DNA from: Cucumis sativus
Taxonomy: Eukaryota > Streptophyta > Magnoliopsida > Cucurbitales > Cucurbitaceae
Direction of reading: 5' to 3'
NCBI RefSeq assembly: GCF_000004075.3
Contig: NC_026657.2
Coordinates: forward strand, 30,226,408-30,290,407
DNA: 64,000 nucleotides
The notes beneath the pieces are model-generated. The model ran no database searches, had not been told where the DNA came from, and saw nothing but the letters and a program-made list of their open reading frames with translations. A program made the position numbers and the translations under genes. Positions within the stretch are counted from its first letter, which is position 1, and the number at the start of each line of letters is the position of its first letter. Positions 1 to 64,000 of the stretch are shown piece after piece.

Positions 1-608
1 TGGATTAAGTAATCATCGGTGGATGTAAAGATCTGGGACCTGCGAAACTCAACTTGAGAAGGGAGGCCTGGTAAAGTCAGGAATTCGGAATCAGGGTTGG
101 AGTTCAGAAATTCATAGTTAGTGGTTAAACTCCGCATGCAGAGCAGGAAGAAACAGCTTAAACTGTAGAAAACGAGTCTGGGGACGTGGAATTTCTGAGA
201 AATATCGAAAGTCCAAGGGATGCACATGTCGGAGATGATGCAATTGGGACGAGGGGTGAGTTGTTCGAACAACTTTTCCGATGGTTGGTGAAGGAGACTG
301 ATAGCTCTGTAGAATTGGGATATGGAAGCAAGTGAAGGTAGCAAGTCGACATTCTCGCAGCCTTCTGGGAGGCCGGTTTCTTGGTGGCTAGGGAATTGGA
401 GTTCACGGACATGGATTTGATGGCCGGAATCAATGGCGCGAGTGAGAACAGAGTGGAAGCGAGCAGAGTTGAGAGGAGTGGTGACGATGGTGACAATGGC
501 TCCACGGCGAGCTAGAAACTTGGCTAGGTCGATCATGGGGATCATATGGCCTTGTGCCATGAAAGGGAAGAGAAGAAAATGAGGTGTTCCATGGGTGTGA
601 GAATCCAT
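1..608 (-). CDS. UDP-glycosyltransferase, UGT73-like (5' part; 3' end beyond the window)
   Basis: Family 1 glycosyltransferases move glucose from UDP-glucose to hydroxyls of small plant metabolites in the cytosol. The reading frame is open from an ATG at 606-608 on the minus strand to the window edge, about 202 codons, with no stop. The N-terminus contains [20 protein letters not shown], the usual acceptor-side loop with the catalytic His in AQGH. Further on is [11 protein letters not shown], with the Asp that normally pairs with the catalytic His. The UDP-sugar-binding PSPG box lies outside the window, so sugar preference cannot be judged. The protein is clearly paralogous to the other two UGTs here, most closely to the one at 5963-7414. 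A cytosolic enzyme is expected, since no signal peptide is present. Whether the gene is whole depends on sequence left of the window. Confidence 0.88.
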
Positions 609-2379
609 GGGAGGGCTAGCTCAATAGACGCACAAGGGGGTGTTCACTGCCATGTCTTAGTTAAGAACTTATAAGGCTGTTGATGATTAGTCAAATCTTT
701 TTCTCGGAACTTTCATAGAGAACAATTAAAAAAAAAAAGTGCGTGTATCCCAAGCTCAACTTTTCCCCCAATCATTCTATCGAAATTATTACATCATAAT
801 TTAAAAGTATTTTAATTTTTGATTTAAGAGTAAGATATAAGATGTATTATCTTCGGTTACTGCTTCAAATTAAAAAGAGTGTGAGGTCAGGGCTTGCATC
901 AGCATTCTTGGGTTATTCCAAATTGAGCTATGCGTAATGCCAAAGTTGGAATTTAACTGCAGGGATGACAAAGTATGGATTTGTTGTATTCTCATACTTC
1001 TCGTTGGAATGTTCATACGAATTAAAGCCTAATAGACAAACACAACTTGGCTTCATGCATTGTAATGTCCACCAATTGCTAGTAATCCACAAATCATTGT
1101 AGCAGCAGGATACGGGTAGTTTTCTTCAAGTTAGTTCTCTTTTGGAGTTTCATTTCTCTTTTCCTTTTGTTTTCCTTTTTTTTGTTTGTTTGATTCATGT
1201 AATGATAAAATAATAATCATCCTTGTGGTTGTCAAATTATATCATAATTAGGAACTACCAATTATTTTTATTTTAGTTACTTAGTTCCAATTCCATGTCT
1301 CAAAGTAGTCCATAAATTAGTTCATTTTACCGGCCTCTTGTCTAATTATTCACCCACACAGATTGTCCTCCCTAATGCTTTTGTGGGTTTTATAAAAGAG
1401 ACGACTTTGAACTTTGGTTTTTCCCTAAAATATATGTATGCTATTTCCAATGTTAGTAACACATGGATGTTTCCTAATTAACTATCCTTGAACTAATATA
1501 AACTCACTTGAGTGCTATATTCCAACAATATAAGCAGTAGTCTTTGGAATGAATATTGGGACATGAAAATAAAAAATATATATTTTTTCACATAAATTAT
1601 AAAGTTTTGGGTAATTAGAATGGATAGCAACTTTATGAATAGAAATTAAGTATATAACAACACTTTTTAAAAATTACAAATATAACAAAATACATAAGTC
1701 ATAGTTTGACCAATTTTTTCAACATGCATAGTCTAACAATGATTTAGAAAATTATTAATAAATTTACACACATTTTTGTTAAATTTGTAATTTTTCTAAA
1801 ATGTTATTATATATACTAATATTTTGAATTTAATTGTTTTATTTGTAACTAAACTCTCAGATTAATTTTTCGTTTTTTTTATAAAAAAATATGAGATCAA
1901 TGCAACACTTGGTAGATAGATTTCAGATTTGAGTTCATCACGTTTTGGACGATAGAACAACATTTATCGTTCACTAAAATACAAAATTATAAAGAAGTTT
2001 TTAGTGTGATTAGTTGATAATTTTATTTAATTAAAAGGACTGGATTCTAATTTTAATTAAAACTATTAAAATTAAATTGAGACATTTTTTTCAAACTATA
2101 TGACCAAACTTTCAATATTCATCTTTAATTGGTATGTACAATTTGGACTTGGGATTTAAATGTTATTTTGTTTAAAAAAAGAAGCAAAGTTGACTTTAAT
2201 TAACCTAACAAAAGGATAGCTCCTGCACTTTTATTATTAGTTCATTATTTTTGTATTTGTTTTTAAGTTTACGTGGTAAACGTTGAATAATAAATTTTGA
2301 AACTAATTACAAATTGCCACATCATTTATTAAATTGATAGTGAAAAATGTAAATAATTGATTTTGTAATTAATTAAAGA

Positions 2380-2990
2380 AATTTATATGGGTCCCAAATT
2401 CAAATTGAAAACATAAATTGGTCAATTATGATAATATCACATGTTTTCATCGTAACCGTGTGATCAAATTAATTATTTTTGTTCAATTAAGTAAAAAAAA
2501 ACAAGCTTAATGGACACAAATGGTAAACATGGACCAACCAGGCTCAAACTCATAAAGCACGCCAAAAAACTCTATAAATAGAGGAATTCTCCTCATTTAT
2601 AAAGGTTGAAAATTTTTTAGTCCAAAAGGTCTAGAGAGAATTCTCCTAAGAGCTAGAAGACTCTTTTAACTCTTGAAGTCAACCATCAGATACAAGTTTT
2701 CTTCCAAGATTCCAACTTCTCTCAAAAATTGAAGCTCCTTTGAAGATACAAACTTTCTTCCAAAACTTTAACTTCAAGAACATCACGTACTCTGCTTACA
2801 CAAATAAAGCATAAGCATCAAATCAAGAGAGAATTAGAGGATCAAATTCTAGAGATCGAACCACATCGCATCAAATCAACAAAAATACAACATCAACTCA
2901 AATTCAACTCCACGAATCCAAATTTATGCTAAAGTCTCGTGCGAACACTACTGACAAGCAATTAATGTAAATTAAGTTAACTATTTAATA
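2380..2990 (+). mobile_element. Probable solo LTR of a plant LTR retrotransposon (fossil)
   Basis: A self-contained promoter-like block: AT-rich upstream part, then CTCTATAAATAGAGG at about 2571-2585 as a strong TATA element, then a transcribed-looking stretch with short A-rich and C-rich sequence and an AATAAA at about 2802. This order (U3, TATA, R, polyadenylation signal, U5) is what LTRs show. No gag or pol coding remains nearby, so it would be a solo LTR. Ends are approximate and the family (Ty3-like rather than Ty1-like) is a guess. It could instead be an orphan promoter. Confidence 0.35.
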
Positions 2991-4498
2991 ATTGATGAAT
3001 AATCTTAATTAAATAACATTGTAGCCACCTATTTCTATCCTATCCATTTTTTAAAAAAATAATATTAGTAATAATGGTTAAACTTATTTATTTGTTTGTT
3101 TATTTTTAAAAAAGTAAAAAAAAAATAGTAATAACATAATATCTTATAATATTTTTTTTATCATTTTAAGAAATAAAAATAAATCAATTTATTTTAAAAA
3201 AATCTTTTAATATCACATTTGTACTATTTTAGGAAAAAAAGAAATAGATTTGTTTTAAATAAAATCTTCTAATATCACTTTTATCATTTTACTAAAAAAA
3301 TCAATTTTAAACAAAGATATTTTAAAATATTCATTTGATTTATTAATTTATTTTTACAAAATCTCAAAATATCACATTTAATTTACTTGGTTTATTTTAG
3401 GAAATTGAAAATTTATTTTATTCACATAATATCAAAATTTGTCGTTTGGAAAAGACAGAAAGTTTCTTAGAAAAAAAAACTTCTGCTTAGAATTTTTTTT
3501 ATTATTTAGAGCGAATCTGTGTGAATTTTTTTTGCAAAAGGTGATTTTTTTTAAAATTTCTTTTCGTTACTTTATCGTCTCTACTTTTTTTTTTTACTTT
3601 ATCTTAAGCAAATCAAATCGCATGTTGAAATAAACTTAGTTGGATGTTGCATTTGGTAGAGATTTAATCCCAAGATTCGCACCTTATACAACAATTAATT
3701 TGTTTGAGATTCGAATCCTTATTTTTCTTTTCTTTTCTTTTTAAAAGAGAAAGAGAAAGAAAAGAAAATAAAATGTAGGAAAAATTTAGTATTTTTCTAC
3801 TACTTTTCTTCTTTTATCATCATTTTAAAAAAAATATTTAGTCTTTTTCTTCACTATTCTAACAAAAATAGGAAGAAAGAAAACGACATCAGAAAAAAGG
3901 TAGTTTTTTTATTCGTATTTCATTACTTCAACTCTTAACCTTTATTTTCTTTTCTCTAAAATATAGAGAGCAGGAATGAGAATAAAATTTTTTTTATCAT
4001 TATTATCGTTATTACCGTTATTATTATTATCACCATTTTATTATTATATTATATTTTATTACTATTACGGTTCTTCTTTTTATTTCCTTATTTTATTTAT
4101 TTGTTATTATGTTTCATTTCTTTTACTTATTCACATTACTATCATAATTATTGTGTTTAAAATTTTTAATGTTTTAAAATATTTTCAATTTAAAATTCTT
4201 TATGTTTTAAAATAAAAATATTTTTTAATCATTGAGCAATTTTGTCTCTAATGTTATAATTTTTTTTTTATGTTTTTCAAATCCTTCAAAATTTTATCTA
4301 TGGTTTCATAGGGTTTCTTTAATCAATCTTTTCTAATAACTTAATCGTTTTCTTTAAATAAAATCCTACGACAGAATGTAGAAAATTTGGGAGTCTGATT
4401 TTCTAGATTTCTTGAGGTGAGAGATCAATATCTTTGAGAGTCCGAGATTTGATCATAAGAAAAAATGAATTTAATCAATATTTTTAAAAAATCTTTAA

Positions 4499-5025
4499 TC
4501 GTCAAGGTAAAATGTAAACATAATGGTATTAATGACAATATATTCGTGTCAAGTGATAGATAATGATTACACATTTAAATAGTCAATGTAAGAGTATTAA
4601 TATTAGTGTCAAGGTATAGATAACTATGACACATTTAAAGCGTCAATATAAGGGTACCGATGACGATAAATTTGTGTCAGGTGATAGATAATGCTGACAC
4701 ATTTAAAGCGTCAATGCAGTGGTATCCATGACAATATATTGGTATCAATGTATAAATAACGGTGACAAAGCGTCAATGTAAGTATGTTGATGACAATATA
4801 TTGGTGTCAAGTTATAGAAAACGGTGACATTTTTATTATTTCAAGGTAAAAGTATTAGTTATACAATTTTGATGTTATTTAAGCATATTTAATGACACGC
4901 TTTGCAAAAGCATCATTAAGTAGTCTTTCTTGACTGGGACTTCAACGATGCAAAAATTGTATCGTTGAAATTCTTTATGATGTAACTTTTGCATTGTTAA
5001 AATCCAAAATTCTAGTAATGTGATA
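4499..5025. mobile_element. Non-autonomous DNA-transposon remnant with subterminal tandem repeats (CACTA-like?)
   Basis: About five diverged units of roughly 70-80 bp run from 4499 to 4860, each built on AATGACAATATATT..GTGTCAAG..ATAGATAA..GGTGACACATTTAAAGCGTCAA. They are followed by ATTCTAGTAATGTG at about 5012-5025, whose reverse complement CACATTACTAGAAT loosely resembles the CACTACTAGAA ends of plant CACTA elements. Subterminal repeats next to such an end are typical of CACTA elements. No matching left end or target-site duplication was identified, so the class is tentative. Confidence 0.35.
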
Positions 5026-5029
5026 GATA

Positions 5030-5170
5030 CTGAAGATTTTTATCAACCTCTATTGATGATAGTTTTATATCGGTTTCCATCATTGATAAATTTCTATCAT
5101 CATCTATCAATGATAGATTTATATCAATTTCTCTCACAAATAAACGTTAAAAAATTTCTATCAACGTCCA
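5030..5170. repeat. Short palindromic TATCAATGATAGA-type repeat
   Basis: Several copies of TATCAATGATAGATTT and its complement alternate here (for example CATCTATCAATGATAGATTT near 5101-5120), with intervening TTCTATCA. They can fold into short hairpins. I see no gene associated with it; it is probably a decayed dispersed repeat. Confidence 0.5.
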
Positions 5171-5962
5171 TCTAGATTGTAAGAAATGTATAAAATTTTG
5201 TTAGAACTTATTATGATGCATAGAGTGACCAATATTTCTATACTTAAAAGTATATGTTGTTTAATTGAATAACTGAAATAAAGAACTAATAACAAATAAT
5301 ATTGATTTATTTAGTATTATGATATTATGTTGGTGAAATATGTAGCGTGTCTTTGGATTATATTTTGAAATGTTTAATTTAAAAAACAAGTTATTTTTTT
5401 AAAGATTTAAAGCATGTGAAAGTTGTATTTTAAGTATATTTTAAATAATTTATTTTAAACTCTTTTTAACAAAATTGAATTTGGTTAAAAACATTATTCT
5501 TAATTCAATTCAAATTCAAACGGGTGGAATGTGAGTGTTACAAAGGTGATTTTTGGTATTTTATTCATTCATTCGCTTAGAAGTTATTGGATAAAGGTGA
5601 TATATTTTCACATGGCATAGGCAGTAGGTGCATGTGTTTTTGTCAGTGTTACTAACTCAATAAAATAAAATACTTTAGACAAGTAAATAAATCTCTTTTC
5701 TACGCACTCAAATAATAATAAAGAATAAGATGTGGTTTCCCAAATATTTTAAGAACAATAAACAATAAGATTTTGTATTAGATGAGTTGAAGGGGGTGGA
5801 GCAGTGTGACAACAAACTTATTTTCCAAATCCCCATCAAATTGCAATTTCACCATGAAAGTTCACTCACCAATGGCCAATTCAAACCAATAAATCTGCAA
5901 GAATTCAAACCCTGAACAATGAATCAAACAGAAAAATCCCCCATTTGAGCATCATTCAACCA

Positions 5963-7414
5963 TCAACATCCTCCATTACCAATAATATCTTCTATCACCA
6001 TCGTTATATCTTTGTAAGACGATCCTCCTTCTTCCATACCTCTCTTCGCTATTTCTGCAAGTTTCTTGCTTCTCTCTCTCATCTCTTCTCTCTTCTCTCC
6101 TTCCAACACCATTTCTATGGCTTCTCTCACCATCTCTCTCTTCACATACACCCCTTTCTCATCTTCTTCTCCCCAATTTACAAGCGTTTCCACCCCCACA
6201 CTCACACCCACTTTCAGAACATCTACAATTAACTTATAATTGAATATTTGATCCCCAAACAACGGCCAAGTGATCATCGGAACCCCCGCCGATATTCCTT
6301 CAATGCTCGAATTCCAACCGCAGTGCGTCAAGAAACACCCAATTGCAGAGTGCGTTAGTATTAAAACTTGCGGAGCCCATCCACAAATCACTAATCCTTT
6401 GCCTTTGGTTTTCCCTTCCAAATCATATTCCTCCAGCCATTTCATTAGTTCTTCTGTGAGATTTGCTTCTCTTATTGACCAAATGAATGGCTTGTTCGAT
6501 GCTTCCAATCCCAGTCCTAACTCTATGAGTTGGGCTGTCACCAAGTTACATAGACTGCCCAAAGAAACGTAGATAACCGAAGATGGTTGCTGCTCATCAA
6601 GCCAGTTGATGCATTCCTGTTGATTGATTGAGGTTTTGCCCCCTCTTTCGAGTAAATCGAGTTTATCATCGTTGTAAAGGGAAACAGGGCCGACACACCA
6701 CACTTTTTCCGGCGATTTTTGTCTTGTTTTTCTATAATCTGTTATATAATTGTACTCCATTTCCACAAATGTGTTGAAAATGACGCCGTAGGATTGTGCA
6801 TCGGTTTGGATAATTTCAGATGTAAATTTTAGTATGTCTTCATCCGTGGATTTAGGTAACTCCGATTTGCGAAACTCCACGGGATCAGTGAAGTCGGAGA
6901 AAATTACAGAGTCAGAATCAGAGATGGAAAGAGCAGGGTTGGTCATTAAACAGTGAATACAGAGGAAGCAGAAGCAGCTGAAAGTGCTGTAAACGAGCCT
7001 GGGGACTTGAAACTTCTGAGAAAGTTGGAAGGTCCAAGGAAGATACGTATCGGAGATTATGCAGATTGGGCGAGGTTTGAGTTGATGGAAGAGATCTTCA
7101 GAAGGTTGGTAAAGAAAAGATGTGGCTCTGAAGAATTTTGAAGCAAACTTAAAGGAAGGTAGCAAGTCCAAATTATCGCACCCTTCTGGGAGACCACCTT
7201 CTTTCGATGGGAACGGAAGTTGGATCATACGGATCTGTAAGCCGGAACGAATGGCGCGATCAAGAACAGAGTGGTTGCGGGCAGCGTTAGTGGGGGTGAC
7301 GACGATGGTGATAATGACACCACGGTGGGCAAGAAGCTTAGCAAGGTCAATCATGGGGATGACGTGGCCTTGTGCCATGAATGGGAAGAGAAGAAAGTGA
7401 GGAGGGGAAGCCAT
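5963..7414 (-). CDS. UDP-glycosyltransferase, UGT73C-like, intact, intronless
   Basis: A single-exon gene of 483 codons. The first true ATG is at 7412-7414 ([17 protein letters not shown]); upstream in-frame codons lack an ATG. Catalytic His is residue 17 in AQGHVIPM and the partner Asp lies in [11 protein letters not shown]. The PSPG box spans residues 346-389, starting [10 protein letters not shown], containing LTHCGWNS and ending FGDQ; the final Gln is the residue usually associated with UDP-glucose. The following [17 protein letters not shown] is typical of the UGT73 group. Expected role: glucosylation of small molecules such as triterpenes, flavonoids or hormones in the cytosol; the acceptor cannot be read from sequence. 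It lies head-to-head with the UGT at 8532-12883 and tandem with the one at the left edge, so this is a local paralogue cluster. Confidence 0.93.
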
Positions 7415-8531
7415 GGGAAGTGAAGCTGGTAAAGAAAGAGACGGTGGCAGTTTTTGGTGCTCTGATTTGGGTTTTGTAGAAGAAACCAACGATTAAACAA
7501 TTTCTCCCAAAACGATAGATTTTTCTATTTTTCTATTACTTTATTTTTTATAAGTAATAAGGATTGTTTTGCTCAGTTTTTTTTTTTTTTTAAATAATTG
7601 TTAGTATTAGGACAAGTTTACACACATCTCCACTCATCTCACTAATTTACAAATTTTGGAGGTTAAGGAAACCTGAACCATATTAAATAATGAGTAGATC
7701 TGCACAATGAATTGAGGACAATTAGGAAAAGAATTGGTTGTGATTCCATTGAAATTTATGAAAGAAAATAGGAAAATTGTTATAATTAGTTGATAAAACT
7801 AGTTTAATCATTTAGAGTATAATATATCATTTTTAATCACAATTTAATTTCTCTAAAATAAGACAAACATTTATATGTCTATTCTAAATATATGTGTAAA
7901 TCAATATGGGAGTATAAATTTAAAAACTGAAATGAAAAATAATTACAAAATAAAATTTTAAAAATATTTTGAGATGAAATGATGAAAATTAAGAAAATTT
8001 TGGATAGCAGGAGAAGAAAGAACTTACATCAATCCAATTCATATAATTTTCTTTGTGTCTGGTTTTTTCATATTCAAGTTAATGAAAGTTAAAAATTGAA
8101 AATTTGGAAATTTGGAAATTGGAAAAATAACACATAAAAAAGTTTAATCTTTTATCAAAATGGTTGAAATTTTATTAAAATCTACAAAAAGAAAAAAGAC
8201 GATGATTTAATCTCTCCACCACACAGAAACAAAATTAAAACTTGTTTTTTTTTTTTTTTTTATGTTTTACATCAATTTATTTTCTTTCTTCTCTTATTTA
8301 TTTATATTGATAAGTTAAAAAAAGAATCCTAAATTTTGAAATCTAAATACCATACGAAACCGGAACAATGATACTTTCTCCTTCTTTTTGGTCTAAATGT
8401 GAAACAAATAAAATGCAACGTGTCTTCTTCTATGATAATAGTTGAAATAAGGTGATTTAATTGGTAACCAAGAAAGGACAAAGAGATATCTATATAAGAA
8501 GAAGTTGTAATGTTTCACTCCACAAATTCTC
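7415..8531. promoter_or_regulatory. Divergent intergenic region between two UGT genes
   Basis: 1.1 kb separating minus-strand and plus-strand UGT starts, so it must carry both promoters. It is AT-rich with T tracts (7578-7592 and 8247-8261). On the plus side CTATATAAGAAG at 8490-8501 is a good TATA box only about 35 bp before the ATG at 8532, implying a very short leader. No clear TATA element was found for the minus-strand gene. Confidence 0.55.
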
Positions 8532-11500
8532 ATGGCGTCTTCCAAATCCAAACAATCACTTCTTCTTCCCCATTTCCTTCTCTTCCCTGTTATGGCTCAA
8601 GGCCATCAAATCCCCATGGCCGAGCTCGCCAAGCTCTTATCTCAAAGTGGTGTAAAAACCACTCTCATTACAACCCCACAAAACGCAACTCGAATCCAAT
8701 CCCTTCTCTCTCAGTCTCCTCTTACTCAAATTATCCAACTCCCATTCCCATCTCATCAACAACACCTTCTCCAAAACTGCGAAAATTTTGATTCTTTACC
8801 TTCGCTTCACTTACTCCCTCAATTCTTAACCGCAACTTCCTTCCTCTATTCCGAAATAGAGCATTTGTTTCCTCAACTCTCTCCAAAACCATGTTGTATT
8901 GTCTCAGACATGGCCTTGCCTTGGACTATTCAAATTGCTCATAAGTTTAATGTTCCTAGGCTTGTTTTCTACAGCTTGTCTGCTTTCTATCTTCTCTTTA
9001 TGGCCACTTTGCGAGCTACCGATTTTGGGGAGAAAATCATGGCTGCTTCTGATTATGAGCTAATTTCTATCCCTAATTTCCCTGATTCGATTCAAGTTAC
9101 AAAGTCTCAACTTGTCTTTACTTTGGATCCTGTGTTCTTGGAGTGGGGGAATCAAATGGCTAAAGCTGACCGCGCTTCTTATGGTTTTATTATGAATTCA
9201 TTCAATGGGTTAGAGCCTAAATACCTCGAGGAGTTTAAGAAGACAATAGGTACTTAACTATTATTTCTCTTTCCCAAAAAGCTTCATTCATTAATTTGTT
9301 CATCCTTGTTATTGAAAACTTATCATCTCTTCAAAGCTAATGGATGAGGAGGTAAATGTTATTAATCAGTACAATAGCATACTTTTAAGTAAATATTGTC
9401 AAGTGCATGTCCAACAACATTTTAACATGGGGTGAACTCTTTTTTTCTTCTTCTGTTTTATAAATGTTTTCAACTTTTTTGTATTGTATAGTTATTTTTT
9501 ATGAAAGAAAAAAAAACTTAACTTAACCACTTAAAAAACTAATTATACAAAATTTATGATGATTAGACAATTAAGTGAAAGGAAGAAAATGAGTGTAATC
9601 TAAAATAGGCAATACATGTAGTGGATACTGTATTTTGTCAAGTCTTTTTTACTTTTTTCATTTATTTTATTTTTTAAAAAAAAATTTAAATTTAAATTTT
9701 TAATTTTAAATCTATGTTTTAAAACAAAATTAAAAATAAAAACATATTTAAAATTAAAAGTAAACGTTTTTTTCCTTCTCCGTATTTTTCTCAACCATTA
9801 CATGTTTTTCTTAGTCACTACGCTCCCACTTTCTCCCAATCTCTCACGTTCTTCCAGTCTTCCACCTTCATTCCCTTTATCCACTCCACTTTACTCTCTA
9901 AAACTACTATACTTCTATCTAAAAAAATGAGACATTGTCCTATAAAAAGAGAATGAGAAGATTCAATTGAAGGGGGATTTTTTTGCTAGGAAGATTATTT
10001 GATAGAGAAGGGGGACACATAAGTTAATCATTTGACACTAATTTGATATATTTTAATTATTTGCATAATTTGAATCATTTGACACCCATTTTGACTGTCT
10101 TTTAATTATTTGCATCATTTTAATTATTTGCATCATTTTAATTATTTGACATCTCACATTCATTGTGTGTAAATTACTTACACTTATTTCTGCACATCCA
10201 TTTGACCATTTGACTATTTTGATTGTTGAGTTCTGCATCTGGTTAATTAATTTGGCACCAATTTGATTATTTGATTGGTGCGCTTATTAATTAGTGTTTT
10301 GCATTGGTTAATTATTTGGCATCCATTTCGCTACTAGATTAATTAATTAGTGTGTTCTGGATTAATTATTTGACACTCATTTGGGTGTTATGTTAATTAT
10401 TTCATTTGGTTAATTAATTAAATGATGCTTTGTTGCTGTCTTAATTAAATGATCGGTTAATTATTTGGTTGTTGTCTTAATTATTTAGCACCCAATTGAC
10501 ACCCATTTGACATTCGTGATTTAATTATTTGCTATTTTTTTTAATTATTTAGACATCCATTTTACATCTGTTAATTGTTTGTATCCACGTGGTATCTTGA
10601 GTTAATAGTTATCTATTTGGCATGTTTGGCATATGTGTTAATTATCCATTTGGCACCCTATATTTGACCGTTTTAATTTTTGGCATTCTCAGTTCTGAGC
10701 TAATTATATGCATATAGTTAATTATTTTGACACTCACTCAGTCTAATTATTTGCATGATGTATTAATTAATTAATCAGTATGCATCTTCTATAATTATTT
10801 GACATTCTTTTGGCTACTGTGATTATTTATTTGCATATTGCCTTAAACCTACCTTGGCATTCTACGGTTAGTTATTATTTGATACCCATTTGGCCTCATT
10901 TTTTAATTATTCGTTACTATGGCTTGGCCTGATTAATTATTTTGCATCTTTCTGCATTAATTAATTATTTTGCATCTTTCTGCATTAATTACATATTTTG
11001 CATATTTCTCCATTATTTTGCATTCTGCATTAATCAATTATTTTGCATTTTGCATTAATTAATTATTTGCATCCTTTTGAATTAATTAATTATTTTGCAT
11101 CATCCTGCATTAATTAATTATCTTGCATGTGTTGTATTAATTAATTATCTTGCATCATACGTTAATTAATCATCTTGTACATTTTGCATATTGCTTATAT
11201 TATCCATGTATTTATTTTATCTCAGCATATTATCCTTCAAGTATTTTTCAAATTTCATAATGTTTTGTCATTGTTATTATTCATTTTTCAATTGAAATAT
11301 AAAAATGTAAATTGGAGAAAAAGTATTGTTTTTTATGAATTTTATAATTTAAATTCCATGAATACATGAAATTTTTTCGTTTAAAATTTAATTAATAGAT
11401 TTTTTTAAATAAACACATTTCATAAATTAAATGAGACTGAGTAGTGTTTTCTATGAATTTATTAATTATAGATACATGAAGTTTCTCATTAAACACCTAT

Positions 11501-12883
11501 GATAAAAATTAAAATATCAAGTTTTGGTATCTTAATATTCTTAAGGTGAATAAAAATCTTTTAAAACAAAAATAAACTTCATTTTTCTAATGGCTCCTAT
11601 GTCTCTCATAAATATCAATTAATGCTTAGGTTTTACTTTCTTCGATATGAATTAATAAACATGAGACATTTAAACAAAACCTAAATAAAAACTTTGTTTT
11701 GTAAACTCTTATATTTAATTTTAAAAAGATAAAACTGACTAACCATTTTGTGGGTGTTGTAGGGTGCTAACACCTTCCCTACACACAACTGACTCGCGAC
11801 ACATGTCAAACTAAATAGTTAAGATATTACACTTCACCCACAATCAAGATATTTCTTATAAAAGATTGCCAAATGATAACATTTTACTTGACAATTGCTG
11901 CACAAAGACATATAGCTAGGAACACCTAAGTTTGTTTTATCTATTTATTATTATTATTATTATTTAGAAATAAACACCCAAGTTTTTTTTCCTACAACTA
12001 ATATCAATCTACAAGTTCACATGGACTGAAAAAAAAATTGTAAAACACTATTTACAAAATTGGAAATCAACAGAGTATGGAAAATAAAATATAATGTTTG
12101 AATTCATATGGTTTAGGATCAGACAAAGTTTGGTGTATTGGGCCAGTTTCACTATGCAACAAAGACACAAAGGACAAAGCAAAAAGAGGAAACAAAGCCG
12201 CCATTGACGAACAAGAATGCATGAAGTGGTTAGACAAGCAAGAGTCAGAATCAGTAATATACGCCGCGCTAGGCAGCATATGCAATGTAATAGCACCACA
12301 AATCATAGAGTTGGGGCTAGCCCTAGAGGCATCCAACAAGCCATTTATTTGGGTTATAAGACAAACCAAGTCAACAAAAAAGGAAGTAGAAAATTGGTTG
12401 GCGGAGTCAGAGTTTGAACAGAGGATCAAAGATAGAGGCCTTGTGATTCGTGGTTGGGCTCCACAAGTGTTGATATTATCACATCCAGCTGTTGGTGGCT
12501 TCGTCACACATTGTGGTTGGAACTCTACCATCGAAGGGATATCGATGGGAGTACCGATGGTGACTTGGCCACTGTTCTCCGACCAGACGTTCAATGAGAA
12601 GTTGATTGTTGAAGTGTTGAGAATTGGAGTGAGTGTAGGAGTGGAGAAGTGTTTAAGGTGGGGAGTTGAGGAGGAAATTGGAGTGCAAGTGAAGAAGGAA
12701 GCCATTAGAGGTGCAATTGAGAAGGTGATGAGTGGAGAAGGGGAAGAGATGAGAAAAAGAGTGAGGGAATTAGCTGCAATAGCAAAGGCTACCATGGAAG
12801 AAGGAGGTTCTTCTCATCTCAATTTAAAGCGGTTGATCGAAGAGATTATGCATCAAGCAGATTCTCAGCAGTCTCAAAATTAA
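8532..12883 (+). CDS. UDP-glycosyltransferase, UGT73-like, two exons
   Basis: Exons 8532-9249 and 12117-12883 join as ATA-G|GA-TCA across a GT...AG intron (donor GGTACTTAA, acceptor TGGTTTAG) to give 494 residues. The protein starts [20 protein letters not shown]; the catalytic His lies in [10 protein letters not shown] and the partner Asp in [11 protein letters not shown]. The PSPG box, residues 353-396, begins [15 protein letters not shown], contains VTHCGWNS and ends FSDQ, consistent with UDP-glucose use. The C-terminal half ([17 protein letters not shown]) is standard for the family. It is more diverged from the two minus-strand UGTs than they are from each other. The 2,867-bp intron is unusually long for a UGT73 gene, many of which are intronless, and is filled with a simple-sequence repeat array. 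The coding frame itself looks intact. Confidence 0.9.
10020..11180. repeat. Degenerate minisatellite, TTAATTATTTGCATC-type, in the UGT intron
   Basis: About 1.1 kb in which TTAATTATTTGCAT/GACAT/GGCA variants recur dozens of times at irregular 15-40 bp spacing. Examples are TTTTAATTATTTGCATCATT near 10100-10138 and GCATTAATTAATTATTTTGC near 10960-11100. The right part is more regular, alternating CTGCATTAATTAATTATTTT with GCAT; the left part is more diverged. The array lies entirely inside the intron of the plus-strand UGT and accounts for much of its length. Confidence 0.8.
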
Positions 12884-14146
12884 CAATTTAATCTCCAACA
12901 TCAACATTGCTGAAGCGTTGGAATTTCATTATGTAACTCCACTTAACTTTTCATTTTTTATGTATTCTACAATCTCACTTGGTCAATAACATCTTTCATA
13001 GATGTATTATGTTTTGCATTTTGATTTGGTTCCTTAAGTTTCTTTTTTCCAATACATCTCTTTCAATGACAAACAAAATAAAAATACATTTTAGAAAAAA
13101 AATTTGTTAGATACCAACTCGTGATTGGATCCTTGAGTTAGCTACGTAAAGCTAGATGATTGGATACTTGGAATGCAATCAAGTTATATATATACTCTTG
13201 TTGACAATAAAAAATAATAAGACAACATTCACTTGGGTTAAAATATTATTTGAGTTTCTGTACATTGGAATTTATTCAATTTTTGTTTATATAATTTTAA
13301 ATGTCTAATTTTAGTTTCTATATTTTGTTTTGACAATAGTTGTGTAGATTAGGTTCTATTTGAAGAATGACTTATGTTATAAAATATAATATTACATACA
13401 TGGTCGAGGGACTTTAATCAGTTGAACATCCAAAAGCAAATTATTCAAATTCATGTAACTACTACTTAATGATCACAATAGTCATGAACACATAACATAC
13501 CAATCAAGTTCTCTTGTGGAAGAAGCCACCTAAATTTAGATGTTCAAATGGTGCTAACAAATGGAGGACGGTCGATAAGGGTAACACCACTTTTATCCAA
13601 ACACATACAATTTCATACAATTGCAACTTGCGAGTTTTACCATTTTTGTTGCAACGGATGTCGAACTTTTTTGTCGTTAGTCTTTTGAATATAGGTTATG
13701 ATGCATTGAATTGCAAGGTTGCACATTATCCTTTTATTTTTTATTTTTCTCTTTTCTTTCCAATCTTGTTCAACCATTTTTTTAAAACCATACAATCATT
13801 GTCTTCAATGAAATATGTAAAGACATAACTGAATGAAAATAAAAAAAATGTAAATGTCACCTTAAAAAAGAAAAAATTAGATAGAAGAGAATGAGAATGA
13901 GAATGAGAATGTTATTACAAATTTTTTAAAAATAAAATAAAATAAAAATTAAAGGTCCAAAACTTGAAGTTCTAACGAAATAATTAAATTGTGAAGAAGT
14001 TGCATAAGAAAAGATTTTCTCCACATTATACACAGACTGAAAGTGGGCCGGCTCAAGAGATACGATGGGCCCATTTCGGCCCGTGGCGATGACGACGACG
14101 ATCCACATTTCAATTTCCTCATTTCTAATTCCGTAAAATAGCGTAG
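12884..14146. other. Intergenic between the UGT cluster and the PHD gene
   Basis: AT-rich spacer of about 1.3 kb. It should contain the UGT 3' untranslated region (AATAACATC at about 12984 is a poor polyadenylation signal). A short GAGAAT tandem repeat lies at 13888-13912. I found no gene and no clear transposon structure. Confidence 0.5.
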
Positions 14147-14521
14147 TTTGGGAATGGGAATGCTGCCCCATCTGCCCGTTCCTTGTAGAGGCCTTTCTCT
14201 CTGCCTCCAGCTTTATCCTTCCTTCTCCATTGTTTCACTCTCAGCTCACACTGCCTTCACCCTCCAATTCTTCCACAAGATGCTTCTTCATGTTGTATCT
14301 TCTTCCTCTTTCTCCCTTTCCTTTCTCTCTTCAAAACCCTAACTCCAATTTTTTTCGATCTCTTTTTCTCTCTCTCTCTGTTTCTCCATGTCTGTTCACG
14401 CCCATCCTTGCGATCCACTGCTACATTCGTTGTTTCGGAGTTTGTTTTTCAAATTATACAAGTTCGAGGTTGGTATTTCTTTTTTGTAAATTTCTAGATT
14501 GAGAAAAGATTATTATTAGGT
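14147..14521 (+). promoter_or_regulatory. 5' untranslated region of the PHD/GNAT gene, with telo-box
   Basis: The sequence changes at about 14150 from AT-rich to strongly pyrimidine-rich (CTCTCTCTCTGTTTCTCC and similar), as in plant leaders. AAAACCCTAACT at about 14333-14344 is a telo-box, common near starts of plant housekeeping genes. GAG|GTTGGTATTT at about 14466 and ATTATTAG|GT just before the ATG at 14522 could frame a small leader intron. Confidence 0.5.
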
Positions 14522-17500
14522 ATGAAGCGGGAGTTGGCTTTTGCTTTGGAAGTTCAATCTCAGCTTGAAGGGACTCTTGATCATACTCGTAGTGAGATTC
14601 TAGCTGAGGCGAGGCCAGGTAGTAGTTATTTAGATGAGACTGCTCGGAGTGGTGGCTGCAAAAGGTTTAAAGGCTCTGTTGTGAATGGTCTGATTGTGTA
14701 TACCAGGGTAAGGAAGTCTCAGATCAATGTGTACAGCGGATTGTTGGATAATGGTAACAGGAAGAAGTGCGATAGTACAGATGGGAGGGAGGTTCTTGGA
14801 AGCTTCGCACCTGAGGAAAGTTGTAGAACTGAAGAGGTTCAAATTCAAAAGACGAGCTCTGTCTGTAAGAAAGAGTCCGATGAGGTCGTGGAAAATTCTG
14901 GAAATAAGGAAGAAGGGGCTGAAGGGAGTTCTTTAGTTATTGCGAAGGACATAAAAGTTGAGGGGAATTTGCCTGGGTGGGAAATTAAGCGCTTTACACG
15001 CTCCTCATTGGGGCCGAAGGTTGAGCCCATGGATATCACCCCACTTGCAATAGGCTCAGTTAAAGAGGAAGTTATTTCAGATGTCGGCGGGGAAACAAGT
15101 GAGACAGTCAACTCTCTGTCAACTCCAAAGAATAAGTTGGAATTGAAAATGTCGAAGAAGATTGCACTGAATAAGAGGCCAATGACTGTGAGAGAGCTGT
15201 TTGAAACTGGTTTGCTCGAGGGTGTACCTGTCATCTACATGGGTGTGAAGAAGGTCACTGCTATTTGCTCATTTAAATTCTCGAATTCTAACTATTTAAT
15301 TCTCAGTGTGTTCAATCATATGAATTGGGCTTGTGATGTGTTTTTGGGAACTGGGTTAATTTTCTTGCTGCATTTTGATCTCAGGCAGATGACTTTGGTC
15401 TGCGCGGTACAATTAAAGATAGTGGGATTTTGTGTACATGCTCCTCCTGCAATGGATGCAGAGTCTGTAATCTCTTTGATTTAACATGAGAATTCAAGAA
15501 ATGATTTTTGCTAGTGTTTTCTTTCACCCCACTTGCGTTTCTTTAACTTCTTTCTCTTCAATCTAGGTCATTCCTCCTTCACAATTTGAGATCCACGCTT
15601 GTAACCAATATAAACGAGCAGCACAGTATATATGTCTTGAGAATGGGAAGAGCCTGCTCGACTTGTTGAAAGCATGCAAGGGAAGTAGGCAGACCCTTGA
15701 GGCTACCGTACAAAGTCTGATTAGCTCTTCCCCAGAAGAAAAACATTTTACGTGTAGAGACTGTAAAGGTGAAATTCTGGGTTTCTATTATTTGTCACCA
15801 CTAGCCACAGGTCATGATAAGCGCAACCAAAACCAAGTAGTTTACAGCATTTATAATCTGTTAGATGATCAGTGAGTTTAACTATTTCTAGGATGCTTTC
15901 CTTCATCTGTTGGACAAGTGGGACCTTTATGCCCTTCGTGCGAGGAATCAAAGCGATCTAAGTGGATGCTAACACTGCCAGCCCCTCCCACTTCCGGAAT
16001 TGGTAAGAGATTGAGGTACGGTATATGCTTCTTTCGACTTTTTGATGTCTCCCTGTTGTCTGGAATAAGATTTTTGTCTTTAATTTAATTGATTATCATA
16101 GGTTCCTGCCGATTCACTATTTCGTTTTGCCCCTTTTCGGGTTTTCCTATTACCTGAATCCAAATGCTTCGTTCATGTTATAGCTTCTGGAAAATAAAGT
16201 TAAGACTTTGGTATTCTTCCTTGGTATGCCTTTTAAATACGACAACGTATTCAGTCATACCCAGTAATGTAATTATTTAAAAATTCTCGACGATGGTACA
16301 CAAACTACTTCTGAAAGTATCTTATTTGCTAGTTTGTGCCACGCAGAAGTCTCATCAGATAGTAAAACTTATAAGTATTTAAACTGGGTCGTGTTGCGCT
16401 TCTAAATAAAGATGGGCTTGCATAATGCATGTAAGATTGATGTACTGTCTTCAACAGTGTAATTTTCTAGTACGTCATTTTTTATGCTGAAAATTGTGGA
16501 TTCTAACTTATTACGATTTAAAATATTTATGTACAAAAAGGTGTTCTTGATTTTTTTTCTTGAGTATAAATGTATAATTATAATATTTAAGATGTAATTT
16601 AAATTAGTTTTGTTTTTCAGGCTGGCAGAACCAACCACGTCAAAATCATCTGGAAGTGCTTCAGTATCTATTTCTTCACGATATAAACGCAAATGGGTAA
16701 CAAAAGCAAAGTGAGTATTATTCTGTCTATGTTCTATTTCCCCTAATAGTAGACTACTGAATATACTTTATTTTATTTTTATTCCACTTCCTTTCCATTC
16801 TTCCTCGTCACATTTGGGGATTGAAGAATAAAATTTGAAATTCATGCCAGTAAGTTAGCAGTATGCCGTTTTCTTTTTCTAAAATACTCTACTTTAGTAC
16901 CTGAAGTTCAATCGCTGGTATAACTTTCAGGTCAAAATCGTCCGAATACACTTCCATCTCAAGGTCCCCCAGAAGTGCGCCAATGCGTATTCCTTCAAAG
17001 AATAAGAGTGCATTGAAGATGAGAAAGAAGTCAGTATGGTTTATCTCTAGATTACTGTTTTTGCCCACTTTGATTTTTGGCAAGATTTTTTCTTTTTCTT
17101 AGTATCTTTAACTTGATCTCTTTTATGCGGTGGGTTTTCCTTGTTCTTGAGATGGAAAGTTAATGCCACTGAGGTTTCATATTTTCTAGTTTAGTTGCTT
17201 ATTTTTTATCTTGTAGATTAGTTTAGTTTAATGCTTTAGTTTTATTAATTTCTCAATTAGCATTTTATGATTTTTTTTTTTTTTTAAGTTGCACTATGAA
17301 TTGAGGGTTTTTAGACGGTTTTCTCTCATTTTGAATTTTTTTTTTTTGTTCCCATGGATTTGGCATAATCCATTTTAACAGTAAAACCTACTTAATCTAT
17401 ATCCTTGGTTCTACCTGGGGAGGTATGGTGGCCATGTGTAGCAATTGGTGCTGAATAATCGGTGGAGTAGGGCACATCATAATTTGTTTTCCCTTCACTT

Positions 17501-20500
17501 TCTCTTCAGCTTTGGTCACTATCTGGCACCATGACCATACCACCAAATCTTTCTAAACAAAGATGACCCAAAGGAATTGGTGAACTTGGAAGCAACAGTG
17601 TGAAAGAGCATAGTGGCGATCTTAGAGGGAGGAAAAGGAACCACAGTGGCTGGTTACTTGAAAAATGAGAACTATTGCATGCTCGTTTTCTTTTCCTAAC
17701 AGCAGCACATTTACCTTTACCTTTGCCTTTGCCTTTGGTTGTAAAATAAGTTTCTTCATCTGCTAAACGTAAAACCTTAGTAGTAACGGGCAAAGAGCTA
17801 GAGAAGACAAAAAACGAAACCCACACACTTGCTCGTTCAGGATGCAGACCATCATTTGCCCAAATGTACGCCCTCAACCCTTTTTGCAATGATCCAGTTT
17901 TTTGTGCAACATCTCAGCTTGAAGAAAATGAATTACTTTGAGGATAATCTTAGGGAGATAGTCTAGGTTGATGATATGATAACATCACTTGCCAAGACTT
18001 TTTGGATGATGATGAAATATATGATTTTGTTGTGAAGATTGATGATTGGAGAGTTTCTGATATGCTGCTGGTTAATAGTTTCTAGCAAAAGAATGATTTT
18101 ATTTGTTCTATATCCTTTGAGCATATAAATTTTGATCTGTCATGAAGAGAAATTTTAACCTGGAAATTCTTGGACGACTCATATTGAACCATTTATTAAT
18201 GAACCACTTGGAGCATTGATAGTTGAAGATGAAATGGGATAAAAAAAAGATCCTACTGAGAGATAGTTACGAAAAAAACACTACCGTTGATCAGTAAGGG
18301 TGATTATGTTGTGATTATTAGCCTATTGGAACTGAATCCATGGGGGGGCAACTTGCTTCAAGTGATAGCTAATAGAGACGTAGATTCAATAAAGCAGCCA
18401 ATATCCCTCTTCTTATCCAAGAAAATGTGAGTCTTTTGTTCCTCTCCAAAGACTTCAACTGAAGGCATGAATACGATCATTAGATAATATATAATTTAAT
18501 TTACCTTTACTCATTAGCTTGAGCTTTTGAGTCAATTTGTAATTTAAGATGGTTTCAAAGTAGGTGGTCAGGTAAGTCATGAGTTCAAGCTTCTGCATTG
18601 TTGTTTTAAACACATTGGTCTTTCTTACTTAGTTTCCAACAGGAAGTAGTAATAATCACCTTTAGATGCTTATATCATTCTATCAATGACGTGTTTTTTA
18701 TCTTAAAAAAGGCCTATTCTTATGAGGAGACAAAAAGTTTGGAAATTTGGAATCCAATTTGTTGGATTAATTTGGTTGATTGCTGTAGTTTTTAATATGG
18801 ATTTCAGAAGAATATTGAAGAGTTTTTTTAGTTGGAATTTATTGGGTCATATGACAAATGTAATTATTTTTTATTTTTGTTCTTTGCTTTTCACCTAAAC
18901 TTGATGATGGGTTTCTTTCCAAGATGCGAATGGTTTTGGAAACAAGAATACATTCTATAATTGGTTATTTAACATATAATAGATTAGTTTAGTTAATTAC
19001 GTTTATTAATTTGTGAACAAACATTTAGGATAGTTTGAACATAAATAAATTGTGTGTTTGGACAATTTTCTCTTGTTTGTTATGGTTGAGTGCAATCCAT
19101 TAATTCCTCCAAAAAACCCCTGCAGCAATTTTTCTGTCAAATGTTTCATCCTTTTAATGTTTTCTTTATTTTAAATTGCAGGTCATTGAAACCAGCCTTA
19201 ATGTTAAAATCCTCCCAAAGTGCTTCAAAGTGCAGTTCTTCATTAGCTAAAAATCAATGGAAAATAACAACAAAGTTAGTGATTTTTTTAATCATTTGTT
19301 GATTTTTAGTTCTCAGTGGCCCAAATTTTTTTCTGGAAGCAAGTACCTCATAGTCTTGATAAATGTATTGATTACTTTCTTTGAATACCTTTTACTCTTA
19401 AGAGATCAGAGGTTGCATAAGTTGGTTTTTGAGGAAGACGGATTGCCTGATGGAACTGAAGTAGCTTATTTTGCCAGGGGTCAGGTAGTTAAGGCAGATC
19501 ATGAGTGCTTGTCTGTGTAACTAATCACATATTAATTCTGATTATTAACGTGTATAGCAATTTATTTCTTCCCTTCACATACAGAAATTGCTCCAGGGTT
19601 ATAAGAAGGGATCTGGAATTTTGTGTTGCTGCTGCAATTGTGTGGTAGGGCCTTTGAACTTCTTGTATCCAGATTCTTTAGTGCTATAGTGAACACTTTC
19701 TTTCTACGTTTCATGTGCAGGTTAGTCCTTCACAATTCGAAGTTCATGCTGGTTGGTCTTCTCGAAAGAAACCGTGAGCATATTTTCCTTCAGTTTTATG
19801 GCAGCTCAAACTATTAATTTCAAGCTTTTCAATGTCTCATGGGTATTTATTTGGCAGTTATGCATACATTTACACATCAAATGGGGTTTCTCTGCATGAA
19901 TTGGCAATCTCTCTCTCAAAAGGGCGCAAGTATTCTGCAAAGGATAATGATGACTTATGCATAATATGTCTAGATGGTGGAAATCTTTTGCTTTGTGATG
20001 GCTGCCCAAGGGCATTCCACAAAGGTGAATCATAATATGGAGTACTGTGGTTAGACAATTTAAAAAATTAACAACAATAATAACAAAAACTAACTCTTCT
20101 TCTGTTCAAATGTATGTTGTGCGTTTATGTGTTTATGTGTTAAGCTCACGTGTCAAATCGACCTCCTTGGCTTGTTCATTTTTTTAATAGTGGACTTTGT
20201 AGTTTGCCAGAGTAGAGTTTCTGATTTGCAGTTCCATTCGTCTGTGCAGAATGTGCATCATTATCAAGTATTCCTCGTGGTGATTGGTATTGTAAATTTT
20301 GCCAGAATATGTTCCAGAGAGAAAAGTTTGTTGAGCATAATGTCAATGCTGTTGCAGCGGGAAGGGTACATGGAGTTGACCCTATTGAGCAGATAACTAA
20401 AAGATGCATTCGAATTGTTAGGAACATAGAAACAGATCTTAGTGGATGTGTGCTATGTCGGTAATAATATCAATTCTCCTTCTCCCTGCCTAAGACTTCT

Positions 20501-22528
20501 CATCATTTCTCTTTTCATCGTGCTATCTTATATGTTGCTTTTGCATTGAAGTTTAACCCTTACCTCTTTTGTATGCAGTGGCTCTGATTTCAGCAAATCA
20601 GGTTTTGGTCCCCGCACAATTATACTTTGTGATCAGGTATTTTATCATATCATCTTAACTTCCAGTTGAACTTTCAAGTGCTGTTTTTATTGACTCGTTT
20701 CCAGTTCCTTGCCATGTTGCTTGCTGTTGTGCTTTTTCTTCAAATTTCTTCATTTGATTTCTGGTCAGTGCGAGAAGGAATTTCACGTGGGCTGTTTAAA
20801 AGACCACAAAATGGCATTTCTTAAGGTATTAACTCAGATCATAGTCTTGCTTTTTACTTGAAATCCTTTGTGTGAAAACGATTTCTTCCCTTGTTCAATG
20901 CTCTCCTTTTTCTGGAATAAAAATTTGAAAGACCGTTAATGAAACAGGAATTGCCAAGAGGAAAGTGGTTTTGTAGCATAGTTTGTACGAGGATACATTC
21001 TGCTCTACAGAAGCTGCTAATTCGTGGGCCAGAAAAGCTTCCAAATTCACTTTTAGGTGCTGTCAATAGAAAACTTGGAGAAAATTGTTCAGACATTCAG
21101 GTTGATGTTGACGTCAGTTGGAGGCTTATCAGTGGCAAAATTGCTTCACCTGAAACTCGTTTGCTATTGTCAGAGGCCATTGCTATCTTTCATGTAAGAT
21201 GTCTTACTATTTTTTTCTTATTTTGATTGTTAAGTTCATTCCTTGAGGCTTGATCAATGATCTGTTTCGTTTAAGATGCTATTTTAAATAACATTTTTGT
21301 TTCTCTCTCTCTCTCTGTCTCATTATTTTATTTTTCGTTAAAATACCATTTCAGTCTTGGAAGTTACAAATACAAAAGCACAATGCTGATGAGTCCAAGA
21401 AGTACTGTCCAATTCATGCTAGATTTTCTTTGTTGTGTGCATGTACGGATATCATATTATTAGAAGTCTCTGAATTTCAGCTGTGTAGAGTTTGTTGCCA
21501 GCATTTGAACTATGATCCATAGGTGCAATATCTGATTGAAACGTATCATTAATTTACAGGATCGGTTTGATCCTATAGTTGATATAACAAGTGGACGTGA
21601 TCTTATTCCAGCCATGGTTTATGGGTTAGTGACACATTTCATTATTATTTTGTCTGACGGCAAGAATAGTAGTGGCCATATCCAGTTTTATTAATGGTAA
21701 TATGTATTTTTGTGTTCTTATCTGTCACTCTGACAGGAGGGATGTTGGTGGACAAGAGTTTGGAGGCATGTATTGTGCCATATTAATTGTCAAGTAAGAA
21801 TCTTAGCTTATCGAAGCAACCCATTACCTGTTACAAAGTCTAATAACAGACTTCTTTCTTTATATTGCACAGCTCATTTGTTGTATCTGCTGCAATGCTT
21901 CGAGTTTTTGGGCAAGATATTGCAGAGCTGCCATTGGTTGCGACAAGTAATGGTAACCATGGCAAGGTCTGAGCAGTCAATTTCATTTCTTTTTTGTATT
22001 TTGCTTTTACCTGTGAAAATTACCTTATACTGCGTTTTTTTTATTTTTCCCTACACAATGGCTTATTACGAGTTTGTAAGGCAATTTGGAATGCTTTTGA
22101 ATTCTTCTTCGACTTTCTAATCAAGAGTTTGCAATCTGTTGGCCATTCTGATTTGACTCTTTTCTACATGTAACGATGATAGGGCTACTTCCAAACATTG
22201 TTTTCGTGCATTGAGAGGCTGCTAGCTTTCTTGAAAGTCAAATGCCTTGTTCTACCAGCTGCTGAAGAAGCGGAGTCCATTTGGACTGAAAAATTTGGTT
22301 TTGAGAGAATAAAACCAGACCAGGTACATACTTCAAGGATCATAAGAATAGCACATATTCATTATCTGAAACGGTTTGAATTCCAGCCACGGCTAAATGA
22401 AATTCTGTGTCGACTCTCTGCAGCTCAGCAGCTATAGAAGAAGTTGTTGCCAGATGGTGACATTCAAAGGGACATCCATGCTTCAGAAAACGGTTCCGTC
22501 GTGTCGGGTTGTAGGTGCTCCCTTGTGA
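14522..22528 (+). CDS. PHD-finger/GNAT nuclear protein with two TPL-binding-like modules
   Basis: Twenty exons keep frame to give 937 residues: 14522-15253, 15385-15462, 15567-15768, 15892-16015, 16621-16710, 16931-17029, 19182-19274, 19403-19484, 19585-19644, 19721-19773, 19858-20024, 20250-20460, 20579-20636, 20769-20825, 20948-21193, 21560-21624, 21737-21793, 21873-21966, 22183-22323, 22424-22528. Acidic N-terminus; two Cys-rich modules of the TPL-binding type ([13 protein letters not shown] with [11 protein letters not shown], then [10 protein letters not shown] with [10 protein letters not shown]); a PHD finger near 570-617 ([20 protein letters not shown]); a second Cys/His cluster ([17 protein letters not shown]); then a GNAT fold near 800-900 ([20 protein letters not shown]). 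Such proteins (Arabidopsis acyl-CoA N-acyltransferase with PHD domain) are thought to act on chromatin and recruit TOPLESS co-repressors. Intron 6 is 2.15 kb. Its 3' exons and introns seeded the duplications to the right. Confidence 0.88.
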
Positions 22529-23353
22529 CCAACCATGGAAGGGTGTGAGGTTCCCTCTAATCTCCCCCTTCCTCTCTCCATTCCTCTCTTCCACCATATC
22601 ATTCTGTAGCTTTGTCTGTGTATAGCTTACAAAGTTTTTCCTGTTTTTAGGATATTCAGTAAGGTGAGAGCAGTGGTAGGGTAGCTAAATATCCATTTTA
22701 GTTAATATTACATATTCAAATGTAGCTTTCTCGAACCTTCTCATTTGCCCTTGCCCTTATATAGACGGTCTTGGTAGGTGATGGTTTTAGGCAAAAACCA
22801 CTAGCCATTCTAAACACCCTTTTTCCCATTCATGCTTGGTAACCCAATGCGTGCTTGTGAATATTCAACTGCCTAAATATCCCATGTGTTTATTATATAG
22901 TTCATTGTGAGATAGATTTTAGGGGATAATTTTATTATTTACAAATAGAACGACGGTTGCAAATTTTATTTGTTTATTTAATTTTCTATTTTAGTTTAGC
23001 AAATGTGGGGATGAAGGGGTTAATGGAAAGAACTTCAGAAACGGCAATATAGGGTGTCTTTATCTTTTAAAATGCTTACATTATCTTGCAAATTCTAACT
23101 TGACAGGCAATTGATTAGGTTGGTGAAATGTAAAAAATGTCAGGAATGATGGAGAGGTTACTTTGGAATTTGGAATGGGAAAGTGAGATCTAAAAATGAC
23201 AAATTTTACCAAGTTCATAGGTAAACAATACAATTCTAATTCTAAAAAGATGATTAATACATGTATTTTTGAGTTCAAGTTATTAAGTGCTAACTATTGT
23301 TTTGCAAGTATCTGGGTGCATCTTATAATGGTGGCTCAACATCATCTAGTAGC
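22529..23353 (+). other. 3' flank of the PHD gene, left part of the duplicated unit
   Basis: Contains the PHD 3' untranslated region and the start of the sequence shared with 36042-36865 (offset 13,512-13,513). No gene of its own. From about 22083 to 23150 the two copies look identical by eye, a sharp rise over the more diverged stretch before it. Confidence 0.7.
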
Positions 23354-23858
23354 CGAATATGGCATCCCAACTAAGAAACCAAATATGAAAATGAAAAACC
23401 AAAAAGCCCTTTAGATAAATACATGGAAGCCCAACTAAGAAACCAAATATGAAAATGAAAAACCAAAAAACCCTTTAGACAATATATGGAAGCCCAACTA
23501 AGAAACCAAATATGAAAATAAAAAACCCTAAAAACGATCTGTCATTTTTGTGATTTTTTGAAATGAAACGTTTTAATTGGTCATTTCCCTTTGTCACCCG
23601 ATATGGCAACCCAACTCAGAAACCAAATATGGAAAAAGGAAAAACCCTAAAGACATCTATCATCTTCTCCATTTCCTCCCTCAGGTTCTTGTTTGAAACA
23701 ACGGTAGATTGATCTCCAATCTCCACCGCACTCCATTCTTTGCAAGCCTCACCATTCTTCACGGTAAAACTTCACATTTACACTCTATTCTTTTCTATTG
23801 ATTTTAATTTTTGCTCTTTTCTCTTACAGTTAGTATTTTCATCGTAAACATAACAATA
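23354..23858 (+). promoter_or_regulatory. F-box gene 1 promoter and leader: ~62-bp tandem repeats, telo-box, leader intron
   Basis: Three units of about 62 bp based on CCCAACTAAGAAACCAAATA followed by TGAAAATGAAAAACC and CCTTTAGA, plus a fourth diverged unit (CAACCCAACTCAGAAACCAA). The last unit runs into the telo-box AAACCCTAA at 23642-23650, then a pyrimidine-rich leader. A 66-bp intron is inferred from CACG|GTAAAAC at 23764 to CTTACAG at 23829, so translation starts at ATG 23859. The same block precedes all four F-box genes. Confidence 0.65.
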
Positions 23859-25046
23859 ATGGTGGTTTCTGATGTTGTGATTCAAATTCTATCCAAGCTT
23901 CCACCACAATCTCTTCTTCGATTCAAGTCTGTTTGCAAATCCTGGTATCATCTTATCAACCATCCTAAATTTGTAACAAAACATCTCTTAGATTCTTTTC
24001 CCCATAAACATGTCCTCATCAAACGTGCCCTCACCAACCACTCTGGCAAACAAGAACTTGTGTTCTCCATCCTCAAATTCTCTCTCAATGGATCTGTGTC
24101 TATTATGGACATCAATTTGACATTCCAAGAGATCGATCCACTTTTAGAACTTTGTGGCCATTCTCACGGCTTAGTTTGTCTTTCCGATTGTGACGATGCG
24201 TTCCTTGTTAATCCTATGACCAGACAGTTTCATAAACTTCCACCATCGATTCTTATCTTTCGTGGTTGCCATCATGACGATCCTGATTATTACGCTGCTG
24301 CAGCAGTTACTATCGGATTCGGGTATGATGCAAAATCTAGCGATTTCAAAGTTGTTAGAATTGTGAGTTGTCGAGGACAATCAGAATCCAGAATAAGAGT
24401 GGAAATTTATGATTTGAGCAAAGATAAATGGAGAGAAATTGAAGCTCCTGATTTCTGTGGCAGGGCATCATGCAAATCTACATTTGATATGTATCACGAA
24501 GGAATATTTTATTGGTGGGGAGAAGGTGAACCAAGGATTTCTGAAACGGACCATATTATAACATTTGACATGAGTGAAGAGATTTTTGGTAAAGTTTCAT
24601 TACCGGAGAGCTTCGATAACAAAAAACATAAAATAGTTTTAAGGGTTTTGAATAAATCCATAGTTCTTTTTGTTTATCCATATAAAAGTAATGAGACAAA
24701 TATTGGAACCTATGAGACAATTATTGGAACCGATGAGACAAATATTGACATTTGGGAAATGGAGAAGGATGAATTTGGCGTTGTTTCGTGGTCGAAGCTA
24801 TTGACGATTGACCCTCCTTTTGGAGTTGAGCATCCATTGTTGTTTGTAAGCTGTGAAGAACTGTTAATGGAGTCTAGTGAAGGGCATGTGATTATGTATA
24901 ACACGGCAACTCAACTATTCAAAAAGCTTCCAATAGAAGGGGATGTAACTTATGCAAAACCTCACAGATTTGAAGCTCATGATCTTTTTATTGAGAGTTT
25001 GTTATTAGTGGAAGAGAGAAGAGATATGATCAATTATGATTTTTAG
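23859..25046 (+). CDS. F-box/FBA protein, copy 1 of 4 (SLF/SFB-like)
   Basis: Intronless coding region of 395 residues starting MVVSDVVIQILSKLPPQSLL. Residues 2-45 form an F-box (ILSKLPPQSLLRFKSVCKSW) that should bind SKP1 and make this the substrate receptor of an SCF ubiquitin ligase. The rest is an F-box-associated (FBA) domain, with landmarks CGHSHGLVCL, NPMTRQFHKLPPS, GFGYDAKSSDFKVVRI, VEIYDLSKDKWREI and GIFYWWGEGE. The FBA type includes S-locus F-box proteins of S-RNase systems but also many unrelated plant F-box proteins, so function is not fixed by sequence. A hinge at about residues 286-303 carries NETNIGTYETIIGTDETNI, a three-unit repeat varying between copies. Unlike copies 2 and 3 it is not followed by an RNase; a footprint of one remains at 26.1-26.4 kb. 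Confidence 0.9.
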   Translation: MVVSDVVIQILSKLPPQSLLRFKSVCKSWYHLINHPKFVTKHLLDSFPHKHVLIKRALTNHSGKQELVFSILKFSLNGSVSIMDINLTFQEIDPLLELCGHSHGLVCLSDCDDAFLVNPMTRQFHKLPPSILIFRGCHHDDPDYYAAAAVTIGFGYDAKSSDFKVVRIVSCRGQSESRIRVEIYDLSKDKWREIEAPDFCGRASCKSTFDMYHEGIFYWWGEGEPRISETDHIITFDMSEEIFGKVSLPESFDNKKHKIVLRVLNKSIVLFVYPYKSNETNIGTYETIIGTDETNIDIWEMEKDEFGVVSWSKLLTIDPPFGVEHPLLFVSCEELLMESSEGHVIMYNTATQLFKKLPIEGDVTYAKPHRFEAHDLFIESLLLVEERRDMINYDF

Positions 25047-26129
25047 TATTTTCGGGTTTTACTATTGTAAGTCATATTGTTTGATATATGTTTGAGTGAT
25101 ATGAGTTTTAGTATTTTGTCAAACTAGTTTAATTAATGTTTAGATGAAGCAAATGAGGTTTGTTACTTTTGGGGTGGAATGATTATTTTTAACATATAGA
25201 TTTAAGAAATACAAAACCTATCTATAAAACAATCTTTTCTTTTTAAAATTTTTGTTGAAATATTAACAAATTAAGTCAACAAAATTAACAAATGAATAAT
25301 GATTGATCCTAACCACAATAATTTAAATAGAATTAGCATAATGAATTTGAATGCATACTAATAATTAGTTTTTTCTTTAAAAAAATATATACAATAGAAT
25401 TATTATTTTTATTGTTGGCTAATGAATATCGGTTTGCTTATTTCGTTCGTGGTAGCATTGTTAAGAAACCCTTAATTATATCATAAAGTATAAATCAATT
25501 TCATTATTATGATATATTAATAATAGTCTATATTGAATACTCATATATATTATTGTTAATATTGAAATGTATTTAGTGTTACAAATTAGATAATTCCGTA
25601 CTAAAATCCTTGGAAACAAAACTTTTCAAGGAAAAGAAATAAAATATGAATATAAATTGGGAATTCTTATACACTATGTAGTTACTAATAAATAATGTCA
25701 CTTTTGCATTAATTTTTTCATTTGCACTTTGGAGAAAAATCACAAAAAAAAAAAAAAAAGAAAGAACATCTTAAATTTTATTATTTGTGAGTTGCTTTTT
25801 TTTTTTTTAAATTTAATTTAGAAAGTTCGGTCATCAACTTTCAAATACCACACATGGTGATGGTGATCGCTGTAGGCCTATCTCTAACGCTCATTTTCAA
25901 CAACTTCATCGATGACCACCTTGACCAACCTTCGATTGCCACTTACCGACCTTAAAAATATTGATTTAAACATTTTTAGTAAATAAAAAACCAAACTTTT
26001 ACTTTTAAAAATAGTTATTAAACACATTTGTGTTTCTATTTGAAGAAGTATCTATCAGAAGTGTTTAGATAGAAAAATTAATTTTGAAAAAAAACGTTTT
26101 TTTCCGAGGAATTCAAATTACGCACTTTG
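25047..26129. other. 3' flank of F-box gene 1
   Basis: AT-rich, no gene. Shares homology with the 3' flanks of F-box copies 2-4. Its distal part (TTTAGAAAGTTCGGTCATCA near 25820, followed by ATACCACACATGGTGATGG) is shared with the flank of copy 4 near 45340-45390. Confidence 0.6.
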
Positions 26130-26425
26130 TTTATTCATGATAATAAAATCCTTTTCTCATTCTTCTAATTTCTTTTTCTTTTGAGGTCGTTTTATTATTA
26201 CTATTAAATTCTCTTTTTCTCTTTCCATTGCAATTTTAATTACTATGTAGGAAGAGAATTGCTATTTATTGAATCTTATTGTTATATGCGGTAGGATAAA
26301 TTTATTAAAAGAAGAAAAATTGAAATTAGCCAATTATTGAGGTTCCTATTATTATAATGTTGTTTTAGTTTTGCAGTTCCTAAAATGCTTATTTTTTTTC
26401 CTTAATCACTCTTTTAGAATGCATT
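26130..26425 (+). pseudogene. Promoter relic of a deleted T2 RNase
   Basis: This stretch aligns with the region upstream of both intact RNases (about 32970-33210 and 39740-39970). Shared landmarks, in order, are TTATTGAATCTTA, GTTATA, AATTTATTAAAA, TGTTGTTTTAGTTTTGCA, CCTAAAATG and TTTTCCTTAATCAC. Immediately afterwards the sequence jumps to the block that elsewhere lies about 480 bp downstream of an RNase (26430-26690). The simplest reading is a deletion that removed the RNase coding region of this unit. Confidence 0.65.
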
Positions 26426-26429
26426 ATAG

Positions 26430-26690
26430 TAGTTATTGAGTCCAAATGTACTGAACTTTCTCGATGCCCACATCAGAAAAATGGAAGAACAGTGTGAGAT
26501 TTTTCTTTCTATGGGAATTTGGAGAAATGCCAAAGGATGGGAGTTGCCCTTAGCATATGAACTGACAAACAAACATCTCCTCTGCCCTTACAGAAGAAGA
26601 CACACAAAACTTTCAACAAACCAAATATTATCCTTTAGAAATTCAAAAGTTATAGTTTTAAAATTTGGCTTCATTCTTTAAAACATTAAT
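26430..26690 (+). repeat. Duplicated block A (copy 1)
   Basis: About 95% similar by eye to 34640-34905: GAGTCCAAATGTACTGAACT, CATCAGAAAAATGGAAGAAC and AACATCTCCTCTGCCCT are shared. Both contain a short open frame beginning MEEQCEIFLSM, but with no family I recognise and no support for being a gene. It marks the distal end of an RNase-bearing unit. Confidence 0.7.
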
Positions 26691-27245
26691 ACAAAATAGA
26701 TAATTGGTTATTTTGTATATAATAAATTAGTTTAGTTAATTACATTTAATAATTTGTGAACAAAGATTTAGGATAGTTTGAACATAAAATAAATGGAGGT
26801 TAGGTTGTGTGTTTGGACAGTTTTCTTTTGTTTCTTATGGTTGGGTGCAAGTGCAATCCATTAATTCCTCAAAAAATCCCTGCACCAATTTTTCTGTCAA
26901 ATGTTTCATCCTTTTAGAGTTTCTGATTTGCAAATTTTATTTGTTTATTCAATGTTCTATTTTAGTTTAGCAAATATGGGGATGGAGGGGTTAATCGAAA
27001 GAACTTCAGAAACGGCAATATAGCGTGTCTTTATCTTTCTAAAATGCTTATATTATCTTGCAAATTATAATTTGACACGTAATTGATATGGTTGGTGAAA
27101 TGTAAAAAATGTCATACCACTGTTTAGGAACGATGGAGATGTTACTTTGGAATGGGAAAGTGAGATCTAAAAATGACAAATTTTGCCAACTTCTTGTGTA
27201 AACAATACAATTCTAATTCTAAAAAGATTATTAATACATATTTTA
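26691..27245 (+). pseudogene. PHD-gene relic: intron 6 fragment fused to 3' flank
   Basis: 26691-26926 matches PHD intron 6 (about 18957-19158; ATAATTGGTTATTT, TTTAGGATAGTTTGAACATA, TTTTTCTGTCAAATGTTTCA). It then jumps to GAGTTTCTGATTTGCA from before PHD exon 12 (about 20217) and straight into the PHD 3' flank from about 22965 (AATTTTATTTGTTTATT), continuing to GATTATTAATACAT. The second junction lies in a shared TTGCA, suggesting a microhomology-mediated deletion. No coding capacity remains. Confidence 0.75.
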
Positions 27246-27716
27246 ACCAAACTAAGAAGAGATTATTGTAAGATATTATTCAATTTAGATTCTACAGTAA
27301 TGGTATAAAAAAACAGTGAAAAGTGTACTATTTTGGTTTACAAGTAAAAGACAATGTGCACAAATAGTCACACTCACAACAGCCTCCATGCTTTGCCTTA
27401 AAGCATAATTAGTAATAGAGATGGAGAAAGATGCGTAATGATACTCAAAACTTACCTTAAATATCAATCCTTGAAAAGATTCCATTTTTTTTAAACTTCT
27501 CTTTATAAAATATACATCTTTATATGTTTTGCTCATCAACTCTTTGATTTCAAAAACCCTTTTCCTTTAAGAAATTGAAATTGACATTGACATCATTATC
27601 AGAAACCAAAACAATAATGCATGGCCAAAGTCTTTAGGTTTCTTACCTGCCAAGCCAATCCCCCACTGAACTCCCATTTTCCCCCAAGTTCAAATATATA
27701 ACAAAACTTGTAGCTC
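27246..27716. other. 5' flank of the pectinesterase gene
   Basis: Unique sequence beginning where the PHD-flank homology stops (TTAATACAT|ATTTTAACC). Expected to hold the pectinesterase promoter; CAAATATATAACAAAAC at about 27691-27706 is a plausible TATA region just upstream of the start. No other gene seen. Confidence 0.4.
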
Positions 27717-30186
27717 ATGAGGATCAAAACGAACTTCTTTTGGTTCTATACTCTTCTCATTGTAGCTCTTTTCATCACCATTGTCCTGCGTTCATTCCCG
27801 CTTCCCTTGACGGCTATTATTGCCACTGTTGGTCCTCACGACACTGCTTTTGAACTTGGCGTTTTCAGTAGTATAGTGAAAGGGAGTGGTTTGGATGAGA
27901 TTTTATCTCTTGTGACTCAATATCTGTCCAAAACCCAATACCAATGGAGAGATGAGAAAAGTTGTGATGAGAAGAAATGGGACTCCAAGTTGATATCTTT
28001 GTACAATGTTTCACTCACTTTAACTGTTGATTTGAAGGGATGTGCAAATTTCAGCAGCGTACAAACTGCAGTGGATGCTGTTCCTGATTATGGCTCTTCA
28101 AGGACCCTTATCCTAATTGACTCTGGAATCTATAGGTCATTAACTTCCATAACACATTTAAATCTTCCAGCTACATCGATTCTTGGCAAGCGAGGGCAGT
28201 TAAAATATTTTGCTTTCAATAGAAGTTTTTGATTTTGATGTGATTTTAGTCTCTCTTTAACTTCTTCTAAACCATCTTTTATTTTCGTCCTAGAATTTTC
28301 TAAGTCCTATTATTACCTTTATCAAGTTTAGTTAAAACGTTAAATCAAATTTTTATATGGATGTTCTTCTAGACACCCTAAGGATCAATGAACTACTCCT
28401 TAATATGAACAAAAACGTTACGTCTGTCTCGCACTTATTGCCTTGGCCTTGGTATAACGTTAGAGATGTCTTGTCCATCGTGAGATGGTTGTAGCTCTAA
28501 CTCGATGGGCATGACAATTTTTTTTAAAAAAAAATTCTCACCCTTTCGCCAATAATCGCCCTCGGTGGTGCCATCCAATTGGGATATTCAAACATAGTTC
28601 TGTCACAATTTTTGAAAAAACATTGTGATTTTTAAACAAGACATGAAATGTCCTTGAAGTATATGGGTGAGGTTCTTCTTGAAGTGGTACGCTTAAGTAT
28701 CGGGGTGGGAGGGAACCCGAGAGGCCGACCGGTAAAAGGGTGAAAAAAAGTGAAAACCGTGATAGACATTACCATCGGGATCGAACTACGCCTATTTCAC
28801 GATGGGCAAGATGTCCCTAATGTGATATCAAGTCTAAGATTGCAAGTGTGCTATGATATAAGTAAAATGTTGGATTTCATATATTTTTAAGGAGTGAATA
28901 ATTAATCTAGGAGTAGAACCTTTGAGAGATGGCCATCTTACAAAAACCTCGTAATTAAAGGGTATGAGGTTCATAAACTCGCTATTTTTTTCTTTTTTCT
29001 TTTTGTTGAGTTAAAAGAAAAATTGTTGGCAGGGAGAAGGTAGTGATAGAAGCCAACAAAACAAACTTGATAATTGAAGGTCAAGGTTACCTCAACACTG
29101 CAATAGAATGGAATGACACAGCCAATTCCACAGGAGGCACCACTTACAGCTCTTCAGTCACCATCTTTGCTTCAAACTTCATTGCCTACAACATCAGCTT
29201 CAAAGTAACAAAAAAACATCTTCCCTTTTCTTGTTCAACTCTCTTTTTGTAAGCCTCTTCAATCGTTTTTAAAAAGCGTTTTTACGCACTTAGAAGGTAA
29301 ATCAAAATGTGTTGTCTTTATTACTTTTAATCTTTAATGACTGACTTTTCTTTTTGGGGGAAAAGAACACAGCTCCTGAGGCAACTCCAGGGACTGTTGG
29401 AGGACAAGCAGTTGCAGTTCGAATTGCAGGAGACGAAGCTGCTTTCTATGGATGTGGATTTTATGGAGCTCAAGACACACTTTATGATGACAAAGGAAGG
29501 CATTACTTCAAAGAATGTTTCATTCAAGGATCCATTGATTTCATCTTCGGCAATGCTCGATCGCTCTACGATGTATGTAATCATCATTTCTATATACAAA
29601 AGAAAAAAGGGGATTAAAATTAGAAGATTTGTCTGTTTTGGGTAAATGGTTCAGGGTTGTAGGATCAAATCAATAGCAAAGGAAGTGTTGGGTGGTGGGG
29701 TGAGTGGAGCCATCACAGCTCATGGAAGGCAAACAAGAAGTGAGGAAACTGGTTTTGCTTTCATCAATTGCACCATCAGTGGCTCTGGGAAGGTGTGGCT
29801 TGGTCGTGCTTGGGGCGCTTGTGCCACCGTCGTATTCTCTAAAACGTATATGACCGATGTCGTTGCTGTGGACGGATGGAATGACTGGAGAGACCCTTCA
29901 AGAGACCAGTAATATCAGAGTCATTTCTGAGTGTTCAAAAACAATTTTTTCTTCTTTTTTTCACTTAAAAACAAAGTGGTGATGTTTGTTTTTCATTTTT
30001 ATTATCAGGAGTGTGTTGTTTGGGGAATATGAATGCTTTGGAGATGGTGCAAATTATAGGTTGAGAGTGCCATATTCAAAGCAGCTGAATCAAGTTGAAG
30101 CTCAGCATTACTTGGATGTTTCGTATGTTGATGGAAATCAATGGCTCATCAATCAACAAATCAACAGTACTTTGTCAACCATTTAA
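27717..30186 (+). CDS. Pectinesterase (pectin methylesterase), no PRO domain
   Basis: Five exons (27717-28135, 29033-29204, 29366-29572, 29655-29908, 30009-30186) give 409 residues. It removes methyl esters from cell-wall homogalacturonan. Residues 7-24 form a hydrophobic signal/anchor segment. The carbohydrate esterase 8 signature is complete: GGQAVAV with Gln211, [10 protein letters not shown] with Gln233 and Asp234, [10 protein letters not shown] with Asp255, and VWLGRAWG with Arg317 and Trp319. There is no N-terminal inhibitor-like PRO region, so it is a short (group 2) enzyme. Two points are soft: exon 3's acceptor is GGGGGAAAAG, weak in pyrimidines, and intron 1 (0.9 kb) holds a relatively GC-rich segment (about 28660-28830) that looks inserted. 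The gene interrupts the duplicated F-box/RNase array: sequence on each side is contiguous in the unit at 23.2 kb. Confidence 0.88.
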
Positions 30187-30212
30187 TTTCAAATAAATCA
30201 ATGCTTATTTGT

Positions 30213-30851
30213 AACACATATAATACTGCCCTTGTTCTTTGATTGTTGAGTTCAAGTTATTAAGTGCTAACTATTGTTTTGCAAGTATCTCTGTGCATCT
30301 TCTAATGGTGGCTCAACATCATCTAGTAGCCAAATATGGAAGCCCAACTAAGAAACCAAATATGAAAACAAAAAACCAAAAAGCCCTTTAGATAAATATA
30401 TGGAAGCCCCAACTAAGAAACCAAATATGAAAATGAAAAACCAAAAAGCCCTTTAAATAAATATATGGAAGCCCAACTAAGAAACCAAATATGAAAATAA
30501 AAAACCCTATAAAGGATTTGTAATTTTTTTGAAATGAAACGTTTTAATTGAAAAATAAAATAAATAAATAAAAAGGACCTTCGACCCAATATGGCAACCC
30601 AACTCAGAAACCAAATATGGAAAATGGAAAAACCCTAAAGACATATACCATCTTCTTCTCCATTTCCTCCGTCAGGTTCTTGTTTCAAACAACCGTAGAT
30701 TGATCTCCAATCTCTACCCCAGACTCCATTATTTGCAAGCCTCACCATTCTTCACGGTAAAACTTTACATTTACACTCTTTTCTTTTCTATTCTTTTTTA
30801 TTTTTGCTCTTTTCTCTTACACTTCATTTTTCCATCGCAAACACTTCAATA
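30213..30851 (+). promoter_or_regulatory. F-box gene 2 promoter and leader
   Basis: Homology to the other F-box units resumes at TTGAGTTCAAGTTATTAAGT (about 30247). Three ~62-bp units (about 30330-30500) and the diverged fourth lead to the telo-box AAACCCTAA at 30630-30638. The leader-intron donor (CACGGTAAAAC) is kept, but the acceptor position reads CTTACACTTC instead of CTTACAG, so the 66-bp intron of the other copies probably cannot be removed here in the same way. Start ATG is 30852. Confidence 0.6.
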
Positions 30852-32024
30852 ATGGTGGTTTCCGACGTTGTGATTCAAATTCTATCCAAGCTTCCACCAC
30901 AATCTCTTCTCCGATTTAAGTGTGTTTGTAAATCCTGGTTTGATCTTATCAACCATCCTAAATTTGTAACAAAACATTTCTTAGATTCTTTTCCCCATAA
31001 ACACGTCCTCATCAAACGTGCCCTCACCAATCACTCTGGCAAACAAGAACTTGTGTTCTCCATTCTCAAATTTTCTCTCAATGGATCTGTATCTATTATG
31101 GACATCAATTTGCCATTCGAACAGATTGATCCACTTTTAGAAGTTTGTGGCCATTCTCACGGCTTAGTTTGTCTTACGAATGGTGATGATGTTTTCCTCA
31201 TTAATCCTATGACTAGACAGTTTCGTAAACTTCCGCCCTCGATTCTTATCGTTCGTGGTGGTTATTATGATGATCCTGATTTTTACTCTGCAGTACCATT
31301 TACTACCGGATTTGGGTATGGTGCAAAATCTAGCAATTTCAAAGTTGTTAGAATAGTGAGTTGTCGAGGACCAACAGAATTCACGATGAGAGTGGAAATT
31401 TATGATTTGAACAAAGATAAATGGAGAGAAATTGAAGCCCCTATGTTTTGTGGCAATGCAAGATTTATACCTTCATTTCTAATGTATCACGAAGGAATAT
31501 TTTATTGGTGGGGAGAGGGTGAATCAAGCAGTTCTGATTTTGAAGGAAACCATATTATAACATTTGACATGAATGAAGAGGTTTTTGATAAAATTTCACT
31601 ACCGGGTGGTTATGATGAGAGAAAGCATAAAACAAGTTTAAGGGTTTTGAATAGATCCATTGTTCTTTTTATTTATCCATATAAAAGTAATGAGACAAAT
31701 ATTGGAACTGATGAGACAAATATTGACATTTGGGAGATGGAGAAGGATGAATATGGTGTTGTTTCGTGGTTGAAGCTATTGACGATTGACCCTCCTTTTG
31801 AAGTTGAGCACCCATTATTGTTTGTAAGTTATGAAGAATTGTTAATGGAGTCAAGTGAAGGTCATGTGATTATGTATAATACGAAAACTCAGCTATTCAA
31901 AAAACTTTCAATAGAAGGAGATGTAACTTATGTAAAACCTCACAGATTCGAAGCTCATGATCTTTTCATCGAGAGTTTGGTATCTGTGGAAGGGGGAAGA
32001 GATATGATCAATTATGATTTTTAG
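30852..32024 (+). CDS. F-box/FBA protein, copy 2 of 4 (SLF/SFB-like)
   Basis: Intact, intronless, 390 residues, starting MVVSDVVIQILSKLPPQSLL. F-box at 2-45 (RFKCVCKSWFDLINHPKF), then the FBA domain with CGHSHGLVCLTNGDD, NPMTRQFRKLPPS and VEIYDLNKDKWREI. It is the most diverged of the four: for example VPFTTGFGYGAKSSNFKVVR, CGNARFIPSF (shared with copy 4) and LVSVEGG near the end (shared with copy 3). The hinge has two repeat units (NETNIGTDETNI) against three in copies 1 and 3 and one in copy 4. The T2 RNase gene at 33414 follows 1.4 kb downstream on the same strand. Predicted role: SCF substrate receptor; an S-locus-type target (an RNase) is a hypothesis from context only. Confidence 0.9.
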   Translation: MVVSDVVIQILSKLPPQSLLRFKCVCKSWFDLINHPKFVTKHFLDSFPHKHVLIKRALTNHSGKQELVFSILKFSLNGSVSIMDINLPFEQIDPLLEVCGHSHGLVCLTNGDDVFLINPMTRQFRKLPPSILIVRGGYYDDPDFYSAVPFTTGFGYGAKSSNFKVVRIVSCRGPTEFTMRVEIYDLNKDKWREIEAPMFCGNARFIPSFLMYHEGIFYWWGEGESSSSDFEGNHIITFDMNEEVFDKISLPGGYDERKHKTSLRVLNRSIVLFIYPYKSNETNIGTDETNIDIWEMEKDEYGVVSWLKLLTIDPPFEVEHPLLFVSYEELLMESSEGHVIMYNTKTQLFKKLSIEGDVTYVKPHRFEAHDLFIESLVSVEGGRDMINYDF

Positions 32025-33413
32025 TATTTTCGGGTTTTACTATTGTAAGTCATATTGTTTGATGTATGTTGTTTGAGTGATATGAATTTTAGTATTTTCC
32101 AAACTATTTTAATTAATGTGTAGATGGAGCAAATGAGCGTTTGTTGCTTAGCTTTCACACAATGTATTGCTTTTGGGGTGGAATGTTTATTTTTAAGAAA
32201 TTCGAAACTTATTTATAAAACCATCTTTTCTTTTTTCAATTTTTGTTGAAATATTAACAAATTAAGTCAACAAAATTAACTTGAATAGAATTAGGGTAAT
32301 GAATTTGAATGCATATTAATAATTAGTTTTTTCTTTAAAAATATATATACAATATAATTACTATTTTGATGGTTGCTAATAATATCAATTTGCTTATTTT
32401 GTTAGTGTTGGCATTTTTAAAAAACCCTTAATTATATTATATAACAACCTATAAACCATTTTCATTATTATCATATATAATAATAGTCTATATTTTTAAA
32501 TAGTGTATTACTCATATTAGTGTTAATATTGAAATGTATTTCATATTACAAATGAGATCATTCTTTTAAACAAAGCTTTTCAAATAAGATAAATGAATTA
32601 TGAATATAAATTAAAAATTCTTACACGTCATGTAGTTATAAATCATTGTTAACTATACAATATTATAGTTTTCTTTTCAAGAAAAAGAAATCACTTATTG
32701 TTAATATTGAAATGTATCTCAACTATTGTTTTTCTTTTGAAAGAAAAAAAAATCAAACATGAACATATAATGAAAATTTTTATATGTCAGTATTTACAAA
32801 TCATTCTCTGCTGTACAGTCAATATATGACTATTAAAAAGTATCATATTTTTTCTCTTTTATAGTATTGGTTGTTACAACACTTATTAATACTATTACAA
32901 AATTATTTTTCATTGTTTACAAACATTGAGATATGAATACTGTTTATTGAATTCTATTCTTACACATATCATTACTATTTATTGAATCTTAAGGTTATAC
33001 GTCATTATATGATTACTACTTATTGAATCTTATGTTATACATCATAGAATGAATTTATTAAAAAACGAATAATTGATTTGGTCATAATATAAAATATCAT
33101 ATTGTTTTCTATTTAGGTTTTATGGATGTGAAATAACGTGTTGTTTTAGTTTTGCACTTTCCAAAATCTATATTTTTTTTCTTAATCACACTATTTAAAT
33201 GCATTATTCATTAAATGGATGTAATATTAATTTTTCAAATTTAATATTTGTTTTACCTTTGACAATATTAGAATCTCTTTTCTAAAAGCACTTCTACCAT
33301 TTTTTGTATAAGTGACACATTATAAGTCTATATATACTCTTGTTTCTTCATTTATTCTTCATTCCATTCACCTTCTTCTATCTCATTGTTTTGTTCTCTT
33401 CTATCAATTCTCA
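32025..33413 (+). other. Spacer between F-box gene 2 and RNase 1, including the RNase promoter
   Basis: AT-rich spacer with no other gene. The last 450 bp match the region before the second RNase. A TATA box, AGTCTATATATACTC at 33325-33339, lies about 75-90 bp before the RNase ATG (33414), followed by a pyrimidine-rich leader. The equivalent promoter before the second RNase is at 40085-40099. Confidence 0.6.
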
Positions 33414-34159
33414 ATGACTCAATCTATTTTAATTATTTACTTTTTGAGTTTGGTGGTGTTCGTTAATGGCGGCGTTCCATTTGAGTTCTTCCAATTCGTG
33501 GAACAGTGGGGGCCGAATGTATGTAATACCGGTGCTCGTGTCTCTCCATGTCATACTCCGCCTCAAGCCAAGTTTACTATTCATGGCTTGTGGCCAAGTA
33601 ATCACAGTAATGCTCATCTTCTTTGTCAATCAAAAACGATATATAGCAAGGTTCCCATCTTCTTTAATATTTGTATATGTGTGTTTTTTTCTTCTCCATC
33701 TTTAGCGTTTAACTAATATAACGTTGTAACATGCTTTAATTTTAGGTTATATCACTTGAAGGACAACTGAATATATCTTGGCCAGATTTAAAATATGGAA
33801 ATAACGATAAATTTTGGGGTCATGAATGGGACACTCATGGGAAATGTTCAGATCCTCCTTTTAGCTTATTTCAATATTTCCAAATTTCTTTGAATCTCCT
33901 ACGAAAATTTGATCTATTGACAATCTTAAAGGCTGCTGGGCTCAACCCTCAAACCTCCCAAAACCTTGCAATCCAAAACATCATGGCCCCTATTCAAAGG
34001 ACAACAAAAAAGTATCCCGGAATCCGCTGCAACAAAAATGTTAAAACTGGCAAGTCGCAGTTGAATGAAATTGTACTGTGTTTGGAAAAAGATGGTGCTA
34101 CCCTCATCGATTGTCCTACATTTGTTAGTAACACTTGTGCAAAATCATTTGTATGGTAG
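33414..34159 (+). CDS. T2 ribonuclease, S-RNase-like/RNase MC1-like, copy 1
   Basis: Exons 33414-33650 and 33746-34159 (AAG|GTTCCC...TTTTAG|GTT) give 216 residues. T2 RNases cleave single-stranded RNA in the vacuole or outside the cell. The N-terminus (SILIIYFLSLVVFVNG) is a signal peptide. Catalytic motif I is FTIHGLWPSN and motif II is FWGHEWDTHGKC; both His and the Glu are present, but the usual Lys before the second His (HEWxKHG) is Thr. Sequons are NHS and NIS. By my count the mature protein has 19 Lys/Arg and 13 Asp/Glu (basic, as S-RNases are). The sole intron falls between motifs I and II, the conserved S-RNase/class III position. It sits 1.4 kb downstream of an F-box gene. It could be an S-RNase relative or a defence or senescence S-like RNase. 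Confidence 0.9.
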
Positions 34160-34639
34160 AAAGTTGGTTTGCCATGTTCTTAACAACAAACTATTATATA
34201 CTAAACAATAATAAATAACATTTTCATATTATTATCATGCAATACCATGTTGGTATAATTATTAATCAGACCCTCTCTCTTTCTAGTGTTTACTGAATGA
34301 ATATTGATATAATTCCTAGAATAATTCTGGTATGGATAAGAAATTTGAACCAGAGTTGATTTCAAATTCTTAGAATAACTCTTTCTATTTGGTTCTACAT
34401 AATCAAAATAATGGTTGGAAGTCAATCAAAGAAAAGAACATATAATTTCAAATTTCCAACAACACAGAGAAAGAGTACACAGCATTATTGATAATATTCA
34501 AGTGGCCATACCTATATATTATATTATATATATATACATATTTAATAAGCTACCACCAACCGTTGCATTATTAGGATACAAAATCAAGAGCAAAAAAATT
34601 ACCAAAGAGTAAATAAATAAAAAGCATATAATATAACCG
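34160..34639. other. 3' flank of RNase 1
   Basis: AT-rich, with a TATA microsatellite at about 34517-34534. Its first part matches the RNase 2 flank (AACAAACTATTATATACTAA; ATAAATAACATTTTC). No gene seen. Confidence 0.5.
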
Positions 34640-34905
34640 TAGCGTTACTGAGTCCAAAAATACGGAACTTTCTTGATGCCCACATCAGGAGAATGGAAGA
34701 ACAGTGTGAGATTTTTCTTTCTATGAGAATTTGGAGAAATGCCAAAGGATGGGAGTTGCCCTTAGCATATGAACTAACAAACAAACATCTCCTCTGCCCT
34801 CAGAGAAGAAGACACACAAAACTTTCAACAAACCAAATATTATCCTTTAGAAATTCAAAAATTGTAGTTTTAAAATTTGGCTTCATTTTCTAAAACATTA
34901 ATACA
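34640..34905 (+). repeat. Duplicated block A (copy 2)
   Basis: Second copy of the block at 26430-26690; shares CATCAG, GAATGGAAGAACAGTGTGAG and AACATCTCCTCTGCCCT. It lies about 480 bp downstream of the intact RNase 1, which identifies the block as an RNase-distal marker. No recognisable product. Confidence 0.7.
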
Positions 34906-36041
34906 AAATAGATAATTGGTTATTTACTATATAATAAATTAGTTTAGTTAATTACATTTAGTAATTTGTGAACAAAGATTTAGGATAGTTTGAACATAAA
35001 TTAAATGGAGGTTAGGTTACAGTTTTTCTTGTGTTTGTTATGGTTGGGTACAAGTGCAATCCATTAATTCCTCCATAACCCCCTGCACCAATTTTTCTGT
35101 CAAATGTTTCGTTCTTTTAGAGTTTCTGATTTGCAATTTCATTCGTGTCTGCAGAATGTGCATCATTATCAATAATAGTAGTGGCCATATTCAGTTTTAT
35201 TAATGGTAATATCTATTTTTGTGTTCTTCTCTGTCACTCTATCTCACAGGAGGGATGTTGGTGGACAAGAGTTTGGAGGCATGTATTGTGCCATATTAAT
35301 TGTCAACTAAGAATCTTAGCTTATCGATGCGACCCATTACCTGTTACAAAGTCTAATAACATACATCTTTCTTTATATTGCACAGCTCATTTGTTGTATC
35401 CGCTGCAATCCTTCAAGTTTTTGGGCAAGATATTGCAGAGCTGCCATTGGTTGCGACAAGTAATGGTAACCATGGCAAGGTCTGAGCAGTCAATTTCATT
35501 TCTTTTTTTGTTTTTTGCTTTTGCCTGTGACAATTACCTTATACTGCGTTCTTTGATTTTTCCCTACACCATGGCTTATTACGAGTTTGTAAAGCAATTT
35601 GGAATGCTTTTGAATTCTTCTTCGACTTTCTAATCAAGAGTTTGCAATCTGTTGGCCATTCTGATTTGACTCTTTTCTACATGTAACGATGATAGGGCTA
35701 CTTCCAAACATTGTTTTCGTGCATTGAGAGGCTGCTAGCTTTCTTGAAAGTCAAATGCCTTGTTCTACCAGCTGCTGAAGAAGCGGAGTCCATTTGGACT
35801 GAAAAATTTGGTTTTGAGAGAATAAAACCAGACCAGGTACATACTTCAAGGATCATAAGAATAGCACATATTCATTATCTGAAACGGTTTGAATTCCAGC
35901 CACGGCTAAATGAAATTCTGTGTCGACTCTCTGCAGCTCAGCAGCTATAGAAGAAGTTGTTGCCAGATGGTGACATTCAAAGGGACATCCATGCTTCAGA
36001 AAACGGTTCCGTCGTGTCGGGTTGTAGGTGCTCCCTTGTGA
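34906..36041 (+). pseudogene. 5'-truncated, internally deleted copy of the PHD/GNAT gene
   Basis: Composite of PHD intron 6 (34906-35118), the sequence around the start of exon 12 (GAGTTTCTGATTTGCA to CATTATCAA, 35119-35172), then intron 16 to the end of the gene (35173-36041, equal to 21668-22528). Exons 17-20 equivalents are present, but everything encoding the N-terminus, both TPL-binding-like modules and the PHD finger is missing. The exon-17 donor has changed from GTCAA|GTAAG to GTCAACTAAG, and exon 18 carries replacements (for example GCAATG to GCAATC). The last exons and 3' region are identical by eye to the functional gene, so the copy looks older at its left than at its right. Not expected to make protein. 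Confidence 0.85.
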
Positions 36042-37370
36042 CCAACCATGGAAGGGTGTGAGGTTCCCTCTAATCTCCCCCTTCCTCTCTCCATTCCTCT
36101 CTTCCACCATATCATTCTGTAGCTTTGTCTGTGTATAGCTTACAAAGTTTTTCCTGTTTTTAGGATATTCAGTAAGGTGAGAGCAGTGGTAGGGTAGCTA
36201 AATATCCATTTTAGTTAATATTACATATTCAAATGTAGCTTTCTCGAACCTTCTCATTTGCCCTTGCCCTTATATAGACGGTCTTGGTAGGTGATGGTTT
36301 TAGGCAAAAACCACTAGCCATTCTAAACACCCTTTTTCCCATTCATGCTTGGTAACCCAATGCGTGCTTGTGAATATTCAACTGCCTAAATATCCCATGT
36401 GTTTATTATATAGTTCATTGTGAGATAGATTTTAGGGGATAATTTTATTATTTACAAATAGAACGACGGTTGCAAATTTTATTTGTTTATTTAATTTTCT
36501 ATTTTAGTTTAGCAAATGTGGGGATGAAGGGGTTAATGGAAAGAACTTCAGAAACGGCAATATAGGGTGTCTTTATCTTTTAAAATGCTTACATTATCTT
36601 GCAAATTCTAACTTGACAGGCAATTGATTAGGTTGGTGAAATGTAAAAAATGTCGGAATGATGGAGAGGTTACTTTGAAATTTGGAATGGGAAAGTGAGA
36701 TCTAAAAATGACAAATTTTACCAAGTTCTTAGGTAAACAATACAATTCTAATTCTAAAAAGATGATTAATACATGTATTTTTGAGTTCAAGTTATTAAGT
36801 GGTAACTATTGTTTTGCAAGTATCTGGGTGCATCTTATAATGGTGGCTCAACATCATCTAGTAGCCGAATATGGCATCCCAACTAAGAAACCAAATATGA
36901 AAATGAAAAACCAAAAAGGCCTTTAGATAAATACATGGAAGCCCAACTAAGAAACCAAATATGAAAATGAAAAAACAAAAAACCCTTTAGACAATATATG
37001 GAAGCCCAACTAAGAAACCAAATATGAAAATAAAAAACCCTAAAAACGATTTGGAAATTTTGTGATTTTTTGAAATGAAACGTTTTAATTGGTCATTTCC
37101 CTTTGTCACCCGATATGGCAACCCAACTCAGAAACCAAATATGGAAAAAGGAAAAACCCTAAAGACATCTATCATCTTCTCCATTTCCTCCCTCAGGTTC
37201 TTGTTTGAAACAACGGTAGATTGATCTCCAATCTCCACCGCACTCCATTCTTTGCAAGCCTCACCATTCTTCACGGTAAAACTTCACATTTACACTCTAT
37301 TCTTTTCTATTGATTTTAATTTTTGCTCTTTTCTCTTACAGTTAGTATTTTCATCGTAAACATAACAATA
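36042..37370 (+). promoter_or_regulatory. PHD-type 3' flank plus F-box gene 3 promoter and leader
   Basis: 36042-36865 duplicates the PHD 3' flank. 36866-37165 holds the ~62-bp promoter repeats; telo-box AAACCCTAA at 37154-37162; leader intron 37276-37341 with the intact CTTACAG acceptor; start ATG 37371. Offset from the copy 1 region is constant at 13,512 from about 23150 onwards. Confidence 0.65.
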
Positions 37371-38558
37371 ATGGTGGTCTCTGATGTTGTGATTCAAATT
37401 CTATCCAAGCTTCCACCACAATCTCTTCTCCGATTCAAGTCTGTTTGCAAATCCTGGTATCATCTTATCAACCATCCTAAATTTGTAAGAAAACATCTCT
37501 TAGATTCTTTTCCCCATAAACATGTCCTCATCAAACGTGCCCTCACCAACCACTCTGGCAAACAAGAACTTGTGTTCTCCATCCTCAAATTCTCTCTCAA
37601 TGGATCTGTGTCTATTATGGACATCAATTTGACATTCCAAGAGATCGATCCACTTTTAGAACTTTGTGGCCATTCTCACGGCTTAGTTTGTCTTTCCGAT
37701 TGTGACGAAGTGTTTCTTGTTAATCCTATGACCAGACAGTTTCATAAACTTCCGCCATCGATTCTTATCTTTCGTGGTTGCCATCATGACGATCCTGATC
37801 ATTACTCTGCAATACCATTTACTATCGGATTCGGGTATGATGCAAAATCTAGCGATTTCAAAGTTGTTAGAATTGTGAGTTGTCGAGGACAATCAGAAGC
37901 CAGGATGAGAGTGGAAATTTATGATTTGAGCAGAGATAAATGGAGAGAAATTGGAGCTCCTGAGATTTGTGGCAGTGCTGCATGCACATGTACATTTGAT
38001 ATGTATCACGAAGGAATATTTTATTGGTGGGGATACGGTGAACCAAGGATTTCGGAAAGGGACCATATTATAACATTTGACATGAGTGAAGAGATTTTTG
38101 GTAAAGTTTCATTACCGGAGAGCTATGATGACAAAAAGCATAAAATAGTATTAAGGGTTTTGAATAAATCCATAGTTCTTTTTGTTTATCCATATAAAAG
38201 TAATGAGACAAATATTGGAATCTTTGAGACAATTGTTGGAACCGATGAGACAAATATTGACATTTGGGAGATGGAGAAGGATGAATTTGGCGTTGTTTCG
38301 TGGTCGAAGCTATTGACGATTGACCCTCCTTTTGGAGTTGAGCATCCATTGTTGTTTGTAAGCTGTGAAGAAATGTTAATGGAGTCCAGTGAAGGACATG
38401 TGATTATGTATAATAATAAAACTCAGCAGTTCAAAAAGCTTCCAATAGAAGGAGATGTAACTTATGTAAAACCTCACAGATTTGAAGCTCACGATCTTTT
38501 CATTAAGAGTTTGGTATCAGTGGAAGGAGGAAAAGATATAATCAATTATGATTTTTAG
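37371..38558 (+). CDS. F-box/FBA protein, copy 3 of 4 (SLF/SFB-like)
   Basis: Intact, intronless, 395 residues, starting MVVSDVVIQILSKLPPQSLL. The F-box and first half of the FBA domain are nearly identical to copy 1, with one F-box-region change (KFVRKHLL for KFVTKHLL). Central patches differ: HHDDPDHYSAIPFTIGFGY, QSEARMRVEIY, APEICGSAACTCTFDM. The hinge repeat has three units (NETNIGIFETIVGTDETNI). The C-terminus (VTYVKPHRFEAHDLF, LVSVEGGKDIINYDF) and the 3' flank match copy 2, not copy 1, so this gene looks like a recombinant. The second T2 RNase follows 1.6 kb downstream. Function as for the other copies: SCF receptor, target unknown. Confidence 0.9.
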   Translation: MVVSDVVIQILSKLPPQSLLRFKSVCKSWYHLINHPKFVRKHLLDSFPHKHVLIKRALTNHSGKQELVFSILKFSLNGSVSIMDINLTFQEIDPLLELCGHSHGLVCLSDCDEVFLVNPMTRQFHKLPPSILIFRGCHHDDPDHYSAIPFTIGFGYDAKSSDFKVVRIVSCRGQSEARMRVEIYDLSRDKWREIGAPEICGSAACTCTFDMYHEGIFYWWGYGEPRISERDHIITFDMSEEIFGKVSLPESYDDKKHKIVLRVLNKSIVLFVYPYKSNETNIGIFETIVGTDETNIDIWEMEKDEFGVVSWSKLLTIDPPFGVEHPLLFVSCEEMLMESSEGHVIMYNNKTQQFKKLPIEGDVTYVKPHRFEAHDLFIKSLVSVEGGKDIINYDF

Positions 38559-40163
38559 TATTTTCGAGTTTTACTATTGTAAGTCATATTGTTTGATGTA
38601 TGTTGTTTGATTGATATGGGTTTTAGTATTTTCCAAACTATTTTAATTAATGTTTAGATGGAGTAAATGACGTTTGTTGCTTAGCTTTCACACAATAAAC
38701 TTGTATTGCTTTTGGGGTGGAATGTTTGTTTTTAAGAAATTCAAAACTTATTTATAAAACCATCTTTTCTTTTTTCAATTTTTGTTGAAATATTAACAAA
38801 TTAAGTTACAAAAAATTAACAAATGAATAACGATTGATCCTAAACCCAATAATTTGAATAGAATTAGCATAATGAATTTAAATCCATATTAATAGTTAGT
38901 TTTTGTAAAATATAGAAAATATAATATAATTACTATTTTTATGGTTAGCTAATAATAATATTAGTTTGCTTATTTGGTTGTTGGTGGCATTTTTAAGAAA
39001 TCCTTAATTTATATCATAACATATGAACCAATTTGATTATTATTATATATTAATAATAGTCTATATTTTTAAATAGTGTATTACTCATATTATTGATAAT
39101 ATTGAGATGTATTTCATGTTACAAATGAGATCATTCTCTTGTGAAATCCCAATTCTTATAGGTCATGTAGTTACAAATCATTGTTAGCTATACAATATTA
39201 TAGTTTTGTTTTCAAGAAAAAGAAATCACTTATTATTAATGTTGAAATGTATCCCACCTATTGTTTTTCTTTTCGAAGAAAAAAAATCAAACACGAAGAT
39301 ATAATGAAAAATGTTATATGTTAGGTATATACAAATAATTGTCAGCTATACAATCATTATATGGCTATTACAAATATCATATTTTTTATTCTCGTAGTAT
39401 TGGTTATTACAACACTTATTAATATTATTACAAAATTATTTTTCATTAAGAAAAATATGTTACTATATATATTATTTTGTTTTCGTTTGCCTCTCATTTT
39501 TTAACAATAATGATTAATGTCACTTTTGCATTAATTTTTTCATATGCACCTTCAATTCTCATTTACCCACTTTGTTTATTCATTATAATATTTCTTTTTT
39601 ATAAAAGCTCCTTTTCTATTCTTCTATTTTATTTTTCTTTTCTACTTGTTTCAGTATTATCATTCAAAACTCTCTCTAATCTCTTCCCATTCCAATTTTA
39701 ATCCTCACCCACAAACATCACATATCATTACTATCTATTGAATCCTAAGGTTATACGTCGTTATATGATTACTATTTATTGAATCTTGCTGTTATACGTC
39801 ATAGAATGAATTTATTAAAAAACGAATAATTGATTTGGTCATAATATAAAATATCATATTGTTTTCTATTTAGGTTTTATTGATGTGAAATAACGTGTTG
39901 TTTTAGTTTTGCACTTTCCAAAATGTATATTTTTTTCCTTAATCACACTATTTTAAAATCCATTATACATACAAATGGATGTAATATCAATTCTTCAAGT
40001 TTAATATTTGTTTTACCTTCGACATTATTAGAATCACTTCTCTAAAAGCACTTCTACAATTTTTGGTATAAGTGACACATCATAAGTCTATATATACCCT
40101 TGTTTTCTTCATTCCGTTCACCTTCTTCTATCTCATTGTTTTGTTCTCTTCTATCAATTCTCA
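38559..40163 (+). other. Spacer between F-box gene 3 and RNase 2, including the RNase promoter
   Basis: AT-rich. The F-box-proximal part matches the flank of copy 2. A TATA box, AGTCTATATATACCC at 40085-40099, lies about 70 bp before the RNase ATG at 40164. The short open frame near 39477-39701 is low-complexity sequence without support. Confidence 0.55.
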
Positions 40164-40905
40164 ATGACTCAATCTATTTTAATTATTTACTTTTTGAGTT
40201 TGGTGGTGTTCGTTAATGGCGGCGTTCCATTTGAGTTCTTCCAATTCGTGGAACAGTGGGGGCCGAATGTATGTAATACTGGCGCTCGTGTCTCTCCATG
40301 TCATACTCCGCCTCAAGCCAAGTTCACTATTCATGGCTTGTGGCCAAGTAATCACAGTAATGCTCATCTTCTTTGTCAATCAATAACGAAATATACCAAG
40401 GTTTCCATCTTCTTTAATATTTGTATGTGTTCTTTTTAATCTATCTTTAACATTTTAACTAATATAACGTTGTAACATGCTTTAATTTTAGGTTTTATTA
40501 CTTGAAAGACAACTGAATATATCTTGGCCAGATTTAAAAGGTGGGATGAACAATGAATTTTGGACTCATGAATGGAATTTTCATGGAAAATGTTCAGATC
40601 CTCCTTTTAGCTTATTTCAATATTTTCAAATGTCTTTGAATCTTCTACAAAAATTTGATGTGTTGGCCATCTTAAAGGCTGCCGGGCTCAACCCTCAAAC
40701 CTCCCAAAACATTGGAATCCAAAACATCATGACCCCTATTCAAAGGACAACCAAAAAGTATCCTGGCATCCGCTGCTACAAAAATGTTAAAACGGGCAAG
40801 TCGCAGTTGAATGAAATTGTACTGTGTTTGGAAAAAGATGGTGCTACCCTCATCGACTGCCCTACATTTGTTAGTAGCACTTGTGCAAAATCAATTGTAT
40901 GGTAG
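40164..40905 (+). CDS. T2 ribonuclease, S-RNase-like/RNase MC1-like, copy 2
   Basis: Exons 40164-40400 and 40492-40905 give 216 residues with the same signal peptide, intron position and Cys pattern as copy 1. Motif I is FTIHGLWPSN; motif II is FWTHEWNFHGKC, with Phe where most T2 enzymes have Lys (Thr in copy 1). Both catalytic His and the Glu remain. By my count 18 basic and 12 acidic residues in the mature part. It differs from copy 1 at 23 residues; 13 of these fall within residues 74-109, between the end of exon 1 and motif II, whereas the first 73 residues are identical. The downstream flank runs into a fragment of PHD exon 12 at 41.1 kb. Likely secreted or vacuolar; activity should be tested before assuming an S-RNase role. 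Confidence 0.9.
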
Positions 40906-41099
40906 AAAGTTGGTTTAGGATGTACTTAAAAACAAACTATTATATACTAAAAAATAATAAATAACATTTTCGTATTATTATGATGGGATGTTGGTTTTTG
41001 GTAACTTGAGAGAAACAAATATTAATAAGACCTTATCTGTTTCTGGTGTTTACTTAATGAATATTGATATTGATATTAACACTCTCTTTCGAGTGTTTA

Positions 41100-41165
41100 C
41101 TTTGTAAATTTTGGCGGAAATATGTTCTCCACAAAGAAGTTTGTTGAGGATAATATTGTCATTTT
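41100..41165 (+). pseudogene. Fragment of PHD exon 12
   Basis: TTGTAAATTTTGGCGGAAAT with GTTCTCCACAAAGAAGTTTG and TTGAGGATAAT matches PHD exon 12 near 20290-20345 (TTGTAAATTTTGCCAGAATA; AAAGTTTGTTGAGCATAAT). It has several substitutions and no exon borders. It shows that PHD-derived sequence followed this RNase too. Confidence 0.65.
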
Positions 41166-42496
41166 CGCTTCGGTTTGGATTTATTCATAAACCATAATTA
41201 TCACTCACCCGGAAGGTTCGGTTCGGGTTGGGGTTCAGCATTAGATTAGAAAAGAAAAGAAAAGAAAAGAAAAGAACGCTTCTCTCCTTCCTTCTCCCTC
41301 TCCCTTTCCTCTCTGTCTCTAATCTCTATTGCTTTGTACCAACGTCGTTTTCTCTGTTGTTTTGGGTTCTTCTCCCTCCTTCTTTATACAACACATAAAC
41401 CCACTCATCGTTCTCCACCACCGCTGCAACGAATGCCCGCGTCTCGCCCATCGTCCTTCTAGTTTCCCTCCTCATCCATCAGTCTCTCTCACCCCTTCGT
41501 AGTCATCACACTGGAGACAGAGGTATACTCTCTTTGATTTCTCCATATATACTTTCCGATTTTTCCCTTTCAAAACTGCAACATTTTAAGTCTTAATTGG
41601 CACCTCTATGATCTCGCATGTACCACTCTTTAAAACCACAACCCTAATATGCACCCCACCACATTTTGAATCTGTTCCAAATAAATTATCAATCTTCGTG
41701 TGAGGTATGATGTCTCCTAGTAGATGAGTATTGTGTTTCTTGTTGAAATTTTGTGAAATGTGTTTTTTTTTTTTCTCTGTTCTCATACTCATGAATCGAT
41801 GACTTTTGACCCATGAATCAATGACTTCTGTAGATACATGGAGTTTGCAATAACTTATAGACTAATATAATTGGGTTAGATGTGAGTTAATATAATTGGG
41901 TTAGATGTGAGTTAATATAATTGGGTTAGATGTGAGTTAGTTGGAGAAAAGATGTTGTAGATCAAATTTGGGCAAATGGATCCAATTTCTACTGAATCAG
42001 CTTAGGGCTATGAAGATATAATATTCTTCTGTGCTCCAAGTTTTCATATATTCTTTTGTGCTCCAGCTCCCGCTTCAGGTTTCTCTTCCTTTGCTTTGAA
42101 TTTGGACTGATTTTGACCACCCAATAGATGTTTATGTACTTGCCAGTTGATGCCTGATGTTTTCATTGCATCCTTGCAGAACTTTGATACATTTTTATGG
42201 TTCGTGAATATTTCATTGTTTTTCGCTTTTTTCCAAATAATTTAATGAAATTTCTACTAACTAAAACACCATTTTAAAAAACAGATGGAGCAAATTTAGA
42301 CTATTAGTAATAAAGTATATTAAATTCGATTATTAGGATAAAAAGTCGTAGATATATATAAATTTTCTTTTCAAATTTGGTGTATAAAACCTCAACATGT
42401 TAGAACTCTCAACTCCCTTAACGATCTAGCTTCTTGCATTTGTGTATGATTTTTGCTGCTAAAATATTTTTCATTCTTAGTTCTACTTATCTACAT
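41166..42496. other. Unassigned segment with a leader-like, pyrimidine-rich block
   Basis: Not shared with the other array units. An (AAAAG)n run at about 41248-41275 is followed by about 250 bp of strongly pyrimidine-rich sequence (TTCTCCCTCTCCCTTTCCTC and similar) ending CTGGAGACAGAG|GTATACTC, which looks like a 5' untranslated exon and donor. No coding region follows that I can recognise. It may be the captured 5' end of a gene from elsewhere. Three tandem 25-bp units (TAATATAATTGGGTTAGATG plus TGAGT) lie at 41863-41940. Confidence 0.45.
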
Positions 42497-42532
42497 ACAT
42501 ATAATACTGCCCTTGTTCTTTGATTGTTGAGT
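42497..42532 (+). repeat. Footprint of the pectinesterase 3' flank
   Basis: ATATAATACTGCCCTTGTTC followed by TTTGATTGTTGAG matches 30217-30249, just downstream of the pectinesterase stop. Homology to the F-box unit then continues without a break. This unit therefore descends from one that already had a pectinesterase gene upstream of its F-box gene. Confidence 0.75.
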
Positions 42533-43173
42533 TCAAGTTATTAAGTGTTAACTATTGTTTTGCGAGTATCTCCGTGCATCTTCTAATGGTGGCTCAACAT
42601 CATCTAGCAACTCCTACAAAATTAAATAACACAACAAATTAGAAAATCAATCAGAAAAGCCATTCAGCCGAATATGGCTGCCCAACTAAGAAACCAAATA
42701 TGAAAATGAAAAACCAAAAAACCCTTTAGATAAATACATGGAAGCCCAACTAAGAAACCAAATATGAAAATGAAAAACCAAAAAACCCTTTAGATAATAT
42801 ATGGAAGCCCAACTAAGAAACCAAATATGAAAATAAACAACCCTAAAAACGATTTGTCATTTTTGTGATTTTTTGAAATGAAACGTTTTAATTGGTCATT
42901 TCCCTTTGTCACCCGATATGGCAACCCAACTCAGAAACCAAATATGGAAAAAGGAAAAACCCTAAAGACATCTATCATCTTCTCCATTTCCTCCCTCAGG
43001 TTCTTGTTTGAAACAACGGTAGATTGATCTCCAATCTCCACCGCACTCCATTATTTGCAAGCCTCACCATTCTTCACGGTAAAACTTCACATTTACACTC
43101 TATTCTTTTCTATTGATTTTAATTTTTGCTCTTTTCTCTTACAGTTAGTATTTTCATCGTAAACATAACAATA
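42533..43173 (+). promoter_or_regulatory. F-box gene 4 promoter and leader
   Basis: As in the other units, but with about 60 bp of extra AT-rich sequence between CATCTAG and CCGAATATGG (about 42606-42668). The ~62-bp repeats run to the telo-box AAACCCTAA at 42957-42965; leader intron 43079-43144 with intact CTTACAG; start ATG 43174. Confidence 0.65.
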
Positions 43174-44319
43174 ATGGTGGTTTCTGATGTTGTGATTCAA
43201 ATTCTATCCAAGCTTCCACCACAATCTCTTCTTCGATTCAAGTCTGTTTGCAAATCCTGGTATCATCTTATCAACCATCCTAAATTTGTAACAAAACATC
43301 TCTTAGATTCTTTTCCCCATAAACATGTCCTCATCAAACGTGCCCTCACCAACCACTCTGGCAAACAAGAACTTGTGTTCTCCATCCTCAAATTCTCTCT
43401 CAATGGATCTGTGTCTATTATGGACATCAATTTGACATTCCAAGAGATCGATCCACTTTTAGAACTTTGTGGCCATTCTCACGGCTTAGTTTGTCTTTCC
43501 GATTGTGACGATGCGTTCCTTGTTAATCCTATGACCAGACAGTTTCATAAACTTCCGCCATCGATTCTTATCTTTCGTGGTTGCCATCATGACGATCCTG
43601 ATTATTACTCTGCAATACCATTTACTATCGGATTTGGGTATGATGCAAAATCTAGCGATTTCAAAGTTGTTAGAATTGTGAGTTGTCGAGGACAAGCAAA
43701 ATCCAGTATGAGAGTGGAAATTTATGATTTGAGCAAAGATAAATGGAGAGAAATTGAAGCTCCTGATTTGTGTGGCAATGCGAGATTTATACCTTCATTT
43801 GATATGTGTCACGAAGGAATATTTTATTGGTGGGGATATGGTGAACCAAGGATTAACGAAGTGGACTCTATTATAACATTTGACATGAGTGAAGAGATTT
43901 TTGGTAAAATTTCACTACCGGAGAGCTTCAATGACACAAAGCATAAAATAAGTTTAAGGGTTTTGAATAAATCCATTATCCTTTTTGTCTATCCATTTGA
44001 AAGTAATGAGACAAATATTGACATTTGGGAGATGGAGAAGGATGAATCTAGTGTTGTTTCGTGGTCGAAGCTATTGACCATTGACCCTCCTTTTGGAGTT
44101 GAGCATCCATTGTTGTTTGTAAGTTGTGAAGAACTGTTAATGGAGTCCAGTGAAGGACATGTGATTATGTATAACACGGCAACTCAACTATTCAAAAAGC
44201 TTCCAATAGAAGGGGATGTAACTTATGCAAAACCTCACAGATTTGAAGCTCATGATCTTTTTATTGAGAGTTTGTTACCGGTGGAAGGGGGAAGAGATAT
44301 GATCAATTACGATTTTTAG
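43174..44319 (+). CDS. F-box/FBA protein, copy 4 of 4 (SLF/SFB-like)
   Basis: Intact, intronless, 381 residues, starting MVVSDVVIQILSKLPPQSLL. The first ~150 residues equal copy 1. Central patches differ: YYSAIPFTIGFGYD (as in copy 3), QAKSSMRVEIY, CGNARFIPSF (as in copy 2), NEVDSIITF and ESFNDTKHK. The hinge is shortest, a single NETNI unit (ESNETNIDIWEM). The C-terminus (VTYAKPHRFEAHDLF) matches copy 1. No RNase follows: homology with copy 1's 3' flank ends near 45.6 kb, just before the place where the RNase promoter would start. Predicted SCF substrate receptor; no direct evidence for its target. Confidence 0.9.
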   Translation: MVVSDVVIQILSKLPPQSLLRFKSVCKSWYHLINHPKFVTKHLLDSFPHKHVLIKRALTNHSGKQELVFSILKFSLNGSVSIMDINLTFQEIDPLLELCGHSHGLVCLSDCDDAFLVNPMTRQFHKLPPSILIFRGCHHDDPDYYSAIPFTIGFGYDAKSSDFKVVRIVSCRGQAKSSMRVEIYDLSKDKWREIEAPDLCGNARFIPSFDMCHEGIFYWWGYGEPRINEVDSIITFDMSEEIFGKISLPESFNDTKHKISLRVLNKSIILFVYPFESNETNIDIWEMEKDESSVVSWSKLLTIDPPFGVEHPLLFVSCEELLMESSEGHVIMYNTATQLFKKLPIEGDVTYAKPHRFEAHDLFIESLLPVEGGRDMINYDF

Positions 44320-46190
44320 TATTTTCGGGTTTTACTATTGTAAGTCATATTGTTTGATGTATGTTCTTTGAGTGATATGAGTTTTAGTATTTTTCAAATT
44401 ATTTTAATTAATGTTTAGATTTTGTTACTTAGCTTTCACACAGTAAAATTGTATTGCTTTTAGAGTATAATGTTTATTTTTAATGTATAGATTTAATACA
44501 TAACAAAACTTATTTCTTTTTCAATTTTTGTTGAAATATTAACAAATTAAGTCAACAAAAATAACAAATGAATAATGATGGATTGTAAACACAATAATTT
44601 AAATAGAATTAGCATAATGAATTTAAATGCATATTAATAATTAGTTTTTTCATTAAAAATATATATACAATATAATTACTATTTTTATGGTTGCTAATAA
44701 TATCAGTTTGCTTATTTTGTCAGTGTTGGCATTTTTAAGAAATCCTTAATTATATTATATCACAACCTATAAATCAGTTTCGTTATTATCATATATTAAT
44801 ATTAGTCTATATTGAATACACATATTATTGTTAATATTGAAATGTATTTAATGTTACAAATTAGATAATTCTGTTTTAAAATCCTTGGAAACAAAGCTTT
44901 TTAAGGAAAAGAAATAAAATATGAATATAAATTGAAAATTCTTATACCCAAATATGAATATCAATTGGGAATTCTTATATGCTACGTAGTTACCAATCAT
45001 TGATTGTTACAAAATTCTTATAATTCACTTGTTAATATTATTTCAAAATTATTTTAATTAAAAAATATATTTTTTAATAAGTATATATATTATTTTTTTC
45101 GTTGGCCTCTGATTTTTTAACAATAATGAATAATGTCACTTTTGCATTAATTTTTCATTTGCACTTTGGAAGAAAAATGTAAAAAAAAATACATATATTG
45201 TTTGACAACCTATTTTGTAGTCCATTCATTGTTTTTTATACTCTGGAAGCTTGTGCTTCCTCCTAACTTTTCCATGAGTTTGAATGACAAACATTATTCA
45301 AATCTGTGAATTGCTTTTTATTTTTTCTTAATTTAATTTAGAAAGTTTGTCCATCAACTTTCAAATACTACATATGATGGTCGTTGCAGGCCAATTATTA
45401 CTGTCATTTTTATCATTTTCGATAATTCTATTGACGATCAACTCGATCGGATTGTCATCGACTGACCTTGAAAATATTAATTTAAACATTTTTAATAAAT
45501 AAAAAACCAAACATATAAAAGTAATTATAAAAAAAAACGTTTTTCTCCAAGGAATTCCAATTAAGCACTTTGTTTATTCGTTATAATATTCCAATTAAGC
45601 ACATTAAAAAAGAACTTTTAAAAAATACAATTTGTTTTATTAGAATAGAGAGCCTAAAACATTTTTTCCCCTAAAAACATTTAGAGTTTGAGCTGAGGGA
45701 TTTCCTAAAAACGCAACTTTAGTGAATAGAACTTTGTCATGCATTATTTTAAAATTCTAAACAGAATAAACTAGAATTATTGAAGTTATCAAGTCTAAAA
45801 ACAAATCAAAAATGCTTTCTACAATTTTATCAATCAAAATTAGAAAACAGCATTCAACAAATCCAAGTTCCAAACAAGCCATCCATCCTGACCCTGACGA
45901 AAGAAAAGGTACTACCAAGAGACTAGTAAAAGGTTAGTAGTTTCTAAGCAAAATGGAAGAAGATTGAAGTGTTCCTCAACATAAGATGGAAAAAGAAGAT
46001 GACTGCAAAATCTGGAAAGTAGAACAATCTTCCAGGCCAGAAACTAGAGATGGTTGATTGGCCTTGCCAGCTGACTGATGTTCGGTACCGAAAAATTATA
46101 CTCTCACAGGACTTCGAGTTAAGGAATGAATTACCAAAAATTCGCTGAGGAAGTGAATTTGATGAGTTGGAAGAGAGTTTTGCTTCCTTT
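44320..46190. other. 3' flank of F-box gene 4, array end, PABP 3' region
   Basis: 44320 to about 45600 resembles the 3' flank of F-box copy 1. The array ends there (TTATTCGTTATAATATTCC). The remainder is unique; from about 45900 on it probably holds the 3' untranslated region of the minus-strand PABP gene. No other gene seen. Confidence 0.55.
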
Positions 46191-49100
46191 TCAGTTAACT
46201 GCAAGCTCAGCTGGTAAGAAACTGAGTGTGTCTTGGTTGGAGAGCTTAGTCTTTGAGATCTTAAGCACCTGCACTGCTTCTTCAACCTTGGCAGCCAGAG
46301 ATTCAGGTGACTCTAACAGGAGTAGCAATTCCGAGTTGTCCATCTCCAGAAGCATGCCCGTAATTTTCGCAGCAAGGTCCGGCTGCAAGTGTCATTTCTA
46401 ATTCTCAGCAATCAATCCTTACCTTATTTTCTAGCGTTGGTGTGTGTGTGGTGACTATAGAATCATCCAGTATCCTAAGCAGGGCATGCAAATTAATTGT
46501 GAACTTTGGCACAATCATTTCTTAATCGCTCCTAAAAAGCAAACATGCTCTAAGTAATATGGTCACAATCAGTTGTACCTTGCGCTTTTGGACTAAGGGG
46601 TAAAGATGCTCCCCAAGGATCTGTTTCTGTTGGTCTGGGGGAGAGGAAGCAAGCATGCTGCTCAGTATTTGTGACCCCTGAGAGACATCTCCAACAGAAT
46701 TAAAAGCAGCAGCAGCAGCTGAGGCTCCAGAAGTTTTGTTCGTTTCACATGAGCGAGCATTTGGGACATACTTAACCTGTCCGGTCCACTACAACAGAAA
46801 CCTCAGAAAATCATATTTTACAGTAGAACACACCATATGAATATAACACCTTAGAGTGGCCAATGACTGATTAAGGACATGTTTGGTAATGATTCTAACA
46901 AGCATATGTTTGAGAGTGATTCTAGAATGGTTAAAATTGAAAAGATCCCTAGAATGGTTAAAATTGAAAAGATCCCAACAGATAAGAAAAAATAGATTAC
47001 CATAGAAACCATTCCGATAAAGTCTATCCCACTCTAAAAATCAGAATAATGGGACAAAAACGAGGGCATAAGAAGGCAAGTGAATAATTCGTAGAAAGAC
47101 CAAAACAGTTTACCTGCTGATTGCTGGATGATTTTGCAGTAACTACTGACTGATTGGCATCTTGTGAATTTTGCATATATGAGACAGATTGGACTCCATT
47201 CTGATGAGAAAGAATTGGTCCATTCATTTTGCCTCTGTTCTGTCTGGGTTGCCTCGAAGCAGTCGGTATCTGTGGAGTAAACGTTAGAGATTCTAAGAAT
47301 CATAATAATAATTCCACTCTTGCTGAAAAGACAAAATGAAGAAAGAATGCTTAATTTTTTTTTTAAAATGGCTTACAAAAAATGGCTTACAAAATGGCTT
47401 ACAAAAAAACCGACATATAGGTTCAATCCAAGAAAAGTTTTAACTTACAATAGGTAGTGGTGAAGGTTGAAAGCCAGGTCGTGCAGGAGATGTATACGTG
47501 TTAGGTCTCCACCCAGGCCTCATACCTAAAGGCTGAAACATCAGACCTGGACGAGATGCTACAGGTGGAACAACACCAGGTGCTGGGTAGTAATAAGGTG
47601 GGTAACCACCAGGAAAAATTGTAGTTGACGGTCCTGGTATCCCTGCCAGCCGTTGAGCAAACTGAAGCTTCAATTGCATTTGTCTATCCTCTTTTCTTTG
47701 TGCTATTGCCAAATAGAGCGGCTTCCCGTGAAACATGCATCCTATGGGTATACAGTATTCAGTATACGGTGTCCAAGGAAAGGCAATTAGCAGAGACTTA
47801 ACCAATAGAACATAAGAAATATATGATAGGTAGACAATAAAACAAGAAATAGATGCCAATTAAGCTGTGTGAAATATATTTTTAAGTTTTTTCCATCTAA
47901 CAATTCATACTTGAACATTCATTCTTAAACTTTACTTAATTCTACAAATCCATGGATTCAAGTTTCTACAAGATTGCCTAACCAAATTTCAGTTCGAGTA
48001 AGGAAGAAAATGAAAACTTCCTTCAAAACTTAAACAATTCAGGAACACGAGCAACACAACTAAACACGTATATTGAACGTTTAAGAAAAAAATTATATTA
48101 GTAGTTCCTGTGCACTCATCAACTACTAATGTACCTTGCAAAGTGTTCACAGCTCTTTTAGCTTCATCGGGATTGGAAAAGCAGACAAATCCAAACCCTT
48201 TGTTTATTCCCTTGTCATCTCGCATAAGTTTTGACGAAGTGATGGTGCCAAATTGACTAAAACGCTCTCTTAGTTCTTCATCAGTAACATCATCATCGAT
48301 GTTCTTCACATACACATTTGATCCCTATGTGTGATAGGAACATGTTGTTTGTTAGGAAAAAAGAGACTATAATTATACCAAGAATGAAAAGGACGAGTTT
48401 TAAAAGGTACCTTGTATTTTAACACTTGCTCCTTACATTTCTCTTCATAATGTCGACGTAATACTTCCTCACGCTCGGTCTTCTTTTGTGCCCTCGCAAT
48501 GTAGATAACCTTAGAACCTGATAAAGAAAGACCCATAGTGACATTAATTGAGTTAAAATTAAATAATCTAGTTGAGAACAAAGGGGACAAAAAAAAGATG
48601 TATTTTGTACCAAGTTGTGATCCATTAAGTGTTTCCAATGCACGTTTGGCATCATCAGAGTTTTCAAAGTTGATAAAGCCAAAACCCCTTGACACCCCAT
48701 TCTCATCCCTTGAAATAATCATGCTGGAAATTTTTCCAAACTCAGAGAATTTCTCCTGCAAATGCTCTTCCCCAATTTCTGGGTCAAGATTTTTCACGTA
48801 CAAATTGGTATATTTAATATCAGGATTGGCCAAAACTCGATCACTTTTCCTGACAAACTTTCCAACATATCTGTGACACATGTTATGAATGTAAATTAAC
48901 ACATACAAATAATAAACATCGAACAGTTACTAAAAATTGTGAATTCTCATGTATATTAATTATTTCATTGCATGGCTGATGAAGTGAGAAGTGCTGTATT
49001 TACATCTGCTTATCCCCAACAGTAAATCCATTCAGTGACTCTATGGCAGCATTTGCAGATTCCTCAGACTCAAATTGAACAAAGCCATATCCTTTGCTCT

Positions 49101-50197
49101 TTCCATCATCGGATGTGGCAACTTTGCTGGACAGAACATTTCCAAATTTCTTAAATAGCTCTTGAAGTCCTAAACTATTGATTGAATCGCTCAAGTTCTG
49201 TGTTGGTTAGTCAAGTTAACCAGAAAAAGAACAAAAGAAGACAATTATTAAAATGTCAATTTTAGGCATATAACGTGATATTGATTTTACAGGCCAAATT
49301 ATTCTCTCTGGTAAAAACAGCATAAACCTTAACAAACACGTTCCCAATTCCACTTTTTCTTGCATCAGCATCGCGACGTGACCACATGACTCGAATCGCT
49401 CTTCCATTCAGCATACTGTGATTCATTACCTCTATGGCATTGGTTGCTGTTTTAAATCAGACAGACAGAACAAAAATACATAGTCGTCACAAGATCATTT
49501 ACTCAACAGTTATAGAGATTCAAATACTCATCCAAGAACTAATCTCAGAAACCACCATTTCCAAATTAAGCAGCAAAATGATGAATAAAAATTTATTAAA
49601 AAACAGAAAATTAAGGAAGTTGGTGAAAGCAAAGAAATAACAGAAGCCTTAACCGGCTGTTAAACAACCTCTTTATTACTATTATTTTCCTTTTTTTTTC
49701 TTATCAAATCTCATCAAGAACAAGAACAAATTAAATTAACTAAAACCGTGATCAGCAAACATTCTTTTCTGCAATAAACTAAATAATAACAATAATAAAT
49801 TCATCAGAATCTCAACGAATATAATCCAAAGACTCATATAGTCTTTTATTAATCGATCGTACGTCATTTAATAATTTCTCTAAACAAGAAAGAAATAAAA
49901 AGAAAAAACAAAAATCGAACGAAACAAATGTACGGAATACTTAAGAATGAGACGAGAAATAATTGAATAAGAGAAGAAAAAACGAATAGACGCACCATCT
50001 TGAGGAGAAATAAAATTGACGTAGCCATAAGAGAGAGAGCGTCCAGTGGAAGAATCTCTACAGATACGAACAGAGGCAAGGCTCTTGAATCCAGAGAAAG
50101 CATCAAAGAGCTGTCCATCAGTAACATCAGGATGAAGGTCTCCAACGTAGAGGGAAGCCGGAGAGGCATGAGCCGTAGGCTGAGAAACTGCTGCCAT
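46191..50197 (-). CDS. Cytoplasmic poly(A)-binding protein (PABP, four RRMs plus MLLE)
   Basis: Ten exons on the minus strand (50197-49996, 49446-49328, 49197-49004, 48870-48611, 48517-48411, 48324-48135, 47741-47449, 47269-47114, 46788-46579, 46382-46191) join in frame to 640 residues. It binds mRNA poly(A) tails and supports translation and stability. RRM1 starts at [14 protein letters not shown]2 at GNVFVKNLSDS, RRM3 at [13 protein letters not shown] and RRM4 at [12 protein letters not shown]; each carries the aromatic RNP1 core (such as [26 protein letters not shown]). A Pro/Gly-rich linker follows ([12 protein letters not shown]), then the C-terminal MLLE domain ([31 protein letters not shown]), which binds PAM2 peptides. 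Length and order match plant PAB2/4/8-type proteins. Small tandem duplications sit in introns near 46925-46976 and 47370-47405. Confidence 0.94.
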
Positions 50198-51858
50198 TGA
50201 AACGCAAATCACACAAACACCTGCAATGGAAAGAAAAGCAGATCATCATCAACAACTTCATAATAATAAGAAAGCCACAGACGACGAAACCTGAATAATG
50301 GTGGTGACGGTTTTCTTTAGAATCTGTGTGGTTGATTATTATGGAATAAATGGAGAGAGTGAGAGAGAAAGAAGAAGAAGAATATTGAATTTCGGTTTCT
50401 AGAACGGGAGATTGGAGAGAAGGAAAAAGAAGAAGAAAGAAAGAAGAGAAGGAATTTGGAGAGTGAGGCTTTTGCATGGATCCAGTGCTTGAGCCGTTAG
50501 CTATAAAAGATTCGGTATAGAAACGAGCTCACGCGCCATATCCCACACTGGAATCCAACTTCCGCTCGCTAATTTCTTGATTCTTTTTAATCTGACGTGG
50601 AAATTATAATTAACGTGAAATTTTTGTTGTTATTATTGTAAAAGTGTAATATTCTTAATGTGGTTAAACGGCGTCGTGTTAGAAGTGAATGGTTATACTG
50701 ATGTTTTGGAGTAAATGGTATACTGGTAGAGCAGGTAGACGGTAAGAATGAGAGTACTTGGAAATTTCAACGGAGGGTTGCATGAAAATAGGAGGGAATG
50801 TGTAGAAAACAAGAGGGCGGAAGAGGGTGAGATTAGTAATAAAATAGAGAATTCTTCAAACAAGAGGGCGGGAGGTCTATTTTTATCCGTTTCCTTTTCT
50901 TTTTTTGGCTGTCTTGTGATGGGGAAGAAGTAAGAATCCACTTCGGAAAAGGTTACGAAGTCAATTAATAAAAATTAATTCATTATTTGTGAAAAATAAA
51001 CCCTTTTTTACTAATTTATTGGGCCAAACAAAAAAACTTAAGTAAAGTTAATAATTTGTTAAGTAAGTTATCTTGATCTTTTTTTTATTCTTCTTATTTG
51101 GATCTAATTTATACGTTTGTTAGTGATATTTGGTATACAAAGTTGAAGTTAAGAGTAGACCGCAAAATTCAAATTTCTTTGTTAATGAACTTTTTTAATA
51201 CAACTACCGAGAATTGGATTCAAATTATTAACTTCTAGGAATGAATCAGTTAGACTGAAAATTTTAATCTTCAGAATTTATTTATTAAATTATTATAAAC
51301 TCTTAAATTCAGAAACCTTAAAAAACAAGGTCGAAAATTTGATCATAATGTTATGTACTAAAAGATTACTGGATATAATATAATCCAAGGAAAGCAATAA
51401 GGAATAAGCCACAAAAATCATCTTAAAATAATAACAAAATTAACAAAATTACATTACAAATGCACATTAAAAGAAAAATAATAAGGAATTCAAATCTACC
51501 AGACACTACCATCTAAGACTAAGAGCAATATATTTGTTCAAAAGCTCAAGCTAAAATACAGTTACCTCTCGAGATCACTCATCAAGAGCCAATTATCACC
51601 ATGAACCTCTCTCTACAACAAACTAGCACATAATTTACACTTCTAGCATTGCTCGAAATATGGGCCAGGCCCAATTTAAGAAGTTGGCCAGAATATCTTC
51701 AAGCTGTGAATCGACTTTCCGGCCCATTGCATCTCTCATGGTCTAAAGATCACAACACACTACACAGCCACTACCAATCGTCGTAAATATAGACTGGAGA
51801 GGCAAACAATTGGTGTAAAGAATGGGGATTTCAGAAGCGAGAACACTACATATTAAAG
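50198..51858. other. PABP 5' flank and spacer
   Basis: 50198-50500 is purine-rich on the plus strand (pyrimidine-rich leader of the minus-strand PABP gene). The rest to 51858 is AT-rich; the end near 51750-51858 probably belongs to the 3' untranslated region of the aspartic protease. No gene recognised. Confidence 0.5.
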
Positions 51859-54800
51859 TTACAGAAGCTGGGAGTGGATGAACAAAATGAGACTCGTTAA
51901 CATTGCTAGTGCTTCCATAGTTAGTGACTGAAGGAGCTTATCTCGGGACGAGCTGCTCACGCTTAACTGTCCTGCATTGACGAACTCATTCTTCCCAGAT
52001 GTGACAGATACATTTACAGCTTGAGAACCTGGAAATGAAGTTTGTTTTTCACAAAATAAAACTGAATTAAAGTTGTTCAATGGGGTTGTACGTATTTATT
52101 ATACACAATGCCTTGTTCGTCCATTCAACTTACAATCGTAGCTCGCCCACCCAATTCGCTGGCGAGCCAAATCGTATACAAATATCTTATCTTTCATAAC
52201 AAGATCTGCAAGACGAAGACACATAAAAGGAGGTTCAATGATTAATCACAAGTACACATTAATTCGTGGGATCAGATTGATACACAGATGCAATTTGATC
52301 TTTACAAAAAGGAGTCTGAGCATTTTACTGCCCAAGATTTGGCAGACATTCATATTAAAAAAGAAGTGTCCAAGTTCAGGTACTAACCTCCTAAAATCGT
52401 TACTCCTTCCTGAACTTTCTGAAAACCAATACACCACAATGCAGCACCATCCTGCAAGGATAGAGCAATATCAAATATTTCTAAATGATCGGTGTTAAAT
52501 TATCGGTCAACCCAAAAGCTTAACTAATGGAGTTATACAGTAAAATTTGATACTATATCAACAATCTAACACTTCTCTATACTTGTGAGCTCAAGCTCAA
52601 AAATTTGTTGAAGGTTCAACAAGTTGAAATCCATTAATAATTAGGGATGAAATAACTTTACAAGGTTCAAACTCAGAACCTCCTATTCTCATACCATGTA
52701 AAATCACCAATCAACCTAAAACCTTAAGCCCAATGGACTATGGCAAATTAGTATTCTATCAACACTCTAGTCAATGTACAATTGAAGGAATGAATCTCAA
52801 ACAACTTACATAAAAGCCTAGATGCATAAGATATTCCTCGGGTTTTAACACCATGGATGCACTGCCCGCGAAGTTTAAGCTAACCAGAGGAAATATCTCG
52901 CCCACACTGCACATAGAAGAGAGTTTTGCCCCGTTCAATTGTTGGGTTAGTTGAAGATCAAACTACACCTCTTTTGATATAGTTAGAAGTAGAGACGAAC
53001 CTGGTGGATACTAGATAACACTGGTTGCCCTTTGAAATAGTAGGAGTTACAGACTGGGAAACAGCAGCAGTTATCTAAACAAGTCAAAAGAAAAACACAC
53101 ATTGATTAGTTGCATGTATAAGACAATAAGAATATTTGCTGGTTAACTTTTAAAAAGTTCCATAGTGACCTTTAACCTTTAAAATGGTATTACAACAATT
53201 CTTTTGAATACTTTCCCTCAAAATGAATGATGGAAATTGACATAGAAGCTGAGTTTTCAATGTTAATTTTATTTTTATTCCTTAACCTGTACAATTACTA
53301 TGTCATAACAAGAACAAAACATTATTTGAACATGGGGAATAAACTTACAGCACTGACAAATGGAGTATATGCTTCTTCGACAAGGTAAGCCAATGTTGTC
53401 CCAGAGTCTATAATAGTTCCTCGATTTATTGAGGTTGCAAACACAGATGGATCAATTGGCAGTGTCTGACCATTGACAGAGATGCTTTGCAGATATAAGT
53501 TATAGTGAGGCCTGATATTCCAAATAGAGTTACTGTAAGACCCCCAATTATACATATTATAACAAGAGGAGTAGAAACGGGGAGACCGAGTGGAACGTGG
53601 GAACGCATAGTGAAAGAGAGTGGAACACGAAATAGAAAAGTGAGATTGAAGGAATTAGGGGTTAAGTAGGGTTTTGAGGAATATGGCTGGGTGTGAAGAA
53701 TGTGGAGGAGGAAGAGTATTCTTGGAGAGAATTGCTGAGCTCTCTCGAATGTGGCAAGCCTACATTCCTTTATTGTATTTTCTGTTCTTGTTATCTTGTT
53801 TGTTTGTTGAACTTAGTTCATATTTTCCATTGGTAAAGATATAGAAACAGAGAAACTCTTGCTCTGTTATCATGGATATTTGATGCCTTGGGTTTTACTG
53901 ATTACAGGGAGGAGGGACCTAACATAAACTTTCAACAGAAATACTACATTTTTCTATTTACAGAAGAACAATTGTGAAATAAAAACCTGAAACAGGTGAC
54001 TCGTGCTGGATGGCAACACAAATTCATAACTTCGAAAGAGTGTCATAGCTGGAATAAAATAAAATTTTAAATTGATAGAATCTTTAATTTTACTACTTCC
54101 TAGTTTCAAAGCTAGGGTGGGATCATCCAGGAAAGGAGTAGCTTTCAGAAGAAAACAATCATCAAAGCACAACCATTTGTGACAAAAGAAACTCTACAAG
54201 TAGCTTATGCTTTCCAAAAAGTAAAATCAGCAATGAATGCAAAAGGAACATTCAAATTGGAAGTAGTCTTGGCATAAAAAATTAATCCAATAAAACGAAA
54301 TTAGTTGCAACTTTTTTAATTGTGGTTTTCCAGTTGTAAACTCTCTATTTTTAGGCTTCTAAGATACTAAATTCTTTCTGAATATAATTTGCATGTGCCT
54401 ATAATATTGAAAAACTGTTCTCAGAAAAGATGATCCCCTATGTTTACTGTTTTACTTTGACATTTTATTTTAAAATAACAAATTTCTAGAAAAAGGAATG
54501 ATGAAGGTGGACATACTGAGAGGGCACAAGTGGGCTATACACAATGCCTGGCTCCAAAACCTCACCAAGAACCAATATGCCACCACCATTTCCTTCTCCC
54601 TTTAAACAATGGGAAAATACTTTAGGGGTTATCCCTCGAGCTGACAACTGTGATATAACAGACAAATCCCCGGGGCCAAATCCAAAAATGCCATCTATTG
54701 CATGGTCTGATTTAGTCAAGTCTCCTGATTGATAGGTGCTACAACTGTATTTAAAGATTCATACAGTAATGTCAGTGTCTTTTCAAAAAATGTAAAAATA

Positions 54801-56322
54801 AATGCATGTCTGCATCGAGCAAGGGGAAAATATATTGAAAATGTACCAGAGGATATATTATATTTGGTATCAATATATAACTGGTATGATGAGACAAACA
54901 TTAAACTCATATTCTTCTTCATGTGCATAGACATAATAACAGTCATAATACGACAATTAGCATGACAGTGAGGTAAAAGGTTAGTTCAAACCAGATTCTG
55001 ATTGAGTCTATTTGAATTACGCGTGTTAGGATATTCAGAAAGTAAAATTTGTGCGCACCCAAACTCACCCAAAAACAACACTAGCTGAAGAGTTAGCAAT
55101 CATAGATTGTCCCATGACCATGTCAAAGTACATGGACTCAGATACATAATAACCTGATGTTCCACTTCCATCACCATACTGAAAAGTGTAACTGCATTGA
55201 TTACTCTGAGTTAAACACTGTGTTGCAGTCGTTTGGAATGCAGAATTGCATATTGGGTCAGAACAGGAGACGAGTGAAGAACTTGATGAGCTAGAAGCAT
55301 CAAAGAAATTTAGTTGAATCTGCACAGGGCAAACTAAAATAAGAATTTCAACATGCAGGCCATGGGGTAATTTAAGACTACCAAAAGAGAATATAAAAAG
55401 AAAGACTCTTACTCCAAGTCCACTTGATCTGGGGCAGCCATTGCAAGAATTGCAGTTGACCCACAATATATCGCTTCCAGTGTCGATCTGCACCGTAAAT
55501 TCCATTGGAGGAGTGCCCAATTTGACTTTGGTAAAGTAAAGCCTGAACAATCCATCAACAAAAAAAAAAAAAAAAAAAAAAAAAAGTTCACTCAGAAATA
55601 AAGTTCAGAGAGTTAGTCTGATTAAATCAAAACAGAACCATCCATGAAATTCAAACGGCTATATTTGCTTTATAACATACGGCGTGAGTAAAGTGGCAAA
55701 CACAAGAAATATTTAAATAAAAGAACAAGAAGAATCAAATAAAGAAGTAAAGTAGCATTTATTAATTATTACTACTCTTCCAGGTTAGAATAACAGAAGA
55801 AAAGAAAAAGGAGAATATAAAGCATTTTTTTTCAGTTTCAAGTCAATAATATCGATTCCACTATCCTTCTTTCGCTTTCTTTGATTTAATTCCATATCTT
55901 CCTCTCGCTCACTCCTGAACGACCTACCAACCGCTAAACAGAGTATCACAGGGACGAAAATATCACAAAACACAGAAATCGATAATAATCCAAGAAAAGC
56001 ACAATAATCCTAGAGTTGATGATATACGAACACAACCAACTGCTAAAAACAACAAAAATCTAAAGAAATTTGAAATGGAGAGAAAAAAGTACCCAACGAG
56101 CAATGGATCGGAAGAACCTTCGACTGAGAAGTCGACAACACCTTGCAAGATTCTGGCATGTCTGAGTCGGTCCCGAGCTCTAAGGGTTTCGAGTTGAACA
56201 GGGGAAGAAGAAGGGAGAGCCCTGTACAGAGAGAGAAGTGGAACGGGGAAGCGACAGTAGACCACCGTCGCCGGCAGAAGGACGGATGCTAAGGCCAAGA
56301 TCAAGTAAGAGAAGGCCCGCAT
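51859..56322 (-). CDS. Pepsin-like aspartic protease (A1 family, probably GPI-anchored)
   Basis: Ten exons on the minus strand (56322-56093, 55542-55413, 55319-55069, 54744-54517, 53511-53349, 53074-53001, 52906-52810, 52451-52388, 52205-52134, 52028-51859) keep frame for 492 residues. A signal peptide covers about 1-23 ([17 protein letters not shown]). The two catalytic motifs are [13 protein letters not shown] with Asp97 and [12 protein letters not shown] with Asp315. Between them are the Cys-rich insert ([12 protein letters not shown]) and the flap region ([18 protein letters not shown]). The C-terminus, after a Ser-rich stretch ([10 protein letters not shown]), ends in a hydrophobic tail ([19 protein letters not shown]), suggesting a GPI anchor signal as in Arabidopsis aspartic protease-like 36/39 proteins. 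Likely acts at the plasma membrane or wall. Introns 4 and 7 carry repeat debris. Confidence 0.92.
52494..52750. repeat. Dispersed repeat in aspartic protease intron 7
   Basis: The two ends are related direct repeats (TCGGTCAACCCAAAAGCTTA near 52502-52521 and CCAATCAACCTAAAACCTTA near 52708-52727). GGTTCAAACTCAGAACCTCC with ATACCATGTAAAATCACC precedes the second; its complement resembles the common plant repeat motif TGGTATCAGAGC..GGTTC. Class unresolved: a tRNA-related SINE-like repeat or a small LTR-type fossil. Confidence 0.4.
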
Positions 56323-57058
56323 TTCCGGTGGAATTTTGTGGGTTGGTTTTGAGTTGTCAAATGGGAAGATTTATGAGGAAAGATGGAGTTATGGGTTTGA
56401 TTCTGCACATTGCCATGGAGTTGGGGAGAAAATATTTGGTTTTGGATTAAGAAATAAAGTTGGAGTTATAAAAGAAGCTTTAAGCTTTAAACCGCCATGG
56501 ATCTGCTCCAGCATGTACAGTCCAAATTGGATGTGAATAGTCGGAAGTACCCCTTTCTTTTATCTATTGATATAAATTTATATTATATGCTTTAAATATC
56601 ATTTTGGGTGTACTTGTAGGTGATTATTTAACTTTCTAAAGGTCAATTTTGGGTCTTTCCCACCAAAAAAGAAAATCTCAAATTTTGGAATTAAACCTTT
56701 TATGATTTTTTTAATGTTGCCCATTTAACATAAACTATTAAAATATCTAGGTTGGTCCTCAACTTTTGATATATATATTCATCAAATGTAAACACTTTTA
56801 TTATTTACCTTTTAAGCCAATTAAAATAATTTAAAATTTTAACTTTAGTTACAACCCAATTAATTTTAATAAAAATCTAAATTTAATAAATAAAATATAT
56901 TTGTTGTTTCCTCACCCCCCCAAAATATATATATATATAAACCATACCCTTTTTTCTTTTTCTTCCCTCCTAAGTTCTACCGTTCTCTGTTTCGCCCTCT
57001 CCAACACCCGCGTCAAGCTTACTATTTGATTCTTCACCTTCCCCATTGTGTACCAGCG
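56323..57058. promoter_or_regulatory. Divergent spacer between aspartic protease and DEAD-box helicase
   Basis: About 0.74 kb with both promoters. For the helicase, ATATATATATATAAACC at about 56926-56942 is a TATA region some 115-130 bp before the ATG, followed by a pyrimidine-rich leader (TTTTTCTTTTTCTTCCCTCC). No clear TATA element for the protease was seen. Confidence 0.5.
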
Positions 57059-59812
57059 ATGGTAGATGATGCGGCTCCAGGTTCTACCACCAATGACTCG
57101 TACTGTGACGCCACCATCACTCATTCCCCGACTACTGCCCCATTCGTAGTTTCACCATTGCCAAAACGAGGTTGGGGCGATGAAGAACACCATGATGTGG
57201 TTGCTGATACTGGAGATTTATCCTCTGTGCCGTCCGAGGTCATGGAATCCCTTAAAATTGAAGACGAAACAACGCTTGAAGAACCCATAGACTCTAACAT
57301 CACAGCTGTAAGTCTCTCACGTACTCCATCAAATGTGTTTAAATGGCGTCTAGGAATCAAGGACATAGGAAAAAGGCAATGAAATATGAATTTGAGGCGG
57401 AATCTTGTCATATTTTAATTGATGAAACTTGTAGGGTTTAAGCGAGGATTAAGGATAGGATTTGGTTCTTTGTGTATCGGAATTAACATGATTGAAATTT
57501 CCGACCTGCATAGATATAAAAGAACTGTTTTTAGATCGTTGACAACCGGTGAAATTGTTTTGAGGTTTTAGTTTGTGTGCTCGGTTGTATAGCAATGCGG
57601 GGTTTCTTGTTATGCTTTTCGGTTAATTTATTTTTTATTTGATGTAGGTGACAACTGGTGATACTCCATATTCATCGGCTAGTACTTTTGAGGATTTGAA
57701 TCTGTCTAAGGAGTTGTTGAAGGGTTTGTATGTTGAGATGAGATTCCATAAGCCAAGTAAAATTCAAGCTATAAGTTTGCCTATGATCCTGACTCCTCCT
57801 TACAAACATTTAATTGCTCAAGCACACAATGGTTCTGGAAAGACTACATGTTTTGTGCTTGGGATGTTGAGTCGTGTTGATGTGAACTTAAAGGCTCCTC
57901 AGGCATTTTGCATATGTCCTACAAGGGAGTTAGCAATGCAAGTAAGAAGCTCTCTTTTATGTTTAAATGAATGCCATTGGCTTCTATCTATGTTAGATCT
58001 TAATTCTTCTTGAATATTATTATTGTAGAATATTGAGGTTCTTAAGAAAATGGGAAAATACACCGGGATAACTTCAGAGTGTGCTGTTCCCGCTGACAGT
58101 GCAAACTATATGCCAGTATCAAAGCGGCCACCCACAACTGCACAAGTTGTGATTGGAACTCCTGGCACAATAAAGAAATGGATGTCAGGGAGGAAGTTGG
58201 GAGTAAGTTGCGTGAAGATTCTTGTTTTTGATGAGGCTGATCATATGCTTGGCGAGGTAAGTTACTATGTATAGACTGGACATATTGTAGCATCTGTGTC
58301 CATGGGAAGCAGTATCTTCTCTTGATCTGTTATTCAAGATCATAGTTTTGTAATGTATATTTTTGTATCATTAATGATCCGTTAAATGTATTAGTTATTT
58401 TGAGTTATTGTGAGGGTGGACAATGGTAGTTATTTTTTCTTTGTCTTTTGTTTTTATTCAGGATGGCTTTCAGGATGATTCATTGAGAATCATGAGGGAC
58501 ATTGAGAGAAGTAGCTCTCATTTCCAGGTTTGTCTATATTATCACATAACCATTTCTAATCATAGTAATCTCATTTTTCCTTTTCTTATTGTTAAAAACT
58601 TTGTTTCAGGTGCTTCTGTTCTCTGCTACATTCGATGAGAATGTTAAAAACTTTGTCTCTAGGGTGGTTAAAGACTACAACCAACTGTTTGTGAAGAAGG
58701 AAGAACTATCTTTGGAGAGTGTGAAGCAATTCAAGTTGATATGTCCAAATGAACAAACTAAAATTCGAGTCATAAAAGATAGAATTTTTGAACTAGCAGA
58801 CAAATTGGGTCAAACAATTATATTTGTGGGCACAAGAAAGAGTGCTGGAGTGTTACACAAGGCACTAGTTGATCTTGGTTATGATGTGACTACCATCAAA
58901 GGGGCAATGACCAATGACATTAGAGACAAAATAATAAAAGAGTTCAAGGATGGTTTGACAAAAGTTCTTATTTCAACTGACCTTCTAGCTCGAGGCTTTG
59001 ATCAGCAGCAAGTACGAATATCAGTTCTCCATCCACTCCTCTGTTTGCTGTGATAGTATATAACGTGATGCCTTTTCAGATCTCTAATATATGTTTATTT
59101 TAGGTCAATCTAGTTATCAATTATGATCTTCCTCTTAAACACGATCCTTCTTCACAAGCAATGAAATACAGATCTTCCTCATCATCAGAGCCTAACTTCG
59201 AGGTGTACCTCCATCGAATTGGTCGGGCAGGTCGTTTTGGGCGCAAGGGTAAGTTTCCGTTGCTATTGTACTTTCATATCTATGTTTCTAAATTCTTCCA
59301 GCCCTAAACCCTGGATATGCCTCCATGTTTCTAGATTGTTGATGCTAAGCAACTTTACAAGGGTTAGAAGCAATCTTTTAAACTGGCTTCTTGGTTGTCC
59401 CGGACACTCATGGATATAAAAATTATTTATATAGATTGCGTCCATCACTTTTTTCTTGATTTGCAAACGCTTTTGTAGTATCATTTGCAATGAAGAGTTG
59501 CTAAACATACAATCTTTTGGGTATATTGTTAAATGAAAGCTCATGACTGTTGTGTGATCACTACAGGAGCTGTGTTTAACTTGCTCTGTGGCGATCAGGA
59601 AATCAAGCGAATGGACAAAATTCAGAAGCATTTTGGCTCTGAAGTAATAGAGGTAAGATTCCTTCTTTGGTTGACAACATTTGAATTCCACCCGTTTTCT
59701 GACCTATCTGGATATCGAATTTCTATCTCAGTACCTTTTGAAATGTATATTTCAGGTTAGAGACACTGATGAGGACATTGAAGCAGCCTTAAAATCTGCT
59801 GGATTGATTTGA
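57059..59812 (+). CDS. DEAD-box RNA helicase, DBP5/LOS4 (RH38)-like
   Basis: Eight exons (57059-57307, 57648-57941, 58029-58256, 58462-58527, 58610-59011, 59104-59248, 59567-59652, 59756-59812) give 508 residues. DBP5-type helicases sit at the cytoplasmic face of the nuclear pore and remodel exported mRNPs; in Arabidopsis LOS4 affects mRNA export and temperature tolerance. The helicase motifs are in order: Q-motif region FHKPSKIQ, Walker [11 protein letters not shown] (140-149, the DBP5 form), [18 protein letters not shown] at 249-252, SAT at 284-286, IIFVGTR, ARGFD, and [13 protein letters not shown] (450 on). The acidic, variable N-terminus (about 84 residues) matches the family. Between NYDLPLKHD and EVYLHRIG is a Ser-rich loop ([10 protein letters not shown]). 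The start is the first ATG after the leader. Confidence 0.93.
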
Positions 59813-60589
59813 TGTATAGAAAAGGAGTTTACATAGCTAATTTCCATTGATGCCAACCACACACCAAAAAGGCGATTAAAACCTTGGAACAAGATGGATG
59901 CAGAAATGGATTGAAGCAACGCTGCACAGTTTTTGTTTTGCCTTCAACTTAACATTTGGCTTCTGAGGTATATATCGTGAAGAGTCATGCAAGTTTGCTA
60001 AATAATTTTTATCGATGAAACCTGTTGGAAAGAATAGCCTTATTTTTCTTTTCAATCTTCAAATGAAACGGAAATCAAGGATCATAGAATCGGTAAAAGC
60101 AAGCGTTTTGTAGTGTAGGTTAGCTTACGAGCATTTGATATTTGCAATTAATTAATAAAAGACATCAACTTGAAAAAACTTAGGAGTATTTAATGAAAAT
60201 CAATGCTAAAATTGTCGAAACTCAAAACCTATTGGGTTTCCATTTTAAATTAAATTAATTGCAAAGAAATGGTTAGTGACAGATTGAAGTAAAAATGTAG
60301 AGGGTGAATCAAAACAAATAAAAATGGTCTGTGACAAAACTTAAATGAGAAAAAAGAATTTGTTCCAAAGTTTGAGACCAAGTAAATATTTAAACCTCTA
60401 TTCTTCCCCCTTCAACGTTGCATCTCCTTGCCTTTGACTTTCAAACACATAATCAATGGAGCTCCAATGGTGGAACGCACGTCGCCAAGTAGTGCCTCTC
60501 CATTTTCTTCTTCCTTCTCCTTGTCTATATGAACCTCCGCAACCCTGCCCGATCCACACACTGGCTTTTTCAGAAACAAAAAGCTCAAA
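59813..60589. other. Spacer between helicase and Ole e 1-like gene
   Basis: Helicase 3' untranslated region followed by AT-rich sequence, then a CT-rich leader from about 60400. No further gene seen. Confidence 0.5.
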
Positions 60590-61176
60590 ATGGGACCTTT
60601 ATTGCGCCTCACAATGGCAGCTTCACTTTTGATCGGCTGCATCAACATTGTAGCAGCCGGCGACGTCATTCATATCGGTGGAAAAGTTCTCTGCCAGGAC
60701 TGCACTCAGGGCTGGAACGAGTGGATCAACGGAAAGCCTCTCAAAGGTAATACAAATCAATTATTAACGAACAAGTACTTCAAAACTGAAATCGCATTTT
60801 CTAATGATGTTTATCGATGCTCTTGACCTCAGATTGTAAAGTATCTGTAACGTGTTTGGATGAGAGAAGTAGAGTGATGCATTACGCGAGCGATCTGACG
60901 GACGAATTAGGGCAATTTGATATCACTATCAACAAGTTTATTAACGGAAAGAAATTGAATCCGAAGAAATGCTCGGTGCGGCTCGTTTCGTCTCCGGATC
61001 TTGCGTGCAACGTCATGACCGATTTCGCCGGTGGTCGCTCCGGCGTTCAACTCCGGGGACCGAGCTTGGTGTACCGCGATCTTGTAAAGTATGTCCTCGG
61101 ACCATTTTACTTCACTTCGCCTATGTGTGAGGAACCTGATACAAGTGGTTCCGATGATAACGACGGGAAATATTAG
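60590..61176 (+). CDS. Pollen Ole e 1-like secreted protein
   Basis: Two exons (60590-60746, 60833-61176; AAAG|GTAATA...CTCAG|ATTGT) give 166 residues. Residues 1-23 (LLRLTMAASLLIGCINIVAA) are a signal peptide. The mature part has the Ole e 1 pattern: GKVLCQDCTQGWNEWINGKP, then VSVTCLDERSRV, ELGQFDITI, KKCSVRLVSSPD and CNVMTDFAGG, with six or more Cys expected to form disulphides. It ends in an acidic tail. Family members are cell-wall or extracellular proteins, many expressed in pollen or roots; biochemical function is mostly unknown. Exon 2 is clearly richer in GC than the surroundings, as is normal for coding DNA here. A downstream Met (residue 9) is an alternative start that would still leave a signal peptide. 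Confidence 0.85.
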
Positions 61177-61962
61177 TGAAAACATCGTCTTTTTCAAAAT
61201 TTTCTTTTTGTGGATCAATTCGAAGTTGCTGTTACTACTGATCTTGTGAATGAATGAAAATATGGTTATGAACTTATGATTGAATTACCGAACCACATTG
61301 AATGTGTCCATTAAATTTATTTCAATTACTACTTTTGAATGCTAAAAACTCGACTATCCTTTTGTTTCTGTTGTTTATCCAATTAGAACTTTTAGTTGTG
61401 CACTTTGTAGATTGTGTTCAACATATTTTAATTCAGTGGCTCCAATGGAGGAAGGGTTACATTGTTTAAGACATAAAATCTATATACCAATTTGAGTGTT
61501 CTAATCTCTTTGTGTAAAAAGTGAATTGATAGATTCGTTTTCTTAATTCTCAACTTCCATACCAAGATTGGCGCGGTTAATAGCATTAATTACAACATCT
61601 CCATCTAAGTTACATACTCAATTCATCAAACATTAGTCTATTAAAAAAAAAAAATCAATCATGTGCACTTTAAATTTTACAAATTTTTAATTTAAACCGT
61701 TAATTCATATTTATCCAAATACTTTTCTTATAATAATTACAAATTGAACTCAAAGTAAAGGGAGGAGAGGCATGAAAATGAAGATATCAATTGGGAATAA
61801 ATAATCGAAATGTATTTATTGGAAAGAAAACGTGGCAAGGCCTTACCGAAGCAACGTGGAAGAGCTCCAAATTCCAATTGCCGTTTGTGGCCAATAATCT
61901 CTGCCAAATTCCTAATTTGGGAAACCCCTCCGCCGCGCCCACCCTCCGCTCGATTTTCCGCC
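61177..61962. other. Spacer before the DUF1992 gene
   Basis: AT-rich spacer with an A tract at 61643-61653. The last ~130 bp are GC-rich leader sequence. An in-frame upstream ATG exists at 61810, but the ATG at 61963 (GCCATGGCG, a good context) is preferred. No other gene seen. Confidence 0.5.
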
Positions 61963-63686
61963 ATGGCGACTCGCCTTCCGACGACGAAGCCATTCTCTTT
62001 TCTAACTTCGAGATTATTTCCCGACGAAAACTCTCTGGCTGCCGCTCTCATCGGATCTAGCCGAAGGTGGGCGTCGTCGACGACGGCGTCGCCGCCGGGT
62101 AAATCACAGAAAACGGAGAAGAAGTTAGTGGACCGTCTTTCATCGGTGATAGACGCAGTCAACGACCGTAAACTCCCTCCAGAGCTCCGAGGCCAACGTA
62201 ACTCTGTTAGGTTATCCCTGCCTTTTACTTTATATTTGATTTCCTCTATCTGATTCGTTCTTTCATTTTTTATTTTCGAGATGTAATCCTGATTGTTGGT
62301 TTTGGTTGATATTTTGTTAATTCATGAAACAGTGTCTACCTCTTTTGTATCTGAAATTGATCGTGTTCTATGAATTCTGCATTCCTTTTCTTGTTACAAA
62401 GATTATCATCACAAATACGCTTACTGAAGATTGTTATCCCCTTTATGTGATTTCATTGTCACTCACTTCCTTCCAATCCTTGAAACTTAGAGGTATTGAA
62501 CTATCGACCAAATATGCAGCAACTTATTACCAATACTTCTATCTCTGTTGGAAAAAACAAACAAACAAACAAACCTTTAGTTTATGTGAACGGCAAAACT
62601 GGTCATATTCATATTATGCATGAGCCTATCTGCTATCATTATGGTTCTTGTTCAATTTCTGAAACATTTTATTGAAATTAAGTCTATCTTATTCTTCACT
62701 ATGATGAACATTTTATCTTGCACTATATTGAAGAGCTTTGCTTTTCAGCTATTGTTGGGTTGATTCGTTAGGATATTTTGGACAGGTCAGAAACTGATCT
62801 GATAAATGTTGTTGAGCGAAGGATTTGGAATTCCATGGAAGAAGGGCAATTTGAGAATTTACCAGGAAAAGGAAAACCTCTGAACCTGTCTATCAATCCT
62901 CATGCTGATCCGGCAGAAGACACACTGTATCGGATCTTGTCCAAGAATGGATGTGCACCTGAATGGGTTGAACTCAACAAAGAGATCAGGAGTAACATAT
63001 CCGAATGGCGATCGTCGTTGAAGAAAGCATTCGAAAGTAGAGGCAATGGTGATCATTCAATATGGACTGAGAGTAAAGAGGGTTTGCAAGTTCAATTGCA
63101 ACACATAAATGACAAGGTTAGTTATCAGTTTCATGGCTTCTTGATAATGGAAGATTGATACCTAAGTTCTTATTCAATATCGTATACTTTCTAGCATGTT
63201 AAATCACTGAATCTAAAAACTTTTGATGACTGAAAATAAATTTAATATTATATTATCTAACATAACCAGAAGTTAGTTAATCCAACCATTCTAAAATAGT
63301 TCCTTGCTGGAATTCTTCTATCTCAAGACTATTACTAGTCAATTTGATTTGGGTTGGTCCCAAACTAGACCCTAGATTTTAAAATTGAACATTTGATAGA
63401 AAATGCTCGATTTTGGTCCCATTAACGAAACTTGATCACTTTTGATATTCTAATTTGAAGAAATCAAGGGATCAAGTACGAACTATTCCACTCCTTACTA
63501 ATTGATTTTGAGATGAAACATCGTGTTATCAACTAGCGTTGAGTTAGTTTATGCATTACATTTCACAACCATTATAAACAATGTAGTTTACACTTGCAGG
63601 TTTTTCGGTATAACTTAATAGTTCCTTTCGGGCGCCAAATGTTTGGATTGAAATGGGAGAAAGAGATGGATCGTCTAGTAGAATGA
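61963..63686 (+). CDS. DUF1992 protein, DNAJC28-like, probably organellar
   Basis: Three exons (61963-62210, 62786-63116, 63600-63686) give 221 residues. The N-terminus (MATRLPTTKPFSFLTSRLFP, then SSRRWASSTTAS) is basic, Ser/Thr-rich and poor in acidic residues, as in mitochondrial targeting peptides. The conserved DUF1992 domain follows: VERRIWNSMEEGQFENLPGK, GKPLNL, ADPAEDTLYRILSKNG, APEWVELNKEI, and ends VPFGRQMFGLKWEKEMDRL. DUF1992 is found in DnaJ subfamily C member 28 proteins and in short bacterial homologues; its role is poorly known. No J-domain HPD motif is present, so DnaJ function should not be assumed. The splice junctions are GTTAG|GTTATC, ACAG|GTCAG, AAG|GTTAGT and GCAG|GTTTTT. 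Confidence 0.87.
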
Positions 63687-64000
63687 AATAAGTTGTTTCT
63701 TCTCTTTGAGCTTGCATTGGTTTTGCTTTTCAGGTAAAATCAGCATTATTCATATCTTTAGAGATATAAAATTTGTTGGAGTCATAGAATTAAGAAGAAA
63801 AGAATTTGGAGTATGTTGGCATATACAAAATGATAGCACTTTCATAGGCGCAGCTGAAAGTTGTTTAAGAATGTAGTAGCAAAAATCGTTTCATTAATTA
63901 TATGAAATGAACTTTTTAGTGAGTGTTCTCAGCATTTTTCTTTCCATATACAAATTATTTTATTTCATTTGTTATTTAATTAATTAGAAGTTTAGAATAT
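63687..64000. other. 3' flank of the DUF1992 gene
   Basis: AT-rich, presumably 3' untranslated region then spacer. Nothing else seen before the window ends. Confidence 0.45.

What the first reader, a model, noticed from the sequence alone, without database searches (positions are those of the whole stretch)
23354..45600. S-locus-like tandem array: FBA-type F-box genes interleaved with S-RNase-like T2 RNases
Seen: four intact F-box/FBA genes and two intact basic, secreted, single-intron T2 RNases, all on one strand, in repeated units ordered F-box then RNase, plus the footprint of a third RNase. Known: interleaved FBA-type F-box and class III T2 RNase genes define gametophytic self-incompatibility loci in Solanaceae, Rosaceae, Plantaginaceae and others, where F-box proteins recognise non-self RNases. 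Inference: if this is a cucurbit, the array may be a relic or a repurposed descendant of an ancestral S-locus in a lineage not known for this incompatibility system. Chance adjacency of two expanded families remains possible.
Basis: partly seen in the sequence, partly recalled or inferred. Interest (0 to 1): 0.88.

Follow-up and report, generated by a model that had tools for sequence, protein, structure and literature searches.

The report
Tandem F-box and S-like RNase array
A plant chromosome segment carries a young tandem array that repeats a pair of neighbours, an F-box gene and a secreted ribonuclease resembling the genes plants use to reject their own pollen, but it looks like a relative of such a locus rather than a working one.

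Summary
In detail: four intact F-box/FBA_1 genes and two intact, basic, single-intron T2 RNases lie on the + strand, F-box before RNase. The 'third RNase' is only an upstream remnant (26131-26427); an unreported RNase exon-2 relic lies at 13526-13738, minus strand.

The spacer between units 2 and 3 is a copy of the 3' end of the neighbouring IDM1-like gene, with shorter remains after unit 1. One ancestral IDM1/F-box/RNase trio was tandemly duplicated, so the interleaving counts as one adjacency.

The RNases meet published S-RNase-lineage criteria (pI 8.9, one intron, no pattern 4); three class I-type controls fail, but seed RNase MC1 passes pI and pattern 4. Both lack the catalytic C3 lysine, two occur in one haplotype, and the copies are young. 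A working S-locus is unlikely; an S-like locus fits best.

RN1/RN2 replacements concentrate between C2 and C3, where S-RNases are hypervariable (13 of 23 in 36 residues; scan P=0.0025; not seen in six control pairs). F-box replacements concentrate mid-protein. This is compatible with, but does not prove, paired diversification. F-box clade, expression and species could not be tested.

The parts
23859..25046 (+). F-box gene 1 (395 aa, F-box + FBA_1)
26131..26427 (+). Remnant of an RNase upstream region; RNase gene itself deleted
26432..26951 (+). Block found 3' of RN1 (34644-35153); its end also matches the IDM1-like region at 18957-19156
30852..32024 (+). F-box gene 2 (390 aa)
33414..34159 (+). 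RNase RN1, exons 33414-33650 and 33746-34159 (216 aa)
34644..35153 (+). Second copy of the 3' block
35170..36779 (+). Truncated copy of the 3' end of the IDM1-like gene
   Evidence: 98.3% to 21661-23788 in the stretch starting here; shared ORF
37371..38558 (+). F-box gene 3 (395 aa)
40164..40905 (+). RNase RN2, exons 40164-40400 and 40492-40905 (216 aa)
43174..44319 (+). F-box gene 4 (381 aa); no RNase found after it
13526..13738 (-). Frame-broken relic of an array-type RNase exon 2
21661..23265 (+). 3' end of the IDM1-like gene and sequence before F-box 1; donor of the spacers

Best explanation
This is an S-like locus, not a working S-locus. One ancestral trio (IDM1-like 3' end, FBA-type F-box gene, class III T2 RNase gene) was tandemly duplicated, probably by unequal exchange, with later loss of one RNase and decay of the IDM1 copies. 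Shown: the gene models, the unit structure, the deletion, three S-lineage sequence criteria, overall purifying selection, and the clustering of replacements. Inferred: the RNases are secreted, and because both lack the C3 lysine their RNA-cleaving activity is reduced or altered; the F-box proteins act as SCF substrate receptors. The most likely link is that they bind T2 RNases of this type in the cytosol, as SLF proteins do, but outside self-incompatibility (about one chance in three). Otherwise the two families are neighbours without a shared job.
For: S-lineage criteria met by RN1 and RN2 (pI 8.9, one intron, no pattern 4) while LE, NW and NGR3 fail on pI (4.60-5.05) and pattern 4. RN1 residues 21-79 match Pyrus S3-RNase best among PDB chains (35.7 bits), narrowly before LE (34.7) and NW (34.4). 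Split {S3, RN1, RN2} against {MC1, LE, NW, NGR3} at 75% support. F-box and FBA_1 in 4 of 4. IDM1-derived spacer and a continuous 4-kb repeat. dN/dS 0.42 for RN1/RN2 and 0.39-0.57 for the six F-box pairs. S-like RNases linked to S-like SLFs away from the S-locus are described in other eudicots (PMC8774079, section 7 read).
Against: On the full-length search the RNases match RNase MC1 best (131.9 bits), and Pyrus S3 is ninth (95.1 bits). The 75% support is weak: seven sequences and a single S-RNase. MC1, a seed RNase (recalled), passes the pI and pattern-4 tests too, so these are class-level signs. SLF-clade membership is untested, so the F-boxes may belong to an unrelated FBA clade. Binding between the two proteins is untested. 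The IDM1-derived spacer was not found between units 3 and 4.
Confidence: 0.6

Rival explanations
1. Chance adjacency. An FBA F-box gene of an unrelated clade happened to lie beside a secreted S-like RNase (MC1-like, defence or seed role), and tandem duplication copied both. The two protein families have no functional tie.
For: One adjacency explains the whole array. MC1 is the best full-length match. F-box genes are a very large family in plants, so one such neighbour pair per genome is not improbable (recalled, not computed here).
Against: The RNases meet three S-lineage criteria, and replacements cluster in one segment of each family, which plain neighbours need not show.
Confidence: 0.3
2. 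A working S-locus haplotype in a plant with S-RNase self-incompatibility: F-box proteins in pollen detoxify non-self RNases from the style.
For: Linkage, intact genes, basic RNases, and replacements concentrated between C2 and C3. Gillenia, a Rosaceae, also has several RNase candidates at one S-locus and a K to T change in two of them (PMC12033343, passages read).
Against: Both RNases lack the C3 lysine. Two RNases 89% identical occur in one haplotype. The four F-boxes are 80-91% identical, and a review gives 9 to 37 SLF genes for type-1 loci (PMC12403065, passage read).
Confidence: 0.05

Closest known systems
S-like loci: S-like-RNase linked to S-like SLF, e.g. Antirrhinum chromosome 7 (PMC8774079, section 7 read)
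   Same: Class III-type RNase tightly linked to FBA-type F-box genes, with no shown self-incompatibility role
   Different: Here the pair is tandemly repeated, with two RNases and IDM1-derived spacer; SLF clade not tested; catalytic lysine lost
Fabaceae S-lineage RNases flanked by SFBB/SLFL-like F-box genes (PMC4451870, passages and section 5 part 1 read)
   Same: Mostly basic, one- or two-intron RNases without pattern 4; motif 1 FTIHGLWPSN occurs several times in the published table, and RN2's WPDLKGG is the motif-2 entry of Tp3; F-box genes nearby
   Different: There F-box genes were sought within 1 Mb; here F-box starts are 5.8-7.0 kb apart
Type-1 S-locus (S-RNase with SLF/SFBB/SFB) of Solanaceae, Plantaginaceae, Rosaceae, Rutaceae
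   Same: Protein families and their linkage; replacements concentrated between C2 and C3
   Different: Two young RNases in one haplotype, no C3 lysine, no evidence on expression or polymorphism
RNase MC1 (Momordica; PDB 1bk7)
   Same: Best full-length PDB match; basic; lacks pattern 4
   Different: 35-36% identical to RN2/RN1 in the alignment; keeps the lysine; set apart from RN1/RN2 at 75% support

Membership tests
S-RNase lineage (class III T2 RNase) | One or two introns | tested here: met
   One intron in each of 2 genes
S-RNase lineage (class III T2 RNase) | Basic protein, pI 8-10 | tested here: met
   8.91 and 8.92; references LE 4.60, NW 5.05, NGR3 5.00, S3 8.99, MC1 9.36
[quoted passage not shown]
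   Absent in both. Six-residue form present in LE, NW, NGR3, absent in S3 and MC1; the four-residue form also hits S3 (CPIK)
[quoted passage not shown]
   FTIHGLWPSN and WPDLKYG/WPDLKGG resemble entries of the table in PMC4451870, but the exact pattern definitions were not seen
S-RNase lineage (class III T2 RNase) | Groups with S-RNases in a tree | tested here: inconclusive
   75% support, 7 sequences, one S-RNase
Functional S-RNase | Active-site residues, including the C3 lysine said to be conserved in all S-RNases (PMC12033343) | tested here: not met
   Lysine is Thr in RN1 and Phe in RN2; the CAS I histidine, the His-Glu pair and the CAS II histidine are kept. The same paper reports K to T in two Gillenia candidates
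Functional S-RNase | A single S-RNase per S haplotype (PMC12403065, passage) | tested here: not met
   Two intact genes in one sequence. Not absolute: Gillenia has several candidates at one locus (PMC12033343)
Functional S-RNase | Pistil expression, high allelic polymorphism, co-segregation | not testable with these tools
   No expression or population data
SLF subfamily | F-box plus FBA1/FBA3 domain, near a class III RNase | tested here: met
   4 of 4 F-box plus FBA_1; F-boxes 2 and 3 end 1.4 and 1.6 kb before RN1 and RN2. Class III status of the RNases is likely, not proven
SLF subfamily | Falls in the SLF clade | not testable with these tools
   No plant F-box relatives in reach: none in PDB at E 0.1, none confirmed in viral or prokaryote contigs
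SLF subfamily | Pollen-specific expression | not testable with these tools
   No expression data
RNase MC1-type enzyme | Nearest relative is MC1 | tested here: inconclusive
   Best by full-length score, but the tree separates them at 75%

The most novel reading that the evidence does not exclude
The array is a living recognition module: F-box and RNase copies that diversify together at their contact surfaces (RNase segment between C2 and C3, F-box middle part), re-used for something other than classical self-incompatibility, such as an interspecific pollen barrier or a toxin and antidote pair, in a lineage not known for S-RNase incompatibility.
Probability: 0.15. Interest if true: 0.8.

Novelty: new member of a known kind. 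Interest (0 to 1): 0.48.

Why it matters
S-like loci are relatives of the loci from which S-RNase self-incompatibility was lost and regained. A compact, repeated F-box/RNase unit with intact genes would let one ask what the pair does when it is not rejecting self pollen. If the source is a cucurbit, it would add a linked pair in a family for which my library searches (only the listed papers seen, several lists cut) showed class III RNases (PMC9250077) but no report of F-box linkage that I saw. Figures, supplements and most subscription papers were not seen.

Tried and rejected
Whole-genome context: no genome is held for this window. F-box relatives: none by phmmer in the PDB at E 0.1; in viral contigs 79 pattern matches, 0 confirmed; in prokaryote contigs 34 pattern matches, 0 confirmed. 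So no SLF tree could be made. RNase fold: the AlphaFold2 model from two sequences has mean pLDDT 34.4 and was discarded; no fold search was run. RNA families: 0 matches at gathering thresholds. Cucurbit origin: not established; G+C of 33.7% and the MC1 match do not decide it. N. alata SF11-RNase was matched, but its letters were never displayed, so it is missing from the tree; so are CalsepRRP, trichomaglin and the non-plant T2 RNases of that list.

The segment borders used were chosen after seeing the differences; only the scan tests correct for that. There the F-box replacement-to-silent scan gives P=0.002, 0.057 and 0.005 in three pairings that share data. dN is not significantly above dS in any segment (RNase residues 74-111: dN/dS 1.43, share of bootstraps with dN not above dS 0.277; F-box columns 146-215: dN/dS 1.00-1.73 in six pairs, shares 0.16-0.49).

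Of 40 ORFs given to Pfam, most had no match; annotation of the flanks is therefore partial.

Full report
Gene content. The window (64,000 bases, 33.7% G+C, no N) holds four F-box genes and two T2 RNase genes on the + strand between 23.8 and 44.4 kb. F-box and FBA_1 domains pass Pfam cut-offs in 4 of 4 proteins, and TIGR01640 in 4 of 4. The RNases are 216 aa, with one intron of 95 and 91 bp and GT-AG ends. The F-box proteins are 80-91% identical in pairs by tblastn; the RNases differ at 23 of 216 residues.

Unit structure. Self-comparison shows a continuous repeat, 21661-25596 against 35170-39136 at 94.8%. The block before F-box 1 holds the C-terminal part of an IDM1-like gene (Pfam IDM1_C, 4.5e-25), and the copy at 35.2-36.8 kb carries an identical short ORF (22183-22434 and 35696-35947). 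The block 3' of RN1 (34644-35153) recurs at 26432-26951, and part of it matches 18957-19156 within the IDM1-like region. After unit 1 a further piece, 26928-27244, matches 36470-36779 of the IDM1-derived copy, followed by a pectinesterase-like gene. No such copy was found between RN2 and F-box 4. The simplest history is an ancestral order of IDM1-like gene, F-box, RNase, duplicated in tandem. The interleaving is therefore one adjacency copied several times, and its repetition is no separate evidence for a functional link.

Losses. In unit 1 the sequence upstream of the RNases (26131-26427) runs directly into the block that follows RN1, so the gene itself is gone. The alignment score, 73.5, exceeds all 500 resampled controls (maximum 34.5). 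After F-box 4 tblastn with the RNases gives only matches with E of 1.4 or more up to the window's end, and no RNase upstream region is seen in 44300-50000.

RNase class. Published rules for the S-RNase lineage are one or two introns, pI 8-10, no amino acid pattern 4, and presence of patterns 1 and 2 (passages read in PMC4451870, PMC4438004, PMC12033343). RN1 and RN2 meet the first three; LE, NW and NGR3 fail on pI and pattern 4; Pyrus S3 and MC1 pass pI and the six-residue pattern 4. Their motif-1 sequence, FTIHGLWPSN, occurs several times in the published Fabaceae table, and RN2's WPDLKGG is the motif-2 entry of Tp3. The exact definitions of patterns 1 and 2 were not seen. By full-length score the closest PDB chain is MC1 (131.9 bits), ahead of NW (125), LE (118.7), NGR3 (104.1), S3 (95.1) and SF11 (73.3). 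By RN1 residues 21-79 alone it is Pyrus S3 (35.7 bits), just ahead of LE (34.7) and NW (34.4). A seven-sequence tree puts RN1/RN2 with S3 against MC1 and the rest at 75% ultrafast bootstrap, which is weak. I take class III as likely, not proven.

Active site. The CAS I histidine, the His-Glu pair and the CAS II histidine are present in RN1 and RN2. The lysine of C3 is Thr in RN1 and Phe in RN2, while 5 of 5 references have Lys. A paper on Gillenia calls this lysine conserved in all S-RNases, reports K to T in two Gillenia candidates and says it may alter activity (PMC12033343, passage read).

Where the copies differ. Of 23 RN1/RN2 replacements, 13 lie in residues 74-109, between C2 and C3 and reaching into C3. 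A scan over window sizes gives P=0.0025 for clustering of replacements and P=0.032 for the replacement-to-silent ratio; silent changes do not cluster (P=0.40). In six control pairs, chosen from the 20 other pairs among the seven sequences, this segment is not faster than the rest (ratios 0.68-1.00, against 5.71 for RN1/RN2). Only one of these pairs, LE/NW, is about as close as RN1/RN2, and no S-RNase allele pair was at hand as a positive control. In the F-boxes replacements cluster at alignment columns about 198-262 (P=0.0005, 0.014 and 0.0005 in three pairings that share data), and the replacement-to-silent ratio peaks at columns 148-248 (P=0.002, 0.057 and 0.005). A review states that HVa and HVb of S-RNases suffice for binding SLFs and that the FD2 part of PiSLF2 mediates binding (PMC12403065, passages read); that columns 148-262 correspond to FD2 is my recollection, not a test. 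No segment has dN significantly above dS, so relaxed constraint remains possible. Gene conversion may also have homogenised the 5' parts: F-boxes 1 and 4 are 99-100% identical from about 23.55 to 24.25 kb, and RNase windows within exon 1 are 96-100%.

Age. dS is 0.13 for the RNases and 0.08-0.24 for the F-boxes. At assumed rates of 5e-9 to 1e-8 per site and year this is about 4-24 million years. The array is young whatever the age of the original pair.

What it is. Linked S-like RNases and S-like SLFs away from the S-locus are known, for example on Antirrhinum chromosome 7, and an S-like SLF from there inactivated a Petunia S-RNase (PMC8774079, sections 7 and 9 and passages read). Such an S-like locus, here tandemly expanded, fits best. 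A working S-locus is improbable because of two near-identical RNases in one haplotype, the missing lysine and the youth of the copies; none of these is decisive alone, since Gillenia shows several candidates at one locus and the same lysine change.

The cucurbit question. PMC9250077 (passages and section 7 read) reports 13-28 T2 RNase genes per cucurbit genome and a class III subclass made of Rosaceae and Cucurbitaceae genes. I saw no paper reporting F-box-linked class III RNases in cucurbits in the listings. PMC5598434 and PMC3120821 gave no passage for cucurbit terms, and the text of PMC8774079 does not name cucurbits. The library is open-licence only, some lists were cut, and supplements were not readable. 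The window's own origin was not established.

Noticed in passing
about 14498-22434 (+): IDM1-like gene (TDBD and IDM1_C domains) directly upstream of the array; its 3' end was copied into it.
   Followed up: partly
13526-13738 (-): Frame-broken relic of an array-type RNase exon 2, outside the reported span.
   Followed up: yes
27714-29909 (+): Pectinesterase-like exons between units 1 and 2 of the array; one of the three matching ORFs is above the Pfam cut-off.
   Followed up: no
23357-23535, 30334-30506, 36869-37038, 42672-42850: A 64-65-bp tandem repeat (2.7-2.8 copies) upstream of each of the four F-box genes.
   Followed up: no
24691-24747: A 21-bp repeat inside F-box 1, in the stretch where the F-box proteins differ in length.
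   Followed up: partly
5963-7492 (-), 12095-12880 (+), 136-584: UDP-glycosyltransferase ORFs in opposite orientations and a 76%-identical DNA fragment upstream of the array.
   Followed up: no
47992-63155: Downstream neighbours by Pfam: RRM protein, aspartyl protease, DEAD-box helicase, Ole e 1-like protein, DnaJ C28 domain; useful anchors for synteny.
   Followed up: no
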